This document shows, piece by piece, positions 1-64,000 of a stretch of DNA of 64,000 bases; position 1 is the stretch's first letter; each line of letters opens with the position of its first letter. The translations under genes were made by a program, and so were the position numbers. Where the stretch lies: positions 1 to 64,000 of IMG/VR virus record IMGVR_UViG_3300020435_000116. One strand, written 5' to 3'. Origin of the DNA: a virus. The notes beneath the pieces were generated by a model. It saw only the letters and a list, made by a program, of their open reading frames with translations. It made no database searches and was not told where the DNA came from.

Positions 1-2133
1 AGTTATTTAGACCAGCGTAATAAAGAAAGCCTTGCTGATAAAGCTAAAGCTGCGGTTGCTAAATCAACACCTGGTGCTGCGGTGTTAGGTGGGGTAGCCG
101 GTTTCTTAGGCGGACTTACCGATAAGATTAAAGGACTTAACTTATTTGGTGGAGAGGATGACGAGGGTGGTTTCTTTGGTGATGTTGCTGGAGAAGCTGC
201 AAGTGAGATCGCAGGCGATGCGCTAGGTGATCAGTTTGACAGAGATAGTCGTGCTGATCGCAGAGAGCGTAGAGCGCAGCGTAAAGCAGCAAGAGCAAGC
301 TCAGGCAAGCGTGGTATATTTAGTAAGATTAAATCCCTAGGTGGTAAAGGACTAAGTGCCGTGGGTAATTTTATTAAATCACCAGGTAAGGCGTTACTAG
401 CAGCGGGCTCCGGTCTTGCAGGTATGGTAGGAACTGGTGCATCCACCTTAGCGGGTATGGGTTCTAAAGTTGCTTCAGTAGCCGGTAAAGGCGCGTCGAT
501 GCTAGGTGGTGCTGGTAAAGCATTAGGGACACTAGCGCGTGTTGGGTTGTCGGTCGGTCGTGTAGCGCTAGGTCCAGTGGGTTGGGCTGCAACTGCGTTA
601 TGGGGTGCTTATAAAGGCGCTCAGTATCTTAACAGTAGGAGCGATGCAGACCCTATCGAGGATATGCGTTTTAAGCAGATGGGTATCAACACTGAGGAAG
701 GAAGTCAACTTCGTGCGATTCGTCTTTTAGAAGAAGCGTCGCTCGATGATATCACCTTTAATGATAGGGGAGAGGCTACTTTACCTAAAGTTGATTATAA
801 TGACCTTATTGATGAGCACGGTGAAAGATTCAATGTGGATAAGAATAATCCTCAGAATTTAGAAGCCTTTGTTCGTTGGTATGAAGGTACGTTTAAACCC
901 ACGCTGCTAACATATGCAACTTTGGCTAATCGCATCGATGAAGATCTAGATGTGGATGATCTAGATGATGACTTACCTGAAGATCAACTCGTACCGTTTA
1001 CTAAGAAAGCGTTTGAACTTCTAGAGAGTTCACCGGCTATTGGTAATACGTCACCTTACTTTGATCAAGAAGCTACTAGCGATGACGTTGTCACGCAGTA
1101 TAATCGTGTCATGCAGGAGTATGGTGGTGAGTTGAAAGAAACTGTCGAAGCATCTAAGGATAGCCCTGAACCGGTTACATCAGGTTTAGTACCGCCTGCC
1201 TCTTATACTCCACCTAGAGATAAGGAAATGGCAATGCCTGAGACAGTCATTGAGGAACCTCAAGATGCATTAACGCGTAAGCTTAAAGCAGCGGCTATTG
1301 TGTCAGGCGGTTCAGTACTTGCTTTAGGTAGCGGTTCAAATAGCCAGACCTCAACACGTAGACCTTCAATACCTAACAATGCGGTAGCGTTAGGTGGGTT
1401 AGGCGTGACTATGGGTGGTGTGATGGCTGCTAATGCGGATACATATTACCCAGGTGTAGATACCGTGGTTGATCGATCTACACAAATCAACACTTCGGCT
1501 ATTCAACATCACACCGAAGATGGTGCGCGTATTATCAGTGAGGAAGAAGTAGCACGACGCCGTGACAATTACTATTCTAACATTGATAACCGTACGATGG
1601 TGAGTGAGGGTGATGACTATAGTGCGACGCAGCGTTCAAGTATAGAGGACGTAGTAGATTCAAATCGTTATAAGAACGATGTTAACACTTATAATGGTTA
1701 TACTATCAATCTTGATGAAGTTATCAACCAACAACGTTTACGTAATCAAAATGCTGTTCTTTTAGAAGAGCAAAGAGAGCGTGTTGTTCTAGATGATCAC
1801 ATCAGCGCGGTTAATCAGTATTCTGATAAACGCGTAAACGCTGTAGATGCACATCAGCAAATGCACGCAGAGCTAGCAAACGAGCAACTTGGCTATATTG
1901 GTAACATTCTCAATGAGTCACTGTATGTTCAACAGTCTATGGATGATACACTTAAACGCATTTGGAAACACTTGCAAGGTGATGAAGTCATTCCTAAGTC
2001 TGAAGCACCAGTTAGCGGTGGTGAGGCTGCAGCTGAACGTGCTAAACAGCGACAAGCTGAGGCACGTCGTAGACAACTGCTTAATCAGCGTCAACGCTCT
2101 ACACCGCCTGTTGGTATGGGTAAGACCGGATAA
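1..2133 (+). CDS. Large virion protein, possibly tape-measure C-terminal part (5' partial)
   Basis: The reading frame is open to the left edge, so the gene starts upstream and 710 codons are visible. The GTG at 82 is internal, not a convincing start. Visible residues 1-200 are Ala/Gly-rich with several hydrophobic stretches (KALLAAGSGLAGMVGTGA-like), as in the membrane-inserting parts of tape-measure or ejected virion proteins. The middle is acidic, and the last 130 residues are charged, helical and Gln/Arg-rich. It lies directly upstream of another structural gene on the same strand. Family membership is inferred from composition and position only; an internal head protein is an alternative. 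Confidence 0.6.
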   Translation, partial: SYLDQRNKESLADKAKAAVAKSTPGAAVLGGVAGFLGGLTDKIKGLNLFGGEDDEGGFFGDVAGEAASEIAGDALGDQFDRDSRADRRERRAQRKAARASSGKRGIFSKIKSLGGKGLSAVGNFIKSPGKALLAAGSGLAGMVGTGASTLAGMGSKVASVAGKGASMLGGAGKALGTLARVGLSVGRVALGPVGWAATALWGAYKGAQYLNSRSDADPIEDMRFKQMGINTEEGSQLRAIRLLEEASLDDITFNDRGEATLPKVDYNDLIDEHGERFNVDKNNPQNLEAFVRWYEGTFKPTLLTYATLANRIDEDLDVDDLDDDLPEDQLVPFTKKAFELLESSPAIGNTSPYFDQEATSDDVVTQYNRVMQEYGGELKETVEASKDSPEPVTSGLVPPASYTPPRDKEMAMPETVIEEPQDALTRKLKAAAIVSGGSVLALGSGSNSQTSTRRPSIPNNAVALGGLGVTMGGVMAANADTYYPGVDTVVDRSTQINTSAIQHHTEDGARIISEEEVARRRDNYYSNIDNRTMVSEGDDYSATQRSSIEDVVDSNRYKNDVNTYNGYTINLDEVINQQRLRNQNAVLLEEQRERVVLDDHISAVNQYSDKRVNAVDAHQQMHAELANEQLGYIGNILNESLYVQQSMDDTLKRIWKHLQGDEVIPKSEAPVSGGEAAAERAKQRQAEARRRQLLNQRQRSTPPVGMGKTG

Positions 2134-2200
2134 TGTAGGATAGGACAAGGATGTCCGTTCTATCATTACTTAATTACAAATTTAATCATAGGAAACCGTT

Positions 2201-4075
2201 ATGACTATACTTTCAGATGTCTTGGAAGATACAGCATGGTTGAGGCAAGCGTTCCTTTTACGCAAGTCAGACATTGACGATGTTGATAAAAAACGTCGCG
2301 TGTTTTCAATGGCGTCAACAAAATACACAGATACCACATTAGGTGGTAACTACACAATTAATAACCCCCCTCAGTTTACTCGCCATGCGGATATAAAAGC
2401 AAAAGCACCATTTAGCCCCTCTAAGGGTATGGGGCGCTATTATAGCGAGGCGATAGACGATAACTCAATTACGCTACATATGCGTTTTGGGGTAGCGGAG
2501 TACAATTCGTTAACAACGTTCTTTACTAACTTCTTTGATAGTTCAATGGGGACGTTGGCTCGTACAGGCGAATCGACTGGGGTTTTGTACAACATTGGTA
2601 AGGTAGCTGGATTTCTATTTGCTATCCCCTTACTTCCTTTTGTGGTTGCTGGACGTATTTATCGTTTTTTAGATGATAAGCCATATAGTAAATACTACTA
2701 CCTCAAACCTACGATGCCTCTATACTGGGGCGCGGTTAATACTATCGTTAATAACTTAGCGGTAAACATGGGTTTGATAGGCGCTGCTGATATTGACTCT
2801 TATACCGTTAACGCGGATGGAAAGGCAGAACCTAACTACGAGGCGGGGTTAACATCTAAAGAGATAGAAGCGTTTAATAAGCTATTGCCGGATGTTTTTC
2901 GTGGAGATGGAGGTGTTGACATATATGCGATTGCTAACCGTGCTCAACGTATTCGTAATCGACAGATTGTCCTACAGCAGGCTGCGCTTCAAAATGCAAC
3001 AACCAGCGAAGGGTTAGCTACTGCAGCAAGACGTATGACCGAGCAAGACATTGGCCCTATTCCAGCAGGTTCTTCATTAAAAGACTACATGGCGCGTTAT
3101 CACTCTACGTCCATGGCTCAGGGTGCGGATGCGGATAAAGAGAAACAAGATCCTATTGGTTCTTGGGAATCTGGGTTTTTTGAACATCTTTCTAGTGAGT
3201 TATCGGATGGTTCACATTGGGTGAGTTTTAAGGTTAATCCTGATCGCTCTATCAATGAATCTTTCTCTAACACAACTGGTGAGTCTGACATTGCCAATAA
3301 GATCAACGGTATGTCGTCCTCAGCGCGTTCTGCGAGGTTTTCTACCTTAGATGGTAATATCGGCGATGGTGTTATCTCTGGAGCCATAGAAGGCATTATA
3401 GGCGGTGCTAAAGACGTTATTACTGGTGTTGCTGATGGTGTAGGTTTATCAGGTTTAGCTGCTCTAGGTGGTCGTGCCTTTGTAGATATCCCGGAACACT
3501 GGCAGGATTCCGTTGCTGAATTACCCAGTGAGTCTTACACGCTAGAGCTAAGAGCACCCTACGGTAACAAGATGAGTATCTTTACTAACATCTACGTACC
3601 GTTGGCTATGATCCTTGCAGGCGCGTTACCGTTATCAACAGGTGCGCAGTCGTATACCAGTCCGTTCCTTTGTGATCTGTTTGTTAAAGGTCGACAGCAA
3701 TCTAGATTATCAATCATCGACAGTGTATCTATTACACGTGGTGTGGGTAATATAGGTTGGTCAGTTGATCATCTACCTACGGGTATAGATGTTACAATAT
3801 CTGTTAAAGACCTATCAACAGTCATGCACATGCCACTTAATGATAGTCCAGGTCTCTTTGATGATGATTCATCCTTTAGTGACTATATGGGTATCTTAGG
3901 TGGTCTAGGGTTAACCGAGCAGTTCTATCCTGTTCAGAAGCTGAAGCGTCGATTTGTTCAAGCTACACAAGAGTTTGAGAAATGGACATCTCCTGCGTTC
4001 TATGCGCAGCATGTTTCAGCAACTGTTCCCGGTAGAATACTGGCGGCGGTTGCTCGTAATACAGGTCGTGGATAA
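2201..4075 (+). CDS. Virion structural protein, 624 aa
   Basis: ATG is preceded by an AGGAAACC ribosome binding site. No recognised domain. A hydrophobic segment lies near residues 130-155 (GKVAGFLFAIPLLPFVVAG), with Gly/Ala-rich hydrophobic stretches near 395-430 and 465-485, separated by soluble regions. It follows the partial tape-measure-like gene, a position often used for baseplate-hub or tail-tip proteins in contractile-tailed phages, but that role is inference. The gene ends with a TAA fused to a bidirectional terminator facing the convergent gene at 4119-5084. Confidence 0.6.
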   Translation: MTILSDVLEDTAWLRQAFLLRKSDIDDVDKKRRVFSMASTKYTDTTLGGNYTINNPPQFTRHADIKAKAPFSPSKGMGRYYSEAIDDNSITLHMRFGVAEYNSLTTFFTNFFDSSMGTLARTGESTGVLYNIGKVAGFLFAIPLLPFVVAGRIYRFLDDKPYSKYYYLKPTMPLYWGAVNTIVNNLAVNMGLIGAADIDSYTVNADGKAEPNYEAGLTSKEIEAFNKLLPDVFRGDGGVDIYAIANRAQRIRNRQIVLQQAALQNATTSEGLATAARRMTEQDIGPIPAGSSLKDYMARYHSTSMAQGADADKEKQDPIGSWESGFFEHLSSELSDGSHWVSFKVNPDRSINESFSNTTGESDIANKINGMSSSARSARFSTLDGNIGDGVISGAIEGIIGGAKDVITGVADGVGLSGLAALGGRAFVDIPEHWQDSVAELPSESYTLELRAPYGNKMSIFTNIYVPLAMILAGALPLSTGAQSYTSPFLCDLFVKGRQQSRLSIIDSVSITRGVGNIGWSVDHLPTGIDVTISVKDLSTVMHMPLNDSPGLFDDDSSFSDYMGILGGLGLTEQFYPVQKLKRRFVQATQEFEKWTSPAFYAQHVSATVPGRILAAVARNTGRG

Positions 4076-4125
4076 CGGCATAACCTACCTCTACCCATGA
4101 TAGGTAGAGGTAGGGTCTTTATGCG
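4073..4125. terminator. Bidirectional terminator with both stop codons in its arms
   Basis: A 12-bp perfect stem (CCTACCTCTACC at 4084-4095 with GGTAGAGGTAGG at 4103-4114) sits between convergent genes. The left flank is TAACGGCATAA, where TAA is the stop of the 2201-4075 gene. The right flank TTTATGCG contains the minus-strand TAA of the 4119-5084 gene. There is no U-tract. A nearly identical inverted copy lies at 16726-16779. Confidence 0.85.
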
Positions 4126-5084
4126 TTAAGGCTATTAGCTAGGCTAGTGGGATTGAAACGACGCATCAGTATAGATTGATCTTCCTGAGGCGTGTCGTTG
4201 GCAATCATGATAGCCGTAGATGTTTCACTTTGTGTCGACAATACCGTTTTAGCATCGTCAGATATACCACGCAAAGAACTAATATCTTTAACGTTATCTC
4301 CGCTGGCGTCGCTACGCATCCAGCTAGTGTCGATGGTCTTAATTTGTTCAACTAACGTCGCTCCGGCGCGTTGATGGTTATTCGGGTTGTTATCACCTGC
4401 AAGACTGTAATTCTTTAGCAGAGTATTAACAAGATTAGGGTTATTGGCTTTAAGCTTAGCTGAACCTACTAACTTAGATAAAGAAGCAAGACTAGCCGCA
4501 TCCCCACGTTTAGCAGCTACAATGCCCTGCTTGGCAATACGTGTTGCACTGAAGTCTAACCCTACTACTTCTGCTAGACAGTCGATTAAACCTGCTAGTC
4601 CTAGTAATAGGGCCTCTAAAAGCAGCGTATCGTTGACAGCTCGCGCCGTTGTTCTATCTTCAATGCTGGTACCGCTACACATACCGTGTATCTGAGTTAC
4701 CATATCTTGAAACGCTTTTGCCTCGCTAAGCTCCGTTGCTATCCCCTTTACAATAGTTCCATCTAGTAATTTAACCGTCTTTTGACCTACAGTGCTATCT
4801 TCTTGCAAGAATCCTTGTAAGTTCTTAACTGCAGTAGCACTTAAGTTAGAAATAGAAATGTTCTTACCCGTAGCAGAAGACAGACCTGAACTAGTAGGCG
4901 CAGCAGGTGCTTTGCTAGCAACACGCTTAACTGCACTGTCTATAGATTTAGATGAAACATTATCAGGAGAGCTCACAGCATCTACTAGAGATTTAGAGCT
5001 AGGGGTAGATGATGAACTATCAGAGGGGGAGAATAGATCAACAACCTTAGGTAACGATTTTGTTGCGGTAGTAAAAAGACTCAT
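4119..5084 (-). CDS. Hypothetical Ser-rich phage protein, 321 aa
   Basis: ATG is preceded by AAGGAG at good spacing. The N-terminal 80 residues are Ser/Pro/Lys-rich and probably disordered (SPSDSSSSTPSSK). The remainder looks helical, with a hydrophobic helix near residues 150-170 (LLLEALLLGLAGLIDCLAEV). No family recognised. It is flanked by structural genes and terminates at the bidirectional hairpin shared with the upstream plus-strand gene. A virion or scaffold-associated role is possible but unproven. Its last codons (Asn-Ala-stop) form part of the repeated terminator arm. Confidence 0.55.
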   Translation of the reverse strand: MSLFTTATKSLPKVVDLFSPSDSSSSTPSSKSLVDAVSSPDNVSSKSIDSAVKRVASKAPAAPTSSGLSSATGKNISISNLSATAVKNLQGFLQEDSTVGQKTVKLLDGTIVKGIATELSEAKAFQDMVTQIHGMCSGTSIEDRTTARAVNDTLLLEALLLGLAGLIDCLAEVVGLDFSATRIAKQGIVAAKRGDAASLASLSKLVGSAKLKANNPNLVNTLLKNYSLAGDNNPNNHQRAGATLVEQIKTIDTSWMRSDASGDNVKDISSLRGISDDAKTVLSTQSETSTAIMIANDTPQEDQSILMRRFNPTSLANSLNA

Positions 5085-5126
5085 ACAAGGTCTCCTTCAA
5101 TGCAAAAAAAGAAAGTGAATACAATG

Positions 5127-5156
5127 GTCGAGCCTACCTGCAAGCAGATAGGTCGA
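5127..5156 (-). terminator. Hairpin terminator after the 5194-5589 gene
   Basis: Read on the minus strand, GTCGACCTATCTGC pairs across a TT loop with GCAGGTAGGCTCGAC, about 13 pairs with one bulged C. A run of seven T residues follows about 20 nt later, just before the start of the next minus-strand gene. It separates the 5194-6112 pair from the 4119-5084 gene. It could also act as a leader structure for the latter. Confidence 0.5.
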
Positions 5157-5193
5157 CGCATCGTTATAGTTTTTTAAGGGCGTAGCTTATTGT

Positions 5194-5589
5194 TTATTTT
5201 TCATGTTCATCTGGTTCTTGATGTTCCGAGAACTGCAGTTCAACACTGTGTTGCGTTACCTTCTTGCGAATAGTAAGTTCTACGCTAAAGCGTATACGAG
5301 TCGCACCTAAGAATCGCATCATCTTAAGAAACGTTTTAATGGTCATCGGGTCAGATGCCATTTGTTTATTAATATTGCCACGTGCCGTGTGTCTAGGCTT
5401 ACCAGATCGAGGTAGACCATTGACTGGATCGTTGAGATACGTATCCATACGGCGGTTCCATCCCATTGGGGTGATATTAAAATCATCCAAGATTACTCGA
5501 AACAATCGACTCAACGCGCCTCTAGCCGATAGTGTCTTTTTATTAGAATCTTGTAGTATTTCATTCACGCTATATCTGTCGTCAAACAT
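5194..5589 (-). CDS. Conserved-looking phage protein, 131 aa
   Basis: The start ATG overlaps the stop of the upstream gene by 8 bp (ATGTTTGA), indicating translational coupling. The protein has a basic centre (RSGKPRHTARGNINKQ) and a C-terminal part that looks alpha/beta (IRFSVELTIRKK), ending in a charged His/Glu tail. It resembles small phage nucleic-acid-associated proteins in composition, but no family is recognised. Function unknown. Confidence 0.55.
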   Translation of the reverse strand: MFDDRYSVNEILQDSNKKTLSARGALSRLFRVILDDFNITPMGWNRRMDTYLNDPVNGLPRSGKPRHTARGNINKQMASDPMTIKTFLKMMRFLGATRIRFSVELTIRKKVTQHSVELQFSEHQEPDEHEK

Positions 5590-6112
5590 AATCGTTTAAA
5601 ATCACTTTTTCAAGTGCCTCCAGCATTTGTCCTATGTCTTGAAATAAACGCATCATCCGTCGAGAATAATAACTGTAGCGAGCGGTATTTTCTTTTTCCA
5701 TGACCATTAGAATGTCGTGGATAGGAGTAACTGCTTCACTCAATGCTTCCCAAAACCGTTGGATATCGATGTCGTATTGCTCGTCATCTACCAGCCAGGC
5801 GTCCAAGGTTAAGGTGGTGCGTCTACTCGTTAATGCCATTGCTTCAGCAGGTATCTCTGCATTCTTTTCAACGGCGTCTTTAACAATGTTTATGAACTCT
5901 AACATTTGCTCAGCGTTGCGGTGCCATACTATCATCGTAATAGCTTTGCCGTCTTTAGGACGGTAGAAAGCGAAGTCACGAGATGTGTACAGTGAGACCA
6001 AACCACCAAGAACTTTAGCGTTCATACTATTACGCATGGTTTTAAACTGCGTCCTGAATAGGACTATTCGTAGCCACAGTTTAAGCCTATACCAGCGAGA
6101 GGGTGCTTTCAT
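5582..6112 (-). CDS. Hypothetical protein, 176 aa
   Basis: The frame can start at a GTG at 6145, but that GTG lies inside the CACCTA...TAGGTG palindrome. The ATG at 6112 has its own AGGT site (GAGGTAAAT-ATG) and is preferred. The N-terminus is strongly basic and hydrophobic (RWYRLKLWLRIVLFRTQFK), possibly an amphipathic membrane-contacting helix; the rest is helical. No family recognised. It is coupled to the 5194-5589 gene by an 8-bp overlap. Confidence 0.5.
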   Translation of the reverse strand: MKAPSRWYRLKLWLRIVLFRTQFKTMRNSMNAKVLGGLVSLYTSRDFAFYRPKDGKAITMIVWHRNAEQMLEFINIVKDAVEKNAEIPAEAMALTSRRTTLTLDAWLVDDEQYDIDIQRFWEALSEAVTPIHDILMVMEKENTARYSYYSRRMMRLFQDIGQMLEALEKVILNDYV

Positions 6113-6141
6113 ATTTACCTCATTGCTATAGTTATTACAAC

Positions 6142-6162
6142 TCACCTATGTAATGTAGGTGA
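6142..6162. promoter_or_regulatory. Candidate promoter/operator element with palindrome
   Basis: A CACCTA...TAGGTG palindrome (6143-6148 with 6156-6161) contains, on the minus strand, ACCTACATTAC. The same 10-11-mer recurs upstream of other minus-strand genes near 38655, 41487, 43893 and 60184. It lies in the divergent gap between genes starting at 6112 (-) and 6193 (+), 39 nt upstream of the former. Confidence 0.4.
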
Positions 6163-6192
6163 ATAATTTATACGAATCCTAGGGAGGCTTCT

Positions 6193-6609
6193 ATGTCTTT
6201 ACTTGATACAATGAAGGACCGCACAGAAGATGAGGTCCTGTCCCTAACACAGCGCACGCGAATGGCGATTCTAGAAGACATGACTAAAGACGGCATGCCT
6301 AATAATAACCGAGATCGTCGTGTGTTGCTTGAATTGGTTAACGGTGCCGATACCACCGCCCTTGCTATGAAGCGTATGGAACAAGATTCCAAACAAAGCG
6401 AGCAAGACAATGCCGCTGCAATTATGGCAGCGAAGATTATGGCGAAGACAGGCGGCAACAATCCGTTTCAAGCTGAAGCAGGGAGACATGAGAAAGTCAT
6501 TAACACCCTGCCTGATAATGCATTACCTGAACCAACATTGGTTGAAGGTGAGCTAGACGTAGGTGTTAGCGATCTTAACTACGAGGAGTTTATGAAGAAG
6601 TTTGACTAG
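6193..6609 (+). CDS. Small acidic helical phage protein, 138 aa
   Basis: ATG is preceded by a strong AGGGAGGC site. The protein is mostly helical with a charged middle (MKRMEQDSKQSEQDN), a hydrophobic Ala-rich helix (AAAIMAAKIMAKTGG) and an acidic C-terminus ending YEEFMKKFD. Size, helical N-terminus and lone plus-strand position are compatible with a small terminase or packaging adaptor, but no diagnostic motif is visible, so that is only a suggestion. It ends in a 3-base overlap with the convergent 6606-7328 gene, with no terminator between them. Confidence 0.55.
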   Translation: MSLLDTMKDRTEDEVLSLTQRTRMAILEDMTKDGMPNNNRDRRVLLELVNGADTTALAMKRMEQDSKQSEQDNAAAIMAAKIMAKTGGNNPFQAEAGRHEKVINTLPDNALPEPTLVEGELDVGVSDLNYEEFMKKFD

Positions 6610-7328
6610 GTATACATGTTAAATGCTTTTATATCTAGAAACTGCAGATTCATATACCCTGTTAATGCAATGGTGGCTGCGTCCCATACATTCATTTTCT
6701 TAAAGAACATGGTGGCTGTCTCGTCAAGGGACGCTTCCATGTTTTGTGCCGCCTCGCCAAATGCCTTTAACTTAGGGACATACCACACCATCTCAGATAG
6801 ATGCTGTTTACGTAGGGCGTTATGATGCATGGTGAACCACGGTATAAAGTCATACATAAACACTGTCTTGTAAGTGCCTTGGAAGAATGCTGGCGTGGTA
6901 ATATGGCGAGGGACGTTAATAGTCTTTATATCCGTAATACCAACGTGGTGAGCAATGCTATTGACAATAACCTGACAGTGAGACTCTGGTAGGTTATAGG
7001 GGGCCGTGTTGATATGGATGGATACCGGGTCGGCTAAGGGATTGCCTGACGTACCTTTGTTAACCTCAGCAATGAAGTCCTTTAACACGCTAACCATGTT
7101 AGTCATCATTGCACGGGCTAGTATAGTAATGTCATGGTGAGTATAAAGATCCTCAATAGCCTTTGTAGACAGCTTAGGTAGAATGGCCGACCAATCATCG
7201 CTTACACGCTTATCATACGCGCCTTTTAATAACTCCTGTGCTGTATTTGCATCGTAGATACTTTCTACACAAGCAAGGCGAGTATCCATCAGCGTATTAA
7301 GTTCTACATAAACAGTCTGGTTACTCAT
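6606..7328 (-). CDS. Hypothetical protein, 240 aa
   Basis: Start ATG after AGGGATAGG; first gene cluster member reading toward 6193-6609. No known domain recognised. It contains several His and aromatic residues in the second half (YDFIPWFTMHHNALRKQHL) and ends in a hydrophobic stretch. The upstream gene stops 3 bases before this start, so the two are cotranscribed. Function unknown. Confidence 0.55.
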   Translation of the reverse strand: MSNQTVYVELNTLMDTRLACVESIYDANTAQELLKGAYDKRVSDDWSAILPKLSTKAIEDLYTHHDITILARAMMTNMVSVLKDFIAEVNKGTSGNPLADPVSIHINTAPYNLPESHCQVIVNSIAHHVGITDIKTINVPRHITTPAFFQGTYKTVFMYDFIPWFTMHHNALRKQHLSEMVWYVPKLKAFGEAAQNMEASLDETATMFFKKMNVWDAATIALTGYMNLQFLDIKAFNMYT

Positions 7329-7331
7329 TAC

Positions 7332-7805
7332 CTATCCCTTACTTAATTCAGAAAACAACGCTAGAATATCAGGACACATCTGCATTAGAAACAATACCGT
7401 CAACCATAAGTTACCGGTATATAACGTTTCTATAACCACATGGTCTGGTACCGGTTCTCTATACGCGTCGTCAGTGAGACTTCCAGCAGCATTAGCATGG
7501 ACAACGCTGGTTGCTATTAACGCATTAACACGCTTAAGCGCATCATCGTTCTCAAAGCTACTTAAACGCCACTGCGTAATAATTCGTTCCAGTGTGACCA
7601 ATGACTCATTGTCATTACGAATAATGTCCCAAATCTTTTTTACGTCTTCTTTCTCAAAGACACGTGTGAAATTAAAACGACTGTTTATCTCGTAAAGCTT
7701 AGCAATAGCTGATTGACTTTTCTTTTTTGTTAAGTTAGCCAGTGTACTAGACGTTATATTGTTCAAACTGCTAATAACATCTAGCATCAATTCTTTATCA
7801 TTCAT
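7332..7805 (-). CDS. Hypothetical helical protein, 157 aa
   Basis: Start ATG overlaps the upstream stop by 8 bp (ATGAATGA), preceded by AAGGAAT. The sequence is predicted helical throughout (SSTLANLTKKKSQSAIAKL, DIIRNDNESLVTLERII). No motif or family recognised. It forms a coupled set with 7798-8466 and 6606-7328 and may work with them. Confidence 0.5.
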   Translation of the reverse strand: MNDKELMLDVISSLNNITSSTLANLTKKKSQSAIAKLYEINSRFNFTRVFEKEDVKKIWDIIRNDNESLVTLERIITQWRLSSFENDDALKRVNALIATSVVHANAAGSLTDDAYREPVPDHVVIETLYTGNLWLTVLFLMQMCPDILALFSELSKG

Positions 7806-8466
7806 TTAGGTTATTCCTTAAATGCATGCCTGTCAATATAGCACTTAATGTTTCAGTTGATTTTACTTTAGAACCTAGGGCTTTGATACTTTCAATGTCT
7901 GCTTCACCTGTTTCTAGGATCTGACGATTCATCTCATTAAAAGCTACCTCATCCCCACCACGAAGTTTAATTAACTCTTCAATAGCGCTATCCACCCCGA
8001 TAGATAGAAGTACACCAAGTTCAGGGAACGATAATGCAGACCCTTTAGAGATACCGGTTGCTTGACCTGTCAGCTCGTCAACTACGTTATTGTTAGCAGG
8101 TGTAGACATTTTCTTATCTAACAACTGAGACTGACGTCGTACAGGCATGTCAACCACCATGTACTCATGAGGTGTCGTATAGGTTTCGCCCGTATCAGTA
8201 TCAGTCAGTACAATACGTTCAAAGAAGCTATGCCCAAGCGCTTTAGCAATCTTAACATTACGTGTGGTATCTAGCTTAGCTTCGTTGAGGTTAGGTGCGA
8301 TGATAGGAAGTACAAATCCATCTTTAATCTTCTGCATTAACGCTGCAAAAGCACGATCACTCATTCCCTTAAACATTTCCTCGTATAAGGCTTTATTCTC
8401 ACCCCCTGGTAAGATCTTATCCATATATTCAAGGATAAATGCTTCTGCTTTTTTACGATTAGCCAT
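7798..8466 (-). CDS. Phage protein with possible RpoB C-terminal-like stretch, 222 aa
   Basis: Residues about 90-175 run TPHEYMVVDMPVRR...DDK-like...TGQATGISKG...SFPELGVLLSIG...EELIKLRGGDE. The order and spacing recall the C-terminal beta-subunit motif of bacterial RNA polymerase ([24 protein letters not shown]...LQEML..KSDD). This is a by-eye resemblance, not an alignment. Residues 1-80 are helical and the C-terminus ends in a short basic helix. It is coupled to 7332-7805 by an 8-bp overlap. It may instead be a conserved myovirus protein of unrelated fold. Confidence 0.5.
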   Translation of the reverse strand: MANRKKAEAFILEYMDKILPGGENKALYEEMFKGMSDRAFAALMQKIKDGFVLPIIAPNLNEAKLDTTRNVKIAKALGHSFFERIVLTDTDTGETYTTPHEYMVVDMPVRRQSQLLDKKMSTPANNNVVDELTGQATGISKGSALSFPELGVLLSIGVDSAIEELIKLRGGDEVAFNEMNRQILETGEADIESIKALGSKVKSTETLSAILTGMHLRNNLNE

Positions 8467-8499
8467 AATGTCTTTCTCTTAATGATACGGTAGTTGGTC

Positions 8500-8955
8500 T
8501 CATACCGATGCTTTAAGTAACGGTATGTTTTGGCTAAGAAACTCACTTAAACTACGAGACCATTGACTGCGTTTAACCACCCCAGGTAGTTGAGCAAAGA
8601 CACACTGCTTCTCATCCATTAGTAGTTCGTAAAGGAACGTTACATCCTCTTCACCCATTTCAATAGCAACAGCACAGCATAATAACGCGCTGGCTTCGCG
8701 GTGACCGTTGTCAAAGGCTGAGAAGAAACCCTGGATGCTCAATGCGTCTAATTCGTGTTTTGATATAGTTTCAACACGGCGACACAGTTCTTCGGCTCCT
8801 AGTTGATCAAAGGCTAAGTCGCCCTTTCCTAAAAGATATCGCATAAGCGCGATACGACATTGGTCTTCTAGTACATCTCTGTATGTTCTATCACATGTAG
8901 AATCTAAAAGCTGCTGCTTGATACGCACATGGTGATGGCAGTATTTGGCTCGCAT
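8500..8955 (-). CDS. Hypothetical His/Cys-containing protein, 151 aa
   Basis: ATG follows AGGAAATTC. The N-terminus carries CHHHV and there are several scattered Cys residues, but no spaced CxxC pairs typical of a zinc finger. The body is helical and acidic. No family recognised. It is separated from 7798-8466 by a 33-bp gap and lies 11 bp from the 8967-9287 gene, within the same minus-strand run. Confidence 0.5.
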   Translation of the reverse strand: MRAKYCHHHVRIKQQLLDSTCDRTYRDVLEDQCRIALMRYLLGKGDLAFDQLGAEELCRRVETISKHELDALSIQGFFSAFDNGHREASALLCCAVAIEMGEEDVTFLYELLMDEKQCVFAQLPGVVKRSQWSRSLSEFLSQNIPLLKASV

Positions 8956-8966
8956 AACAGAATTTC

Positions 8967-9287
8967 CTATTCATGCCACGGCGGTAGGTCGTCGTAGATT
9001 TGATGATTTAATAATAATTGGTGTTCTATGACAAACGGGACAACGTATTGAACAAAGTCAATAATCCATTGGTCTTGACTTACATTATCGTTAAGGTAGC
9101 TTCTTATCTCGACAGTATCTGTATTAGTAACAGTACCTAGATGCATGTGCCAGAAACAATTAAGACGTGTTAGGTGAGTACGGCTTCGCGGATGAGCATC
9201 TGTAGGATTATATTGTTGTCGAAAAGCTTCAGCTATAGCTTTGTTTTTTCTGGACAAGTAGTAATAGACTTCATCGTGTAATGCCAT
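8967..9287 (-). CDS. Hypothetical protein, 106 aa
   Basis: An earlier in-frame ATG at 9305 overlaps the previous gene, but GAGGGT lies just before the ATG at 9287, so the shorter form (MALHDEVYY...) is preferred. The protein has a basic Arg/His-rich middle (RSRTHLTRLNCFWHMHLG) and an aromatic, acidic C-terminus ending PPWHE. No family recognised. Confidence 0.5.
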   Translation of the reverse strand: MALHDEVYYYLSRKNKAIAEAFRQQYNPTDAHPRSRTHLTRLNCFWHMHLGTVTNTDTVEIRSYLNDNVSQDQWIIDFVQYVVPFVIEHQLLLNHQIYDDLPPWHE

Positions 9288-9301
9288 ATCACTACCCTCT
9301 A

Positions 9302-9715
9302 TCAAGTAGGTTGTAACGTAACTGCATGGGTAGATCCTTTATCACGCATCACAATTGAAATTAATTCACCCAAGCTGATAACTTGCACTTCGCTTGGCTT
9401 AAAAATATGTTTCATGAAACCAGCATGTTCCCATCCATAATAGGGACATTCGTGGATATCGCTGGCAGGGTTCTTATAACCACTATGCCATGGCCATTCA
9501 CCGGCACCGGCTCTTAAGAACATGGCTTTGATAATTAGATAGTCGCAGTAACTCTCACACCGTACTGCCTTTTCAAACAGCTCGGGGATAGCGCGGGCGT
9601 TAGCTTCTTCTACTACTTTATACGTGTCGTCGTGGTCGAATTTAACACCTAACATAGAAAGGAAATTAATAGCGTTAATACGACCTTCTTCACTTAGGTC
9701 AAATATAGTATTCAT
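9302..9715 (-). CDS. Hypothetical protein, 137 aa
   Basis: ATG follows AGAGGCG. No known domain recognised. The central part has closely spaced aromatic, His and Cys residues (GEWPWHSGYKNPASDIHECP), possibly a small metal- or ligand-binding site. It sits 8 bp downstream of the SLOG-type gene at 9724-10101, and 8967-9287 begins 14 bp beyond its end. Confidence 0.5.
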   Translation of the reverse strand: MNTIFDLSEEGRINAINFLSMLGVKFDHDDTYKVVEEANARAIPELFEKAVRCESYCDYLIIKAMFLRAGAGEWPWHSGYKNPASDIHECPYYGWEHAGFMKHIFKPSEVQVISLGELISIVMRDKGSTHAVTLQPT

Positions 9716-9723
9716 AGTCGCCT

Positions 9724-10101
9724 CTAGTATAGTACAATAAACGTATTGTCAGGATTTTGCTTATAGGCATAGTCAAACGCATGCTTAGTACCTTTACTCA
9801 CCCCATCCCAAAAGAAAAGGCAAATATCAGAAACATCAACCATTGTTTTATTACGCTTAAAGCCTGCTGATTTCCCATACAGATCCCACCGTGCCTTAAA
9901 TTCAATAAACTTAAGACCATTAATCTCAGCATATTCCCTAGCTAACGTATCAGCTCCCCTAGCCCCACCACTTACTATGGTGAAGGTGTCTTTGAGGACA
10001 CCTATCTTAACCAAGTAAGCAATGGTTCTACATAAGAGATGATAACTAACGAATCCGCGTGAACCCCCTATGAAGAGGGCTTGTTCTTCAACTTGGTCCA
10101 T
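9724..10101 (-). CDS. SLOG-superfamily (YspA/DprA-like Rossmann) nucleotide-binding protein, 125 aa
   Basis: Two glycine-rich motifs fit the YspA/cpYpsA-related SLOG family: IGGSRGF (residues 11-17) and VSGGARGADTLAREYA (43-58), followed by RWDLYGKSAGFKRNKTMV and a Gly-Thr-Lys motif near 104. This family is a Rossmann-like fold that binds nucleotides or nucleotide-derived ligands; its phage role is not established. AAAGG precedes the ATG. The first 34 bp overlap the end of the 10068-10370 gene. Confidence 0.75.
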   Translation of the reverse strand: MDQVEEQALFIGGSRGFVSYHLLCRTIAYLVKIGVLKDTFTIVSGGARGADTLAREYAEINGLKFIEFKARWDLYGKSAGFKRNKTMVDVSDICLFFWDGVSKGTKHAFDYAYKQNPDNTFIVLY

Positions 10102-10370
10102 CGTCCTTTGCTCGTATCGTAGTTATAATAGTCTACACCCTTTTCAATAGCCGAGTCGCTAGTGAACGCGCGGTGACCTCGTACTTTAACCGTGTTAGTG
10201 GTAACGTCAACAATTTCAAACCAAACAAAAGGTATACCTTGTATGGTTTCATTAGTTGCGTTCTTTTCTAACCACGTTAAAAGTGCTTTAGGTTGTTGAG
10301 CGCCTGTTTGAAAATCACCCATCCCGCCTTTAGGTTGACCGGTGCCTGCAAATAGCCAAAAACGTTTCAT
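10068..10370 (-). CDS. Small phage protein, 100 aa
   Basis: ATG follows a strong AAGGAG. The N-terminus (KRFWLFAGTGQPKGGMGDF) resembles a small protein family common in phages that begins with an aromatic beta strand and a Gly-rich turn, but the function of that family is unknown. The protein is likely a compact beta-rich domain. It overlaps the SLOG gene by 34 bp in a different frame, an unusually long overlap. Confidence 0.55.
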   Translation of the reverse strand: MKRFWLFAGTGQPKGGMGDFQTGAQQPKALLTWLEKNATNETIQGIPFVWFEIVDVTTNTVKVRGHRAFTSDSAIEKGVDYYNYDTSKGRWTKLKNKPSS

Positions 10371-10379
10371 ACCGACTCC

Positions 10380-11846
10380 TTAGGCAAATTGTTTCTTAAG
10401 CGTATTTTCCATACCCTTACTCTTACAGTAGTCGTCCCACCAGTAAGGATAGTACTGCTTGCGAGCTAGAAGACAAAGGTCTATTGTAGAAAGGAAGTAC
10501 TTGTCTTCATGTTCTTCTAGCTCTTTAGGTAGCCAGTACCCACGCGTATCGCCAAGAATAACATCCCAACTCACACCTAGGTCGTTGATAGCCTTAAAGA
10601 GATATTCTGGCTCTAAAACAATATCACCCATCCCTTTCCATAGCTGGCTAATCATGCAAAGTTCGCAGGTAATCTCCAAAGCACGTTTAAGCTTAGGGTC
10701 ATTATCTATCAGACCACGCACGGTAGTGCGCTGTAGCAAGCGATCTGGATAAATACTCAATGCGTATTTAAGGTCGTTACCATCTAAGCCAAACTTACGC
10801 TCTTTGATGTAACGGAATTCACTAAGTCCCATGTGTAGACCGTCACGCTGTGAGGCAATGATCTCAAACGGTAAACCAGTCGCACCACTTTTAGAACGCA
10901 ATACTTGAATAGTGATTAATTGTAGATCCATATCACCTGGTGTGCGGTCATCGCTGTCACGAGGAAATAGAGGTGTCTTATCTGCTTTATTCTGAAGCGG
11001 TGTAGCGCTCATGCAGTTGTAAAGGATGTTAGTTAAGAATGTGAAATTCTCAGGACATCTTTTAAGCTTAGTACCCTGTTTAAGGAACTGTAGTTTCTTC
11101 TTAGATGGAGCATATGGGTCATCTAAGATTTCATCACCTAGGTGAGCTGTCATGGTCATGTAAAAACCACTACTAGATACCAGCTTAGGTATCTGAATTA
11201 CCATTTGACTCTTAGCGGCACCTACGCGAGCTGCCTCCATGTTCATTTTAGAATCACCAATCTGATTCTTATCGTAAATCGCATCAACCGAATCAATGTT
11301 CATGTTGGAGATAGAGTCAATCCCTGCCATGGTAGGTCTTAGCATAGTAAGGTGCTTTCCGTCTTTACCGATAAACGGTGTGGTGAGGATAGCTTTCTTA
11401 TCTTTAACCTTTGCTTTAGCAAACTCTTTAATCTGGTGGAAGTAGTGGTTACCACTCATCCCGTTGTTATCGGTCACTAGAACCGCACCAGTCTCTTCTA
11501 CATCCCATCCTTTTAATCCAGGATAGAAATTACCTAAGTGTTCAATACGAGCTGGAGTTAACGATGATTCACTATCGTAAACTAGACAGACTGATTGTTG
11601 TCCTGCCTTGTTGAACACATCACCATAGCGCTCGGTGGCGCTTAAGTTGAAGTGATTCATGACAGTGGTCTTATATGTGTTGGCACGACCACAGATGCCA
11701 AGAAAGTGAGGGTAGCCGCCGTTGAGTATATGCTCGCCATGCTCGCCAACCTGATAACTACCTGACTGGACGTCAAATAGACTGCCAACGTTTAGCATTG
11801 GTCTTATTTTTGGTACACTGACAAAGAAGTCACTTGGATTTGCCAT
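10380..11846 (-). CDS. UvsX/RecA-like recombination ATPase, 488 aa
   Basis: A P-loop at residues 50-61 (GICGRANTYKTT) has Tyr where RecA has the last Gly before Lys59, similar to the GPSKSFKS variant of T4 UvsX. LVYDSESSLT, about 30 residues later, fits the catalytic acidic strand, and GIDSISNMNIDS fits Walker B. In RecA/UvsX proteins this ATPase forms filaments on ssDNA and drives strand exchange. At 488 aa it is longer than T4 UvsX (about 390 aa), with an extra C-terminal helical part. A KaiC/DnaB-type helicase is an alternative. Confidence 0.65.
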   Translation of the reverse strand: MANPSDFFVSVPKIRPMLNVGSLFDVQSGSYQVGEHGEHILNGGYPHFLGICGRANTYKTTVMNHFNLSATERYGDVFNKAGQQSVCLVYDSESSLTPARIEHLGNFYPGLKGWDVEETGAVLVTDNNGMSGNHYFHQIKEFAKAKVKDKKAILTTPFIGKDGKHLTMLRPTMAGIDSISNMNIDSVDAIYDKNQIGDSKMNMEAARVGAAKSQMVIQIPKLVSSSGFYMTMTAHLGDEILDDPYAPSKKKLQFLKQGTKLKRCPENFTFLTNILYNCMSATPLQNKADKTPLFPRDSDDRTPGDMDLQLITIQVLRSKSGATGLPFEIIASQRDGLHMGLSEFRYIKERKFGLDGNDLKYALSIYPDRLLQRTTVRGLIDNDPKLKRALEITCELCMISQLWKGMGDIVLEPEYLFKAINDLGVSWDVILGDTRGYWLPKELEEHEDKYFLSTIDLCLLARKQYYPYWWDDYCKSKGMENTLKKQFA

Positions 11847-11912
11847 AATGGGGCCTTATAGTTAGTAAAGATCATCTCAAATAATGAAAGACATCTGTCG
11901 ATTTAAACACAC

Positions 11913-11942
11913 ACGGCATAAAGCAGGGCATCAATGCCCTGC
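11913..11942 (-). terminator. Terminator after the 11931-12362 gene, ATGCCGT type
   Basis: On the minus strand GCAGGGCAT pairs with ATGCCCTGC across a 2-nt loop, then TTTATGCCGT follows. The TGA stop of the upstream gene lies within the hairpin. The flank matches the shared terminator motif of this window. Confidence 0.75.
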
Positions 11943-12362
11943 AATATACCTCTCAAATTCCGCATCACTCACCCGCCTAACCGACGGATCATTTAACTCC
12001 ATTAATACTACACGGTACACCAGCAACGTGTCTTCCTGCATGAGGTCGCTATTGTAGCCGTACTTAAGCCAATCTGGTACTGAGCGTTCTATGTCATCCA
12101 TAGATATCTGGTTATGCGTTACTACTTCTTCAGATATCTTTTGGCCTAATGGAGTATCTCTCCATATTGTCTCAGTAAACAAAGCCGGTAAATTAAACGT
12201 TTCATCATTAGGTGTCCAATCTAAACAGACACCATAAAGACGACTATAGTTAACTTCTCGATGACTCCTACGAACCAGAAAGGTAAACAATGTGGTAATG
12301 TAGAAAAGACGTTTCATCATATCCGGCATGAAGCGTTTGCATAATGCGGTGGATACAGACAT
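11931..12362 (-). CDS. Hypothetical protein with N-terminal hydrophobic helix, 143 aa
   Basis: A strong GGAGGTGA precedes the ATG. Residues about 13-30 (MKRLFYITTLFTFLVRR) form a positively flanked hydrophobic segment, possibly a membrane anchor or signal sequence. The rest is soluble and acidic (WTPNDETFNLPALFTETIW). The stop codon is embedded in the terminator hairpin. No family recognised. Confidence 0.5.
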   Translation of the reverse strand: MSVSTALCKRFMPDMMKRLFYITTLFTFLVRRSHREVNYSRLYGVCLDWTPNDETFNLPALFTETIWRDTPLGQKISEEVVTHNQISMDDIERSVPDWLKYGYNSDLMQEDTLLVYRVVLMELNDPSVRRVSDAEFERYIAGH

Positions 12363-12375
12363 ACGTCACCTCCTG

Positions 12376-13734
12376 TTAGATGATACGCGTATTGGAATAG
12401 CCGCAGGCCCAAATACCAATATCGTCCTCAGTTTCTAAAATGAATCCATAGTTAAAGGATGTCTTAGATGCTGGCCAAGTTAAGATACTAATGCGTTTAA
12501 TCTCTTTCGATAGCGCCGCCAACGCATTCCTTGATGGGATATCAATGCCGAATGTTAATGTTACTTCAGTGAATCCTGTCGTAAGGCCCACGCCGTGTTC
12601 AACATCTAGGTTAATAGACTTAATGCCGGTAGGAAGCTCTTTACTAAACTCAAAGACTTCACGTTCGGTTTTACCTTTGCCTTTAGTTACACGGCTATAG
12701 AATTTGTCAGTAACATCAGTCAAACGCCATTTATCAGGCAGTTCACCATCAATAACTTTCTTCAAACGTTCTTCTAAGTTACTCATTACATCAAGCAAGT
12801 AAAAGCTACGACCTACAGGCCTTACTTCACTAGTCAGCGGTTGTTTGTTAAAAGTAAGAATGTTACGCGTCTTAGGTTTACGACTGGTATGAATTGTACC
12901 ATTGTTAACTAGTTCACCGTAATTCTTAGACGAGAAGATATCGGTTAAGTGTCCAGTGAACATTAACTGCTCGCCTTCTTCCACATAACGGTTCTGGTGA
13001 TCACGTAACTTCTCTAGTACACTATCAGGTTCTTTTAAATAAAGAACGCTATGACCTGCATCAGATTCAGGCTTGCCGATAATCTCATGATTACCACAAT
13101 AATAAACATGATGACCAGTTTCGGTTTGATTAATGGTGTTAGTGTTGAAATACCAGAAGTTATGATTAAAGAGTCGGTTATACGGTGGAACTTTATCTTT
13201 GCCGTATTTTGCTTTCTCTACACATTCATGAAAAGAGACATGGTGGCCGTTGGTAGATAACATAACGCCTTTAGTTGCGTTCTTATCAGCAATCTCATTG
13301 CCTTTGGTGCCGACGTGTGCTCTTGTCCATTTAAAAGTAATCTGATTACCTTTACCTGTGAATTCCGCTCGGGCGTTAGCTAATGCTTCCCAATAATCCC
13401 GATTCTTAACTGGCTCACCATCGTGACGTAACCAGTTGTTAGCTTCCCATTTCTCATAACGGTCATTGATGCCGTCAACAACATAACGTGAGTCAGAGAT
13501 AACCAGAAGTTCATTGACATCGTTTTGATTGGCGATATCAACAACTTCTTTTACAGCCGCTAGTTCAGCTACATTGTTAGTTGTTAACTCTTTGATACTA
13601 CCCCAACCGTCGTAGACATAGTCGCCTATCTCGCCATGGTAGCCCCATCCTGCGTAACCTTTACCGCTGCTATGGCCTCTGCACCCACCGTCGCTATAAA
13701 ACGTGGCGCTTAAAGATGGTTCTTGTTTACTCAT
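12376..13734 (-). CDS. Ribonuclease HI fused to a C-terminal domain, 452 aa
   Basis: Residues 8-158 are a complete RNase HI domain that hydrolyses the RNA strand of RNA:DNA hybrids, with catalytic Asp15 (YSDGG), Glu57 (NNVAELAA), Asp81 (ISDSRY), His140 and Asp150 (GNEIADKNA). In phages this removes replication primers. About 290 further residues form no domain recognised here; typical RNase HI is about 155 aa, so this is a fusion. It follows the 13799-14757 membrane-protein pair after a 64-bp AT-rich gap that could hold its promoter. Confidence 0.85.
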   Translation of the reverse strand: MSKQEPSLSATFYSDGGCRGHSSGKGYAGWGYHGEIGDYVYDGWGSIKELTTNNVAELAAVKEVVDIANQNDVNELLVISDSRYVVDGINDRYEKWEANNWLRHDGEPVKNRDYWEALANARAEFTGKGNQITFKWTRAHVGTKGNEIADKNATKGVMLSTNGHHVSFHECVEKAKYGKDKVPPYNRLFNHNFWYFNTNTINQTETGHHVYYCGNHEIIGKPESDAGHSVLYLKEPDSVLEKLRDHQNRYVEEGEQLMFTGHLTDIFSSKNYGELVNNGTIHTSRKPKTRNILTFNKQPLTSEVRPVGRSFYLLDVMSNLEERLKKVIDGELPDKWRLTDVTDKFYSRVTKGKGKTEREVFEFSKELPTGIKSINLDVEHGVGLTTGFTEVTLTFGIDIPSRNALAALSKEIKRISILTWPASKTSFNYGFILETEDDIGIWACGYSNTRII

Positions 13735-13798
13735 CGGTTACATTCCATTATTACTTTTAATTTAAGTCTCTATAAAAATAAGCCAGGCCTGTAAACCC

Positions 13799-14269
13799 CT
13801 ACTTAACTTCACACTGTTGATTAAAACGCTTAACATCGTCTAAGTAAATCTCACGGAGATTGTAAGCATAGTTGTAAAGCTCACGTGTATATTCCCCAAA
13901 TGCATTAAATGCCTCTTCCTCGTTACTATACGTAGATAAGTCTACGGACTCCGGTAAGGGTTTAATAGCTGGAACAGGAAAAGGTATAAAACGACTACAG
14001 GGACCCTCGTGTCTTTTATCTTCCAATGCACGCTCTAGCTGCACGATGTAAAGCTCTAGACGCTCATGGTAGCGCTTCAACGCGTTGAGGTAGCGCTTAG
14101 CAGGATGCTCTTGATCAACAGCGTCCCAGTTCCATATAAAGGTATCCATCGTAGGGGGTGGATCTATTGGATCTACGAGTGGATGATTCTGAGGTGGGGT
14201 TTCTGGCTGGTTAGAGCTAACACAACTTCCCAACAATATGGTGGTTGCAATGATGATAGGACGAAGCAT
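13799..14269 (-). CDS. Outer-membrane lipoprotein, o-spanin-like, 156 aa
   Basis: The N-terminus is a lipoprotein signal: MLRPIIIATTILLGSC, with lipobox LGSC and a predicted lipidated Cys16, then a Pro-rich linker (PETPPQNHP, PIDPPP). The rest is helical. Its ATG overlaps the stop of the 14269-14757 gene by one base (TAATG), so it is translationally coupled to a transmembrane coiled-coil protein, the arrangement of Rz1-type outer-membrane and Rz-type inner-membrane spanins. A second, more classical pair lies at 42198-43002, so the role here is uncertain. Confidence 0.65.
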   Translation of the reverse strand: MLRPIIIATTILLGSCVSSNQPETPPQNHPLVDPIDPPPTMDTFIWNWDAVDQEHPAKRYLNALKRYHERLELYIVQLERALEDKRHEGPCSRFIPFPVPAIKPLPESVDLSTYSNEEEAFNAFGEYTRELYNYAYNLREIYLDDVKRFNQQCEVK

Positions 14270-14757
14270 TAGTCTTTCCCTATTTGATTTAGTTTATCCA
14301 AGATACTACGCCTATTGGCTCCCGTTGAGGGTTGAACAATAGGAGGTGGTGTGACCGTAGCGGCGTTAGCCTTACATTGAGCAAGGCGTGTTTCTAAATG
14401 AGTGATCGTTGCTTTAAATTGAATAGCGTCGTTAGCATGCTTTTGCAATATAGCATTTTGAGAAGGACTGGGTACTCCGTCCCTTTTCATTTGATCTATC
14501 TCTTGGTTTAATGACGTGACCTTTTTATTAAGGGCGTCTATTTCTTTTTCTTTACCCGCAAGATCAAGTTCAATACCACGCGCATCAAAATACAGGATGC
14601 CTGTTCCTACTAGCGATACAACCAGTAGAAGCATTAGCATTCGACCCTTAGAGGGATCTTTATGTCCGGACATGTTGGCCTTCTCCCCCTTTAATAATGT
14701 GAGTAGAAACGGTAGAAATTGGGGCAGGGCTTTAATAAAAGCAATGAATAGTGTCAA
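14269..14757 (-). CDS. Inner-membrane coiled-coil protein, i-spanin (Rz)-like, 162 aa
   Basis: A TTG start with GGGAG gives 162 aa; an internal ATG at 14673 with AGAAGG would give 134 aa. The shorter form has one transmembrane helix (MLMLLLVVSLVGTGILYF) followed by a heptad coiled coil (LAGKEKEIDALNKKVTSLNQEI) and a Pro-rich tail. This fits an Rz-type i-spanin. The longer form adds a second N-terminal hydrophobic helix. It is coupled to the downstream lipoprotein. No holin or endolysin lies beside it. Confidence 0.6.
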   Translation of the reverse strand: MTLFIAFIKALPQFLPFLLTLLKGEKANMSGHKDPSKGRMLMLLLVVSLVGTGILYFDARGIELDLAGKEKEIDALNKKVTSLNQEIDQMKRDGVPSPSQNAILQKHANDAIQFKATITHLETRLAQCKANAATVTPPPIVQPSTGANRRSILDKLNQIGKD

Positions 14758-14811
14758 TGTGTTGCTCCCTACCTTAGTTGAATACGATGATTAATTTGGA
14801 GTCGATTTATA

Positions 14812-16128
14812 ATGAGTACAGTTAAAGGGTTTGTCATTATCAATGATTTGATAAACAATGATAAGAATACCCTCTCCCCGGTTGGTGAAATGTCATCACA
14901 CGCCCGTTCCTATTCACCAGATAACCGTGAATACAGTTCTAGCACCTATCCTAACTTGCGCATTGCGTTGATGTCTACATTGGACGACAACGGCGAGCAG
15001 ATGGACGTAGGTAATGAAGTAGGCAATGTCCTATTAAACTTAATCGATTATATCGACACCAAGGCGAGAAATGGTGAACTTACGTCAAACAACGCAGTAC
15101 TTAACCAATTCATAGGTAACGACTATCCGTCTATTTCCGTTGGTTTGTTTGTATCAGGAGCCATGGTAGCCTCTGATGCAGGTTACTACTATCCCAGTTA
15201 TATTAACTGGACAGCAAACGGTACGACCTTTACGTTGTGGTTTTCTAATCGTACGTTTATTCGTCAATATGACGAATATGCACTAATACCGATTAAACCA
15301 GTTGAGGAGCTTAACGATTTACATCGTCCTTATACTGAGATATCGGATGTGTTGACAGAAGACCTACCACGTATGTTGGGGATGGCTAATGAGATATCCC
15401 AAGACGCACCTTATACCGCACTAACGCCATATGAAGTGACGTGGAATGATAAACACTCGTCAACAACGAAAAAGTTAACATGGTACGTCGTTCAATATGG
15501 TATAGCAGGTAACAACCCCGATGCCATTGCTGATGCCATTGCAAAATCTATCTTAGAAGATAGCGATTACGATTCAGTAGAATGGTACGATGTATTCCCT
15601 ACCTTATTTAGGCCGACAGAGTTCATTATCGTCCCTATGTGGCATCGTGTGGCCATTGAAGAGCAAACGGGACTTGCAGGTACCTATTCGCCATCGGTTA
15701 ACTACCAGGAAGCAATGGGATTGTCTTTACCAGCGTTAGCTAACTATCCACTTGAGCACGTTGATGCTAACTTGACCGTTAGCCATGCTGCTTATAAAAC
15801 CATTGCTTTCACAGCGGTTGGTGAAATAGGTAACAGTGATGGGATTTTCAAATTTGAAGAAAAGTTCCCAGACTACACCGCCCTATCGGCACAAGAAACA
15901 GACTTTAATCGTCTATCGCCTGAAACACAGGATTGGGTTATCCTCTTTCATAGAATGTTAACCGCTGCTGAGACAGTCAATGAATTCACACAGCTAGATA
16001 CCGACATCTCACGCATTACACGCGATGGGGTAGATTTCCTTATCAGTTCGTATAATGACGTTAACTATCTAGTAGTACAGAAACAAAGTTTCAAGGAGTA
16101 TTATAATGAGCAGCTTGATCAGAGTTAA
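14812..16128 (+). CDS. Virion structural protein, 438 aa
   Basis: GGAG precedes the ATG. No catalytic motif seen; the protein is mixed alpha/beta, rich in Asn, Thr and Tyr, as usual for tail or baseplate components. It overlaps the next gene by 23 bp and together with it forms a two-gene plus-strand unit closed by a terminator, opposite a spike-like gene. A tail or baseplate role is inferred from context. Confidence 0.5.
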   Translation: MSTVKGFVIINDLINNDKNTLSPVGEMSSHARSYSPDNREYSSSTYPNLRIALMSTLDDNGEQMDVGNEVGNVLLNLIDYIDTKARNGELTSNNAVLNQFIGNDYPSISVGLFVSGAMVASDAGYYYPSYINWTANGTTFTLWFSNRTFIRQYDEYALIPIKPVEELNDLHRPYTEISDVLTEDLPRMLGMANEISQDAPYTALTPYEVTWNDKHSSTTKKLTWYVVQYGIAGNNPDAIADAIAKSILEDSDYDSVEWYDVFPTLFRPTEFIIVPMWHRVAIEEQTGLAGTYSPSVNYQEAMGLSLPALANYPLEHVDANLTVSHAAYKTIAFTAVGEIGNSDGIFKFEEKFPDYTALSAQETDFNRLSPETQDWVILFHRMLTAAETVNEFTQLDTDISRITRDGVDFLISSYNDVNYLVVQKQSFKEYYNEQLDQS

Positions 16129-16732
16129 TGATAAAGGACTCTTCACGCTAGCTAATCCGTTTGTTGCTTTAACCGGCGTGGAATATCAAGTTACTCGTCT
16201 TATTACCATCCCGACGCTACTGGCTCAGGGTGTAGATGTATTGCAAGATGTATTTATTGCTAACGGCTTAACCATTGACACGTATAATGATGCAGTTGAC
16301 AATGATATATTGATAGTCACGCTAACAAGCGCTACGGGGACCAGCATTACGTTACCTGCTAATTACATTACAGGCATGCCTAATGTAAACACAGTGCCTT
16401 ATACTCGTCGTATTGTTTCAGTTGATTTAGGTTCGTTACCTAGTAGTCAACCGTTAGACGGTGTTAAGTTATTGTTAAAAGAAACAGTATTAGCAACTGT
16501 AGGTGTTGATGCGGTAGTAAATGAATACTCTGCATCGACAACCGGGTCAGTTAGCATGGATCAACATCTGGAACTTGAACGTGTTCGTGTAAATAAAAGA
16601 GCGGTAGGAGATACGGAGAGACAACGTCGTATTGCTGCTGAGGAAAAAGCACAAGCATATAAAGAAAGGATGTTAGCACTAGAAGCCATTGTTGTACAAC
16701 AACAAGCAAGGCTAAATGAGCAGGACGCATAA
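16106..16732 (+). CDS. Virion structural protein with C-terminal coiled coil, 208 aa
   Basis: Starts inside the end of the preceding gene, 4 bases after a GGAGTATT-like site. Residues 1-140 are beta-rich; residues about 155-205 form a charged helix (RQRRIAAEEKAQAYKERML, then LEAIVVQQQ) consistent with trimerisation. It ends GAC-GCA-TAA, where GCATAA is the first part of the repeated terminator module. Probably a tail accessory protein. Confidence 0.5.
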   Translation: MSSLIRVNDKGLFTLANPFVALTGVEYQVTRLITIPTLLAQGVDVLQDVFIANGLTIDTYNDAVDNDILIVTLTSATGTSITLPANYITGMPNVNTVPYTRRIVSVDLGSLPSSQPLDGVKLLLKETVLATVGVDAVVNEYSASTTGSVSMDQHLELERVRVNKRAVGDTERQRRIAAEEKAQAYKERMLALEAIVVQQQARLNEQDA

Positions 16733-16779
16733 AGACCCTACCTCTACCTTTAGACGGGTAGAGGTAGGTTATGCCGTTA
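16726..16779. terminator. Bidirectional terminator, inverted copy of the one at 4073-4125
   Basis: The same 12-bp stem as at 4084-4114 with a different 8-nt loop, flanked by CGCATAAAGA and TTATGCCGTTA. The arms contain TAA stops of the 14812-16732 unit (+) and the 16777-17790 gene (-). Each 24-nt arm is identical to the corresponding arm of the other copy on the opposite strand. Confidence 0.85.
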
Positions 16780-17790
16780 GCCATCAGGAGCATAGACGGT
16801 TTTAGCATTGATAGGATTGGAGGCTTTAAAGTCTTTAAAGTCACCGCTCTTACCTTTGATGGTACCCTCGCCAGTGATACCACCACTTACATTTAGCGCA
16901 CCCCCTATTTTTACATTACCTGTAAATTCAGTATTGGGTGTGGTGTATTTAGTAGACGGGTTATTAACAGTGAGAGGACCTCCTGATTTAATAGAGATAG
17001 ACCCTTTAACATCTACAGTTTCACTACCCCCTACCGTGGTACTGTAGTTACCACCAATATCAAAGGTCATGTGTCGGCCCACTGTAATAGAGACATCGCG
17101 GTCAACCGTAAAGGTCATGTCTTGTGGCGCGTAGCCATTGATGTCTTTCTTATTAAGTTCAAAGAACGTGGTGTCTTTGTTATGGGCTTTGATGTGAGTA
17201 TTAGCGCTGTCTAGGAATAGATAGTTATCAACATCGTCGGTAAAGGTAAATTTACCGTTCTTAGTATCTAATAGACATTGGTAAGCAAAAGGCTCACCGT
17301 TGTTTTTATTAGTAACTAACTCAATCTTAGAATCATGCGTGGAGATAGTAAGGCGATAGCTGTTTTCATCAGTCAGCGCCTCTATGTCTTTAGTGACATC
17401 TGGCTCATTCGACCAACGATAGACAACAGTTTCTAAACGTCGCAGTGGATCGTCTCTCCCCATGCTAGTGTAGAAGTATTTATCAGTGTCAGCATATTGC
17501 CACAATAACACTTGCTCGCCACGCATAAGGTCAGGGGGCGTTTCACGGTTAGTCTCTAGACTTAACCATGTGGCTTTGATCGTTTTATCTACATCTACTT
17601 GTGCTGACCATTCTTTACCAAAACCATCAAGCCCTTTACTAAAGAACGTTGTTTTGTCTTCTTTAACCTCTCCTAATTGAAAAGGAAGTATTTCTATTGG
17701 GGTTATTAAGACTTCGGGGTTATCGCGTTCTTTATTCTCAGCAACTATGCCAATAGAGATTACGCGTAATCGAGTTTGTAAGGTCATCAT
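16777..17790 (-). CDS. Baseplate central-spike protein, gp5/gpV/VgrG-like, 337 aa
   Basis: The N-terminal 110 residues look like an OB-fold domain (QVDVDKTIKATWLSLETN, then RGEQVLLWQYADTDKYFY). Residues about 215-320 carry repeated short beta segments (DVSITVGRHMTFDIGG, NYSTTVGGSETVDVKG, SISIKSGG), the pattern of the triple-stranded beta-prism in T4 gp5 and VgrG tips. This would form the membrane-piercing spike under the tail tube. No lysozyme domain is seen between them. It is the most specific tail-tip gene in this part. Confidence 0.7.
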   Translation of the reverse strand: MMTLQTRLRVISIGIVAENKERDNPEVLITPIEILPFQLGEVKEDKTTFFSKGLDGFGKEWSAQVDVDKTIKATWLSLETNRETPPDLMRGEQVLLWQYADTDKYFYTSMGRDDPLRRLETVVYRWSNEPDVTKDIEALTDENSYRLTISTHDSKIELVTNKNNGEPFAYQCLLDTKNGKFTFTDDVDNYLFLDSANTHIKAHNKDTTFFELNKKDINGYAPQDMTFTVDRDVSITVGRHMTFDIGGNYSTTVGGSETVDVKGSISIKSGGPLTVNNPSTKYTTPNTEFTGNVKIGGALNVSGGITGEGTIKGKSGDFKDFKASNPINAKTVYAPDG

Positions 17791-17898
17791 TTACCTCGTG
17801 TTAAAGATACCAATCACAACATTAAGACACTAACAGTAATTACCGACTGTCAATTTAAACAGAATAACACTATCTTTTGAGATAGGGAGAACGCCACC

Positions 17899-18408
17899 AT
17901 GGGCATGATACACAGACGTTTTATAGCAAAGAACAAACAAGCAAATAAGCTACGTAAAGAACCAAACGCACTTAAGCCCATCGCACGGGATCAATCTAAA
18001 GATATCATTATTTGTCGATGTGAGAAAATCATTGACGGTGAATCGTACGGTCCTTTTACTGCATCGGTGTACGACACTAGCCTAACTAAGGCAGTTAACT
18101 ATTATAAAGATCAAATGCCTGCGATGCCTGAGCCTAGTGATGAAGGTCTTAGGATGTACCATGGGCTTAGGGTAGGTATGGAGATAAAAGATTTCGGTAC
18201 ATGGTTCCCTAGTCGCCAAGCGGGTGAATTACTAACCCAAGCAGGATTCATTTTTAATATTTATACCATTCATCCAAGTAAAGTACAGTGCGGGAAGTCG
18301 CAGGTTGTGTTCCACTTAGATAATGCAACTAAACTTGCAACGATGGATTTTAAATCCATGCTGGGTTTTTATAACGCATGGATAATGAAAAAAGGAAACG
18401 TAGCGTGA
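17899..18408 (+). CDS. Hypothetical protein upstream of the SbcC-like gene, 169 aa
   Basis: ATG after GGGAGAACGCC. The N-terminal 35 residues are strongly basic (HRRFIAKNKQANKLRKEP). No nuclease motif (no SbcD-type DxH or GNHD) is visible, so it does not look like the Mre11/SbcD partner. It overlaps the next gene at GTGA, so the two are translationally coupled. Function unknown. Confidence 0.55.
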   Translation: MGMIHRRFIAKNKQANKLRKEPNALKPIARDQSKDIIICRCEKIIDGESYGPFTASVYDTSLTKAVNYYKDQMPAMPEPSDEGLRMYHGLRVGMEIKDFGTWFPSRQAGELLTQAGFIFNIYTIHPSKVQCGKSQVVFHLDNATKLATMDFKSMLGFYNAWIMKKGNVA

Positions 18409-20876
18409 AGATACAAAAACTTATACTGAGTAAGTATAGACGTTTTGCATTGAGCGAGATACCTTATATCTGTATCGATTTTTCAACTCCCATGCAGCTT
18501 CTGCTGGGAACAAACGGTTCAGGTAAATCAAGTCTACTAAGTGAATTAACACCGCTACCTGCCAACCCTAGTGATTTTGATAAAGGTGGGTATAAGGAAC
18601 TTCACATTCAATTTAAAGGTGAGGACTTTATCCTACGCTCTGAGATTAGCCGTGGCGCTAAACATTCTTTTATAAGAAACGGTGTAGAGTTAAATCCAGG
18701 TGGTACGGCTTTGGTACAGAAAGATCTAGTAGAGCGTGAGCTGGGTTATACGTCGTCTCTACATGCGGTCTTGACTGGCAAATTGCGCTTTACTAAAATG
18801 GCACCTGCTAAACGACGTGAGTGGATAGCTAATCTAAGTACCACTGACATGAGCTATGCGTATAGTCTCTACGACGCGGTGAGAATAGCAGCCAGGGACA
18901 ACCAGGGTGCGCTTAAACACGTTAAAGAGAAAGTGGCACAGCAACAGGCCAGGTTAGTGTCGTTAGAAGCGTCTACTAACTTACAGGAACGTGTAGACGA
19001 ATGTCATAAAGACATCGAAGCATTATTGACGGATAGACGAACCTCTACGCGTAGTCCAGAGTCTGTCAAACAAGATATCCAACAACGTCGTGACAATGTA
19101 TTGCGTTTGGCAAAACGTGTTCTAAAGACCGACTTACAAACTTGGATTAAAGAGAAGTTTACTTCAGTTGTGGATTTTGATAATCGCATTGTTAAACTTC
19201 AACTTGACCACGCAAGTCACACTGCAAAAAGGGATAACTACACAGAAACCCTTAATGACCTACAGACCATGTTAAGTCAAATGAGTGAATTAGGGGCTAA
19301 CAGTTTAGATGATCTTCTAGAAAAACGTAAAGTGTTAGAAAAGAAGAAAAGTTTAATCGCTTACAATCACCCCTGGGAAGTTCCTAAGCAAGATGCTGCC
19401 GCTTTGTATAAAGAAGTTGATTCTGTCTTTGTTCCTTTAAGGGATTGGGTTGTTGATATGCCTAGTCAGATGAAACCGCAGTACGATAAAGCAGCTTATC
19501 AGGAAGCAGTACTCTACGTTAAAGAGATGGACCGTGAGCGTTTAAGTCTAAGACGTCGGATAGATGGCTTACAGAGCCGTATACACCACATGGAGCAAGC
19601 CAAGGAAATGGAGTGTCCTAAGTGTAACTACATATGGCGTCCAGGTGTTTCTGATAATGAGTTAAAGGAATCTAAGATACAGGTAGAACACTTAACTAAT
19701 GCTTTGGAAAGTAAAGAAAGAGAAAATGAAACCATTGTTGAGAAGATTAACGCCTATCAGCAATACGTTCGTGATCTTAATCGCCTACAGGCCATCATGG
19801 AAAGCTACCCAAGAGCAAATCCATTATGGAGTCAAGTTAAGCGTGATAAGCATTACGATACTTCACCTCTTCAAATTCTCCATACTTACGAGAGCTTTAA
19901 AGACTACGTCATGATGTATCGTGACGAACAAATCATTGATTCAGAGATAGCCTTTATCGACGCCTCTATTAAGAAGTTTCATGAAAGTAAGGGCTTAGAT
20001 GGTTTAGAGGTAGAAAAGCGCATAGAGGAGCTTGAGAGACGTCTCAGTGTGGTTATAGGTCACATTGCTGACGTAGATCGTGAGATTACTCGTTTGAAGC
20101 AGGGTAAAGGGATATTTGAACGATTCTTTGAAGACCAGAAAATCGTAAGCGATGCTTTGGTAGATTTAGAATCTTTACGGGATCAACTTATCGAAGCGCA
20201 GCGTCAATCGGTAATAGACAATGTATTGCGAGAGCGTCAACAAACTCTTTCTACACTTAACACGACACTAGGTCAAAAGAATACCCTTGAGCAAATGATT
20301 GCTGAGTTAAAAGAATCACAAGAACAGCTGACCAAAGAAACACAGGGTTGGCAGGATCTTCAACATATGCTTTCACCATCAACGGGTATCATTGCAGACC
20401 AAATGACAGGGTTCATTAAGTGTCTATTAGATCAGATGAATACCATCATTGGTAAGGTGTGGGGACACCGTTTACAAGTCATGCCGTGCGCTAACCAGGC
20501 AGGAACATTAGATTATAAGTTCCCATTCCTAGTAGGTGATGATGATCATCCTGTTAGTGATATCAGCTTGGGGTCTGAGGGTCAGATGGAGATGATTGAC
20601 TTTGCCTTCATGGTAACGGTTATGCATTTCATGGACTTACACGAGTACCCCATGCTTCTAGATGAGACTGGTCGTACGTTTGATGCAGTGCATCGTAATC
20701 GTTTAATGGGATACATTAAGTTGTTGGTTGAGACAGGACAAGCATCTCAGTTATTTCTTGTTAATCATTTCGCTAGCTTCAGTGGAGGATTTACAAATGC
20801 AGAGGTATGTGTCTTAGATGACCAAAATGTAACTTTACCGTCTGTTTACAATGAACATGTGAGCTTTGCAGCATAA
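18405..20876 (+). CDS. SbcC/Rad50-like SMC-type ATPase, 823 aa
   Basis: Domain order: Walker A GTNGSGKSS (about residues 35-43), a long coiled coil, a zinc-hook CPKC (about 404-407), a second coiled coil, signature SLGSEGQ (about 721) and Walker B YPMLLDETG (about 747). This is the SbcC/Rad50 layout for DNA-end processing; T4 gp46 is the phage counterpart. The GTG at 18405 (GTGA overlap with the upstream stop) gives the family-typical start MKIQKLILSKYRRF and is preferred over the ATG at 18378. No adjacent SbcD/gp47-like nuclease is present. Confidence 0.85.
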   Translation: MKIQKLILSKYRRFALSEIPYICIDFSTPMQLLLGTNGSGKSSLLSELTPLPANPSDFDKGGYKELHIQFKGEDFILRSEISRGAKHSFIRNGVELNPGGTALVQKDLVERELGYTSSLHAVLTGKLRFTKMAPAKRREWIANLSTTDMSYAYSLYDAVRIAARDNQGALKHVKEKVAQQQARLVSLEASTNLQERVDECHKDIEALLTDRRTSTRSPESVKQDIQQRRDNVLRLAKRVLKTDLQTWIKEKFTSVVDFDNRIVKLQLDHASHTAKRDNYTETLNDLQTMLSQMSELGANSLDDLLEKRKVLEKKKSLIAYNHPWEVPKQDAAALYKEVDSVFVPLRDWVVDMPSQMKPQYDKAAYQEAVLYVKEMDRERLSLRRRIDGLQSRIHHMEQAKEMECPKCNYIWRPGVSDNELKESKIQVEHLTNALESKERENETIVEKINAYQQYVRDLNRLQAIMESYPRANPLWSQVKRDKHYDTSPLQILHTYESFKDYVMMYRDEQIIDSEIAFIDASIKKFHESKGLDGLEVEKRIEELERRLSVVIGHIADVDREITRLKQGKGIFERFFEDQKIVSDALVDLESLRDQLIEAQRQSVIDNVLRERQQTLSTLNTTLGQKNTLEQMIAELKESQEQLTKETQGWQDLQHMLSPSTGIIADQMTGFIKCLLDQMNTIIGKVWGHRLQVMPCANQAGTLDYKFPFLVGDDDHPVSDISLGSEGQMEMIDFAFMVTVMHFMDLHEYPMLLDETGRTFDAVHRNRLMGYIKLLVETGQASQLFLVNHFASFSGGFTNAEVCVLDDQNVTLPSVYNEHVSFAA

Positions 20877-20921
20877 AGCCTAACCACCTAGCCGTGAGGC
20901 CGGGTGGTTAGCTTATGCCGT
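20871..20921. terminator. Bidirectional terminator, ATGCCGT type
   Basis: Stem CTAACCACC with GGTGGTTAG (20880-20888 and 20903-20911) and a GC-rich loop. The left flank GCATAAAG contains the stop of the SbcC-like gene; the right flank TTATGCCG is followed by the stop of the minus-strand gene at 20922. Confidence 0.8.
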
Positions 20922-22121
20922 TTACAGTACAGTATACAGATTTACTAAACGTGGTGGTTGTCTATCACGTCTAGACGTGGGAAACCGCATGGGTGTTGCA
21001 GCTATAGGTAAATCCATAACTGTGTCTAATAGAAGTTGTTTCTCTTCTTTGACCCGTGCACTTACTAAATAGTCATCAGGTGAGCCTATCAGACTATACT
21101 CAGCAATAAGTCCTTCGTTATCCATCAAGATACCTTGGGGGATTTCTGCTGATCTAAACTTACCAGGTAGGCCCGTCTCCTGTAAGCGCTCTTCCCTTAA
21201 TGCAATGTTATCGTTATCAATGGTGATAATAAAGCTAAAGGGATGACTTAAATAGCGACGAATAAAAGAGCTAGATTGGATGTCTTTAACCTGGATGTTA
21301 CCAATGGGGTTAATGAGATCATCTAACTGAATATCTTCACGCGATAGCAATACACGGCGAATAAGTGGATAATGCTTAAAGCTTATCTTCAACGTGTGAT
21401 CACCCACCACCTGATAGGTGTCATCTAGCATAACCAAATAACCACCAATGCAAAGTAAAACTGTTTTAGTACTAAAGTCCACGTCAGGCAACGTCACCAT
21501 CACTTGTTCATGAGCAGGGATACGGATATCCACTTTAACTTGCTCTTCTTTAATGGGGTGGGTTTGAATCTCACCAAGTTGAGAGAAGTTAATCAGACCA
21601 AAATGGTTGCTGTCTGTACGCTCTAGTGTTTCACCAGCACGCAATACATATAGACCTTGACTGGAAGCACTGACACGATGCACGTAGCCGTTAACAGTAA
21701 AGAGGCTGTGTTTGGCTAACTGCACGTAATCAATACCCTCATGGGTGATTAATGCATCGGGCCCCATCTTTCCTATGTTAGGACTGTCAATATGTTTAGT
21801 ATGGTCAGAACGTTTGACCGTAAACTCATGGTCGAAGACGTCAGCATAGAACACCGACTTAGGATGGTCTATATTTGGAACTGTAGGTAGCCATGGTAGG
21901 GTTTTAGTGTTATCTACTAACCAATCGCTTACTGTTGTTTTATTATAGCGTAGCGACTTATCTAGATCGTTTAACAGCACTGCGCGCTCTTCGCCACCGA
22001 CGATTAAAACGAAGATTACATTTTTATAACTTTGAAACAATTCTACAAAGGTCAGATTGGAGACGTCTACCGACTCCCATTGCCGACCCTGCTGTACAAA
22101 GGCACGTGATAAGGTATACAC
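20922..22121 (-). CDS. Virion-type protein of unknown function, 399 aa
   Basis: GTG start with AAGGAG at 8-nt spacing. The protein is beta-rich with many short strands and turns. No motif recognised. It stands alone between two plus-strand blocks, ending at a bidirectional terminator. A tail or baseplate role is suggested only by its neighbours. Confidence 0.5.
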   Translation of the reverse strand: MYTLSRAFVQQGRQWESVDVSNLTFVELFQSYKNVIFVLIVGGEERAVLLNDLDKSLRYNKTTVSDWLVDNTKTLPWLPTVPNIDHPKSVFYADVFDHEFTVKRSDHTKHIDSPNIGKMGPDALITHEGIDYVQLAKHSLFTVNGYVHRVSASSQGLYVLRAGETLERTDSNHFGLINFSQLGEIQTHPIKEEQVKVDIRIPAHEQVMVTLPDVDFSTKTVLLCIGGYLVMLDDTYQVVGDHTLKISFKHYPLIRRVLLSREDIQLDDLINPIGNIQVKDIQSSSFIRRYLSHPFSFIITIDNDNIALREERLQETGLPGKFRSAEIPQGILMDNEGLIAEYSLIGSPDDYLVSARVKEEKQLLLDTVMDLPIAATPMRFPTSRRDRQPPRLVNLYTVL

Positions 22122-22174
22122 AACCTGTCTCCTTTATAGATATCTTAATGGTCTAATCATAGTTTACCTACACG

Positions 22175-22198
22175 GGGGTTAAATATTATGTGAACCCC
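22175..22198. promoter_or_regulatory. Hairpin in the divergent gap 22122-22249
   Basis: GGGGTT (22175-22180) pairs with AACCCC (22193-22198) across a 12-nt AT-rich loop, followed on the plus strand by an AT-rich stretch to 22230. It lies in the only space where promoters for the 20922-22121 (-) and 22250-37379 (+) blocks can sit. It may be a leader or attenuator structure; function unproven. Confidence 0.3.
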
Positions 22199-22249
22199 AT
22201 GTATTTTATTAATTATATTTACCTATATTGACCAAAGGAGTCAGTCAGA

Positions 22250-23371
22250 ATGTCAGATCAAAGCTACCTCTACGACTACGACCCGACGGGTCAGGCTGCT
22301 TCTAATCTAAGGCGAGACGAGGAACATGTCTTAACGGCGGATAATGGGGACAATTACCACATTATTATTCCGAACATATCTCCCTTTTACAAAGAAGGTT
22401 TTATACTCACCCATGAGGATAGTGCTGACCCTTTGAAACTAGGTAAGGATTATATCTTTACCCATCAGTACACTAAACCTGAAGATAACTTAGGTGGTGA
22501 CGCTTACGGAAGTGTAACCATACTAGATCGTTCTCTTAATGGTAACTTCACCATTGAAAGCTATCAGGTCATGGGTGGTCCTCATAGCCAAGAAGGCCGT
22601 GAACTGCTTGAAGAAATTGGAACCCTATCGGCCTTTGCGGACACCCGCACAATGGAAGATATCATCGGGTTGCCAGAATTCTACCCCCCATCTGCTCACG
22701 TAGTGGATGGTGAAGATTTGACGGATCTTAATCACGTCATTGCAGCCCTTGAGGATATTCGAGCGGCTATTAGCGGTGAGTATAAAGCTAACCATACTCA
22801 TGCTATCGATCAAATCTTAGGTTTGGAAGATCGACTCAGCCAAATGGCTGTGGTTAACCGGTCTCACAAACCTGCGCCTGCTAATGGATATAGCTTCGCT
22901 AACCAAGTAGGCTCTGTGGCTATTCGCCTGCCTAAGCTTAATAATGCATTGCGTGTTACTGTTGAAGTTGCAGTATTAAGCGAAGACGAACCTACTATCT
23001 ATTACCTTTCAGGTTTAGTTGGTAGCCGTTATCAAACGGTAGCAGGTGCTAGCTGGGAAGATACTAAAGCGACTTACCAAGGTCACCGTCACGTCCTGGA
23101 CGCATTTTTCACCTATGACGTTGATAACTATCCCACTATTTATTTAGGTAAAGGTGATACGTGGAGCAACCACCATGTGGTTATCCGCTCAATCACTATT
23201 GGGACGACCGTACCGCAGATTTACAACCAAGGCTACGTGGTCTATTTTGCCAATGATGTGACTGGTGAAGCTACGCTTGTTGAGAAAATCTTAGGTTTGG
23301 ATCGTATAGAAAGTCGCCTGACCAAGCTAAGTTTAAACTCGTTTTATCCCGGGCTATTTAAGCACATTTAA
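22250..23371 (+). CDS. Virion structural protein, paralogue of 24075-25163, 373 aa
   Basis: AAGGAGT precedes the ATG. First gene of the long fibre block. The N-terminal half matches the product of 24075-25163 in order of motifs: (I/V)P..(S/T)PFY..GF.LT, a GKDY/GDDY strand, a (S/T)YQVMGG/TVG turn, a helix (EEIGTLS/EVLSTLS) and a YPPS/YPPE.H motif. The C-terminal half is a separate beta-rich domain. The pair probably act as adaptors between baseplate and fibres; this is inferred from location. Confidence 0.6.
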   Translation: MSDQSYLYDYDPTGQAASNLRRDEEHVLTADNGDNYHIIIPNISPFYKEGFILTHEDSADPLKLGKDYIFTHQYTKPEDNLGGDAYGSVTILDRSLNGNFTIESYQVMGGPHSQEGRELLEEIGTLSAFADTRTMEDIIGLPEFYPPSAHVVDGEDLTDLNHVIAALEDIRAAISGEYKANHTHAIDQILGLEDRLSQMAVVNRSHKPAPANGYSFANQVGSVAIRLPKLNNALRVTVEVAVLSEDEPTIYYLSGLVGSRYQTVAGASWEDTKATYQGHRHVLDAFFTYDVDNYPTIYLGKGDTWSNHHVVIRSITIGTTVPQIYNQGYVVYFANDVTGEATLVEKILGLDRIESRLTKLSLNSFYPGLFKHI

Positions 23372-23416
23372 AACGACCATCTTATTCACTCCTAATTTCT
23401 GTTTGAGGTGCCCCTA

Positions 23417-24001
23417 ATGGCCGATAATGATACTACGACTAATGAAATACCGACTGTTAGAGAGTTGGTCAATGGTCAGTACGAACGACTCAGTAAACTT
23501 GCTGCAGGATCACGTACGTCCGAAGATATGTTCTACAATGCTAAAGCGTTGCAGGAGATTCAAAAAGCAGACATATATAGTTTAACCGAAGCTGCTATTA
23601 CAGCCGCCCACGATTCCGCTAATGCCCGCGATGAAGTTAACCAGGCTGTTATTGACGCACAGGCGTTTAACATCCTTTACGAGGAAGGCCGCGTTGCCCG
23701 TACCATGGTAAACGACCTGGCTCCTGATGGTGATTTAACGCCGTGGTCTACCTGGTTAGCAGATGTACGTGATGACGTATTAACGCGTACACTTCCTTCT
23801 AATGGGGCGATTCTTGATGGTTCAGAGATTATCATTAAAGATCGCTACGGTCGCGCCAGTAACAACGCTATTAATATCGCTGGGCCGATTGAAGATGTGG
23901 CTGATGATGACCCATTGACAATTTCATCAGATTACGGTTGGGTTTGGTTACGTTGGATGAAGGCGGAATCAAAATGGATTGTTATCGCTGGTGCGGTATA
24001 A
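23417..24001 (+). CDS. Short tail-fibre-like protein, 194 aa
   Basis: An in-frame GTG at 23408 overlaps the GAGGTG ribosome binding site, so the ATG at 23417 is the start. Residues about 55-90 are helical (AAITAAHDSANARDEVNQAV), and the C-terminal 65 residues have the NGAILDGSEIIIKDRYGR...NAINIAG...WIVIAG pattern of phage fibre tip beta-domains. It lies between the two paralogous structural genes, so all three may assemble together. Confidence 0.6.
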   Translation: MADNDTTTNEIPTVRELVNGQYERLSKLAAGSRTSEDMFYNAKALQEIQKADIYSLTEAAITAAHDSANARDEVNQAVIDAQAFNILYEEGRVARTMVNDLAPDGDLTPWSTWLADVRDDVLTRTLPSNGAILDGSEIIIKDRYGRASNNAINIAGPIEDVADDDPLTISSDYGWVWLRWMKAESKWIVIAGAV

Positions 24002-24019
24002 TCACTGATCATAAACACA

Positions 24020-24055
24020 TCGATGGGTAGGGTAAATCCCTACCCATTTATGCAA
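24020..24055 (+). terminator. Hairpin after the 23417-24001 gene
   Basis: ATGGGTAGGG (24023-24032) pairs perfectly with CCCTACCCAT (24038-24047), followed by TTATGCAAT, a partial match to the TTATGCCGT flank. It lies 20 bp upstream of the next ribosome binding site, so it may reduce rather than stop read-through. Confidence 0.65.
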
Positions 24056-24074
24056 TCTCACTAAGGAGCGGGTT

Positions 24075-25163
24075 ATGTTACCTGAATTACAAAAGTACCC
24101 CTTTGATCCTACAGCGGTGGCATCAACCAACGCAATCTCAGGTGAAATTGTCACCTTAGACACGGTGAGTAAACAGATCATCGTGCCCACCCATACCCCT
24201 TTCTACGCGCAAGGTTTTACCCTTACCCCTAAAGGCGGCAACCCTCTTGTACCTGGCGATGATTATAAGTTAGTTTACTTGTATCAAGAAGCCACCATGG
24301 ATACCGGTCATGAAGTTGTGACGGGCGTTGCGTTGTTAAACGAGAACCTAACCGTTAACGAATTGATCCTTAGCTACCAAACCGTAGGTGAGCGTTATGC
24401 TTCAGAAGCGGCAGCTATCCATGAAGTATTATCCACGTTAAGTGTGTCTGACATGACAGTCTACTGGGATGATATAAAAAACAAGAAGACGGCTTATCCA
24501 CCAGAAGACCACAAGCACAGCGGGTACGACCTAGTTGGCTTAAGTGAACTGGTAGAAAGTATTGGTAACGTTAAAGACGCTGTAGACGTGTCTAACGAGG
24601 CATTTGTCACGCAAATCCTTAAACAACTTGCCAAGAAAACGTCTGATGTGGGTCGTACTAAATTGATCACTCAAGATGAAGCGGCTTTCTATCCTGGGGA
24701 TTACACGGGTGCGTTGCGTCTGTTGATTGATCGTTCTATCGATCAAAATGCTATCAACGTTGTTGAGTTTGAGATAATCTCAGCTAAAGGAGTGGCGCGT
24801 TACTCCCTGTCTTACAAAGAGATAGAGAATGATGTAACGTTAATACATCTACATGGCTCAGAGCTATCGGGTGAGCGTATCAAATACTATTTTGAATACC
24901 TTAACCCACTGCGTAATGCATTGTATATCGAACTTGACGATAATGAGCAAAATTGGGATGACGTCCATCTTTGCGTAACACGAATGACAACTTCTTGTCT
25001 TAATGGGGAAACATACAGAACAGGTTGGTTGTGGGGTAAGAACCCAGACCTTACGGATAAAGAATTACGTCTCGCTGAGACTGAAACCAAGAATCTTCTT
25101 CAAGAGATCGAAGAAGTTAATACAGAATGGCGCAACTACGTTGACCGTCCAGAGAGCTTCTAA
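24075..25163 (+). CDS. Virion structural protein, paralogue of 22250-23371, 362 aa
   Basis: AAGGAGCG precedes the ATG. The N-terminal 150 residues parallel the 22250 product (IIVPTHTPFYAQGFTLTP, then GDDYKLVYLYQ and a YPPEDHKH motif). The C-terminal half differs, ending in a helical tail (ETETKNLLQEIEEVNTEW). This is duplication followed by divergence of the distal domain, typical of adaptor and fibre genes. Confidence 0.6.
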   Translation: MLPELQKYPFDPTAVASTNAISGEIVTLDTVSKQIIVPTHTPFYAQGFTLTPKGGNPLVPGDDYKLVYLYQEATMDTGHEVVTGVALLNENLTVNELILSYQTVGERYASEAAAIHEVLSTLSVSDMTVYWDDIKNKKTAYPPEDHKHSGYDLVGLSELVESIGNVKDAVDVSNEAFVTQILKQLAKKTSDVGRTKLITQDEAAFYPGDYTGALRLLIDRSIDQNAINVVEFEIISAKGVARYSLSYKEIENDVTLIHLHGSELSGERIKYYFEYLNPLRNALYIELDDNEQNWDDVHLCVTRMTTSCLNGETYRTGWLWGKNPDLTDKELRLAETETKNLLQEIEEVNTEWRNYVDRPESF

Positions 25164-25248
25164 AAAATATCCTATGAGTCTACAGTAGTACGTGTACATT
25201 AGAGGCAGTTTATCGTCTTAATGTTGTTAATATAAAAAGGTGTCAAAC

Positions 25249-25833
25249 ATGCCTTATGATTTATATACACTACTACCTGTATCCGACGACGGCGAAGAGA
25301 TAATAGAACGTTTTTATTATCCAGCTTTCGGTTTACGTGATGTGATTTTTGCTACTAATGTCTTTGGTCGAGAAGACAATGCATCTCAGGAGCAATACCG
25401 TACACTAACACCAGATACGGAACATAACGCCACATTATCACGTGATAGCTTTAGGACAGATAGAGGTGGTGCAGGAGAGTTTAAACTCTACTTACAGCTT
25501 GATGGGAAGGGGATTTTAAGTGCACTGCACGGAATGAACCAACCCATGCGTATACGCATCACCGTTGATGGTGAGCAGAGTGTTACTTATACTAACAGCT
25601 GGAGCTATCGACATCTACTCTGGGGTTATTGGATGCGGGGTTCAGGTCAGGATTCAGCTAATGGTTTTTTCTTTTATAAAGGAAGGGAAGCTATTACAGA
25701 TGAATACCGACAAAACTTTTTCAAAGGCGGTGTTCACTTTGAAACACAGCTTAAGATTGAATACGCTAACTTATACAGTTGGGGGTCAAGTCAAACACTA
25801 AGCTGCGATTATCTTTTAGGAGACGAGATGTGA
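25249..25833 (+). CDS. Structural protein of the fibre block, 194 aa
   Basis: The ATG at 25249 has AAGGTG six bases upstream and is preferred to the GTG at 25240. The protein is beta-rich with a Gly/Arg-rich middle (FRTDRGGAGEFKLYLQLDG) and many aromatics in the last 80 residues. No family recognised. GTGA overlap with the next gene indicates coupling. Confidence 0.5.
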   Translation: MPYDLYTLLPVSDDGEEIIERFYYPAFGLRDVIFATNVFGREDNASQEQYRTLTPDTEHNATLSRDSFRTDRGGAGEFKLYLQLDGKGILSALHGMNQPMRIRITVDGEQSVTYTNSWSYRHLLWGYWMRGSGQDSANGFFFYKGREAITDEYRQNFFKGGVHFETQLKIEYANLYSWGSSQTLSCDYLLGDEM

Positions 25834-26255
25834 GTGGTGTTAAAACAATAGTGTCGACTGAAAACCTAAGTCGACCTGGTGAACAGCCAGCCGACGGTGA
25901 TCATTTAAGACACACGTTTTCTGATGCCACGGCCAAGGTTGTTGTTTATCGAGAAGAAAGTTTGGAAGCAGTGGAGTCCGATACGTACATTATATCGGTT
26001 GCCTCTCTCTTAGATCGTCTAGACATAGATGATAAATTAGAGACTATTTACGCTATGGCGCATGAAGGAACACGCGCCACACCGCCAGACATGACGCTTT
26101 ATAAGTATCTAACCAACATCCGAACGCGAGAGTTTATTGATCTAAACGACCCTCGTCTACGTCCGGTTATTGAATCACTAGGGTTGTATAGCGAGGCAGA
26201 CTTGGAAGCTATCTTCGCACCGGCAACCCAAATTGAAATCCCATCGGGAATATAA
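25830..26255 (+). CDS. Small structural protein of the fibre block, 141 aa
   Basis: The GTG at 25830 overlaps the previous stop (GTGA), with AGGAGAC upstream; longer starts would overlap the previous gene in a basic, non-conserved-looking stretch. The protein has a mixed N-terminus and a helical C-terminus. No family recognised. It may be a fibre connector or chaperone. Confidence 0.5.
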   Translation: MSGVKTIVSTENLSRPGEQPADGDHLRHTFSDATAKVVVYREESLEAVESDTYIISVASLLDRLDIDDKLETIYAMAHEGTRATPPDMTLYKYLTNIRTREFIDLNDPRLRPVIESLGLYSEADLEAIFAPATQIEIPSGI

Positions 26256-26267
26256 GGAGACGTTAAT

Positions 26268-26858
26268 ATGGGCTCAGTAACCACCCCCGGTGGCACGACT
26301 TTGAATCCATTGAAAATACGTCGCTCGATTACCCCCAACGCAGTGCCAACCGCACCGTTGTTGGACGAGGGTGAATTGGCGGCTAATTTAAAGGATTTAA
26401 TTCTTTATACCAAGGACAACGATGGTAACATTGTTAAGCTAGGTCAGAACTACGATGCCATATTGGCTGCTCACTTTCAAGCAAGGAATCCCCATGGGAC
26501 TACCAAGGCTGATGTGGGTTTAAGTAATGTACCTAATGAGAACTTAAAACCTCTGTATTACTACAATTCAGGTTCTCGCACACTTAACACTCCACGTATC
26601 ATGACTCGCATGGATTATGCAGCGGCAGCTAACGTTACCTACACGATAGATGCCTCTATGTATGCTGTTGGTGACCAGTTTGAAATTGCCCGTTTAGCGG
26701 ATAGTGCCGGTGAAATAACCGTTGCGCTAAACGCGGGCGATTGGCTAATAGATGGTTCACGTAGCGCGACGGATTTACGTATACATGAGCAAACGTTCAT
26801 GGCCATTCTAACAAAAGCACAGGCGGATCTTTGGACTGTTAAAGTCCAATACGTCTAA
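26268..26858 (+). CDS. Modular short-fibre protein A, 196 aa
   Basis: AAGGAGACG precedes the ATG. Residues about 19-62 form a module (RSITPNAVPTAPLLDEGELA, then LYTKDNDGNIVKLG) that recurs in the products of 36387-37379 and 38788-39318. It is followed by YDAILAAHF...NPHGT, shared with the latter, and KADVGLSNV, shared with the former. The C-terminal 85 residues are a beta-domain. The shared module is probably the virion attachment part, and the distal domains bind different ligands. Confidence 0.65.
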   Translation: MGSVTTPGGTTLNPLKIRRSITPNAVPTAPLLDEGELAANLKDLILYTKDNDGNIVKLGQNYDAILAAHFQARNPHGTTKADVGLSNVPNENLKPLYYYNSGSRTLNTPRIMTRMDYAAAANVTYTIDASMYAVGDQFEIARLADSAGEITVALNAGDWLIDGSRSATDLRIHEQTFMAILTKAQADLWTVKVQYV

Positions 26859-26888
26859 TAAGATTTTTTTAATTAGGAGTATCTACTC

Positions 26889-29792
26889 ATGACTAACTTA
26901 GCCAATCGGCTCCCCGATAGTCAACCACCTCTGTCGGCCGCTGCATTTAATGCACGACGTGACATCAACCGCGACAAGTACGCTGCGTCAGGCTACATAG
27001 AGCCAGGTAAATCTTTAGGTATTGAACCCACGCTGACCAGGTCTAACGGTGGTGGTCTATGGACATCTAATAACATAACCCAGGCTATTAGATTAGGTAG
27101 ACCCTACGCGGATGGCTATGGTGATGGTGATAGTGAGAACACCATTTACCATGTGGATGGGATAATAATCCATCTTTGCGGTATAAATTGGTCTACAGAA
27201 GAAAACAATCATGTCCTATTGCCGCCTGCGCCAATGGCCTATCCTGAAGCTAGTACTATCACTACCCAAGATTATAAACAGGGTGACCATGTTGTTGTAG
27301 GCAACAACATCTACGTCTGCATTCACCCTGACGGGTCAACTGCTGGCGTCGCGCTTACGGACGATACGTATTACGAAGTAAGGGATGTAGTATCTCGTGA
27401 AGATCTAGTAGGGATGGAAGTATTCCTAGTAGAGCTGAGCAAAGATGATGTAGATGCCGTATATCCTTACGGTAACGTTCATTATACACCGACAACGTGG
27501 AAGCGTCAGACTTTATATTCTTCAGTAATGCCACAAACATACAGCGCATTTTACACTGGGGATACTGCTACCATAGGTCGTGGTATGAAATGGTCCACCA
27601 TGACGCCAGAAGAACGTAACTGGTGGGCTAGTGATCCAGTTAACAACATCTATGTTGAGGATGGCAAGTATTACCAGTGGCAGTATCGCCTCCGTTCAGT
27701 ACCATCTCGCGGTGGATTTTGGAAAAATGCGTGCGCTTGGGATACAACTGTTTCAGCTATCGCTGATGGTAGAGACTTTGTACCTGAAAACCCAACTCAC
27801 CGCTATTATGCTCCGCAAGGTAAGTTAGAAGAAGCAGGTCCTTACTTTCTTACAGTGGACGAAGGTTACCCATTTAACTACATGCTGACTACGCAGCATT
27901 TTTCATTCCCTAAAGAAACCACTCTAGGTGTTGCAGCAAGTAATTCAGAATACGTGACTGTCGAACAACAGAAATTGTCTGCCAATGGTAGAGTTTATCA
28001 CGTAGGTTTAGCAAGAGTAACGCGTTTGAATATGGGAGGTTACCACCCATTTTACAACCCCACAGGTACGCGTACTTTTCGACGTCAGGATATAAACGGT
28101 GATAACCGTTGGGAAAATATTAATACATTCCAGCCTAAATCGGTAGCGGATTGTTTTAAAATCGGACCAACTGCTCAATCTGAAGGTATATACGAACATT
28201 CTGGGTTTAAAATTAGCGCCCGCAGTGGACATCCCCAGGACTATCGTCACGATAACATCTACGATTGGCAGGTTAAAGATCTCCGTATGTCAGCACACGG
28301 CATAGACATCACTGCAGATGAGTTTGCTAGAAAACTACTTAGCACACATCACCGAGGGTGGGAGAGGTCTATGATGATGAAAATCACCCAAGGCGTAATC
28401 TCTACTAAGGGCGTCAATAGACTTACATTAGATATCAACGTGTTACCCGACCACGACGGCGTTGAACCTACCGCATATATAGGAGGATGTTGGCTGTATA
28501 ATAAAACTAAAGGTGAAGTATTTAGTTTTACTGCCAATGTTGATGGTAATGGAAACGAGCTGTTCTTCACGAACCATGTCGAAGTAAATCCCGAAATATT
28601 AGACCAGCCTTATGGTTATTATAGCGACGGATCCCATATCAACAGCTGGGAAGTAGGCGATGAGGTTGTTGCTATTAATTTCAAGCGAATTCGTCACTAT
28701 GGTAATCGTTTAGAAAAGATTGACTTAATCTGCACACCTGAGAAACTAGTAGAGACGTTCGAGTATTTTAACGTAGATCGGGTAGTTGGCATGAGTTGGA
28801 TACCTGAAATGCTAGGTTCTAATGGTAATGATGGGGTTGTTTGTAAAGCTAGACGTCATGTTCAAAACGCACTACCTATGCTGAAGAGCGACAATGCAGG
28901 TAGCTATTGGACATTAAATGGTTATTCTAGCTACCTGCAGGGGTTTAGATCCCCCGCTAATGCAGCAACTATTGTAAATCCAGCGACTGATGTCTTGATG
29001 TTGATGTATAACACTCCCGCCTCATCGCTATATCATACGGGTACCGGTTTAGGGTTGTTAGATGGCGAGTATGGAGCTGTACATTATACAGGAATATATA
29101 AGGTAGAAGAGGGGGGGTCGCTTTGCTATAACCTAACCGGTAAAATCACAACTGGAGACACAAACCCTCAATCGATTTCATACGAACTGATCAGAAATGG
29201 AATGGGGTATAATGACGCCTTCAATTTCGACTACCCGGAGTCTGGTCTTTATGGGTCTATATTCCATACGGACATTACTATCAGAGATACTGATGAAGAC
29301 GGCGTGAAGTTTTCGCCATTTTTAACCTACGACCGTAACGCTGGTACGATATACGGGCAGGGTTTCTTTAAAGAAGTTCGTAACGTGTACCGTGATGACG
29401 TGTTAACAGTTATCGACCTAAGTGAATCGAACGTTACAGTCAATGTAACGAAGGGTGAGCGCTTCATGATGGTAAATTCGTCTACATCTGGGATAGCTAA
29501 CGTGCCATTAGTTGCACTACGCGATACTAATGTTACTGTTCCTGCAGCGCACTTCGATGGGTGGCAGATCGGTATCGATGATGGGCGTGTTTATAGGAAG
29601 GATGGATATTTTTGGGATATAGCAGCCGTTGACCCTGTTTCAAAGAGTGGCGATGATAGTATACTATCTAACGCACAACACCTAAGGTTAGGTGAGGATC
29701 TTAATGGGAATATAATCACATACGGATCTTTTAGAACTGACGAAATTCTCGGTTTTGTACCTAGACATAAACGTCGTAAATCAATCGTTTAA
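26889..29792 (+). CDS. Long tail-fibre/receptor-binding paralogue 1, 967 aa
   Basis: First of three tandem paralogues. Landmarks in order: SGYIEPGK (about 35-42), LLPPAPMA, GDHVVVGNNIYV, VSREDLVGMEVFLVE (168-182), YQWQYRLRSVPS, ARVTRLNMGGYHPF(Y)NP, SGHP...HDNIYDWQVKDLR, RGWE, GGCWLYNKTKGE, WEVGDEVVAI, VIDLSESNVTVNV and LGFVPR near the end. The segments between landmarks are divergent. Location, size, duplication and Asn/Tyr/Gly-rich beta composition fit a receptor-binding fibre; no enzymatic motif was seen. Confidence 0.65.
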   Translation: MTNLANRLPDSQPPLSAAAFNARRDINRDKYAASGYIEPGKSLGIEPTLTRSNGGGLWTSNNITQAIRLGRPYADGYGDGDSENTIYHVDGIIIHLCGINWSTEENNHVLLPPAPMAYPEASTITTQDYKQGDHVVVGNNIYVCIHPDGSTAGVALTDDTYYEVRDVVSREDLVGMEVFLVELSKDDVDAVYPYGNVHYTPTTWKRQTLYSSVMPQTYSAFYTGDTATIGRGMKWSTMTPEERNWWASDPVNNIYVEDGKYYQWQYRLRSVPSRGGFWKNACAWDTTVSAIADGRDFVPENPTHRYYAPQGKLEEAGPYFLTVDEGYPFNYMLTTQHFSFPKETTLGVAASNSEYVTVEQQKLSANGRVYHVGLARVTRLNMGGYHPFYNPTGTRTFRRQDINGDNRWENINTFQPKSVADCFKIGPTAQSEGIYEHSGFKISARSGHPQDYRHDNIYDWQVKDLRMSAHGIDITADEFARKLLSTHHRGWERSMMMKITQGVISTKGVNRLTLDINVLPDHDGVEPTAYIGGCWLYNKTKGEVFSFTANVDGNGNELFFTNHVEVNPEILDQPYGYYSDGSHINSWEVGDEVVAINFKRIRHYGNRLEKIDLICTPEKLVETFEYFNVDRVVGMSWIPEMLGSNGNDGVVCKARRHVQNALPMLKSDNAGSYWTLNGYSSYLQGFRSPANAATIVNPATDVLMLMYNTPASSLYHTGTGLGLLDGEYGAVHYTGIYKVEEGGSLCYNLTGKITTGDTNPQSISYELIRNGMGYNDAFNFDYPESGLYGSIFHTDITIRDTDEDGVKFSPFLTYDRNAGTIYGQGFFKEVRNVYRDDVLTVIDLSESNVTVNVTKGERFMMVNSSTSGIANVPLVALRDTNVTVPAAHFDGWQIGIDDGRVYRKDGYFWDIAAVDPVSKSGDDSILSNAQHLRLGEDLNGNIITYGSFRTDEILGFVPRHKRRKSIV
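27279..27346 (+). repeat. 68-bp tract identical to 30250-30317
   Basis: Inside fibre paralogue 1, a 68-bp tract beginning CAGGGTGACCATG is identical base for base to 30250-30317 in paralogue 2, although flanking codons differ. The third paralogue keeps only part of the protein motif here. Confidence 0.9.
27390..27433 (+). repeat. 44-bp tract shared by all three long fibre genes
   Basis: The tract encoding VSREDLVGMEVFLV is identical at 33273-33316 in paralogue 3 and differs by one silent base at 30361-30404 in paralogue 2. Identity at third codon positions shows recent exchange or strong constraint. Confidence 0.9.
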
Positions 29793-29796
29793 TTAT

Positions 29797-29814
29797 AAGG
29801 GGCTAACGCCCCTT
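29797..29814 (+). promoter_or_regulatory. Intercistronic hairpin between fibre paralogues 1 and 2
   Basis: AAGGGGC pairs with GCCCCTT across TAAC, 5 bp after the stop and just before the GGAG site of the next gene. There is no U-tract or ATGCCGT flank. It may be a processing or attenuation signal. Confidence 0.5.
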
Positions 29815-29829
29815 AACGGAGAATTAGCA

Positions 29830-32730
29830 ATGACAGATATAGCTAATAGAGTTCCAGGTGTGCTTAGATCACTATCTAAGGCACAGTTTGAAGCTAACCG
29901 TGAACATAACAGAGGTATTTTTGCCTCTAGCGGTTACATAGAGCCAGGACGCCATTGGGATAATACTGATTATGTAATGGGTGAGGGTCTGTTTACTTTC
30001 TCTTCATCTGTATATGACAGCCTATACATGGGGCGTAGTACTTTTCAAACAGGCGGTGGCGGTGTTAGTGAATCGGATTATCCTATTTTTAACATTGACG
30101 GTATTGTAGTCCACCTTAGAGGCACTAACCATGATACAAGCTATCATGAGAGTTACGATGAGGTTAAATACGACACTAACCGTATTCTACTACCACCTGC
30201 ACCTATGGCCACACCCGAGTTAAGTACAACGACTACTAAGGACTACCAGCAGGGTGACCATGTTGTTGTAGGCAACAACATCTACGTCTGCATTCACCCT
30301 GACGGGTCAACTGCTGGTTCTAGTTTAACAAACACTACACTTTTTGAAACCCGCGATATGGTATCTCGTGAAGATCTAGTAGGAATGGAAGTATTCCTAG
30401 TAGAGCTGAAACAGGGTAAAGTTAATGTAGTTTACCCTTATGGTAATGTTCAAAATGGTGAAAAAGATTGGAACGGATTTGATCTTCAAAATGATTTAAT
30501 GCATGAAGATTATTCAAAATTCGGAAGCTGGCAGGAAAGCTGGCCAGTGGATCAATTTACCCACGAGGGTGTCGATGTTACCCGAGTAAATGGACCTGGT
30601 TTTGGTGTCCGTTGGAGTGATCTTACTGCAGAAGAGCGAAATGTGTGGATGGCCGATCCTGATAATAACATCTACGAAGAAGATGGTAGATATTACCAGT
30701 GGCAGTATCGTATACGTTCAGTACCATCGTTAGGTCAACAGTGGAAATGGTCTACGGTAGAAGATGCGTATACCGCTACTTTTATCAGTGCTGCAGACTA
30801 TGATGTCGGTGGGGTTTTGCAATTTCAAGGTTATTCTCTATATACTACTCAATATAGGTTGACTGGGGGTAGACGTGTGTTAACTCCTAGAAATTCTTAT
30901 TCTGAGAAAGCACCTGGAATATGGTCACTTAATAGCTTTTCATCAGCCGGAATGAGTGAAGGGGCTTGTTACTTCTTACCAATTGCAAAAGTTACACGTC
31001 TTAACCAGGGTGGTTATCATCCTGTTTATAACCCATTGGGCACGGCAACGTTCAGAAAACAAACTGAAAATTCAGATAACCCGTGGTATATTGATGGGGT
31101 GTATTTACCAGAATCAATAGCGGATTGTTTTAAAATAGCTACAGGTCCCCAGGAAGAAGGCATCTACCCTAATTCTGGAACACATGTGTCTGGTAAGAGT
31201 GGTCACCCTCTTCAATACGTGCATGATATAATACGTGCAGATATGGTTGACGATTTACGCTTACCTGCCATCGGCGCGGGTATTGACGTAGAAGACCTAG
31301 CCTACGATTATGTATTCGGCAAGGTCAGGGGTTGGGAGCCGTTGAAGTTAATGAATGTATTTAAATCTACAATTGAGACTGTAGATAGCAATGCTCAAAT
31401 AACATTACTTGACGCTCCTGATAACGAATTTAGAACCGGTTGTTGGTTATATAACGTTACTAAAGACCTTCTTCAGCCAGGTATTCGTTACGATAATTCT
31501 AATTCGTACTGGTCTATTGATAAATCAATAGACCCTCAGACAATCTTAGGACAGTGGGGTTCAAGTGGTAATGTTAACCATTTTATAACAGATGGTTGGG
31601 AGGTAAATGACGAGGTAATCGTTATATCCTTTAAAGAGTCCGATGTTTCTATGCAACGACATATCACCACTGATGTAATAGCAACACCGCAGAAGCTTTT
31701 AGATTTATTATTATCATACGGCGTCACAACCGTACCCTGTATGGATTGGATTCCTTCCATACCAGATAATACATCTAAAGAATATAAAGGTCGTAGAAAG
31801 ATAGAACGTACATCTAGTAGTCTACTAATTACTGATAATCTAGGTGAAAACTGGCTTACTAGTACTTCTTATCTAGGACGTTATATTGGTTTTTCAAACA
31901 GCTCTATGCACGTGGTCCCTGAAAACCAAATTCAACTTCTACAATACCGATCGTCGGCATCTGTGGTTAAAAGAGCATCTCTTTTTAATGGCAGTACTCG
32001 AAGATTACCTTTCGCCAATGCTGCTATAAGTGGTATTTGGGCTACAACTTCAGCAGATATTAAGAAGGGGGGTTTAGTTAATTACTCACTTACCGGTCAG
32101 GTTCCAGTGGGTGATGGTTCTGATCCTTTAAGATATCGTCGAGAACGCATAGGTCTACTACATACACGTGATGGTTACGTGTTAGATGGTACGTGGACTC
32201 AAGATCTTGCACATGCGGAGCTGGATTCGTTAGACCCGTCTAACGGTGTTAAATTCCACGTGAGCTTGGGACACCAAACCAAGAATAACTTGATCTATCC
32301 ACAATTGACGTTCAAACAGCTGTATTACGAAACAGGTGATAAACCAGTTACCATAATAGATTTGTCTACACCACAAACTGTTAATTTGGAGATTGGTGAG
32401 CATTTTAAACTGATTAACAATCGAAATAGTTTCATCGAGGGGTTGGTCTTGGCGACACGACAAACAATAACCAATCAAACATGGGGTGAAGCCAGTTTTG
32501 ATCTACATCGTGTTAATTACGATGATGGTAATATCTATCGTGAAGATGGTTCTTTTGTAGGGCAGTTTGAACTAGCACCTATCACCAGACATGGTGATGA
32601 TGGTGAGTTTGAAGGGCATTCGACTTCAAACGTTGCTTTTGATAAAGACCTCAATGGTAATACAGTAGCGTATGGTGTAGTGTTAGGGACAAAACCTATC
32701 GGTTTCTTACCTAAAACCTACCGTAGATAA
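29830..32730 (+). CDS. Long tail-fibre/receptor-binding paralogue 2, 966 aa
   Basis: The ATG at 29830 with CGGAGAATTAGCA is the start; an ATG at 29755 would overlap the previous gene. The same landmark order as paralogue 1: SSGYIEPGR, LLPPAPMA, GDHVVVGNNIYV, VSREDLVGMEVFLVE, YQWQYRIRSVPS, AKVTRLNQGGYHPVYNPLGT, SGHPLQYVHD, RGWE, GCWLYNVTKD, WEVNDEVIVI, IIDLSTPQTVNLEIGE and IGFLPK. Intervening regions differ strongly from paralogues 1 and 3, consistent with diversified receptor-contact surfaces. Confidence 0.65.
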   Translation: MTDIANRVPGVLRSLSKAQFEANREHNRGIFASSGYIEPGRHWDNTDYVMGEGLFTFSSSVYDSLYMGRSTFQTGGGGVSESDYPIFNIDGIVVHLRGTNHDTSYHESYDEVKYDTNRILLPPAPMATPELSTTTTKDYQQGDHVVVGNNIYVCIHPDGSTAGSSLTNTTLFETRDMVSREDLVGMEVFLVELKQGKVNVVYPYGNVQNGEKDWNGFDLQNDLMHEDYSKFGSWQESWPVDQFTHEGVDVTRVNGPGFGVRWSDLTAEERNVWMADPDNNIYEEDGRYYQWQYRIRSVPSLGQQWKWSTVEDAYTATFISAADYDVGGVLQFQGYSLYTTQYRLTGGRRVLTPRNSYSEKAPGIWSLNSFSSAGMSEGACYFLPIAKVTRLNQGGYHPVYNPLGTATFRKQTENSDNPWYIDGVYLPESIADCFKIATGPQEEGIYPNSGTHVSGKSGHPLQYVHDIIRADMVDDLRLPAIGAGIDVEDLAYDYVFGKVRGWEPLKLMNVFKSTIETVDSNAQITLLDAPDNEFRTGCWLYNVTKDLLQPGIRYDNSNSYWSIDKSIDPQTILGQWGSSGNVNHFITDGWEVNDEVIVISFKESDVSMQRHITTDVIATPQKLLDLLLSYGVTTVPCMDWIPSIPDNTSKEYKGRRKIERTSSSLLITDNLGENWLTSTSYLGRYIGFSNSSMHVVPENQIQLLQYRSSASVVKRASLFNGSTRRLPFANAAISGIWATTSADIKKGGLVNYSLTGQVPVGDGSDPLRYRRERIGLLHTRDGYVLDGTWTQDLAHAELDSLDPSNGVKFHVSLGHQTKNNLIYPQLTFKQLYYETGDKPVTIIDLSTPQTVNLEIGEHFKLINNRNSFIEGLVLATRQTITNQTWGEASFDLHRVNYDDGNIYREDGSFVGQFELAPITRHGDDGEFEGHSTSNVAFDKDLNGNTVAYGVVLGTKPIGFLPKTYRR
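30250..30317 (+). repeat. 68-bp tract identical to 27279-27346
   Basis: Second copy of the identical tract, within fibre paralogue 2. A 49-bp near-identical tract follows at 30361-30409. Confidence 0.9.
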
Positions 32731-32736
32731 TGGATA

Positions 32737-32754
32737 TGGGGGTCACGGCCCCCA
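32737..32754 (+). promoter_or_regulatory. Intercistronic hairpin between fibre paralogues 2 and 3
   Basis: TGGGGG pairs with CCCCCA across TCACGG, just after the stop codon and before the GGAG site of the next gene. Position and shape match the hairpin at 29797-29814, though the sequence differs. Confidence 0.5.
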
Positions 32755-32774
32755 ATACCTGGAGTAATTTAAAA

Positions 32775-35618
32775 ATGATAAACTTAGCAGAACTGTTACC
32801 TTCATCGGGTAAAGGCATGACTGTTTCAGAGTTTGAATCTTTACGTGAAATGCGAAGACGTACGTTTGCAGTTTCTGGATTTATACATCCAGGGATGCAC
32901 TACGAGGAAGATGTTAATAATGTTGCTGTAAATACAGGAATATGGTGCACAATTAACGGCGGGTTACCCAATGCATTTAGAATGGGTAGAAGCACAAGCG
33001 ATGGTAATAACCGTGGGGATAGTGAGACGGAGCACCCTGTCTACAATATAGACGGCCTTAGAATCGTTCAAAATTTAACTGGCGCGTCATCTCGAAACTC
33101 TATCTACCTTCCACCGGCTCCGATGGCCGAAGTAGAGGCAAGTACGACTACATCTCGCGATTATAAACCTGGCGACCATGTAATAAACAATAATAATATT
33201 TACATTACTGTAAGCGACGCACCATCAGGTATGCTATTGTCAGATGTTACCTACTTTAAACCAGTAGATATGGTATCTCGTGAAGATCTAGTAGGGATGG
33301 AAGTATTCCTAGTAGAAATAGGGAATGAGGGAGGTCAGATACCTGCTGTTTTTCCTTTAGGTAATGTCCAATATAACGGCAATACTAGCGGAACAAAGAA
33401 TTACACCGATGGTGTAATGCCTCAGAGCTATAGTGCTTTTGGTTCGTGGGATACCGTGACGTGGGGCCGTGGGTTTACATGGGATAAGATGAGCGAAGAG
33501 CACAAAACAAAGTTTATCAACGACCCTGATAATAACGTATATTTGGACGGCGACCGTGTTTATCAATGGCAGTATCGTATACGTTCAGTACCATCAATTG
33601 GTGATGATTGGCGCTTTACAAGCGGTTATGATGATGCGGCAACGTCCTATGTAAGGACTAGCGGTGACGTTTCTCTTGTAAGGCTGAGTGCCCAAGGCTC
33701 ATCAATTCCGGTCGTTGAGGTGAATTCTGGTCGTCATTTTTACCAGATTAATTCCCAAGAACGAGTAGGTAATGTTGACCCGGGTCTTGCCATTACCAAT
33801 CCTAAGTTCACATCTAACAATGCAATAGGTAGTATATTTTGGATGCCTATTGCAAAAGTTACACGCCTTAACCAGGGTGCTTATCACCCCGCCTTTAATC
33901 CATTAGGTACTAAACTTCATGCAACAGCTAATGGTGGGGATTTTTATTCACAAAGCGCTGTTTTGAAGAGGGCGGAGTCTATTGCTGATTGTTTCCAATA
34001 CAATAGTGATGGCGGGTCACTGATAGACGGTGGGTATGGTGGTAATATTCAACATGGATTCTCTGGTCATCCATTAGGGTATACGCACGATAACATCTAC
34101 GACTGGCAGATGCAGGATCTTCGCACAGACGCCCAAGGTATCAATATAGATGCTAACGCGTTTGGTAAAGATCTACTAGGCAATCGAACTCGTGGGTGGG
34201 AATATATCAAGTCGTTGGAGATATTTAGAACTACCATCGATGCCGTTTCTGAAACACTTCCAGATCTTAACATGACATTACCTAGAGATGGTGGGGATTT
34301 AGTAGGCGGGTGTTGGTTGTATAACGTCACCAAGGGCGAATATAGTCCGGCTGTGAAGTTTAACAACACCACGGAACCTACGCTTTTTTACCCTACTAAC
34401 TCATACACCAACCCGTTGATATTTGAAGGGGCGAGCTACACGTCTAGTTCTAGAGCGCTTACCGGCAATAACCCTACATCGTTAACAACATCATGGGAAG
34501 TAGGCGATGAGGTTATTGTCTTATTTAGTAAGAGAACAAAATACTCGCTTGCACAGCTTCCTACACTGGATGTAATGGCAAGACCGGATGTGTTGGCGGA
34601 CTATTATGATTCTATGAATCTAAATGCAGTAGTAGGTTTAAACTGGAACCCTATGTTACCTGATGGGACGATGCAGACAGTCGAATTGACTAGAAAATCA
34701 TTGAAATTAGGTGATCGAGTTAAGCGTACTCAAAACTTTGGCGACACGTGGGTGCATGATACATCTTTCCGTTTAGACTTTAACGGCGCGGAAAACAGTG
34801 CACCGTATAACCCGCCAGCTGATATGATAGTATTTGTAGATTATCAGCATTTGGGTAAAGTTTTAGAACCTACCCACCATCAACGTGCGGGATCTTTAGC
34901 TACGATTAAAATTGGTGATGTCTTTGCAACTGTTTCTGATAATAACGCTCCGCTTATTTACAATCTGACAGGTAAACTTGGTAAAGAAACTAACCAGGCT
35001 GCATACGTCAAACATAAGCTAGAGCGAGCAACCTTTACGTTAGATGATGAGTTTGGTGAACTCATCTCTAGTAGTTGGTCAGAAGATGCGATACGTCATA
35101 CTGAGTTATCAATCCCTTGGTATGGAAGATCAGATGGTGTGAAATTGTTACCTTTCTTAAATGTAGATACTGTTACTGGTCTGGTATATGGTCATGTAAC
35201 GTTCAAGGAACTTATACAGGATAGAACGGTCGATAGCACTAATACCGCTACTGTCGATCTAAGCGGTAGCGTCACGCATGGACTGTCCATTGGTGATAAG
35301 TTTGTTATTATTAATTCTAGTAATGAAGCAATTAATAATATTGTCATGATTATGACAGGCACGCCAGATGCGACGTGGGATCATACGTCATTCCACGATT
35401 ACTACATAAACCACGAGGATGGTTCTGTTTACAAAGGTGGTGTAAATACAATCCATCCCACGTTTAGGGTAGACGCTTACTCGCGTTATGGTGATGATAA
35501 TACTATCCAGTATTACCCTAACATTTCTTTCATTAATGATCTTAACATGAAACGTACCCTGCGTGGATTAGTTAGATTACCTAGACCGCTTGGTTTTTTA
35601 CCTAAGGAGAAACGCTAA
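32775..35618 (+). CDS. Long tail-fibre/receptor-binding paralogue 3, 947 aa
   Basis: The ATG at 32775 with GGAGTAATT is preferred over the ATG at 32730, which overlaps the previous stop. Landmarks: VSGFIHPGM, YLPPAPMA, GDHVINNNNIYI, VSREDLVGMEVFLVE, YQWQYRIRSVPS, AKVTRLNQGAYHPAFNPLGT, SGHPLGYTHDNIYDWQMQDLR, RGWE, GGCWLYNVTKGEY, WEVGDEVIVL, TVDLSGSVTHGLSIGD and LGFLPK. It ends TAATG, overlapping the next gene's start by one base. Confidence 0.65.
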   Translation: MINLAELLPSSGKGMTVSEFESLREMRRRTFAVSGFIHPGMHYEEDVNNVAVNTGIWCTINGGLPNAFRMGRSTSDGNNRGDSETEHPVYNIDGLRIVQNLTGASSRNSIYLPPAPMAEVEASTTTSRDYKPGDHVINNNNIYITVSDAPSGMLLSDVTYFKPVDMVSREDLVGMEVFLVEIGNEGGQIPAVFPLGNVQYNGNTSGTKNYTDGVMPQSYSAFGSWDTVTWGRGFTWDKMSEEHKTKFINDPDNNVYLDGDRVYQWQYRIRSVPSIGDDWRFTSGYDDAATSYVRTSGDVSLVRLSAQGSSIPVVEVNSGRHFYQINSQERVGNVDPGLAITNPKFTSNNAIGSIFWMPIAKVTRLNQGAYHPAFNPLGTKLHATANGGDFYSQSAVLKRAESIADCFQYNSDGGSLIDGGYGGNIQHGFSGHPLGYTHDNIYDWQMQDLRTDAQGINIDANAFGKDLLGNRTRGWEYIKSLEIFRTTIDAVSETLPDLNMTLPRDGGDLVGGCWLYNVTKGEYSPAVKFNNTTEPTLFYPTNSYTNPLIFEGASYTSSSRALTGNNPTSLTTSWEVGDEVIVLFSKRTKYSLAQLPTLDVMARPDVLADYYDSMNLNAVVGLNWNPMLPDGTMQTVELTRKSLKLGDRVKRTQNFGDTWVHDTSFRLDFNGAENSAPYNPPADMIVFVDYQHLGKVLEPTHHQRAGSLATIKIGDVFATVSDNNAPLIYNLTGKLGKETNQAAYVKHKLERATFTLDDEFGELISSSWSEDAIRHTELSIPWYGRSDGVKLLPFLNVDTVTGLVYGHVTFKELIQDRTVDSTNTATVDLSGSVTHGLSIGDKFVIINSSNEAINNIVMIMTGTPDATWDHTSFHDYYINHEDGSVYKGGVNTIHPTFRVDAYSRYGDDNTIQYYPNISFINDLNMKRTLRGLVRLPRPLGFLPKEKR

Positions 35619-36271
35619 TGTTGCGTCCTAATAAACCGGATCTTAGTCAATGGATCCTTGCCCCCGAGACAACGGATGATGACGGCAATGTAGTAGAAGC
35701 TGTATATGAGTTTAGTAAACTCAGTTACGATTTAAATTACATTTACAAATTAATGAGTAACAATGTCAAAGAGGACACGTTGCTAGTAGCTCTTGAGAAT
35801 TATAAAGGACATCTTCAAGACTCCTGGGCGCAACGTTGCATCGCTATTGACAAGCAGAACGATGTAATTGCTAGTAAGAACAAAGCGATTCGCGAGTCTA
35901 ATGCAACGCTGACAGAAGCTCAGGCTGATTTTAAACAACCCGAGCAAGAATATGTCTCATTCCCACCCATGCCTATCATTGAAAATGTCTTAGACTATTT
36001 CAACGGTGATGCTAAGTACGCGACATGGCGTAAACTAAATGCGTTTGAGTTTAATGGTACCATCTGTAGCGTTACTGAAAACGATCAAAACGGTTGGACG
36101 TCTATCGATCGTTTGATTGAACGACGCGAAGCGGCAGGTGCTGAGTGGCAGCCAATTCCATTTAAGAATGAGAATGGTAACACAGTAGTCCTTGCAACGA
36201 AAGAAGAATGGGAAACCTTCTATTTCACTGCATGGGATGCACGTGTTGCGTTCTTTGGCGTAAGCATTTAA
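35618..36271 (+). CDS. Probable fibre assembly/chaperone-type protein, 217 aa
   Basis: Its ATG overlaps the last base of the fibre paralogue 3 stop, so it is translationally coupled to it. The protein has a helical middle (IDKQNDVIASKNKAIRESN) and an aromatic C-terminus (TFYFTAWDARVAFFGVSI). A coupled gene directly after fibre genes is the usual place for a fibre assembly protein, but no known chaperone family was recognised with certainty. Confidence 0.5.
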   Translation: MLRPNKPDLSQWILAPETTDDDGNVVEAVYEFSKLSYDLNYIYKLMSNNVKEDTLLVALENYKGHLQDSWAQRCIAIDKQNDVIASKNKAIRESNATLTEAQADFKQPEQEYVSFPPMPIIENVLDYFNGDAKYATWRKLNAFEFNGTICSVTENDQNGWTSIDRLIERREAAGAEWQPIPFKNENGNTVVLATKEEWETFYFTAWDARVAFFGVSI

Positions 36272-36308
36272 ATGCTAACTTTTCGGGGTAGGTGTTAAAA
36301 TCTACCCC
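36263..36308 (+). terminator. Palindrome and hairpin after 35618-36271
   Basis: The palindrome AGCATTTAAATGCT (36263-36276) spans the stop codon. A second hairpin, GGGGTAG with CTACCCC (36285-36291 and 36302-36308), follows. Together they may end the long fibre transcript before the next promoter region at 36310-36386. Confidence 0.5.
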
Positions 36309-36386
36309 TCCATTTACTAAGATACTATGACACGATTGTTATCGTATTTTTAATCCGGGACCCATCCCATCTAGGAGTTTCACCCT

Positions 36387-37379
36387 ATGAGTACAGTCAA
36401 CTCGACTTCAGGCGCGGAAAACGTAGCCATTGATCTTGGTCAGATTCAATTTGACCGTTCAATCACCTCAGGCGCAGCGCCGCTAGCTGCTGACTTGGAA
36501 GAAGGTGCAATTGCACTTAACTTAGTAGATCGCAAGATCTTCACTAAAGACCACGAAGGTAATGTAATCACGCTAGGTCGTGACTACACAGCTGACATCG
36601 CCGCTGCACAAGCTAACGCGATCGCTCAAGCTAATACCTACACCGATAGCCAAATCAATGGTCTTAAAGGTGGCACACTAGCTGCTGACTTAGACACCTT
36701 GTTGAAAATCGGTCAACGTCTTGAAACTGCTGAGTCTAACATTGCTCAAGCGCAACAAGACACTTCTAACCTAACTAAAGCTGACGTTGGTCTAGGTAAC
36801 GTTGAAAACTACGGTATCAGCGACTCAGTTGTAGAACAAAACTCTACTCAATACGCATCATCTATGGCTGCGTATACTGCCCACCAACGTGCGGTTGATG
36901 CTGAAGCAGCAGCGATTGCTTACGCTGATGCAGTTAAGTCTGACATCCTTGGCGGCGCTCCACCAGCCGCGCTTGATACACTTCAAGAACTTGCTGCTGC
37001 ATTGACAGACAACGACAGCGATATCGCTGCTATTACGTCTTCACTTGCAACTAAAGCAAGCATCACTCAGCTTAACGATGGTTTGGATACCAAAGTAGAC
37101 AAAACGTCTATCTCTGATTCAATCACGTCTAACAGCTCAACAAACGTTGCTTCTTCAAATGCAATTCTACTTGCATTGACTGACGCTAAAGCATACGCTG
37201 ATGCTGGTCTTGCACTTAAAGTAGACAAGTCTGCTATCTCTAGTGCAATTGACTCTGTATCTGAAACTAACGTAGCTTCATCTAAAGCAGTTAACGATGC
37301 ACGCCTACAGGCAATTAGCCATGCTAACGGCCTGGTTGCAGACCTAGCTGCTAATCTTGATTATGGTCGCAGTTTCTGA
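36387..37379 (+). CDS. Modular tail-fibre protein B with coiled-coil repeats, 330 aa
   Basis: AGGAGTTTC precedes the ATG. Residues about 23-68 carry the shared attachment module (RSITSGAAPLAADLEEGAIA, then IFTKDHEGNVITLG). Then come long Ala/Gln-rich helices, the fibre motif KADVGLGNVENYG, and two similar repeats (TSISDSITSNSSTNVASSNA and SAISSAIDSVSETNVASSKA). This is a trimeric fibre shaft. Codon choice is more uniform than in the large fibre genes, suggesting high expression. It is separated from fibre protein C by the homing endonuclease. Confidence 0.7.
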   Translation: MSTVNSTSGAENVAIDLGQIQFDRSITSGAAPLAADLEEGAIALNLVDRKIFTKDHEGNVITLGRDYTADIAAAQANAIAQANTYTDSQINGLKGGTLAADLDTLLKIGQRLETAESNIAQAQQDTSNLTKADVGLGNVENYGISDSVVEQNSTQYASSMAAYTAHQRAVDAEAAAIAYADAVKSDILGGAPPAALDTLQELAAALTDNDSDIAAITSSLATKASITQLNDGLDTKVDKTSISDSITSNSSTNVASSNAILLALTDAKAYADAGLALKVDKSAISSAIDSVSETNVASSKAVNDARLQAISHANGLVADLAANLDYGRSF

Positions 37380-37440
37380 TGCCTATCTTGATTACTACAG
37401 AAATGTAGTTTGAAGTAAAAAAAGAAACATAGTCAGCATG

Positions 37441-37478
37441 ACCATGGGGTTGTAAAGCCCCATGGTTTTATGCCGTTA
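37441..37478. terminator. Bidirectional terminator, ATGCCGT type
   Basis: CCATGGGG pairs with CCCCATGG (37442-37449 and 37458-37465), followed by TTTTATGCCGTTA, where TTA is the minus-strand stop of the endonuclease gene. Confidence 0.85.
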
Positions 37479-38624
37479 TTCAAATACTTTTAATGTATAC
37501 TCCTCATCTAACAGAGAACTCCGCTCAAGGTACCTGTAAGCCTCTCTCGCGTTAGAAAAGATAATATCCGGTTCATTAGCTTGCTTTAAGATAACGTCCT
37601 CTGGTATCCCGCTACATCCCCTGAAATCATTCCAAGGTGTAGGATCTTCGAGAGACTTTGCTAGCCATGTTTCCTGTATGATAGAATAGTCAATAGTTCC
37701 TTCACTTAACTGCTTTTTAGACAGCTCGCATTTCACTGCTAATCCTCTTAGTTTTTTACCTAACACTAACCTCCTAGATTTGATATTGACTGCTACTAGC
37801 ATTCCAGTTCCACGCCTAGTAATTATCCAAGGTTTAAGAGACCGTTCTAAAGACCATCCATGTGTGTATAATCGTTGGTACAAAAGCTTGAAAGGAACAT
37901 CGAATTTTTCAGATAACTCTACTAGCCTCACCTTGTTACCTTGATAATTAACCCACAATGTATCGCTTTTATTTCTAGACTGCTCAGACGGACTAGCCCA
38001 ACGACAGTTTTCAGGTGTATAATCACCATCGTTATCACGTCGGTCCAACGTATGACCTTCCGGACACTCACCCATATCTTCCAGAAAGTTAGTAAATGAG
38101 TCCCATCGCTTACAGACCTTTACACCTTTACCTCCATAGTTGTCGTAATAGTCATCATTTGGATTATTACATCGATTCCTCATACCTAACCACCGTGCGT
38201 AGAGGGGGTGACGTCTACGCGAATAGCCGTGCGTCTTATTCGCTTCTTTCGCCCGCTCCTTCTGTAGACATCCACAACTGCGCGTATGACCGGTTACTAA
38301 ATCACTCGTCGTAACGATACTAGTTGATCCACAGCTACATTCACAAACCCATGTGCGTTTATCACCTTTCTTTTCAACCCCTTCTGCTTTGACGGTTAAC
38401 CTCCCATAGACCTTACCTATTAGATCGTTCTTATTTAGACAACCGCAGCTTTGGGTATCGCCTGCATTTAGACTTTTAGCCGAAGCAACTTTCGCATTCC
38501 CACAATCACATAAGCAATTCCACCAATTGCCCCTCTGACCTTCCTTATTGGGAGCCTGATCTACTACGGTTAATTTACCGAACTTCCGTCCCGTTAAATC
38601 TATACCTCTTCCCACATTTACCAC
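37476..38624 (-). CDS. HNH homing endonuclease with N-terminal zinc-finger repeats, 382 aa
   Basis: Two N-terminal repeats (about 12-62 and 70-118) share G(R/K)x(F/Y)G(K/R)LTV...W.C.C.CG...SCGCL, a Cys-rich DNA-binding unit of phage HNH enzymes. The HNH region (about 140-212) has RWLGMRNRCNNPND, YGGKGVKVCKRW and TLDRRDNDGDYTPENCRW. The C-terminal 170 residues probably include DNA-contact helices. It lies antisense between two genes sharing a fibre module, a typical homing-endonuclease insertion. Its promoter may be the ACCTACATTAC element 26 nt upstream. Confidence 0.8.
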   Translation of the reverse strand: MVNVGRGIDLTGRKFGKLTVVDQAPNKEGQRGNWWNCLCDCGNAKVASAKSLNAGDTQSCGCLNKNDLIGKVYGRLTVKAEGVEKKGDKRTWVCECSCGSTSIVTTSDLVTGHTRSCGCLQKERAKEANKTHGYSRRRHPLYARWLGMRNRCNNPNDDYYDNYGGKGVKVCKRWDSFTNFLEDMGECPEGHTLDRRDNDGDYTPENCRWASPSEQSRNKSDTLWVNYQGNKVRLVELSEKFDVPFKLLYQRLYTHGWSLERSLKPWIITRRGTGMLVAVNIKSRRLVLGKKLRGLAVKCELSKKQLSEGTIDYSIIQETWLAKSLEDPTPWNDFRGCSGIPEDVILKQANEPDIIFSNAREAYRYLERSSLLDEEYTLKVFE

Positions 38625-38649
38625 CTTTTAATATCGTACACTATTTAGG

Positions 38650-38660
38650 TAATGTAGGTA
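38650..38660 (-). promoter_or_regulatory. ACCTACATTAC candidate promoter element
   Basis: On the minus strand ACCTACATTACC, 26 nt upstream of the endonuclease start. Same sequence as at 6151, 60179 and, with changes, 41482 and 43888. Confidence 0.4.
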
Positions 38661-38787
38661 TGTAATTCTATAGGGCATAGGAGCTATATCTTGTGACTAT
38701 GTTTCGTAAACACCCCATTAGCTTTACCTGGTGTAAGGCAATTTATTTAAATAATCTTACTACAAATGTTACATCCAGGAGTATGCA

Positions 38788-39318
38788 ATGGCAACATTCC
38801 GCTTAGGGCCAATAGGTTTTCCTTACAGTACGACCCCCGGTGCAGTACCTGAACCTGAATTAATTAATGTGGCAGGTATTGCCATTAACGTTAAAGATCA
38901 GATCCTTTACTCGAAAGACGATGAAGGAAACATGTTCACCATCGGTTCGTCTTACGATGGAATCCTAGAAGCTCACTTTAGTGCGATCGACCCCCACGGT
39001 ACATTTAACGTCGTTAACACAGACGGCGACGTCACCCTATCTGGTTTTGCAGTCTACCATGTTGTTAAACGAATTGGATCAGGTACGGGAACGGTCACGT
39101 TAGATATGGAAGACATCGCACAAAACGCGATCGTTAAAATTGACAATGTGTGGGACACGGCTGGTGAAGTCAATGTTGTATCATCTGTCGGTGGAACAGT
39201 TTTCCATCTAGATGCAACGACCGAGGATGCGTCGGTAAGCTTAACAGGGAAAGGTCAATTTGAGTTACTCGTTGATGTTGAGAATAACAAAGTCTATTTG
39301 ACAAACATTGAACAGTAA
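38788..39318 (+). CDS. Modular short-fibre protein C, 176 aa
   Basis: AGGAGTATGCA precedes the ATG. The N-terminal module (YSTTPGAVPEPELINVAGIA, then LYSKDDEGNMFTIG) and SYDGILEAHF...DPHGT match fibre protein A (26268-26858). The C-terminal 100 residues form a different beta-domain (TVTLDMEDIAQNAIVKIDN). It probably forms a small trimeric tip. It ends at an ATGCCGT-type hairpin. Confidence 0.6.
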   Translation: MATFRLGPIGFPYSTTPGAVPEPELINVAGIAINVKDQILYSKDDEGNMFTIGSSYDGILEAHFSAIDPHGTFNVVNTDGDVTLSGFAVYHVVKRIGSGTGTVTLDMEDIAQNAIVKIDNVWDTAGEVNVVSSVGGTVFHLDATTEDASVSLTGKGQFELLVDVENNKVYLTNIEQ

Positions 39319-39329
39319 TCACTTTATTA

Positions 39330-39366
39330 AAATGGGGCTCTTTTATAGGGTCCCATTTATGCCGTC
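39330..39366 (+). terminator. Terminator after fibre protein C, ATGCCGT type
   Basis: AATGGG pairs with CCCATT (39331-39336 and 39352-39357), followed directly by TATGCCGT. The inner part also pairs weakly. Confidence 0.7.
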
Positions 39367-39418
39367 ACGGTGTAACAATCGTATGTATTGTTGTATTTGT
39401 TATCAAAAGGACGTTATT

Positions 39419-40273
39419 GTGTTTAAGTTAATTGCAAACATTATTAAAGAGACTATCTTGCTTATTAGTGAGTTACCCTATCTCAAGTATATCAACTCAT
39501 CAGTAGGTCAGCCCGTGCCAGAATTCGGCAATGAGGGTACTGCTATCACTAAAGAGGTAGAGCGCCGTAGTAAGGTTAAGTTAGCTTTGGCTATTGTAGT
39601 TACCGGGGACAGCAGAACAAAGATCTTAGATCGCTTCTTTGCTATGCCTGTTTATAAAGGCGAGGTCATGCCTATTGTGGATTTTAATAAACATGATGAG
39701 CACTGGTATTTCATTAACGGTATCATGACGAATCAAGAAGTTTTCGATGTAAATCTCCATGGACTATCTAAGCTCCTCAATCGCCCTGTAATGGGCCTTT
39801 ACAACCCGAGCAAGGGAATGTATCGTGATTTGGTAGAAAGCGTTATAGGGAGGGCTACAGACAGCCTGACGCCCATCGCACGGGTTATGGCTCAGCATTT
39901 ATTCTATCCCGTATTATCAGGTAAGCCTATTAGAATAATAGGACACTCTCAGGGTGCTATCATCTTATCTAATGTGGCTAAGATACTACAGAGCTACGGA
40001 TTTGAATTAAACAATGTAGAATTCTTTACTATAGCAGGAGCGCACGATGAGTTTCCTCAGGTTCCCATGGTAGAGCATTTTGGTAATGAAAAGGATTACG
40101 TATACCGTATAGGTGCTAAGCATTATCAAGCACGTATCTGTGGAGAGCAGTATGTGAGGGACCTAGGAGGTCATCTGTTGAATCGTCATTATCTGACGGG
40201 GATAAATCAAGGTAATTATTGCAGTGGGCGTTCTCGTCTCTATTCGCATATTCAAAGCAAAAAAGAAGAGTAA
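39419..40273 (+). CDS. Alpha/beta-hydrolase (lipase-like) with GHSQG motif, 284 aa
   Basis: AAAGGACG lies 5 nt before the GTG at 39419; an upstream in-frame ATG at 39308 would run through the terminator hairpin and is rejected. Residues 175-179 are GHSQG, the nucleophilic elbow of serine hydrolases (Ser177), preceded by the strand PIRII and followed by a helix (AIILSNVAKIL). A conserved Asp and His later (AHDE; EHFG or HYQ) could complete the triad. No signal peptide is visible. Substrate is unknown; lipid or acetylated polysaccharide are options. Confidence 0.65.
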   Translation: MFKLIANIIKETILLISELPYLKYINSSVGQPVPEFGNEGTAITKEVERRSKVKLALAIVVTGDSRTKILDRFFAMPVYKGEVMPIVDFNKHDEHWYFINGIMTNQEVFDVNLHGLSKLLNRPVMGLYNPSKGMYRDLVESVIGRATDSLTPIARVMAQHLFYPVLSGKPIRIIGHSQGAIILSNVAKILQSYGFELNNVEFFTIAGAHDEFPQVPMVEHFGNEKDYVYRIGAKHYQARICGEQYVRDLGGHLLNRHYLTGINQGNYCSGRSRLYSHIQSKKEE

Positions 40274-40274
40274 A

Positions 40275-40310
40275 GAGGTGAGAGGGATAACCCTCTCACC
40301 TATGCCGTTA
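40275..40310. terminator. Bidirectional terminator, ATGCCGT type
   Basis: Perfect stem GGTGAGAGGG with CCCTCTCACC (40277-40286 and 40291-40300) and an ATAA loop, then TATGCCGTTA, containing the stop of the convergent gene at 40308. Confidence 0.9.
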
Positions 40311-41264
40311 ATTGTTGTTGATGTAAGATTTCAAATTAGTTTTAATCTCATCTAACTCAATTAACTGTGTTAGAATTTTATCATTATCAGCCATTACTGC
40401 TTTTTGATGATCGTCTACTATTGACTTAAACGTGTTATCATTAAAATTGCTAGTTTTGTCAATAAACCACATACCGCCATAGAAGATGCGATCTCTATCA
40501 GATAAAGATGCACGTTTGATAAACTCTATATCAGCCGTATATACACTAATGCCGTTTAACTTATCAGAAGTAATTGCCGATAATTTATCCTGCTCTAACT
40601 TAATAAGCGTACCAAGATTGTGAGTTAACCACGGTGGGAATTTAACCCTAGCATGTATGGCGGGGTTGATCCAGTATCCATCGTTTAATATTAAGTGACT
40701 TTCTCGCCTTCCTTCTTTTATATCTTGCAGTAGCTTAATCAGTTTCGTCACGTTAGCTAATAGACACTTCGCTGTAGTTAAATGCTGACTGGTTCTATCC
40801 ACACCTTCGATAAATACTGAAGCAACTATTTTACGCAACATAGGTACATCTAGGGAATAAGACCCCCTAAAGAATGCATGGGGTTCATCCCAACGACTTA
40901 ACAGACATGAGTTTAATGTCTCTTGAAGTGTCTCTATGTATTTAAGCGGTTCAGGGAAGGGTTGGTCTTTACCTTCAAATGGTTTATCTAGATAAGGATC
41001 ATCCGGTGAGAAGTGGATTGATTCTGGTAGTCCAGATGAAGTATTATCCGTGTAGGTTATTTCATTTAACTTCATCCCGGTAGCCGTGTAGATGCTAATG
41101 TTCACATCACCGTCAAGATCTAAGATATTAACATTGTTACCATCTATCTCAAGCTGCACCATAGAAGGGTGCTTTTTATTAGCGGTGGTCTTTAGCTGAT
41201 CTGTTGTGATGTAACGCGTTTGAATCTGATTTCTAAACTCTTGCTTAATAACAATTATAAACAT
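40308..41264 (-). CDS. Hypothetical protein, 318 aa
   Basis: AAGGAC precedes the ATG; a TTACATTA element lies 17 nt upstream. The N-terminal part is beta-rich (QLEIDGNNVNILDLDGDVNI) and the C-terminal half is helical. No family recognised. It is the last gene of the minus-strand lysis/membrane run but has no membrane segment. Function unknown. Confidence 0.5.
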   Translation of the reverse strand: MFIIVIKQEFRNQIQTRYITTDQLKTTANKKHPSMVQLEIDGNNVNILDLDGDVNISIYTATGMKLNEITYTDNTSSGLPESIHFSPDDPYLDKPFEGKDQPFPEPLKYIETLQETLNSCLLSRWDEPHAFFRGSYSLDVPMLRKIVASVFIEGVDRTSQHLTTAKCLLANVTKLIKLLQDIKEGRRESHLILNDGYWINPAIHARVKFPPWLTHNLGTLIKLEQDKLSAITSDKLNGISVYTADIEFIKRASLSDRDRIFYGGMWFIDKTSNFNDNTFKSIVDDHQKAVMADNDKILTQLIELDEIKTNLKSYINNN

Positions 41265-41294
41265 AACTGTCCTTATTTAATAATGTAATGTTTC

Positions 41295-41332
41295 TTATAA
41301 AAGGGCGGGGTAGGTATCTAGACGATACCTAC
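41295..41332 (-). terminator. Hairpin after the 38-aa membrane protein gene
   Basis: GTAGGTATC pairs with GATACCTAC (41310-41318 and 41324-41332) and overlaps the stop codon. On the minus strand a TTTTAT stretch follows 7 nt later. It lacks the ATGCCGT flank. Confidence 0.6.
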
Positions 41333-41445
41333 TTTCGTTTAAACCAGTTCATGACTGTAGGGATAATCGCATCGCGATACAGAAGCGCAACCAGAATAGA
41401 CATAAAGGCAATGTAGAAAATGAAATCTAATAATGAGAAGTCCAT
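41329..41445 (-). CDS. Small single-span membrane protein, 38 aa
   Basis: AAGGAAACTATC precedes the ATG at 41445; a longer in-frame start at 41514 would overlap a terminator, so the short form is preferred. The sequence is one hydrophobic helix (LLDFIFYIAFMSILVALLY) with a basic tail (NWFKRK). It could be a lysis accessory, such as a pinholin-like or holin-regulating peptide, judged by the neighbouring holin and spanins. Confidence 0.5.
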   Translation of the reverse strand: MDFSLLDFIFYIAFMSILVALLYRDAIIPTVMNWFKRK

Positions 41446-41481
41446 GATAGTTTCCTTTAGTAATAGGTTAATCTCCTTTAA

Positions 41482-41492
41482 ATGATGTAGGT
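41482..41492 (-). promoter_or_regulatory. ACCTACATCAT variant of the promoter element
   Basis: On the minus strand, 37 nt upstream of the 38-aa gene start and directly downstream of the terminator at 41508-41540, the place expected for a separate promoter. Confidence 0.35.
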
Positions 41493-41507
41493 CTAAAAGT
41501 AGCTGCG

Positions 41508-41540
41508 ACGGCATAAGAGGATGCTATTACGCATCCTCTT
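41508..41540 (-). terminator. Terminator after 41547-41936, ATGCCGT type
   Basis: AAGAGGATGC pairs perfectly with GCATCCTCTT (41515-41524 and 41531-41540). On the minus strand TATGCCGT follows. Confidence 0.85.
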
Positions 41541-41546
41541 TATAGT

Positions 41547-41936
41547 TTAATGATCTAAATACACTAGCAAAGGTAGAAGCCATACAGCCGCGTAAGGGCT
41601 GACCAAGAGCTTGAATGCGACATGCATACTTATCTCAGCAGCAAGTTCACTATCACAGGCCCTAACGACACTGATAGCAAGTAGCGTTAGTATGTAACTA
41701 AACAACCATGTCGTAAAAACACCGCTGGCTAAATAGAATAACCCGACCCCTATTGCCGTGCTGGAATCCTTTAATAGCATGGCTAAACGGTCATACCACG
41801 TAATGATCCTAGCATCTAAAGAACGACAGCGCTTGCAGCGACTGACTCTAAATAGATACTCGCCATCTAACACTGTATACGCGTTTAAGATAATAATTAA
41901 ACCAATGCTAATAAAGGTAAGGTGTTGAAAAGTCAT
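41547..41936 (-). CDS. Multi-span membrane protein, 129 aa
   Basis: Hydrophobic segments near residues 5-20, 60-90 and 105-126, with a Cys-containing basic loop (SRCKRCRSLDAR) between. Four-base overlap (ATGA) with the upstream gene. No family recognised. Location in the lysis block suggests a role in membrane disruption or superinfection exclusion, but this is inference. Confidence 0.55.
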   Translation of the reverse strand: MTFQHLTFISIGLIIILNAYTVLDGEYLFRVSRCKRCRSLDARIITWYDRLAMLLKDSSTAIGVGLFYLASGVFTTWLFSYILTLLAISVVRACDSELAAEISMHVAFKLLVSPYAAVWLLPLLVYLDH

Positions 41937-42208
41937 ATATCATCCTTGGAGACCTTTAATTTAATATTTTCAAACATCAGCTTAAGGGCACCTAAGAAAC
42001 CACCCATATAAGCTACCACTGACACCATCTGCCATTCTTCAAATTGATCAAAATTACTTTTATAAAAAGAATGAAAGTCCCATACCAGATAACAGATAAA
42101 CACCAAACACGCTACCTGTGCTATGCGTAGTTTCATTAGCAAATAGGCTATCTCGTGTATCCTGTTATCTAAGCGCCTCCTCTCAGGTTGAATCTCGTTA
42201 CTCATCAT
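41933..42208 (-). CDS. Membrane protein with two helices, 91 aa
   Basis: Hydrophobic helices at about 28-48 (LRIAQVACLVFICYLVW) and 62-80 (VSVVAYMGGFLGALKLMF). The start overlaps the Rz1-like gene by 11 bp; a second ATG follows immediately. The size and topology fit an accessory holin or antiholin; no family recognised. Confidence 0.55.
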   Translation of the reverse strand: MMSNEIQPERRRLDNRIHEIAYLLMKLRIAQVACLVFICYLVWDFHSFYKSNFDQFEEWQMVSVVAYMGGFLGALKLMFENIKLKVSKDDI

Positions 42209-42668
42209 TTAACTCCATTACCGCTTTTTGTTGCATATCAGCAGAACGTTCTAGTTCTTTAATCACATTTTCAAGATAAGTGATTCTGTTTCGCAACTGC
42301 TCACTGTACAAACCTAATTGTATCAGTTGACTTTCTAACATGAACCATCCTTGAACGGTATAACCATAGATAGCCCAGTTACACGCACTTTCTCTAGTCA
42401 TACCGGGATAGCGCTCATAGACTTCCTCTACGGTATACGCATCCTCCTGACCCGCATCTTTAAACTCATCGCAGACATACTTGTAGAACATTGCATCTTG
42501 AGCAGTTAATGTAATGACTTCAGGCATAGTGATGTCAGGTCGAGGTACAGCTGCAGGTAGGGTAGTCTTAGGGAGTATCGGGATGGTTTTCACCTTCACG
42601 ACCTGAGGTTCCGGCGATAGTGCGCAGGAGCTCACCAACACGCATAGAAGCAGCGTTACCCCGCGCAT
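42198..42668 (-). CDS. Rz1: Outer-membrane lipoprotein o-spanin (Rz1-like), 156 aa
   Basis: The ATG at 42668, with GGAAG six bases upstream, begins a lipoprotein signal (MRGVTLLLCVLVSSC, predicted lipidated Cys15) followed by a Pro-rich part (PILPKTTLPAAVPRP). The frame extends upstream to 42770, but that part is antisense-like to the Rz coding frame and lacks a good start. It overlaps the Rz-like gene by 101 bp in another frame, the classic embedded spanin layout. With Rz it would fuse inner and outer membranes at lysis. At 156 aa it is longer than usual Rz1. Confidence 0.75.
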   Translation of the reverse strand: MRGVTLLLCVLVSSCALSPEPQVVKVKTIPILPKTTLPAAVPRPDITMPEVITLTAQDAMFYKYVCDEFKDAGQEDAYTVEEVYERYPGMTRESACNWAIYGYTVQGWFMLESQLIQLGLYSEQLRNRITYLENVIKELERSADMQQKAVMELNDE

Positions 42669-43002
42669 AAGGTTCTTCCAAAGCTTTAACGGCTTCGGTT
42701 TGTCTGAGAGTGTTGAGAGTGTTTTCCAGACGGTTGGCGCGAGCGAAGGCATCATTGTTTTGTTCTCCATATTCTACCAACAAATCAGCCTGTCTTTGGG
42801 TAAGCGTAGTGAGTTGGTCTATTGTTTTTAATTGTCGTTCATTGACACTGGTTAAAGTGGCGTTATGTTGTTCTAACTCTACAATCGTTGCACTTTGTAA
42901 CGCGTAGTCTCTTTCTAAAACAACATGTTTGTAGCTAATAAATCCAATTACACCTAAAAGAGCAACAATACTAAAACCGGCTATTTTATATCCAAGTAAC
43001 AT
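42568..43002 (-). CDS. Rz: Inner-membrane i-spanin (Rz-like), 144 aa
   Basis: N-terminal transmembrane helix (IAGFSIVALLGVIGFISY) followed by a long coiled coil (ELEQHNATLTSVNERQLKTI, then LTTLTQRQADLLVEYGEQ). This is the standard i-spanin layout. It starts 11 bp downstream of the holin gene and its 3' end encodes the start of the Rz1-like gene in another frame. Confidence 0.8.
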   Translation of the reverse strand: MLLGYKIAGFSIVALLGVIGFISYKHVVLERDYALQSATIVELEQHNATLTSVNERQLKTIDQLTTLTQRQADLLVEYGEQNNDAFARANRLENTLNTLRQTEAVKALEEPYARGNAASMRVGELLRTIAGTSGREGENHPDTP

Positions 43003-43013
43003 AGTCTTTTCCT

Positions 43014-43394
43014 TTATGTGGATTTATCAATATCTACCTTTAGATATTTAGCGGCAAGTGCTCCAATTACCTTATCTAATGTAGAGGGTGTATTAGGGTT
43101 TATTCCCAGCCCAGCAGCAGCGCGGGTCTTCTTATCTTGCGTACGGTTGTTAAAGTAACTACGTAATACAAAAGCCGGTAAACCTAAAAGCGCGGTAATA
43201 GCTTCCCATCCAGGTAATTCAATCTGCCCCTTTACTACACCCATGACCATAGATACCATATAGGTGATGTAGAAGGCAGTAAACAATATAGCCATCAACC
43301 ATGTAATGCGTGGACGGGTTTTACCACCCTTAGCATCTTCTTTAGACAAGCTATCCTGCACCGCATTAAACTTATCAATATCTATATTAGACAT
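43014..43394 (-). CDS. Holin-like protein, 126 aa
   Basis: The ATG at 43394 follows GAGGATAGAGGG; the GTG at 43442 has no site and gives a Cys-rich unnatural leader, so it is rejected. Two or three hydrophobic segments (WLMAILFTAFYITYMVSMVM; then WEAITALLGLPAFVLRSYF) and a charged C-terminus fit the 3-TM holin type. It precedes the spanin pair as in many lysis cassettes. No endolysin is seen in this window; it must be elsewhere. Confidence 0.65.
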   Translation of the reverse strand: MSNIDIDKFNAVQDSLSKEDAKGGKTRPRITWLMAILFTAFYITYMVSMVMGVVKGQIELPGWEAITALLGLPAFVLRSYFNNRTQDKKTRAAAGLGINPNTPSTLDKVIGALAAKYLKVDIDKST

Positions 43395-43493
43395 CCCTCT
43401 ATCCTCACCTAATGTGTTAAAAAAATAAATACAGCATAACACTGTTCATAAGAAGAGTCTTCTGACCCCTCCTATAAACAGTCTATTATTTAA

Positions 43494-43829
43494 TCAGTTT
43501 TCTTTAAACCATAGCTCAACTACAGCGCTGGTGAACCCAGCAGTATACTGTTGTTTGATATGATTCAACATGGTGTTGTTTTCTTCGCAGAAATAACGCT
43601 GCTCTTCGATGTTATCTTTAATCGAATCCCGTAAGTCGTTAAGATCTTTTCGGATCTGGGCTTCAGGTAGTGAAGATTCAATATTCTTCTGCATTACCAG
43701 AATTGTCAGATTGGCAATTTTAGAAATCCAATCTTTATTCTCATGAATATCGTTAACACATAAGCGGTGCTCGTTAGCAACGACTACCTGACCTTTGCTG
43801 ATTGCTGATATTTTAAATGTTATTTCCAT
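43494..43829 (-). CDS. Hypothetical helical protein, 111 aa
   Basis: GGAATC precedes the ATG. The N-terminus is beta-like, the remainder helical and charged. No family recognised. A TACATTAC element lies about 60 nt upstream, which could give it its own promoter. Confidence 0.5.
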   Translation of the reverse strand: MEITFKISAISKGQVVVANEHRLCVNDIHENKDWISKIANLTILVMQKNIESSLPEAQIRKDLNDLRDSIKDNIEEQRYFCEENNTMLNHIKQQYTAGFTSAVVELWFKEN

Positions 43830-43887
43830 ACCGATTCCATTTATATACTATTAAAGGGCTTGTTGTACAGTCTGTACTGCATAGTAG

Positions 43888-43899
43888 TAATGTAGAGGT
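43888..43899 (-). promoter_or_regulatory. ACCTCTACATTACTA variant of the promoter element
   Basis: On the minus strand, 59 nt upstream of the 43829 start; it differs from the ACCTACATTAC form by a CT insertion. Confidence 0.35.
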
Positions 43900-43904
43900 A
43901 TAAC

Positions 43905-44234
43905 TTAGTCGGTTTCAGACGAGTAAGGAGTCGACTTACCTAGCGCTTTATAAAGCGCCGTCCCTATAAGTCCTGTCTCAGTGTGTTCTAAGTTACCATT
44001 CCTATTAGTAAAGCAAGAGCCTTTAGGTAGATAATGACGCTCAAAACAACCATGCCACTGACCCGTATACTTAGTAGGGCTGCCGTTTTTATACATTGAA
44101 GGTGCACACATACAGCACAACGCCTCGCCGTCTTCAACGTTGCTAAAGAACCGTGAGTTTCTATGGCGGCGATTGTAAATACCCAGTGCGGAGTTTTCCG
44201 CCACACCACACCGGGTACATTGAAAGATAGCCAC
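43905..44234 (-). CDS. Cys-rich zinc-binding protein, 109 aa
   Basis: CTRCG near the N-terminus and CCMCAP near 40 form a probable four-Cys zinc site. GTG start directly after the thymidylate kinase stop, without a clear ribosome binding site, so it may depend on coupling. A different frame (43988-44209) overlaps but lacks the Cys pattern. Function unknown. Confidence 0.55.
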   Translation of the reverse strand: MAIFQCTRCGVAENSALGIYNRRHRNSRFFSNVEDGEALCCMCAPSMYKNGSPTKYTGQWHGCFERHYLPKGSCFTNRNGNLEHTETGLIGTALYKALGKSTPYSSETD

Positions 44235-44235
44235 G

Positions 44236-44880
44236 CTAGATCAATTCGTTTACACTAAAGATAACATCATCGCAAACATCTTTAGGTGACTGATTCGCAT
44301 CGATGGTTAGCGTATAGGCGCTCACTGGTTTTAAGCTATTATACGTTGCCACAGTAGCGTTGTAACGTCCCGCCCATTGTTTAAATACCTCAATAGGCTG
44401 GTCGTCATTTTTATCGGCTACTTGGCCCCTGCCTTCACCATGCATGCAGCGATTCTTCGCCACATGAGGATCTACATTTAAATAGATAAGAAAATCAGGA
44501 ATAGCATACTCATCAAGTATTTCAGCAATCAACTCATTGAGCGGACGTGTGTTATAATAGTCGTGCTGGTATACAATAGTAGATAACCAGTAACGGTCTA
44601 AAACAACCCACGTACCCTTAGCCAGTAATGGTTTAATTATCTCTTCTAATAGACAACGGCGTGATAGCCACAGTAACTCAGATTGAGTCTGTACTGAGAT
44701 ATTACTATCCGGGTGTTTAATCAGCGTACGAACAGCTTCACCGATGACAGTATCGCCAGGTTCACGATAGTTATTAACTTCTACACCATGTACTTCACGA
44801 AGCCAACTCACCAGTCTTTCCACTACCGTTGTCTTACCCGCACCTTCTATTCCTTCTACAACAATAAGTTTACCTGACAT
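44236..44880 (-). CDS. tmk: Thymidylate kinase (dTMP to dTDP), 214 aa
   Basis: P-loop EGIEGAGKTT (residues 9-18), the REPG motif (YREPGDTVIGEAVR), the DR(Y/H) motif (LDRYWLSTIVYQ) and a lid-like Arg-rich stretch (HGEGRGQ). Length is typical. It phosphorylates dTMP in cytosolic dTTP synthesis. It lies next to dUTPase and DHFR, which supply and protect the dTMP pool; thymidylate synthase is not in this window. Confidence 0.9.
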   Translation of the reverse strand: MSGKLIVVEGIEGAGKTTVVERLVSWLREVHGVEVNNYREPGDTVIGEAVRTLIKHPDSNISVQTQSELLWLSRRCLLEEIIKPLLAKGTWVVLDRYWLSTIVYQHDYYNTRPLNELIAEILDEYAIPDFLIYLNVDPHVAKNRCMHGEGRGQVADKNDDQPIEVFKQWAGRYNATVATYNSLKPVSAYTLTIDANQSPKDVCDDVIFSVNELI

Positions 44881-44881
44881 A

Positions 44882-45604
44882 TTACACCTTTGAATAAGTA
44901 ATGTGATCTTCCCATGCTGCTTCCAGGGCAGTACGGATATAGTCTGCTACTACATCACTAGGGGTGTTTAACTCGATCGCGGTTAAAACAATAGCCTCTA
45001 AGATGGCATTATCAGCAGTAGATTCACCAGTGCTAGAAACGCGCCAGTTGCGGCTATAAGTACCTTCCTTATCGCCGTTTTTCTGCCTAAAATGATTAAG
45101 TTGATTTTTACCAATATACCAAGTATACAACGCTTCAAAACTCAGTCCTAGATCTTCCATAATACGCATGAAATAAGTGATATCAGGTTCACGAAATTCA
45201 ATCGTATCGTTAATAAAACGCTCAACATCAACGCAGAGCTCTTCAACACCTTCTGGGAAAGTTAGCGGTTCTCCAAACGGTCCTTCATTTAAAATACTAT
45301 CTGTTAGAACGATAGCAACGTCTTGAAATGATTCTTCTTCATCACGACGCTGTAGAAGATGCGATAGGTAGAAATGCCAGATGTCAATGACTTCAAGTTG
45401 CGCTTGTCTAATACTTACCGCGCCTTTCTTCCACCATTCCCAATCGACCCATTCAGTAACAATCTCAGACGCCTCAGTCCACATTGCGCGATACCAAGAA
45501 CGTTCAAGTGCCGTCCAGTCTTCCGTCTTATTCATCACCACATTAACTTCATGTTGCTTTTGAAGCATGTCAGTTAATGCATTTATTAATTGTTCTCTAT
45601 TCAT
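44882..45604 (-). CDS. Dimeric all-alpha dUTPase, 240 aa
   Basis: Motifs of the dimeric dUTPase/MazG-fold family: EASEIVTEWVDWEWWKK (Mg-binding Glu residues), QAQLEVIDIWHFYL (ExxD) and the C-terminal KNQLNHFRQKNGDKEGTYSR. It would hydrolyse dUTP to dUMP, limiting uracil incorporation and feeding dTMP synthesis. It overlaps the upstream gene by 8 bp. Confidence 0.85.
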   Translation of the reverse strand: MNREQLINALTDMLQKQHEVNVVMNKTEDWTALERSWYRAMWTEASEIVTEWVDWEWWKKGAVSIRQAQLEVIDIWHFYLSHLLQRRDEEESFQDVAIVLTDSILNEGPFGEPLTFPEGVEELCVDVERFINDTIEFREPDITYFMRIMEDLGLSFEALYTWYIGKNQLNHFRQKNGDKEGTYSRNWRVSSTGESTADNAILEAIVLTAIELNTPSDVVADYIRTALEAAWEDHITYSKV

Positions 45605-45875
45605 TATCTTTATCCTTACTGGGTAAGATGTATTCGTTAATCTGCTCGATGGTATATCCGTTGGGGTCAGAAGACCATAATACTTGAGTTATATCAACAT
45701 TAAAGGTGTAGGTCTTTCCACATACACTACACTGATGCGGTACTTTTTTACTTTCAACACCACCCCACCATTCTGAAACATTAGTAGTATCTCTAAGAGA
45801 CTTTACCGGATTACCACAAACGTCACAGTCATAGGCGATCTGTATAGGGGTTAGAATCACTTGTTTAGCGGGCAT
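45597..45875 (-). CDS. Small zinc-ribbon protein, 92 aa
   Basis: The ATG at 45875 has GGAG nine bases upstream and overlaps the DHFR stop by 11 bp; longer starts run inside DHFR. Two CxxC pairs (CDVCG about 17-21; CSVCG about 48-52) form a zinc ribbon. Function unknown. Confidence 0.6.
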   Translation of the reverse strand: MPAKQVILTPIQIAYDCDVCGNPVKSLRDTTNVSEWWGGVESKKVPHQCSVCGKTYTFNVDITQVLWSSDPNGYTIEQINEYILPSKDKDNE

Positions 45876-46449
45876 AGTGACGCTCCAATGTAATGCGCGT
45901 GTCCGTATCAGGATTTTCGGTATCAACAAAATGAAGAATCTGAAACCCAATACCTGGGTTCTTAGATTTCTCTAATTCGCTGATTTTCTCAATACGGTAA
46001 TTATCAAGAAGAGAGGTGTCAAAGAACGCATCACAATCAAAATGCGATACTTTAGCATGGGATATGCGCGTGACAATGTAACGATCAACCCAACGGTGCA
46101 TGGCCTTATAGATCTCAGCCCCACCGCAGATGAATATCTTAGTACGCTCTCCGCCTGTATCGATAGAGTCTGCTAGGGCTCTAGCTGTCCACATTGCATT
46201 TTCAGGACTTGAGGTAACAATAACACCTTGTGCAGTCAGTTGCATGTTTCTAGTGAGAACAATAGTAACACGTCCCGGCAATGGCTTCCCTATACTTTCA
46301 AAGGTCTTACGACCCATAATGACAATTTGTTTATACGTCGTTTCTTTGAAATGTTTAAAGTCTTCCGGACAATACCACGGGATACTGTTATCACGTCCTA
46401 TCCCCCACTTGGCATCACAAGCCAATATACCGATAGCGTTATCATACAT
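45865..46449 (-). CDS. folA: Dihydrofolate reductase, 194 aa
   Basis: Motifs IGRDNSIPWYCPEDFKHFK (substrate and folate pocket), IMGRKTFESIGKPLPGR (NADPH site) and IFICGGAEIYK (cofactor-binding Gly-Gly). It regenerates tetrahydrofolate for thymidylate synthesis. Length is slightly above the usual 160 aa because of a C-terminal extension. It overlaps the upstream exonuclease gene by 8 bp. Confidence 0.9.
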   Translation of the reverse strand: MYDNAIGILACDAKWGIGRDNSIPWYCPEDFKHFKETTYKQIVIMGRKTFESIGKPLPGRVTIVLTRNMQLTAQGVIVTSSPENAMWTARALADSIDTGGERTKIFICGGAEIYKAMHRWVDRYIVTRISHAKVSHFDCDAFFDTSLLDNYRIEKISELEKSKNPGIGFQILHFVDTENPDTDTRITLERHYAR

Positions 46450-47080
46450 CGCCTTTCTCCTTAATAGCGGCTAGTAACTCTCTAACAATAGTTGAAGCTG
46501 TTTTAAATTCATGCCGACAATCATGCAGCGCGTGATGTAGTATCCCCTCAAACTCGATAGTGTACTTAGGATCAATTCCTAATAATAACCGCCCCAGCCA
46601 GACTATTGTGCGTAGTGATTGGTTATCGCCATACTTCCATGGCAGTTCAATGTCCAAATCTCGATAAGCTTCTACAATAATGGCGTTGTCAAATTCACTA
46701 CCGTTACCAGTTATGTTGATTTGTTTAACATCATATTTCTCTTTAAAATCATTGATGTCATCATTTAATTTTAATAAAGCTTCAGCCAGGGGCATACGTG
46801 GTAGGGTTTCATCAAATATTTCTCTTTGAGCCTCTAGAGAAACCAGAGAGCTGTCTTTCCAGAATACCTCAAACGTATCATGATCCTTTATACGGTCCTC
46901 TTGACCAACCCCGTTTATTCGATAATACGACTCTGCCAAAATCTCACCAGTAACAAGATTACCAATAACTAGACCTATGGTGAATATGTGTGTTTTATTA
47001 CGAAGAGATCCTGTCTCAATATCTAAAACACCAGCGATGGGGTTTCTGGTAATTGTTTTTACATTGTTAGATATTTTCAA
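46442..47080 (-). CDS. DEDDh 3'-5' exonuclease-like protein, 212 aa
   Basis: TTG start with AAGGAATAG. Motifs: LDIETG (Asp20, Glu22), GNGSEFDN (Asp131) and HHALHDCRHE (H182 to D187 spacing), matching DEDDh exonucleases of the ExoVIII/Rv2179c-like group. It would degrade DNA or RNA 3' ends; the biological substrate is uncertain. It may help recombination or nucleotide recycling. Confidence 0.75.
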   Translation of the reverse strand: MKISNNVKTITRNPIAGVLDIETGSLRNKTHIFTIGLVIGNLVTGEILAESYYRINGVGQEDRIKDHDTFEVFWKDSSLVSLEAQREIFDETLPRMPLAEALLKLNDDINDFKEKYDVKQINITGNGSEFDNAIIVEAYRDLDIELPWKYGDNQSLRTIVWLGRLLLGIDPKYTIEFEGILHHALHDCRHEFKTASTIVRELLAAIKEKGDV

Positions 47081-47084
47081 GTCG

Positions 47085-47417
47085 CTATTCCTTATTATCT
47101 AATTTAAACTGCTTAACAAGACTTTCAGAGAAATCACCCCCCTCTAAGTCTTTCAAAAACATCAGGTAGGCAATGCAGTCGGTAATCTCACCTTTCGCTA
47201 GATGGGATTTTAAAGCCACCACGCATTCTTCAGGAGTGTTAAAGAACCGCCCCTCACCTATTGCAGCATTTGGTGGCGGGTAGCGCCATCCCCTAGTTAG
47301 ACCATGTTTAAGTTGTGCGTGACGTAATTTAACTAGAACATCATCAGCTGCTCTAACAACGGTGTTGAATGTATCGTCGTGTAGGTCTTCAACGTTAACT
47401 GGATTATAGTTACTCAT
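47085..47417 (-). CDS. Phage protein with MazG-like features, 110 aa
   Basis: GGAGAATTAAA precedes the ATG. The motif LRHAQLKHGLTRGWRYPPP and the helix HLAKGEITDCIAYLMFL recall small phage nucleotide pyrophosphohydrolase-like proteins, but the full set of metal ligands is not visible. Location among nucleotide genes supports this weakly. It overlaps the upstream gene by 4 bp. Confidence 0.5.
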   Translation of the reverse strand: MSNYNPVNVEDLHDDTFNTVVRAADDVLVKLRHAQLKHGLTRGWRYPPPNAAIGEGRFFNTPEECVVALKSHLAKGEITDCIAYLMFLKDLEGGDFSESLVKQFKLDNKE

Positions 47418-47779
47418 TTTAATTCTCCAATATATTTAAAGGGAATGTCGTAGTTGTTACAGATCTTTTCAAACATCTCAATGAGTAGATGTCGATGGCA
47501 GAAGTCACCGTCTTTACAATAACAACCGAACGCTACTTGTTCTTGTTTACTCATCGCTTCAAATAAATTACGATAACGTCGATACCTTAGACGCATCAGT
47601 GTTTTAAACTTCTCAGTGTATTGTTCTTCTGTAATCTCACCTTGTTTGTAAGCCATTAATAATGCCCATGTCGGGGCCAGCCAGCGGTAGCCGCTTTTAA
47701 CAGAGCTATTTATAAGCAGTATATGCTCGTGCTCTGGGTTATCTTCAGCCTTACCAATTTGATATGTATAACACTGCAT
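47414..47779 (-). CDS. DUF488-like protein, 121 aa
   Basis: GAGGAGATTC precedes the ATG. The C-terminal motif CYCKDGDFCHRHLLIEMFEKI is characteristic of DUF488-type proteins found in many phages and bacteria (a possible nucleotide- or metal-binding site), whose function is not established. No other motif. Confidence 0.6.
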   Translation of the reverse strand: MQCYTYQIGKAEDNPEHEHILLINSSVKSGYRWLAPTWALLMAYKQGEITEEQYTEKFKTLMRLRYRRYRNLFEAMSKQEQVAFGCYCKDGDFCHRHLLIEMFEKICNNYDIPFKYIGELK

Positions 47780-47823
47780 GATGAATCTCCTCTATAGGTT
47801 TCTTTACCCGCGTCAGAGTTAAC

Positions 47824-47854
47824 ACGGCATAAAGCCAGGGACAACGCCCTGGCT
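47824..47854 (-). terminator. Terminator after 47858-48256, ATGCCGT type
   Basis: AGCCAGGG pairs with CCCTGGCT (47833-47840 and 47847-47854). On the minus strand TTTATGCCGTG follows. It ends the 47858-49136 cluster. Confidence 0.85.
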
Positions 47855-47857
47855 AGT

Positions 47858-48256
47858 TTAATTACCTACGCGCGGTTTACCCACTGGACCTTGATCAGGA
47901 CTAATAGCCTCTAGTAGATTACGTGACTCGTTATTAATACGTTTAATACGTATCAGCAAATCAATAATCTGCCGACTGTTTAATTTAAGAGATTGAGCAG
48001 CTAGGCTTTTATCTCTTTCGATATATTCTTGCTTTTCATTCATCTCCGCAATTAACTGATCAATAATATCCTCAAGGGGTATACCGTCAGGATTTGTTCG
48101 AGACATGAGGATTGGGGTCGTACCCATAGCGCCCGTCTTCCTAGTTACGTGTGTTAACTGCGCCATTGGATCGACTTTAGCTTGAATGATCTTTTCTATA
48201 TCTCCGAGCGTTTCATGTCCGACGTTTGTGGGTGTAACTAAAAAGAAAGTTGCCAT
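47858..48256 (-). CDS. Hypothetical protein, 132 aa
   Basis: AGAGG precedes the ATG at 48256, which overlaps the RuvC-like stop (TGATG); a GTG one codon earlier is possible. Helical throughout the second half (IDQLIAEMNEKQEYIERD). No family recognised. It is coupled to the resolvase gene. Confidence 0.5.
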   Translation of the reverse strand: MATFFLVTPTNVGHETLGDIEKIIQAKVDPMAQLTHVTRKTGAMGTTPILMSRTNPDGIPLEDIIDQLIAEMNEKQEYIERDKSLAAQSLKLNSRQIIDLLIRIKRINNESRNLLEAISPDQGPVGKPRVGN

Positions 48257-48831
48257 CACGACCTCTTTATATAAGGACCAAATTGGAATTCATAAAACCA
48301 GTAAGCCACAGCTACCGCATCAACACTGTGCTCGTCTAGTTCCTCAGGGTTTACATCTCTTTCCCAGCTAATATCATCTTTTGCAATAAGTGCCTTTTGC
48401 ATGTCATCTTTATCTTTACTAGAACCTGACACACCAAGTGCGTTCTTAACGCTCTTAGGGTCAATCTCATTAAGCTTCAATGAGAAGTCATGTGTAAGTA
48501 GAGCTTGATTGACAATACACACGCATTCTTTTAATGCACCATAAGCTGCAGGGAAACGTCCTAAGAATGGCGTCTCGATTGCAACAGCATGGGGGTCCCA
48601 CTGATCAAAGATATTCAAAATTGCATTATAGTGACCGTGTAGTTTAGCTACTCTATCACCATGTATTTTGGCAATATGAGCGTATCGCTTAACATGGTCT
48701 TTACCCTTTAGCGTAAAAGACTGGGCGCAGATAACTTTATAGGTTCTAATGTCTACCTCTAAAATACCTACACCCATGTTGTCAACGCTAGGATCAAAGC
48801 CAATGATGCGAAAAGTGTTTACACCGAACAT
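48256..48831 (-). CDS. RuvC-like Holliday-junction resolvase, 191 aa
   Basis: RuvC catalytic pattern: Asp13 (IIGFDPSVDNMG), Glu86 (VAIETPFL) and His168/Asp171 (DEHSVDAVAVAYW), with a conserved-type K/S stretch between. It resolves four-way junctions in recombination and packaging. The family also includes phage branch-removing nucleases. Confidence 0.85.
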   Translation of the reverse strand: MFGVNTFRIIGFDPSVDNMGVGILEVDIRTYKVICAQSFTLKGKDHVKRYAHIAKIHGDRVAKLHGHYNAILNIFDQWDPHAVAIETPFLGRFPAAYGALKECVCIVNQALLTHDFSLKLNEIDPKSVKNALGVSGSSKDKDDMQKALIAKDDISWERDVNPEELDEHSVDAVAVAYWFYEFQFGPYIKRS

Positions 48832-48833
48832 AG

Positions 48834-49136
48834 CTAACCTAACCTGTTGTTATTGAGCTTGATTACAAGCATCTTTCTCCTAGCGATCTCAAGGCTATAA
48901 GAGGAGCGTCGAGCTCCTCCTTGACCGGTTATCTCTAAAGGTAATGGTACATTAGAGATGTAGAGCGCGCCGCATTCCTTGCAGTGACATGGCCAGGCAT
49001 GGCTACCATACAGTTTTTCCCGTGTTGCTTCACTTATACTGGTAAGTGAGACTTTACCTTTACAGGTCTCTACTTCACACTCATAATCGAGCGTGTGGGC
49101 AAAGGTACTTAACGTTTTTATATGGTCACTCTGCAT
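48834..49136 (-). CDS. Cys-rich small protein, 100 aa
   Basis: AAGGTGATG precedes the ATG. Cys pairs at CEVETC (about 20-25) and CHCKECG (about 50-56) suggest one zinc site; the C-terminus is basic. It lies 2 bp upstream of the RuvC-like gene, with which it is probably cotranscribed. Function unknown. Confidence 0.55.
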   Translation of the reverse strand: MQSDHIKTLSTFAHTLDYECEVETCKGKVSLTSISEATREKLYGSHAWPCHCKECGALYISNVPLPLEITGQGGARRSSYSLEIARRKMLVIKLNNNRLG

Positions 49137-49145
49137 GTCATCACC

Positions 49146-49979
49146 TTAGATTGATAATGATTCAGTACCACCTAGATTAAACTCAAGCGTTAAGCTGTTA
49201 TTTAACAACCATAACTGCTGATGCATGGTGATGTGCGTGTTAACCTGCGCGGCAATAACTTCAGCGTAAGTGAATGAACCACCTTCGCTGTTAGTAGCGC
49301 TGTGTGTGTAGTCCTGACCAGATACCAAACCTATCTCAGATAACGTCGCGTACTCTTCTTCACCATAGATAATTTTAGCAGCATTAACGATTTCGTTGAT
49401 AATGTCGCTAGTGAAGTTAAGCGTGATACCTGCAGAGGCGGTCAGGTACTCACCATCAGACACGTTAATACCCGTAGGCGATACTTCAGTTGGCGTTGGA
49501 CTCAAGTCGCTTGAAGACGGTGTATATGGAACAGTTGACTGATCACCGTCAGTAACAGTTACACGGTTGTAATCAATATCCACGTTAGTGTTATCGATGC
49601 GCAGTAAGTAATAGGCGATGTAATTAACACCGTCAATAGTTTCTTCGCGACGCATACCGTAACGGGCACGCTGTGTTGCGGTAAGGTCATTATCTACCTC
49701 GCGTAATACAAAGGGTAGGTGTTTAAATAACGCCGCGTCAGACGCTCTGTGGGTATTTAAACGCGTAAGCGATGCACCGTCTGCGCCACTGGCGTTTCTA
49801 TGACCACCACGTCCGATTGCTAGGTACTGCATTACCGGATAGCCCTCGGTTGGATGGATGCCATCGAGAATACCAAACTTTTCATTTAGTGTGGTATTAT
49901 CTACGATGTCGTAGGGAATACCTAAAACCTGTGCTGATTGAAGCGCACTGGCGTAGATGGTACGTGTTACATTAGTCAT
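49146..49979 (-). CDS. Virion structural (probably tail or baseplate) protein, 277 aa
   Basis: The protein is beta-rich with Thr/Asp/Ser-rich linkers (TVPYTPSSSDLSPTPTEV) and a helical C-terminal part. No domain recognised. It is coupled by an 8-bp overlap to the larger 49972-52056 gene, so they likely assemble together. Lengths 694 and 277 resemble a sheath and tube pair, but sequence features do not support that. Confidence 0.55.
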   Translation of the reverse strand: MTNVTRTIYASALQSAQVLGIPYDIVDNTTLNEKFGILDGIHPTEGYPVMQYLAIGRGGHRNASGADGASLTRLNTHRASDAALFKHLPFVLREVDNDLTATQRARYGMRREETIDGVNYIAYYLLRIDNTNVDIDYNRVTVTDGDQSTVPYTPSSSDLSPTPTEVSPTGINVSDGEYLTASAGITLNFTSDIINEIVNAAKIIYGEEEYATLSEIGLVSGQDYTHSATNSEGGSFTYAEVIAAQVNTHITMHQQLWLLNNSLTLEFNLGGTESLSI

Positions 49980-52056
49980 GTGTTATTTCCTTTACGGCGA
50001 CTTCAACGTTTGCAATGCGTATAGAACCTAAAGTCTTAGCACGGGTGTGAAGTGTTGCAGTATCTAATTGGTTAATGGAGAACTGTGCATACGATTGGCT
50101 TGTGTCATTTAACCTTAACACGCCTGGTTCAATATCGATGGAACCCATGTCTGCATGTAGAGATGCGTCTTTGACACGAAGTGTAGAATCGTAGTCACCG
50201 TCGTTATGTGAGCCAGATATATCCAATTCAGAGATCTTGAATCTACTAGTATCTACATTAAATGAATTCTGACCTAACAATGTTGATACGACGTTAATAT
50301 CGTAACTGGTTAGCTGGTTCAAAATAGACACTAGCGCGTTTTGTATAGCCTGCGCGGTGGTATCTGTAGATGCATCGCTACCTGTGGACGTCTCTACAAT
50401 AATATCCATAAATGCTTGCGCATCTGTAATGCTAATCTCTTCAACATCAATATCGTTAACAAATAACCATTGATCATAAGTTTCTATATTGCTAAGCGTG
50501 ATAGTCTTAGATTTAGTTAATCGATTAAACAGAATACGTAATTCTGCTTTCTCTTCGATCTTGCTAGCCATATTAGAGGCCGTTAAGATAGAGGCAAGTA
50601 CCGTATATACATCGTGAACATGTTCAAAGAAGCCTTCGGCGTTGATAATGTTAGACGTGGTAGGTAAACTTAAGAATAAATCACGATATGGTTCTACATA
50701 TTTAGGATTCAGTCCTTCGGTGAATGTATCCCAATCCTGCATTACTGGTTCTACTGTTAAGAACGTAGTAAAGGTAGGGATTTTATCTAATGTTACGCCT
50801 AGTGTGCGGTTAAACAGATACATGTACAATATAAATGCATCAGCTGCACTTATTTGAAGTATGTTACCGCTATGCGGGTTAACTAATGTTACGTTACCAC
50901 TATAGACGTTGATGTTAGATAAATAAACCCAATGTTCAAGTAATAGTTGGTTGATGTCAACAGCTTCAAAGCTATCGTTGATCTCTACTACTGATTCTAC
51001 CACTTTAGTTAAGACACGGTCTCTGCCTGAGCGCTGCATCTTCAACACCCACTCATCTGTGAGTTCCTCTGCGTTAAGCCCATTATCAGGCGCAAAGTTA
51101 CGAACCAATTCAGTCAGTTCATCGGGTGTATAGATTTGTATTGCATCAGCGCTAACTAGAGAGTCGTTAAGTGGATAACGAATAACGTCAATCTCTGGAC
51201 GTATTGAATCAGGTAAACTGTCCGTACGATGACGTAGGTCGTAGGCGTATAAAGGTAGACCACGTTTGGTTAATAGATTCTCAATTAACAGTCTAAACGT
51301 TGATGTCTTCCCTGAGTTCTTATAGATGTATCGGATGTTTCTATATAAGAACAAAGCCTGCGCGGTATTAAGGCTTTCACGATAACCACTCAAACCACCA
51401 TGACCTGCTAGGTAGGTCCATACGTGATAACTATGGGCCTTGTACGTCTTAGCGTTATCTAACCGTATGTTGATAATAGCATTAGGTAGGTGACTGAACA
51501 TCACACCTATGGCGCTTGCTAGATAAAGATCATCACTTAACGTGTAATCGTTAATATGCCACCGCAGCATATGGCGATGTATCCAATTCTGTATACGGCT
51601 AATTAAATCAGCCTCATTGATCTCAACAAGGTCATTGTTATAAAAAAGAATATCCCAATCGGAAGCGGCAATAGCCGTATCTATATCAACCGGATTAACA
51701 ATACCACGGATTAACGTTTCTTGATCAGGGTAGCGGGCAAGCAAAGACAGATACGCATCGCTATTAAAGGTATACGCTTTCGCCGTAGAGCGGTGTATCT
51801 CTAAACTCTCTCGAGTGAATGCTATGACCTCTAAAGTATCAAGTGATGTTACCGTCATCGGTTCGTCAAAAGGATGGTATTGACCGCTTAAATTTAAATA
51901 ATATTTCCATGTACTCGGGTCCGTTTCATCAACTTCTACCCCAAGCAGGTTAAGTTCTGCATTTATAGCAGATGCGACTTCGCTGGATTTTAAAATAATC
52001 GAACGGGCTAGATTAATACAGCTTTGTCGATAAAGATCGTAGGTAGAGTCAGACAT
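49972..52056 (-). CDS. Virion structural (probably baseplate) protein, 694 aa
   Basis: Mainly helical in the first 550 residues (SRIQNWIHRHMLRWHINDYT), with a beta-rich C-terminal 130 residues (IDIEPGVLRLNDTSQSYAQF). A large multi-domain helical protein coupled to a smaller partner fits a baseplate-wedge component. No sheath-type motif. Transcribed divergently from the portal gene. Confidence 0.55.
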   Translation of the reverse strand: MSDSTYDLYRQSCINLARSIILKSSEVASAINAELNLLGVEVDETDPSTWKYYLNLSGQYHPFDEPMTVTSLDTLEVIAFTRESLEIHRSTAKAYTFNSDAYLSLLARYPDQETLIRGIVNPVDIDTAIAASDWDILFYNNDLVEINEADLISRIQNWIHRHMLRWHINDYTLSDDLYLASAIGVMFSHLPNAIINIRLDNAKTYKAHSYHVWTYLAGHGGLSGYRESLNTAQALFLYRNIRYIYKNSGKTSTFRLLIENLLTKRGLPLYAYDLRHRTDSLPDSIRPEIDVIRYPLNDSLVSADAIQIYTPDELTELVRNFAPDNGLNAEELTDEWVLKMQRSGRDRVLTKVVESVVEINDSFEAVDINQLLLEHWVYLSNINVYSGNVTLVNPHSGNILQISAADAFILYMYLFNRTLGVTLDKIPTFTTFLTVEPVMQDWDTFTEGLNPKYVEPYRDLFLSLPTTSNIINAEGFFEHVHDVYTVLASILTASNMASKIEEKAELRILFNRLTKSKTITLSNIETYDQWLFVNDIDVEEISITDAQAFMDIIVETSTGSDASTDTTAQAIQNALVSILNQLTSYDINVVSTLLGQNSFNVDTSRFKISELDISGSHNDGDYDSTLRVKDASLHADMGSIDIEPGVLRLNDTSQSYAQFSINQLDTATLHTRAKTLGSIRIANVEVAVKEITHD

Positions 52057-52097
52057 ATTGTACTTCGCTCTTTATTACAGTTATAGGTAATTACACA

Positions 52098-54773
52098 ATG
52101 GCAACAGAACATATTCGCAAACACTCCCATCCCCGCCATGACGCTGATCAAGGGATGTCGGCCGAAACTAAAAGCATCATTGATAAAATAGTTAATCCCA
52201 CGCAATCAGATGGAGAGCCGCCTAGAAAAACAAAAGCGCCTTCAATGAATGTCATGGAAACTATTTCTAATGAGATAGCCACTAACATTAACGATGCTAG
52301 AGCCATATTTGAAATTCTGCCTGATACCGAAATGGCGATGCAAGTATTAGTATCGTCAATACTTTCGCCTAAAGACATGATCTCTACAGACATCAACTTC
52401 ACCTCCAGCGTATCTGGTGAGGCTGCTGATATAGCGGCTAGTGTCATAAAGATTGTGCAGAATTATTTCATCACCGAGTTTGGTCTTAAACGTCGCCTCA
52501 GTAGTATATTGCAAGACGCGTTATTTAAGACAGGTAGTTATCCCATTGCTGTTATACCTGAGAACACGTTAGATGATGTAATTAACAGCAACGACCAGGT
52601 ATCTACAGAAAGCGTGAAGTCTTTTTTCACTAAAGATACTACAAGTGTTCGCCCTCTGGGACTGTTAGGTAACCCTAATAGTGGTGGCAAGAAAACCAGC
52701 ATTGGCATAGAGAGTTTATTTAGCGCCAATACCGCGCCTGATAAATTTGATAATTTTAACCCTTATACCACAGTGACAGATAACTTTAACGCACTTAAAG
52801 TACCTGCATTGTTAACAAAGGCACGTCAACATGCAGTAGCGGATACGTTTCAAAACAGAGGTGTCGCAGGTGTAAAGGTTGGGTTAGAGTCGTGGCGTGG
52901 TAAACAGGGAGAAGACAAACCAACTGTGCTTAAATCGGCGTATCGTCGTCGTGTCTACACCCAGCGCTCTGCCGTGCAGCTACAGACCTCCGAGGCGCTT
53001 AACCGTGAAGCAGTAGGTCATCCGCTGGTGATGAAGTTACCTAGTGAATCTGTCATTCCGGTACACGTCCCGTCTGATCCATCTAACCATGTTGGTTACT
53101 ATGTGCTATTGGACAAGAATGGTAACCCGGTTACACGTGCTAAAGATTCTAAATACTTCACTAATTTAAAGCAACGTTTGAAAAAAGAAAACGAAGGCAC
53201 GAGTGAGCTTATAGAGCAAGTACGTCAAGGTATGTACGGTGAACGTAGTAACATTGCTGATCGTACTGAGTCAGAAATCATTGCCTCTTATACATCTCTA
53301 ATCGAAAACGATTTAGTCGCACGTTTAGAAGCAGGCGTGTATAATGAGAATGCTACATTATCATGCCCTGGTGAAGTAGGTCGTATTATGCTTGGTCGTG
53401 CATTAAGTAAGATGCATACTCAGGTATTATTCATCCCTGCTGAATTGCTGACGTATGTGGCTTTTGATTACAACGACAACGGTACAGGGCGTTCATTGAT
53501 TGAAGGTTCTAAGATTATAGCATCGCTGCGTGCCATGACCATGTTTGCAAACACCATGGCCGGTATCAAGAACTCTAACAACCGTACTAAGTTGAACATT
53601 ACTTTAGATGAAGATGATCCAGATCCAGCAAGTACTGTGGAGAAGATCATGCACAACTTTACTAAGAATCATCAACTTAGCTATCCGTTAGGTACTATTG
53701 ATCCATCGGACATTACAGGTTACTTGCAGCGCTCGTCAGTTGACATTAACGTAGAGGGTCACCCTGCGTATCCTAACACCAAGACCAACGTGGAAGATGG
53801 TCAGCGTAATATGGTTAATGTCGATACGGGGTTAGAGGAAAGCTTACGTAATCGTCACTTCATGTCGATGCACATCGCGCCTGAGATTGTAGACTCTACG
53901 CTAGATGTTGAATTTGCTACTAACGTGGTAGGTTCTAACCTATTGCTGGCTAAACGTGTTATCATTTATCAGGACACGCTATGTGATCACTTATCTGACT
54001 TCATTCGTAAGTTTACGTCTAATTCATCGGTACTGATGGAACAGATTGTAAATGTGATTGAAGAATCTTCATTAAGTAAGAAACTTAAACAAGGTAAGAC
54101 CGATGTAACTGAAGATGGTACCATAGACACAGTGGAATCATTAATTGCTGAAATCATCGATTCTATCCGTATTAGCTTACCTACACCAGATACTGCTAAG
54201 TTAGCTAATCAGGGTGCGTCTTTTGAAGAGTTTAACAGTCTTCTTGAAGCAGCACTTCCTGCTTACTTAGATGCTGAGATGTTTGACGGTATGTTAGATT
54301 CTGACCTTGAAGAAGGTATTGAAGGAACCATCGCAGCTCTGCGTAGTTACTTCCAGCGTCAATGGTTACGTAAGAATAACATCATGCCAGAACTTGACGG
54401 GATGGTTAATGATGGTTCAGTGGATAGTTTTGATATTGTAGCTGTGCATAAAGACCACGCTGAAGCCATTCTTGGACCAATGCAGAAACTATTAAGGATG
54501 ATGCGTAAGGAAGGGCGTAAAGCACAAGGTAACTTGGATGCTGATCAGGATAAGGATACACAAGCAGCAGAAGAGAAAGATGCAATGATCCAATCATTAC
54601 AAGAAGAGTTAGAAGCGCTTAAAGCTAAGCTTGAAGGTAATGAGGAGGAAGAGGAAGCAGAGGAAGCTGTAGATGACAATACAGACATCCCTGAAGACCT
54701 AGAAAGTGAAGAAGAATCTGAAACACCACCTAGTGAAGAACCGGGTGCTGATGACGATCTACCACCACTTTAA
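52098..54773 (+). CDS. Portal protein, 891 aa
   Basis: An early helix-rich stem region (NINDARAIFEILPDTEMAMQ, then VSSILSPKDMIS), a membrane-like-free alpha/beta core with clip-like segments (SIPVHVP..., FIPAELLTYVAF), a DYNDNGTGRSLIEGS stretch and a typical allosteric helix region (RAMTMFANTMAGIKNSNNRT) fit large myovirus portals. The C-terminal 60 residues are almost all Glu/Asp, possibly for packaging-motor or scaffold contact. It forms the dodecameric ring at the capsid vertex. Confidence 0.75.
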   Translation: MATEHIRKHSHPRHDADQGMSAETKSIIDKIVNPTQSDGEPPRKTKAPSMNVMETISNEIATNINDARAIFEILPDTEMAMQVLVSSILSPKDMISTDINFTSSVSGEAADIAASVIKIVQNYFITEFGLKRRLSSILQDALFKTGSYPIAVIPENTLDDVINSNDQVSTESVKSFFTKDTTSVRPLGLLGNPNSGGKKTSIGIESLFSANTAPDKFDNFNPYTTVTDNFNALKVPALLTKARQHAVADTFQNRGVAGVKVGLESWRGKQGEDKPTVLKSAYRRRVYTQRSAVQLQTSEALNREAVGHPLVMKLPSESVIPVHVPSDPSNHVGYYVLLDKNGNPVTRAKDSKYFTNLKQRLKKENEGTSELIEQVRQGMYGERSNIADRTESEIIASYTSLIENDLVARLEAGVYNENATLSCPGEVGRIMLGRALSKMHTQVLFIPAELLTYVAFDYNDNGTGRSLIEGSKIIASLRAMTMFANTMAGIKNSNNRTKLNITLDEDDPDPASTVEKIMHNFTKNHQLSYPLGTIDPSDITGYLQRSSVDINVEGHPAYPNTKTNVEDGQRNMVNVDTGLEESLRNRHFMSMHIAPEIVDSTLDVEFATNVVGSNLLLAKRVIIYQDTLCDHLSDFIRKFTSNSSVLMEQIVNVIEESSLSKKLKQGKTDVTEDGTIDTVESLIAEIIDSIRISLPTPDTAKLANQGASFEEFNSLLEAALPAYLDAEMFDGMLDSDLEEGIEGTIAALRSYFQRQWLRKNNIMPELDGMVNDGSVDSFDIVAVHKDHAEAILGPMQKLLRMMRKEGRKAQGNLDADQDKDTQAAEEKDAMIQSLQEELEALKAKLEGNEEEEEAEEAVDDNTDIPEDLESEEESETPPSEEPGADDDLPPL

Positions 54774-54817
54774 CGCATAAGTTGTAGGGTAGGATCACCT
54801 ACCCTACTTTATGCCGT
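54774..54817 (+). terminator. Terminator after the portal gene, ATGCCGT type
   Basis: CGCATAAG flank after the stop, then GTAGGGTAGG pairs perfectly with CCTACCCTAC (54784-54793 and 54798-54807), then TTTATGCCGT. Confidence 0.9.
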
Positions 54818-54837
54818 CACAATGGGATACAGGCGCT

Positions 54838-55038
54838 TTAATCGGACTTACGGTTACGACGTCGCTGTTGTCTTGCTACTTTAGCACGCTTACGTCCTTT
54901 AATGCGTTTATTGCGAGCAGCCTCGTCCTCTAACCTGGCTCTACCGGAACTACATCGTTTAGCTGTAATTGGAGCATTAGAAAAAGAAGAAGCCATAGCT
55001 GCTACTAGAGCAGCATCCATACGGGGTTTAGAGAACAT
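54838..55038 (-). CDS. Small basic protein, 66 aa
   Basis: AAGGAATG precedes the ATG at 55038; a longer start at 55119 would overlap a strong terminator. The C-terminal half is Arg/Lys-rich (RIKGRKRAKVARQQRRRNRK), suggesting nucleic-acid binding or a capsid-internal role. It lies between portal and the low-complexity protein gene. No family recognised. Confidence 0.55.
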   Translation of the reverse strand: MFSKPRMDAALVAAMASSFSNAPITAKRCSSGRARLEDEAARNKRIKGRKRAKVARQQRRRNRKSD

Positions 55039-55066
55039 GAGACATTCCTTATTTTTATAATTGAAG

Positions 55067-55124
55067 ACAAAAAAATGGAGAGGGCAAAACCCCCTCTCCA
55101 AAATGTCTGGCCCTAACACCAGAC
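55067..55124 (-). terminator. Double hairpin with U-tract
   Basis: On the minus strand GTCTGG pairs with CCAGAC, then GGAGAGGG pairs with CCCTCTCC, then TTTTTTT. This is a classical intrinsic terminator, unlike the ATGCCGT type, at the end of the 55157-60121 run. Confidence 0.85.
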
Positions 55125-55156
55125 GCCCTTTTAAAGGGGTAGCGACGTGTGGGTTA

Positions 55157-57235
55157 TTATCCCCACAGTCCCAATGCGTAGTAGTCTTTACTTAGCCAAC
55201 CTGGCAGTACTTTTAGGCGGTACCCATCGATAGTGTCGATGAAATAATGACGTACGTTCAACTCGCCTGTGCGAGAGAATAGATCTTTTAACACTTTAAA
55301 CTCAGTTGGATTAACGGATTGTTTAACCGATGCAATAGGTGTTTCTTTAGAGATGTTAAGCTCCATTTCTTTAAGGCTCCAAGGAACCTGAGTAATAGAG
55401 ATGACGTCTGCTAGGAATACCACAGCGTAGTCTTCTTTAGTTAGATCTAAGATGTCTGTATCTTCGATGTTTTCTACAAAGCCCGATAAGTCGGTAGCTT
55501 CTGCCAATTCTACAATGTTGTCTTTAAGACGCTCAGCATCGTAGGTAGATTGTAGATAGTTACTTACATCACCTGCAGGGACAGCAGAGAAGATAAGCGA
55601 TAGTAGATCGTTAACTTTATCTTCAAACAGTTTGCGCGTACGCTCACCGTGTTCATTTTCGATTTCAGTTAATAGATCATCGAAGTCAGCTAACTCATCT
55701 ATAGTCCAATCAATAGACAGCGAGTAGTTAAGTGCATCGTTGATAATGCTGATAGCGCGATTAGCAATTTGACCACAGAAACGCTCAGGCATATCTAAGC
55801 CGTTCATAGTCTTAATGAAATCACCCATCGTCTCTGCTGCAACCAGATCATTTGCTCCTTCGCGATCAACACGATAAGCAATCGGTTTTAACTGACGATA
55901 TTGGAATTCCAAGATAGCGCCCTCAGGGATCTTGATGTTCTTGCTGATCAACGCTTGACGCAAATAGAACTCGGCTTGTTGATCAGAATGCGCATCAATT
56001 AGATTGTTAAGCTGTACTGCTGGGACCATCTCATCCTCCTCAGCCTCATCCGATAGGATTGTCGCTGTGGCGTTTACGTAATGGTAGTTCCCCCATCCGT
56101 CACCTTGAGGAGAACCACTAGGCTTACCTAGATTTTGAGTAGTAAGGGCTTTATCTAATTCGTGCTGTTCGTAATCCATGAATTCACCTTTTTCTTTAAT
56201 GACTTCCACGACGTAACCGTCTTTGTGCGGTAAGTAAATACGTTCGTGTGTGTTAGGGTTGTGTAAAATGTTAACAGGTAGAGTAGGTAATGTACTCATA
56301 CCGGCAGCTAGATCAGTGTAGTATAGCGGTGCGTCGTACTTAGACGATAACTCATTGTCAAACGACACATCTTCAGCAGGTTTAATCTCAGGGGTATCCC
56401 AGCGACCACGCCCAAAAGATTCTACGGTGTTGGTAGCTGGTTTCTTATCCGTCTTACCCACATCGACTTCTTCGTAGTTGTGCAATCCACCACGACGACC
56501 AGTATCTACTGTCGAACGAGCAGGTGTGCGCTGGTTAGTGAACATCGATGAACCACCGTTATTCATACCGCCATAGTTATTACCCTGATAGTTTGACTGA
56601 CTATTGAACCCACTCGTTGAGTTAAATCCACTTGTACGCGGGGCATAGCGATCGCCACCGCCCTGGTTATAGCCCCCGCCTTGATTAAAACCACCTTGGT
56701 TAAAACCACCACCTTGATTGCCCCACTGACGACCACCACCTTGCTGTTGATTTTGAAACTGCATAATCTGCTGCTTCAATTGTTCAAACTCAGCAAGTGT
56801 GGACTGTACAGAATTGATGATGTTTGGATCCTGCACCAATTGCTGCAACGGTTGGAACTGTATTGCGTTAACCGATGCGTAGATCCCTGTCATTTTCTGG
56901 GCAACCATCTGACAAGCACCTTCTAGGTTTTGATTACCTGAACTCATTACAAGTTCTAAGAAGCCGCCAGATGAAATAAGCATATCCTCGTATGCTTGGT
57001 TGTTATACATGTTGTTCGCCATTTGATTATACAAGAACACACGCAGAGGATTACGTGTTGCCTGCTCTTGTAAGTTATGGCGTAGGTAGCCGTCCATCAT
57101 TCTAAATGCATCTGGACCCAACTGCATTGGGAATCCGTTAGGGGGATTACGACCAGGTACTGAATACGGCAGTCCTTGAATAAAGAACTGCTGATTAGGT
57201 ACGTTAGGATCAAAGGGTAAATTACCGGGGTACAT
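55157..57235 (-). CDS. Virion-associated protein with Gly/Gln/Asn low-complexity domain, 692 aa
   Basis: GAGG precedes the ATG. Residues 1-140 are Pro/Asn/Gln-rich and helical. Residues about 150-240 are low complexity (QQQGGGRQWGNQGGG, FNQGGGYNQGGGDR, then NSTSGFNSQSNYQGN), prion-like and Arg-containing. The C-terminal 400 residues look folded (alpha/beta). No family recognised. The tract could support condensation or assembly. It follows the putative polymerase-fragment gene on the same transcript. Confidence 0.6.
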   Translation of the reverse strand: MYPGNLPFDPNVPNQQFFIQGLPYSVPGRNPPNGFPMQLGPDAFRMMDGYLRHNLQEQATRNPLRVFLYNQMANNMYNNQAYEDMLISSGGFLELVMSSGNQNLEGACQMVAQKMTGIYASVNAIQFQPLQQLVQDPNIINSVQSTLAEFEQLKQQIMQFQNQQQGGGRQWGNQGGGFNQGGFNQGGGYNQGGGDRYAPRTSGFNSTSGFNSQSNYQGNNYGGMNNGGSSMFTNQRTPARSTVDTGRRGGLHNYEEVDVGKTDKKPATNTVESFGRGRWDTPEIKPAEDVSFDNELSSKYDAPLYYTDLAAGMSTLPTLPVNILHNPNTHERIYLPHKDGYVVEVIKEKGEFMDYEQHELDKALTTQNLGKPSGSPQGDGWGNYHYVNATATILSDEAEEDEMVPAVQLNNLIDAHSDQQAEFYLRQALISKNIKIPEGAILEFQYRQLKPIAYRVDREGANDLVAAETMGDFIKTMNGLDMPERFCGQIANRAISIINDALNYSLSIDWTIDELADFDDLLTEIENEHGERTRKLFEDKVNDLLSLIFSAVPAGDVSNYLQSTYDAERLKDNIVELAEATDLSGFVENIEDTDILDLTKEDYAVVFLADVISITQVPWSLKEMELNISKETPIASVKQSVNPTEFKVLKDLFSRTGELNVRHYFIDTIDGYRLKVLPGWLSKDYYALGLWG

Positions 57236-57282
57236 AAGAGACCTCGTTGTTTTTTGTCGGTAGTGTGTTTACAGTCTGATTG

Positions 57283-58899
57283 TTACGTGCGTGCAATTTT
57301 AGCTTGTACTGAGTCAATCAAATCGGCAAACTCTGGATTAGGTATAATCTCACCATCAGGTGTTACATTTAAGTAAGGGTTAATCTGGCCATGACCTGTT
57401 GGGCAGGAACTAGGCTGATTACCATAACTACATACTTCTGCTAGCGAGGCATGCAGTAACCTAGATGGTTTAGTCTTCGTACCGTTACGAGAGCCAGTCG
57501 CATCGGTCTGAGGCACTACTTTGTTAGTCATCTTAAACATAAGGTTATCACCTGCGGTAGAGAGTGAACTTACTTCACCATGGCCGGTGTTAATCTTACG
57601 GATGGTATCAAACTTAAGATACTTATCCATTAGTTTTTCGATGTCTTTACTCGTTAGTGTTTTATTTTTATTAGAGTTTAACTTGAAGGTGAAATTGAAT
57701 ATAGCCTTTATCACATCTAGTAATATATATCTCAATGTTGTTAGCTTCTTACCGTATAGGTTAGAAACGTCCGTTGTGACTATAATCTCATTCATGGTTT
57801 CGATGATATAAGCAAATAGTGCGTAAATGTCTTTACACTCTACCCCTTCCTTCTCAAGGTTCATCTGTACCAATCCATCAATGTAGTAATCTAGACTCAC
57901 CAGGTGAGCGTCGATGTCCTCTAAGAGCCTTCCTTCATTCACTTTACTCTTGAAGATAACGTGTCCCATCAACACACGCCATAAACGTGTATCGTCAATG
58001 TACTCCGGACGAATACGCTGAGTAAAATGATCTGCTAAGTAGAAGAAGGTTGCAAGTAGGTTGTCTGATAGCTGACTGCGTTGATCACGTTTACACGCTA
58101 CACGTATTTGAGTAGGTCTGTAGCCCTTACCCTTAACGCTAATAGGCTGTAAATGTAAGCTCTCTACAATCATCCATTCAGACTTAGGGTGGGTTTGCTC
58201 GTTAATCGTGTTACGATCACCCACCACTACATCCATACCGCAGAAACGTTTGAAGGTTTCCGTTACCCCGTATTTACAAAACAGATAATGACCTAAGGTA
58301 CTTACCATATTTAGGCGGAGTCCACCCATGTAGATAATCTTAGAGTTTTTATCTTTCTGGCGTAAATGGTAAATAGTACTCCATGGGATACTTAAGGTTT
58401 CTTTTACACCATCGATGACCAGGTTGTGCGTGACCCTCTCAAAGGTAAGTTTGTCACGTGTTAACGCAACGAATAGTTTACCATCATCAACAGAGAAAAG
58501 ATTATCAACCATGACAGGATTGATAACATACTTAGAACCATTTACACGTATTAAACCACCTGGTCCAACAAACGGAAGTTGTAACAGACGTGGGAATAAC
58601 TTCTGGCCTTGATAGCTGAAGTTAAATTGAACAGCGTAGAAGTCACTAGGTGCTAGATTAAACTCAGCACGCGATGAACGCTTGCGCGTCATGTAGTTAT
58701 ACTGCTGCTCTGGTGTCGCTCGTTTGTACTCTCCATCGTACGTAAATCCCTCTGGAAAGCTTCTTGCTGCACATTTCCACACATGGTCGATGTATTCCTC
58801 GACTCCACGCATCTGCTCTACGACCAATCCTTCCGCCAAAAGGGGATTGAACTTAGGCACATGTTGCTCGTGTATGTGTGTAAATAAATATTGATCCAT
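57283..58899 (-). CDS. Putative phage RNA polymerase beta N-terminal-like subunit, 538 aa
   Basis: GGAGGATG precedes the ATG. Two parts recall RpoB/RPB2: residues 114-135 (GGLIRVNGSKYVINPVMV), like the GxFIINGxExVIVxQ motif, and the C-terminal 60 residues (RLLHASLAEVCSYGNQPSSC, then PTGHGQINPYL), like the (V/L)H.(S/T)H(Y/W)G..CP.ETPEG...GL motif. An STAGDN stretch upstream fits the order. If correct, this is the split beta N-terminal part of a multisubunit phage RNA polymerase, as in phiKZ relatives. By-eye evidence only; other subunits are not in this window. Confidence 0.5.
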   Translation of the reverse strand: MDQYLFTHIHEQHVPKFNPLLAEGLVVEQMRGVEEYIDHVWKCAARSFPEGFTYDGEYKRATPEQQYNYMTRKRSSRAEFNLAPSDFYAVQFNFSYQGQKLFPRLLQLPFVGPGGLIRVNGSKYVINPVMVDNLFSVDDGKLFVALTRDKLTFERVTHNLVIDGVKETLSIPWSTIYHLRQKDKNSKIIYMGGLRLNMVSTLGHYLFCKYGVTETFKRFCGMDVVVGDRNTINEQTHPKSEWMIVESLHLQPISVKGKGYRPTQIRVACKRDQRSQLSDNLLATFFYLADHFTQRIRPEYIDDTRLWRVLMGHVIFKSKVNEGRLLEDIDAHLVSLDYYIDGLVQMNLEKEGVECKDIYALFAYIIETMNEIIVTTDVSNLYGKKLTTLRYILLDVIKAIFNFTFKLNSNKNKTLTSKDIEKLMDKYLKFDTIRKINTGHGEVSSLSTAGDNLMFKMTNKVVPQTDATGSRNGTKTKPSRLLHASLAEVCSYGNQPSSCPTGHGQINPYLNVTPDGEIIPNPEFADLIDSVQAKIART

Positions 58900-58996
58900 T
58901 AGATCATCCTCCGATCAGTTATGTCTACATTCGGACATAATGACACTTCTTTTTAAGCATCACCATAGGGTTAGTGTTCTCTGTAATTCTTAACGC

Positions 58997-60121
58997 TTAG
59001 TCTCGGAATTTAGCCACTGCCGCCAATGCAATACCGATGCCTGTTACTAATGCGCCGCCTATTTTAAGGATCTCCACACCAACGCTACGCTCATCCTTCA
59101 TTCTATCTACTTTTGCTTTTCTTTCCAACTCCTCAATCTTCCTTTGATGATCACGTTCTTTACGTGACTCTTCTAAACGTTTAGCACGCTCTTCTGCTTC
59201 AGCTGCCTCTTTATCTAGCCGTTGCTTCTCTAGCTGATACTTCTTCTCCAACAATTTAACTTCATCCCCATAGGTAAGACACTCCTGGGGGTTGTAGTAA
59301 ATCATAGGCGCGTCTACGTTATCTGGATTCAAACAGTCTAACGTTTCATAATGGCTTGTGGTAGGACCATTGACAAAGATACCGTTAATCTCACCGGCTT
59401 GCGATGTATGGGAGCTACGATGTATCCAGATGCCGTCCTCAAGGCTTTCTGACATGGTAGGTTTAATCTCCATCACATCCCCTTGGATATTGATGTACAG
59501 TGAATCGAACCGCTTGGCATTATCTATCAGCGTGATTGTAAAGTTACTTCGTAGTAATGCTTTTCTATCATTCTCATGTTGAGTGAAGATACTGGTTGCG
59601 TCCTTACCAGAGTAAGGATGTCTAACGTCGTTCCCGTCTAACCCAATACAAACGTCTAGGTTAGTTAAGTAAAGTCCTTTAGGGTGATCTGAGATCGCCC
59701 TACCACCAATGATGTATCGGATAGTAAACTTTAATCCTGATTTATGTTTCTCTATATGGTCTCCTGATGTAATAGCTTCGATAACGCGCTGCTGTTCGCA
59801 GTGTTGATTGTTAACATCTTCTTCTACGTCAATCATTAGCTGGTTGATAAATTCATCCACACGGTCATAGGCGACTAAGAAGGTTTGCTCGACAATAAGC
59901 TTACCTACATGAGCCGATGGGATGTTCATGTGTTTATCCTCTAGTGTTAGAGGAAACATAATGTTGTTACGGTGAGAGAGATATAGCACCTTACCTGTAT
60001 AGTTATAATAGCTTTCAGTCACACGCAGTGCTGCATGTCGCGGCTGACTATACGTATTTTCCTTATACGCTTCCATTGATCTTATACGTGTAAAATGCCC
60101 CCTTTTCCTAGATTTGTCCAT
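58997..60121 (-). CDS. Structural/membrane-anchored protein with C-terminal coiled coil, 374 aa
   Basis: GAGAA precedes the ATG. Residues 1-280 are beta-rich soluble. Residues about 285-345 form a charged coiled coil (KRLEESRKERDHQRKIEELE), followed by one hydrophobic helix near the C-terminus (ILKIGGALVTGIGIALAAVA). The tail-anchored layout suggests membrane attachment late in infection or a head-tail fibre. An ACCTACATTAC element lies 58 nt upstream. Confidence 0.55.
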   Translation of the reverse strand: MDKSRKRGHFTRIRSMEAYKENTYSQPRHAALRVTESYYNYTGKVLYLSHRNNIMFPLTLEDKHMNIPSAHVGKLIVEQTFLVAYDRVDEFINQLMIDVEEDVNNQHCEQQRVIEAITSGDHIEKHKSGLKFTIRYIIGGRAISDHPKGLYLTNLDVCIGLDGNDVRHPYSGKDATSIFTQHENDRKALLRSNFTITLIDNAKRFDSLYINIQGDVMEIKPTMSESLEDGIWIHRSSHTSQAGEINGIFVNGPTTSHYETLDCLNPDNVDAPMIYYNPQECLTYGDEVKLLEKKYQLEKQRLDKEAAEAEERAKRLEESRKERDHQRKIEELERKAKVDRMKDERSVGVEILKIGGALVTGIGIALAAVAKFRD

Positions 60122-60137
60122 TTGGCGTATTCTCTAA

Positions 60138-60174
60138 ACTTAACCCTATTAATGGTCTTAGCGCAAAGACCACT
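60138..60174 (-). promoter_or_regulatory. Leader hairpin of the 58997-60121 gene
   Basis: TGGTCTT (60152-60158) pairs with AAGACCA (60166-60172) between the candidate promoter element at 60179 and the start codon. It could be a 5' leader structure. Confidence 0.35.
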
Positions 60175-60178
60175 CTAG

Positions 60179-60189
60179 TAATGTAGGTC
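60179..60189 (-). promoter_or_regulatory. ACCTACATTAC candidate promoter element
   Basis: On the minus strand, 58 nt upstream of the start at 60121 and immediately downstream of the tandem terminators of the capsid gene, a natural place for a new promoter. Confidence 0.45.
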
Positions 60190-60204
60190 TGAAGTATCGT
60201 CGAG

Positions 60205-60251
60205 ACGGCATAGACGGCATAACACCCAGGAACCTTAAGTCCCCAGGTGTT
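60205..60251 (-). terminator. Terminator downstream of capsid gene with doubled ATGCCGT flank
   Basis: On the minus strand a 10-pair stem (AACACCTGGG with CCTGGGTGTT, two wobble pairs) is followed by two copies of ATGCCGT two bases apart. The 60122-60383 stretch holds no gene, only this hairpin, the capsid-end hairpin and the promoter element. Confidence 0.75.
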
Positions 60252-60354
60252 ACTTAACCACACTAAGTGATATTTAAAACGGTAATTAAACCGGCATTGT
60301 CTTTTTTTGTTTTGTAATACGCAAGCGCATTTTAACCAGATTGTTAATGAAGCG

Positions 60355-60376
60355 TTGGGGAGGAAACCCTCCCCGA
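60355..60376 (-). terminator. Hairpin directly after the capsid gene
   Basis: GGGGAGG pairs with CCTCCCC (60357-60363 and 60368-60374), 9 bp after the capsid stop. No U-tract; it may protect the 3' end of an abundant mRNA. Confidence 0.6.
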
Positions 60377-60383
60377 AGTAGGC

Positions 60384-62546
60384 TTAGCTACGTGTTGGTA
60401 CACCACCGATGTAGTCAGTGAAGACTGCGTCGATGTTAGACACGTTGATCACACCCAATACTGGTAGGTGTGGAACGTGTAGGTCACGTGGTTGAACCTG
60501 AGTTTCTTTAGTTGTAGCATTGTCACGTGAAACTTGCGCTGTGCTAGTAAGCTCAGGCATGTAGAAGTGAGTACCAAAACCAAGTGCATCAGGCTTACCG
60601 CTTGCACCGCGACCGAAACCAAGAACGATCTTACCATTCATACGAGAATCAGGTGAAGATACAACTTCAAAGTCCATACCGATGCTTGCAGTGCGTTCAT
60701 CACCAGAAACCATGATGTGCTGAGCGATAACGTTATCTGTACCGATGATCAACTTAGGCTTAACGCTAGTACCACCAGTTTCCATTTCTAGCGCTGCTGC
60801 GTAGTTAGAACGATCCATCATCTTATAAGCTATTTGACGAATGGCGTCTACTAGTACCGCAGAGAAGTCAGCTGCTTTCTCATGAGACTTGGTAGAGTTG
60901 ATCACTGCTTTAGCATCGATAGTTTCTTCTTGGAAGTAAGGCTTCACTAGAAGACGACCGATACCTTGTACTTGTGGAGCAGCACCAGTTGCGCTTGCAC
61001 GTGCAACAGTTGAACGAAGGCTATCTACATAGTTAAGTAGAGTAGTTACCGCGTTGTTTGAAGTACGTGTACGTGCAGTTGTAATAAGAGCACGTAGATC
61101 AGAAGCGCTGTCGCTAGCACCGTGAACAGGCTGAGGTGCAGAGATAGGTGCACCTAGTGGTACAGTGTAACGCTCTTTAACTTCAGTGCGATCGATCAAG
61201 ATACCACGAGTACGGCGGTTAGCGTTAGTTAGACGCGCGTCCAATTTGTAACCGATAACTTCCATAGAGAAGCTGTCGATAGCAGTCTTACCAGCACCAG
61301 TGCTAGTAGAGATAGGTGTACCGCTAGCGTCGTGTAGACCGTTAACGCGAACAGGTGAAGCATTGATTTCAAGTGCACCAGTTTCAACGTTAATTGTACC
61401 GTTAAGCTTAAGGTCAACAGACGCAACGTTGTCACCAAGACCGCTAAGTGCAGCAGCAGCAGAACCATCAACACCTTTAGTGTCGTTAGCAAGCAATACC
61501 GCGTTGTTAGAGAACGTTAGTGTCATTTCACGGCTATCACCTTCAGCAGCAGGCTGGAAAGTAGTACGTGGAAGACCTTTAACCTGGATCTCAAGAACGT
61601 CAGATTCACCAGTAGATGAATCGGCTTGGTTAGCTGCATCACGAACAAGAACGTAAACAGTCTTAAGTTCAACACGACCGTCGATAGAATCAGTGCTGTC
61701 GATCTGTGCATTGATACGGTTAGGACCAGTTGCAAGAGAAACCAGATCCATTTGCGTGTCTACGCGAAGTGCAGAAGTCTTGAACTCGTCACCGTCAACT
61801 TTAGTGTCAACAGGTGCTAGTACGTCTGTGTCTACGAAGAAGTCAGCGCGGCTGTCGTCAGCCAGGTAAACTGGAACAAGTGCAGTAGTTTGGTTCTCAA
61901 GAATAGTTGCATCTTGAACCGCTTCTACTAGGTTAACTTTACCGAAGTTAGTGATGCTGCCAGTAGCAGAACGAGTAACTTCATTGAAAACCATGGTACG
62001 CTGTACAGATACTTCAGCACCTGCGTTGTCAGGAGACATTACGTAAGTTGGGAAGAATGCTTCAGCAAACGGGTCTTGTACCGCAGCAAGGGCGTTGAAT
62101 ACAATTGAGTGTGGAGCAAACTTACGAAGTTCAGTTTCATCGAACGCTTCGTTAGAAGGCGTTAGGCGGAAGTCCATTGAACCCGCTGAACCAAATGCTG
62201 GAAGTTCTGCGTTGCTTTCTGTAGAAACACGCATTGCTTTCTGAGCGTAAACCGCAGGGTTACCGCTAGCAAGTAGAGCAATTGCAGCTGCTTCAAGACC
62301 GATTTCGTTTACACGGAAATCTTCACCAAGCGTATCTTTAAGTACAGTGTTAAGCTCTTGTGAACCGTGTTCAAAAGACGCTTCAAGATCCGTACGTGCG
62401 TTGTCGTCCAAAGACTCCAATGCCACAAGATTGTTCGCGATGGTGTGGTTAGACAGATCAGCACCTTGACCCTGCAGAAGCGCGGAGATGCTTGTTTGAG
62501 CGGCACCTAAACCAGTTGCCTTTTTCTTGATGCTTAATAGGGACAT
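60384..62546 (-). CDS. Major capsid protein, 720 aa
   Basis: AGGAAAGG precedes the ATG. Size and composition (Ala/Thr/Asp-rich, few Cys) and the most uniform codon use of the window indicate the most expressed virion protein. An N-terminal helical prodomain of about 110 residues precedes the folded part (DFRLTPSNEAFDETELRKFA), as in large HK97-fold capsid proteins that are cleaved during maturation. The 260-bp downstream gap has two terminators, fitting very high expression. The maturation protease is not in this window. Confidence 0.75.
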   Translation of the reverse strand: MSLLSIKKKATGLGAAQTSISALLQGQGADLSNHTIANNLVALESLDDNARTDLEASFEHGSQELNTVLKDTLGEDFRVNEIGLEAAAIALLASGNPAVYAQKAMRVSTESNAELPAFGSAGSMDFRLTPSNEAFDETELRKFAPHSIVFNALAAVQDPFAEAFFPTYVMSPDNAGAEVSVQRTMVFNEVTRSATGSITNFGKVNLVEAVQDATILENQTTALVPVYLADDSRADFFVDTDVLAPVDTKVDGDEFKTSALRVDTQMDLVSLATGPNRINAQIDSTDSIDGRVELKTVYVLVRDAANQADSSTGESDVLEIQVKGLPRTTFQPAAEGDSREMTLTFSNNAVLLANDTKGVDGSAAAALSGLGDNVASVDLKLNGTINVETGALEINASPVRVNGLHDASGTPISTSTGAGKTAIDSFSMEVIGYKLDARLTNANRRTRGILIDRTEVKERYTVPLGAPISAPQPVHGASDSASDLRALITTARTRTSNNAVTTLLNYVDSLRSTVARASATGAAPQVQGIGRLLVKPYFQEETIDAKAVINSTKSHEKAADFSAVLVDAIRQIAYKMMDRSNYAAALEMETGGTSVKPKLIIGTDNVIAQHIMVSGDERTASIGMDFEVVSSPDSRMNGKIVLGFGRGASGKPDALGFGTHFYMPELTSTAQVSRDNATTKETQVQPRDLHVPHLPVLGVINVSNIDAVFTDYIGGVPTRS

Positions 62547-62645
62547 TATCGTACCTTTCCTTTCATTAACGTGGATTATTAAGAAGCGTGTGTCTCATAC
62601 AGTGTGTGACACGAGTTTGCTTCTACAGGTTAAAAATGCGGATGA

Positions 62646-63179
62646 CTACGCTGCGTGACGCAGCTGCATCGCAACGTAGCTGGTATACAGTGGCGTCTTT
62701 AGTATGTCGCCATGACTATAGCGTATCTGAAGAATGTTGAACAGTTCCTCATATAAATCTACAACCACTACAGGTTCTTCACTAGGCTCGACGCATAAGC
62801 CTATAGTATCCGTGCCGATTAGGCAGGGTTTCATAGAGATAGACTCAATGGCGCTTCCTAATGTTTGCCCGAAGACTAAAAGTTGCGCCTGACTAGCGGT
62901 ATCCTGGTACTGCATAAGTTTAATGCGTGCGCCGTCTTCTGGAACATCTGGCAACCCTTTAATAGTAGCATGAGGAAAACTTGCTGCTAATGCGTTAAGC
63001 CAAACGGTATCATTAGAACCTAGTCTCATAAGCGTGTTATAACAACAAGCTTGGTAGAACTGAACATCTTCGGGTGATAGTATAGACGACAATTTCTCAA
63101 TATCCAGCACACTGGTGAGAGGCTCGCCCAGACGCGCTAAAGTTTGCTTTAGCCAATGGGGTATAATGACATAATTCAT
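62646..63179 (-). CDS. Hypothetical protein upstream of the capsid gene, 177 aa
   Basis: AAAGG precedes the ATG. Mixed helical/beta sequence with no recognised domain. Lying before the capsid gene and divergent from the helicase gene, it could be a head-related factor, but nothing specific supports this. Confidence 0.5.
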   Translation of the reverse strand: MNYVIIPHWLKQTLARLGEPLTSVLDIEKLSSILSPEDVQFYQACCYNTLMRLGSNDTVWLNALAASFPHATIKGLPDVPEDGARIKLMQYQDTASQAQLLVFGQTLGSAIESISMKPCLIGTDTIGLCVEPSEEPVVVVDLYEELFNILQIRYSHGDILKTPLYTSYVAMQLRHAA

Positions 63180-63233
63180 AAAGGGCCTTTAAACGGTAGT
63201 TGCGTGTGATTCATCTATACAATAGGAAACCTC

Positions 63234-64000
63234 ATGGACTCAAAACTCTTACTCGTAAAAGCAATTATGCTGCTGTATCGCGAGGGTCAATTAGAGGATA
63301 ATAGCGGTCAATCTGAATCGATTATCAAAGATGTAATAGAGGCACTTAAACCAACCTTCAACAGTGCGGTATCAGGATCGTCAAAAGACACACTCATTGC
63401 CCTTAGAGATACACTTCTATATATGCTAGAAGAACCGTCAGGGTATAAACATGACCGAGATACTATCATACAACGACTTCGTGTAAACATCATTGATGAT
63501 GAGTCGTTATTCAAAGCAGTTGAACTTGGCATGGTAGAGGTAGAGAGCGAAGAACGTATACAACAAATCTGCTACGACCACATCCGTACCCTTCGTCAAT
63601 TCTTATCAAGAAACACTATTAAGAACATCATTAAACAAGCATCGCAGGATGTACACTTTAATGAAGAGTCAGTTAACTGGACTAGTTTTACCGCCGACCT
63701 TGTTGAGAAGCTAGAGCCTTATACCAGTAATATGATTGAAAATGCACAAGGCTTGGTCACTGAATTAGACATTGATAACATCGATGATCTTGAAAAGGTC
63801 ATGAAAGATGGTAATGAGTCAAACTCTACAGAAGGCATCATGCGCTTAGGTTGGCAAGGTGTGAATCGAATGACAGGTGACCATGGTGGGATTAGACGTG
63901 GTGACTTCATTCTAATAGGGGCGCTACAGCACAACTTTAAATCAGGGATGTTAATGAACATTCCTAAGCATGTTGCGCTTTATAACAAACCTTACATGTT
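63234..64000 (+). CDS. DnaB-type replicative helicase (3' partial)
   Basis: AGGAAACC precedes the ATG. The N-terminal 190 residues are helical, as in DnaB N-terminal domains. Residues about 222-246 (GGIRRGDFILIGALQHNFKS, then GMLMN) match the start of the RecA-like helicase core: a GGxxxGDFILIGA strand and a P-loop GALQHNFKS with Phe in place of the last Gly. It would unwind DNA ahead of the phage replisome. The gene runs past the window end. Confidence 0.75.
   Translation, partial: MDSKLLLVKAIMLLYREGQLEDNSGQSESIIKDVIEALKPTFNSAVSGSSKDTLIALRDTLLYMLEEPSGYKHDRDTIIQRLRVNIIDDESLFKAVELGMVEVESEERIQQICYDHIRTLRQFLSRNTIKNIIKQASQDVHFNEESVNWTSFTADLVEKLEPYTSNMIENAQGLVTELDIDNIDDLEKVMKDGNESNSTEGIMRLGWQGVNRMTGDHGGIRRGDFILIGALQHNFKSGMLMNIPKHVALYNKPYM

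Follow-up and report, generated by a model that had tools for sequence, protein, structure and literature searches.

The phage and its polymerase genes

The DNA analysed here (the window) is a stretch of 64,000 nt from the 124-kb contig of a phiKZ-like jumbo phage. The contig encodes homologues of phiKZ gp71, gp73, gp74, gp80 and gp123, and thus subunits of both the non-virion RNA polymerase (nvRNAP) and the virion RNA polymerase, which places it among phiKZ-like phages with polymerases of their own. The subunit search covered these five and gp68, a homologue of which was present in genomes G001 and G002 and was not found in G000. No tRNA was found within the window and an Rfam scan of it at gathering score gave 0 matches.

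The homologue of GP123, the beta-like subunit of the nvRNAP, lies at 57283-58899 on the minus strand (PDB 7ogp_E, E 3.5e-92). Together with its minus-strand neighbors 58997-60121 and 55157-57235, it sits behind an early-type promoter-like motif, ACCTACATTAC, at 60178-60188 on the minus strand, upstream of gene 58997-60121. All three genes precede a U-tract terminator (hairpin plus T7) at 55076-55100 on the minus strand, directly after 55157-57235, confirming the earlier note, which had read 55067-55124 as a classical terminator of this type. The same site is present in G001 and in G002 (187343). A 93-aa ORF (54838-55119) overlaps this terminator.

A fixed word follows gene-end hairpins in the window

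Genes were called with a longest-ORF script and hairpins with a simple stem finder (stem of at least 6, loop of 3 to 8), hairpins between convergent genes being counted once per strand. We counted 13 copies of the word TATGCCGT in the window, compared to a mean of 1.93 and a largest count of 7 in 100 dinucleotide shuffles, and 12 of the 13 are found at a distance of -2 to 7 nt from a hairpin end, on the same strand as the gene ending upstream. The exception, at 28297, is antisense within ORF 26889-29792 and has no hairpin. Over the whole 124-kb contig we counted 23 exact copies, 10 of them beyond the window, against 7 for the reversed control. The constant flank that the earlier note had described at gene-end hairpins is therefore real. 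It had placed this flank either before or after the stem, which proved wrong: in the direction of the transcript, (T)TATGCCGT is 3' of the stem in all 12 cases, and CGGCATAA "before" a hairpin represents that word read on the opposite strand. Words on both sides are found only between convergent genes (hairpins at 4084, 16737, 20880 and 54784), and the convergent hairpins at 37441 and 40276 have the word on one side only.

Among the two-sided sites, the hairpin at 4084-4114 has TTATGCCGT as its minus-strand flank (motif 4075-4082) and TCTTTATGCGT as its plus-strand flank, and the hairpin at 16737-16768 is followed on the plus strand by TTATGCCGT (site 16737-16777) with TCTTTATGCGT on the minus-strand side. 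The hairpin at 20880-20911 carries CTTATGCCGT on the plus strand (20880-20921) and CTTTATGCTGC on the minus-strand side, and that at 54784-54807 carries TTTATGCCGT on the plus strand (54784-54817) and CTTATGCGT on the minus-strand side. The one-sided hairpin at 37441-37466 is followed by TTTATGCCGT for the plus-strand gene (37441-37476), and the word is absent from its minus side, which lies behind an early-type promoter; that at 40276-40301 is followed by TATGCCGT on the plus strand (40276-40308), its minus-strand side being T-rich and without TATG. Two further plus-strand sites have stem and word in contact: at 24018-24056, between co-directional genes, the 3' arm runs into a partial motif, TTTATGCAATC, and the hairpin at 39330-39358 overlaps TATGCCGT by one base (39330-39365).

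On the minus strand, the hairpin at 11923-11942 with TTTATGCCGT (11913-11942, motif 11913-11920) overlaps the end of gene 11931-12362(-), whereas those at 41515-41540 with TATGCCGT (41508-41540) and 47833-47854 with TTATGCCGT (47824-47854) come after genes 41547-41936(-) and 47858-48259(-), respectively. The site at 60205-60252 lies downstream of the gene for the major head protein, 60384-62546(-), and immediately precedes the early-type promoter motif. It had been correctly listed as having two copies; more precisely, the minus-strand hairpin 60220-60252 is followed by two tandem copies of TATGCCGT. The earlier list had missed the hairpin at 43441-43482 with the variant GTTATGCTGT (43430-43482, minus strand).

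The 13 TATG-type hairpins fold with -14.7 to -27.6 kcal/mol, and none of 200 shuffles folded as well for 12 of them (5 of 200 for the site at 47824). These are stable hairpins directly after genes, as expected of intrinsic terminators. Of the 43 gene-end hairpins in the contig, 30 have TATG on the 3' side and 1 on the 5' side, compared to 3.2 (largest 9) in 500 shuffles. A U-tract, the other hallmark of intrinsic terminators, comes right after the stem in 3 of the 43.

Distribution and conservation among phages

TATG after gene-end hairpins exceeded all 500 shuffles in 11 of 17 genomes, representing nine lineages with phiKZ included, and was present at 461 of 858 hairpins in these 11 genomes pooled. 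It was not above shuffles in pVa-21, EL, XC31, SPN3US, AR9 and T4 (45 of 378 hairpins). SNUABM_54, FLC9, Ea35-70, OBP, EL, pVa-21, XC31, SPN3US, AR9 and T4 were covered as partial genomes of 160-240 kb each, and G000 and G001 are almost identical (99% in flanks). In a control window 20-36 nt downstream, the count of TATG ranged from 1 to 17 between genomes, the latter in 201phi2-1 (17/97). Not every hairpin carries the word, 73 of the 123 in phiKZ being without TATG.

Alignment of 384 sites from nine genomes gave the consensus TTATGYYGT, with T at the two bases preceding TATG in 52% and 71% of sites. The YYGT tail, like the A and G of TATG, recurs in lineages of GC 37-56%. With convergent hairpins counted once per strand and both members of the near-identical pair G000 and G001 retained, TATG is present at 228 of 320 convergent hairpins and at 169 of 430 co-directional ones in the 11 genomes.

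Between G001 and G002, identity is 158/160 in TATG and 146/160 in YYGT, compared to 85% in stem arms, 51% in loops and 76-80% in the surroundings. Among the stem pairs, 26 were altered on both sides yet still pair and 38 were broken. The proposal that the flank is under selection, kept in related phages while the stems vary, is thus borne out.

U-tract terminators and early operons

We assigned early operons by motif (TATATTAC or CCTAYATTA) and not by expression. In the five phages with at least 15 early-motif hits, the early-promoter strand carries 152 TATG and 48 U-tract hairpins and the other strand 85 TATG and 1 U-tract hairpin (Mantel-Haenszel p 1e-5), a bias that is also seen within co-directional ends (p 0.010) and within convergent ends (p 0.034). 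In the remaining six genomes with TATG, kept separate, there are 145 TATG and 27 U-tract hairpins on the early-promoter strand and 63 and 5 on the other; U-tracts on the non-early strand occur in G002 (2), SNUABM_54 (2) and Ea35-70 (1). The separation is incomplete, as early operons ending in TATG amount to 4 of 21 in phiKZ, 5 of 12 in G001 and 7 of 11 in G002, and the contrast between early operons and the rest is not seen in PhiPA3 and G002. When restricted to stronger hairpins (score 24), the early-operon contrast was weak (p 0.09 in six phages), with p 0.024 for TATG versus U-tract. The distance to the nearest upstream early motif did not distinguish U-tract from TATG hairpins in the four phages compared (p 0.27, 0.46, 0.44 and 0.32).

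We also considered GYYGT as a part common to the U-tract terminators. It is not general, because few or none of these terminators carry it in ten genomes (phiKZ 2/18, G001 1/2, G002 1/6, OBP 1/7 and 0 in the other six).

TATG as promoter core and the GP123 pocket

TATG is the core of the late promoters of the phiKZ nvRNAP (PMC4666361) and, according to PMC12809450, is bound by GP123, on the non-template strand of the promoter (T-3ATG+1; P119L). The sites described here share this word, as it is known from phiKZ. Unlike phiKZ late promoters, they follow gene-end hairpins, convergent ones included, and have the YYGT tail, whereas PMC4666361 reports no conservation downstream of TATG in phiKZ.

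All 11 TATG genomes retain the GP123 pocket residues S144, F151, K158, H/Y185, H331, S334 and Q466, and EL, XC31, SPN3US, pVa-21 and AR9 each have at least one of the seven changed. EL and OBP, which are sisters (100/100), differ in both terminator type and residue 144. The signature was chosen post hoc over 16 rows from 14 distinct phages, which share ancestry, and pocket matches partly track overall identity; at columns without variation among the TATG phages, other phages differ outside the pocket too (for example SPN3US, 3/6 in the pocket and 4/13 elsewhere).

Proposed termination by the non-virion polymerase and alternative explanations

We propose, with a probability of roughly 0.6, that these sites are terminators of the phage's own nvRNAP, made of a hairpin and a promoter-like pause word, and that U-tracts mainly serve the virion polymerase. 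A phage-encoded polymerase reading the flank had been suggested by the earlier note, and the nvRNAP homologues, the binding of TATG by GP123 in phiKZ and the retained pocket core now support it.

Ordinary intrinsic terminators, whose short and weak U-tract (TTTAT) could be read by many polymerases, with GCCGT as an accessory or leftover, would account for the frequent T before TATG, for the U-tract terminators that coexist in these phages and for the LucasX record, where a motif-bearing hairpin (1552-1599, motif 1552-1561) is annotated as a Rho-independent terminator from an ARNold prediction. We nevertheless consider this explanation unlikely, given that A, G and YYGT recur over a GC range of 37-56%, that conservation is higher in TATG than in the stem and that U-tracts follow 35%, 30% and 40% of the hairpins in SPN3US, AR9 and pVa-21, where TATG is not above shuffles. 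An RNA processing signal, cut by an endonuclease at or near UAUGYYGU with the hairpin shielding the new 3' end, also appears improbable, although the earlier note had offered a processing factor as its other explanation. An RNase or RNA-binding protein would be well served by a hairpin with a constant single-stranded word beside it, and sequence data treat reading as DNA and as RNA alike, but the word contains the very DNA word that GP123 binds in phiKZ and is associated with the GP123 pocket.

If instead TATG were the start of the downstream transcript, whose +1 would be the G, and the hairpin belonged to the upstream gene, the match to the phiKZ late promoter core and the co-directional hairpins with TATG (169/430) would follow directly, and a promoter role at co-directional ends is possible. 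As a general explanation this is very unlikely: TATG is more frequent where genes converge, in some cases flanking a single hairpin on both sides, and there it is not placed to start a downstream gene and would drive antisense RNA; YYGT has no reported counterpart in the phiKZ late promoters. At convergent ends a promoter-only reading is rejected (228/320 with TATG). Hardly credible at all is a DNA site for packaging, replication, recombination or uptake. Repeated inverted words near gene ends do resemble the uptake sequences of Neisseria (GCCGTCTGAA), but the strict orientation of the word, which comes after hairpins and genes of its own strand, argues against such a role. The Neisseria sequence itself has 0 matches in the window.

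Compared to bacterial intrinsic terminators, the sites share the GC-rich hairpin right after a gene, at times common to convergent genes, and differ in having the fixed mixed word TTATGYYGT in place of the U-tract. In sigma-dependent promoter-proximal pausing, a -10-like promoter element met again during elongation stalls the enzyme; in our proposal the reader would be the core beta-like subunit and the outcome, with a hairpin, termination. The class II terminator of T7 RNA polymerase (ATCTGTT) is likewise a sequence-specific pause word of a phage polymerase, although one of a single-subunit enzyme, without a hairpin and with an unrelated word.

Under nvRNAP termination, we infer that RNA would end at these sites as follows. 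A GC-rich RNA hairpin would form at the gene end, with TATG on the non-template strand ∼0-5 nt past the hairpin base. The elongating nvRNAP would catch TATG again inside the bubble through the GP123 pocket and pause, which could happen during elongation because GP123 belongs to the core enzyme. The hairpin would then extract the RNA near YYGT, ∼7-9 nt from the stem, matching the U-tract release of ordinary terminators. The virion polymerase, transcribing early genes, would mainly use ordinary U-tract terminators. Since the gene-end word contains the nvRNAP start signal, the same four letters may serve to start and to stop, and terminator types specific to each polymerase would amount to two stop codes for two polymerases. 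That one core-subunit pocket reads TATG at both start and stop, with two polymerase-specific stop codes per genome, we put forward tentatively, at slightly less than even odds. A weak hairpin with TTATGTCC at 58937-58966, within the window's early-type run, counts against the two-code view.

No earlier description of such a terminator was found among the matches listed (titles and abstract starts), the phiKZ transcriptome of Ceyssens 2014 being outside this scope. The available parts of PMC4666361, PMC5312081, PMC10612078, PMC7598289, PMC7618050, PMC12809450, PMC7058600, PMC6034870, PMC13282480 and PMC9209446 do not describe these sites or the way in which phiKZ-like non-canonical polymerases stop; the last states that initiation, elongation and termination by these polymerases were structurally undefined as of 2022. 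In the OBP relative N1M2, 56 Rho-independent terminators were predicted (PMC7058600). The sites may be terminators that the core of a multisubunit polymerase recognises by their sequence, and may bear on how a frequent four-letter promoter core does not initiate transcription everywhere. With a common, predictable stop word, operon ends could be called from sequence throughout the family, and the nvRNAP, already purified and solved with promoter, allows a direct test. In the register of initiation, the RNA 3' end at TATG would lie no more than ∼5 nt beyond the stem, and scrunching or forward slippage would therefore be needed.

Results and Discussion

The 124-kb contig containing the window (G000) is, judging from its sequence, related to the phiKZ-like jumbo phages. 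Its DNA weakly matches jumbo phages of Vibrio and Pseudomonas, and at the level of protein families it matches a major head protein as well as virion proteins and a polymerase family, the polymerase gene product having matches in 271 phage records, every one below 60% identity. Homologues of phiKZ gp71, gp73, gp74, gp80 and gp123 are encoded, the last (57283-58899, minus strand) matching PHIKZ123, the beta-like subunit GP123 of the non-virion RNA polymerase (nvRNAP), in PDB entries 7ogp, 7ogr, 8que and 9rjs (E 3.5e-92). A gp68 homologue is present in G001, a near copy of this contig, and also in G002.

An earlier note had described a constant flank in place of the U-tract at about twelve hairpins. 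This 8-mer, TATGCCGT, is indeed enriched, with 13 copies in the 64-kb window against a mean of 1.93 and a maximum of 7 in 100 dinucleotide-preserving shuffles. Twelve of the 13 copies come after a hairpin, at -2 to 7 nt, on the same strand as the gene ending upstream, and these hairpins are stable when the window sites are folded; the exception, at 28297, is antisense within an ORF and has no hairpin. The whole contig (123,978 bases) holds 23 copies, and 7 of the pattern read backwards. The flank CGGCATAA, thought to precede some hairpins, proved to be the same word on the opposite strand, the word standing 3' of the stem in the direction of transcription; two-sided sites in the window are convergent gene pairs, with each strand's word after the stem. 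The convergent hairpin at 37441-37466 is asymmetric, carrying TTTATGCCGT on the plus gene side and neither TATG nor a U-tract on its other, minus-strand side, which lies behind an early-type motif. Whole stems are also repeated, CCTACCTCTACC and CTAACCACC at three sites each (window 4084-4114, 16737-16768 and 20880-20911; G000 contig 64801, 92670 and 99121), which suggests that terminators were copied within the genome.

We surveyed gene-end hairpins from 17 genomes or large genome parts, scoring TATG between positions -4 and +12 relative to where the stem ends and shuffling each genome's own flanks 500 times. TATG exceeded every shuffle in 11 of the 17: G000 (30/43 hairpins), G001 (48/69), G002 (47/69), 201phi2-1 (40/97), PhiPA3 (53/105), phiKZ (50/123), Eowyn (54/98), SNUABM_54 (33/66), FLC9 (37/56), Ea35-70 (44/73) and OBP (25/59). 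Counts did not exceed the shuffle maximum in EL (12/66; mean 6.4, maximum 15), XC31 (11/70; 6.5, 14), SPN3US (3/68; 5.4, 14), AR9 (5/89; 5.0, 12) or T4 (5/38; 2.6, 8), and pVa-21 is borderline because its 9/47 equals its largest shuffle (mean 2.2, maximum 9). U-tracts follow 40%, 35% and 30% of hairpins in pVa-21, SPN3US and AR9, respectively. As controls, TATG was found 0 to 5 times per genome on the 5' side of hairpins and 1 to 17 times 20-36 nt downstream (highest in 201phi2-1, 17/97). Across 384 TATG-aligned sites from nine genomes, T precedes in 71%, and Y (91%), Y (91%), G (62%) and T (63%) follow; OBP prefers TATGTT and FLC9 TATG[CA]C. Intergenic copies after a hairpin make up 30/66 of all TATGYYGT in phiKZ, 35/54 in G001 and 1/14 in EL. 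Many gene-end hairpins of EL and XC31 (L109-L110, L141-L148, L195-L204) have TTTATT, TTATTT or CTTATT after them, possibly another stop word. A stem-loop with a UUCG loop, CCTCCCTTCGGGGAGG, has many intergenic copies in phiKZ, PhiPA3 and 201phi2-1.

The view that the flank is under selection while stems are freer holds up between G001 and G002. At 40 aligned sites, selected by TATG in G001 only and with convergent hairpins counted once per strand, identity was 158/160 for TATG and 146/160 for YYGT, compared to 85% in stem arms, 51% in loops and 76-80% in surrounding sequence. Among the stem pairs of the 30 different hairpins, 281 were unchanged, 38 were broken, and 44 were altered yet still pairing (26 changed on both sides, 18 on one).

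Early-type promoter motifs lie on one strand in phiKZ (24/25), 201phi2-1 (21/21), PhiPA3 (15/16), Eowyn (16/16) and G001 (15/15). For hairpins of score ≥20 in these five phages, the early-motif strand carries 152 TATG and 48 U-tract sites and the opposite strand 85 and 1 (Mantel-Haenszel p 1e-5). The contrast holds for co-directional ends alone (TATG:U 14:0 on the opposite strand vs 85:40, p 0.010) and for convergent ends alone (71:1 vs 67:8, p 0.034). G000, G002, OBP, FLC9, SNUABM_54 and Ea35-70, with fewer motif hits, show the same direction more weakly (145:27 on the early-motif strand vs 63:5, summed). TATG is also rarer at first hairpins past early motifs (odds ratio 0.32, p 6e-5, six phages), an effect absent in PhiPA3 and G002 and at p 0.09 with stronger hairpins. 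Neither of these two putative stop codes is exclusive.

In the window, the early-type promoter motif ACCTA[CT]ATTAC, close to phiKZ TATATTAC, is found on the minus strand at 60178-60188, 38649-38659 and 6150-6160, and the contig's intergenic matches are confined to one strand, 7 to 0. Three genes behind motif 60178-60188, including that of GP123, are followed by a clear U-tract terminator (55076-55100, minus strand); a weak hairpin with TTATGTCC stands between the first of these genes and the next. G001 has a hairpin plus CTTTTTTT at the end of its gp68 run and a TATG site after its gp71-73/gp74 run. TTATGCCGT lies ≤35 nt upstream of 4 of 13 G001 promoter entries, as if terminators insulated early promoters. 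One hairpin (G001:C1:77924-77953, L032 17924-17953; G000 contig 122163-122188) has CTTTTTTTGCCGT on its early-promoter side, which resembles the late word except that a run of T replaces TATG, and ATGCCGT on the other; a similar site is at G002 122809.

The TATG of the word matches the phiKZ nvRNAP start, T-3ATG+1, where any single substitution strongly reduces transcription (PMC4666361). A 2026 structure places four non-template bases, TATG, in a pocket of GP123 (PMC12809450), and 14 of 14 checked pocket residues named there agree by number with phiKZ ORF 122209-123840. S144, F151, K158, H or Y185, H331, S334 and Q466 occur in all 11 TATG-terminator genomes, including OBP despite 19% overall identity. 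Five phages without TATG terminators depart from this signature: EL has P144, XC31 R158 and P466, SPN3US and pVa-21 several changes, and AR9 retains 1 of 7 residues. Phages of the TATG group share 19 invariant columns, and 6 of these belong to the 14 positions of the pocket (Fisher p 2e-6). Against a link to the pocket, the seven-residue signature was picked post hoc and closeness to phiKZ accounts for it in part; phages without the motif also differ at conserved columns outside the pocket. Resolution of the phylogeny is poor, with good support for 4 of 12 inner branches, but these branches require terminator type to have changed at least twice, the sisters EL and OBP (100/100) differing.

The promoter-core match and the pocket association favor the suggestion that a phage RNA polymerase reads the flank, and we infer that nvRNAP is this reader and that transcripts would end at TATG sites. 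The word could on the same match be taken for a promoter only, a reading that fails at convergent ends, where TATG follows 228 of 320 hairpins. It may alternatively be read at the RNA level instead of as DNA. With nvRNAP as reader, RNA would be released near YYGT. Bacterial polymerases show an elemental pause preference for Y-1 G+1, which would fit the YG ∼7-9 nt from the stem.

We have filed the class, on its sequence features, under hairpin terminators; it would differ from ordinary ones by a polymerase-specific, promoter-like word where the U-tract stands. The literature matches listed gave no account of hairpin-TATG terminators, an earlier remark being possible in the 2014 phiKZ transcriptome paper, and a search for words starting "terminat" found none in PMC7618050, PMC12809450 or the 2026 review PMC13282480. 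In phage LucasX, at least one such hairpin is already annotated, by prediction, as a Rho-independent terminator.
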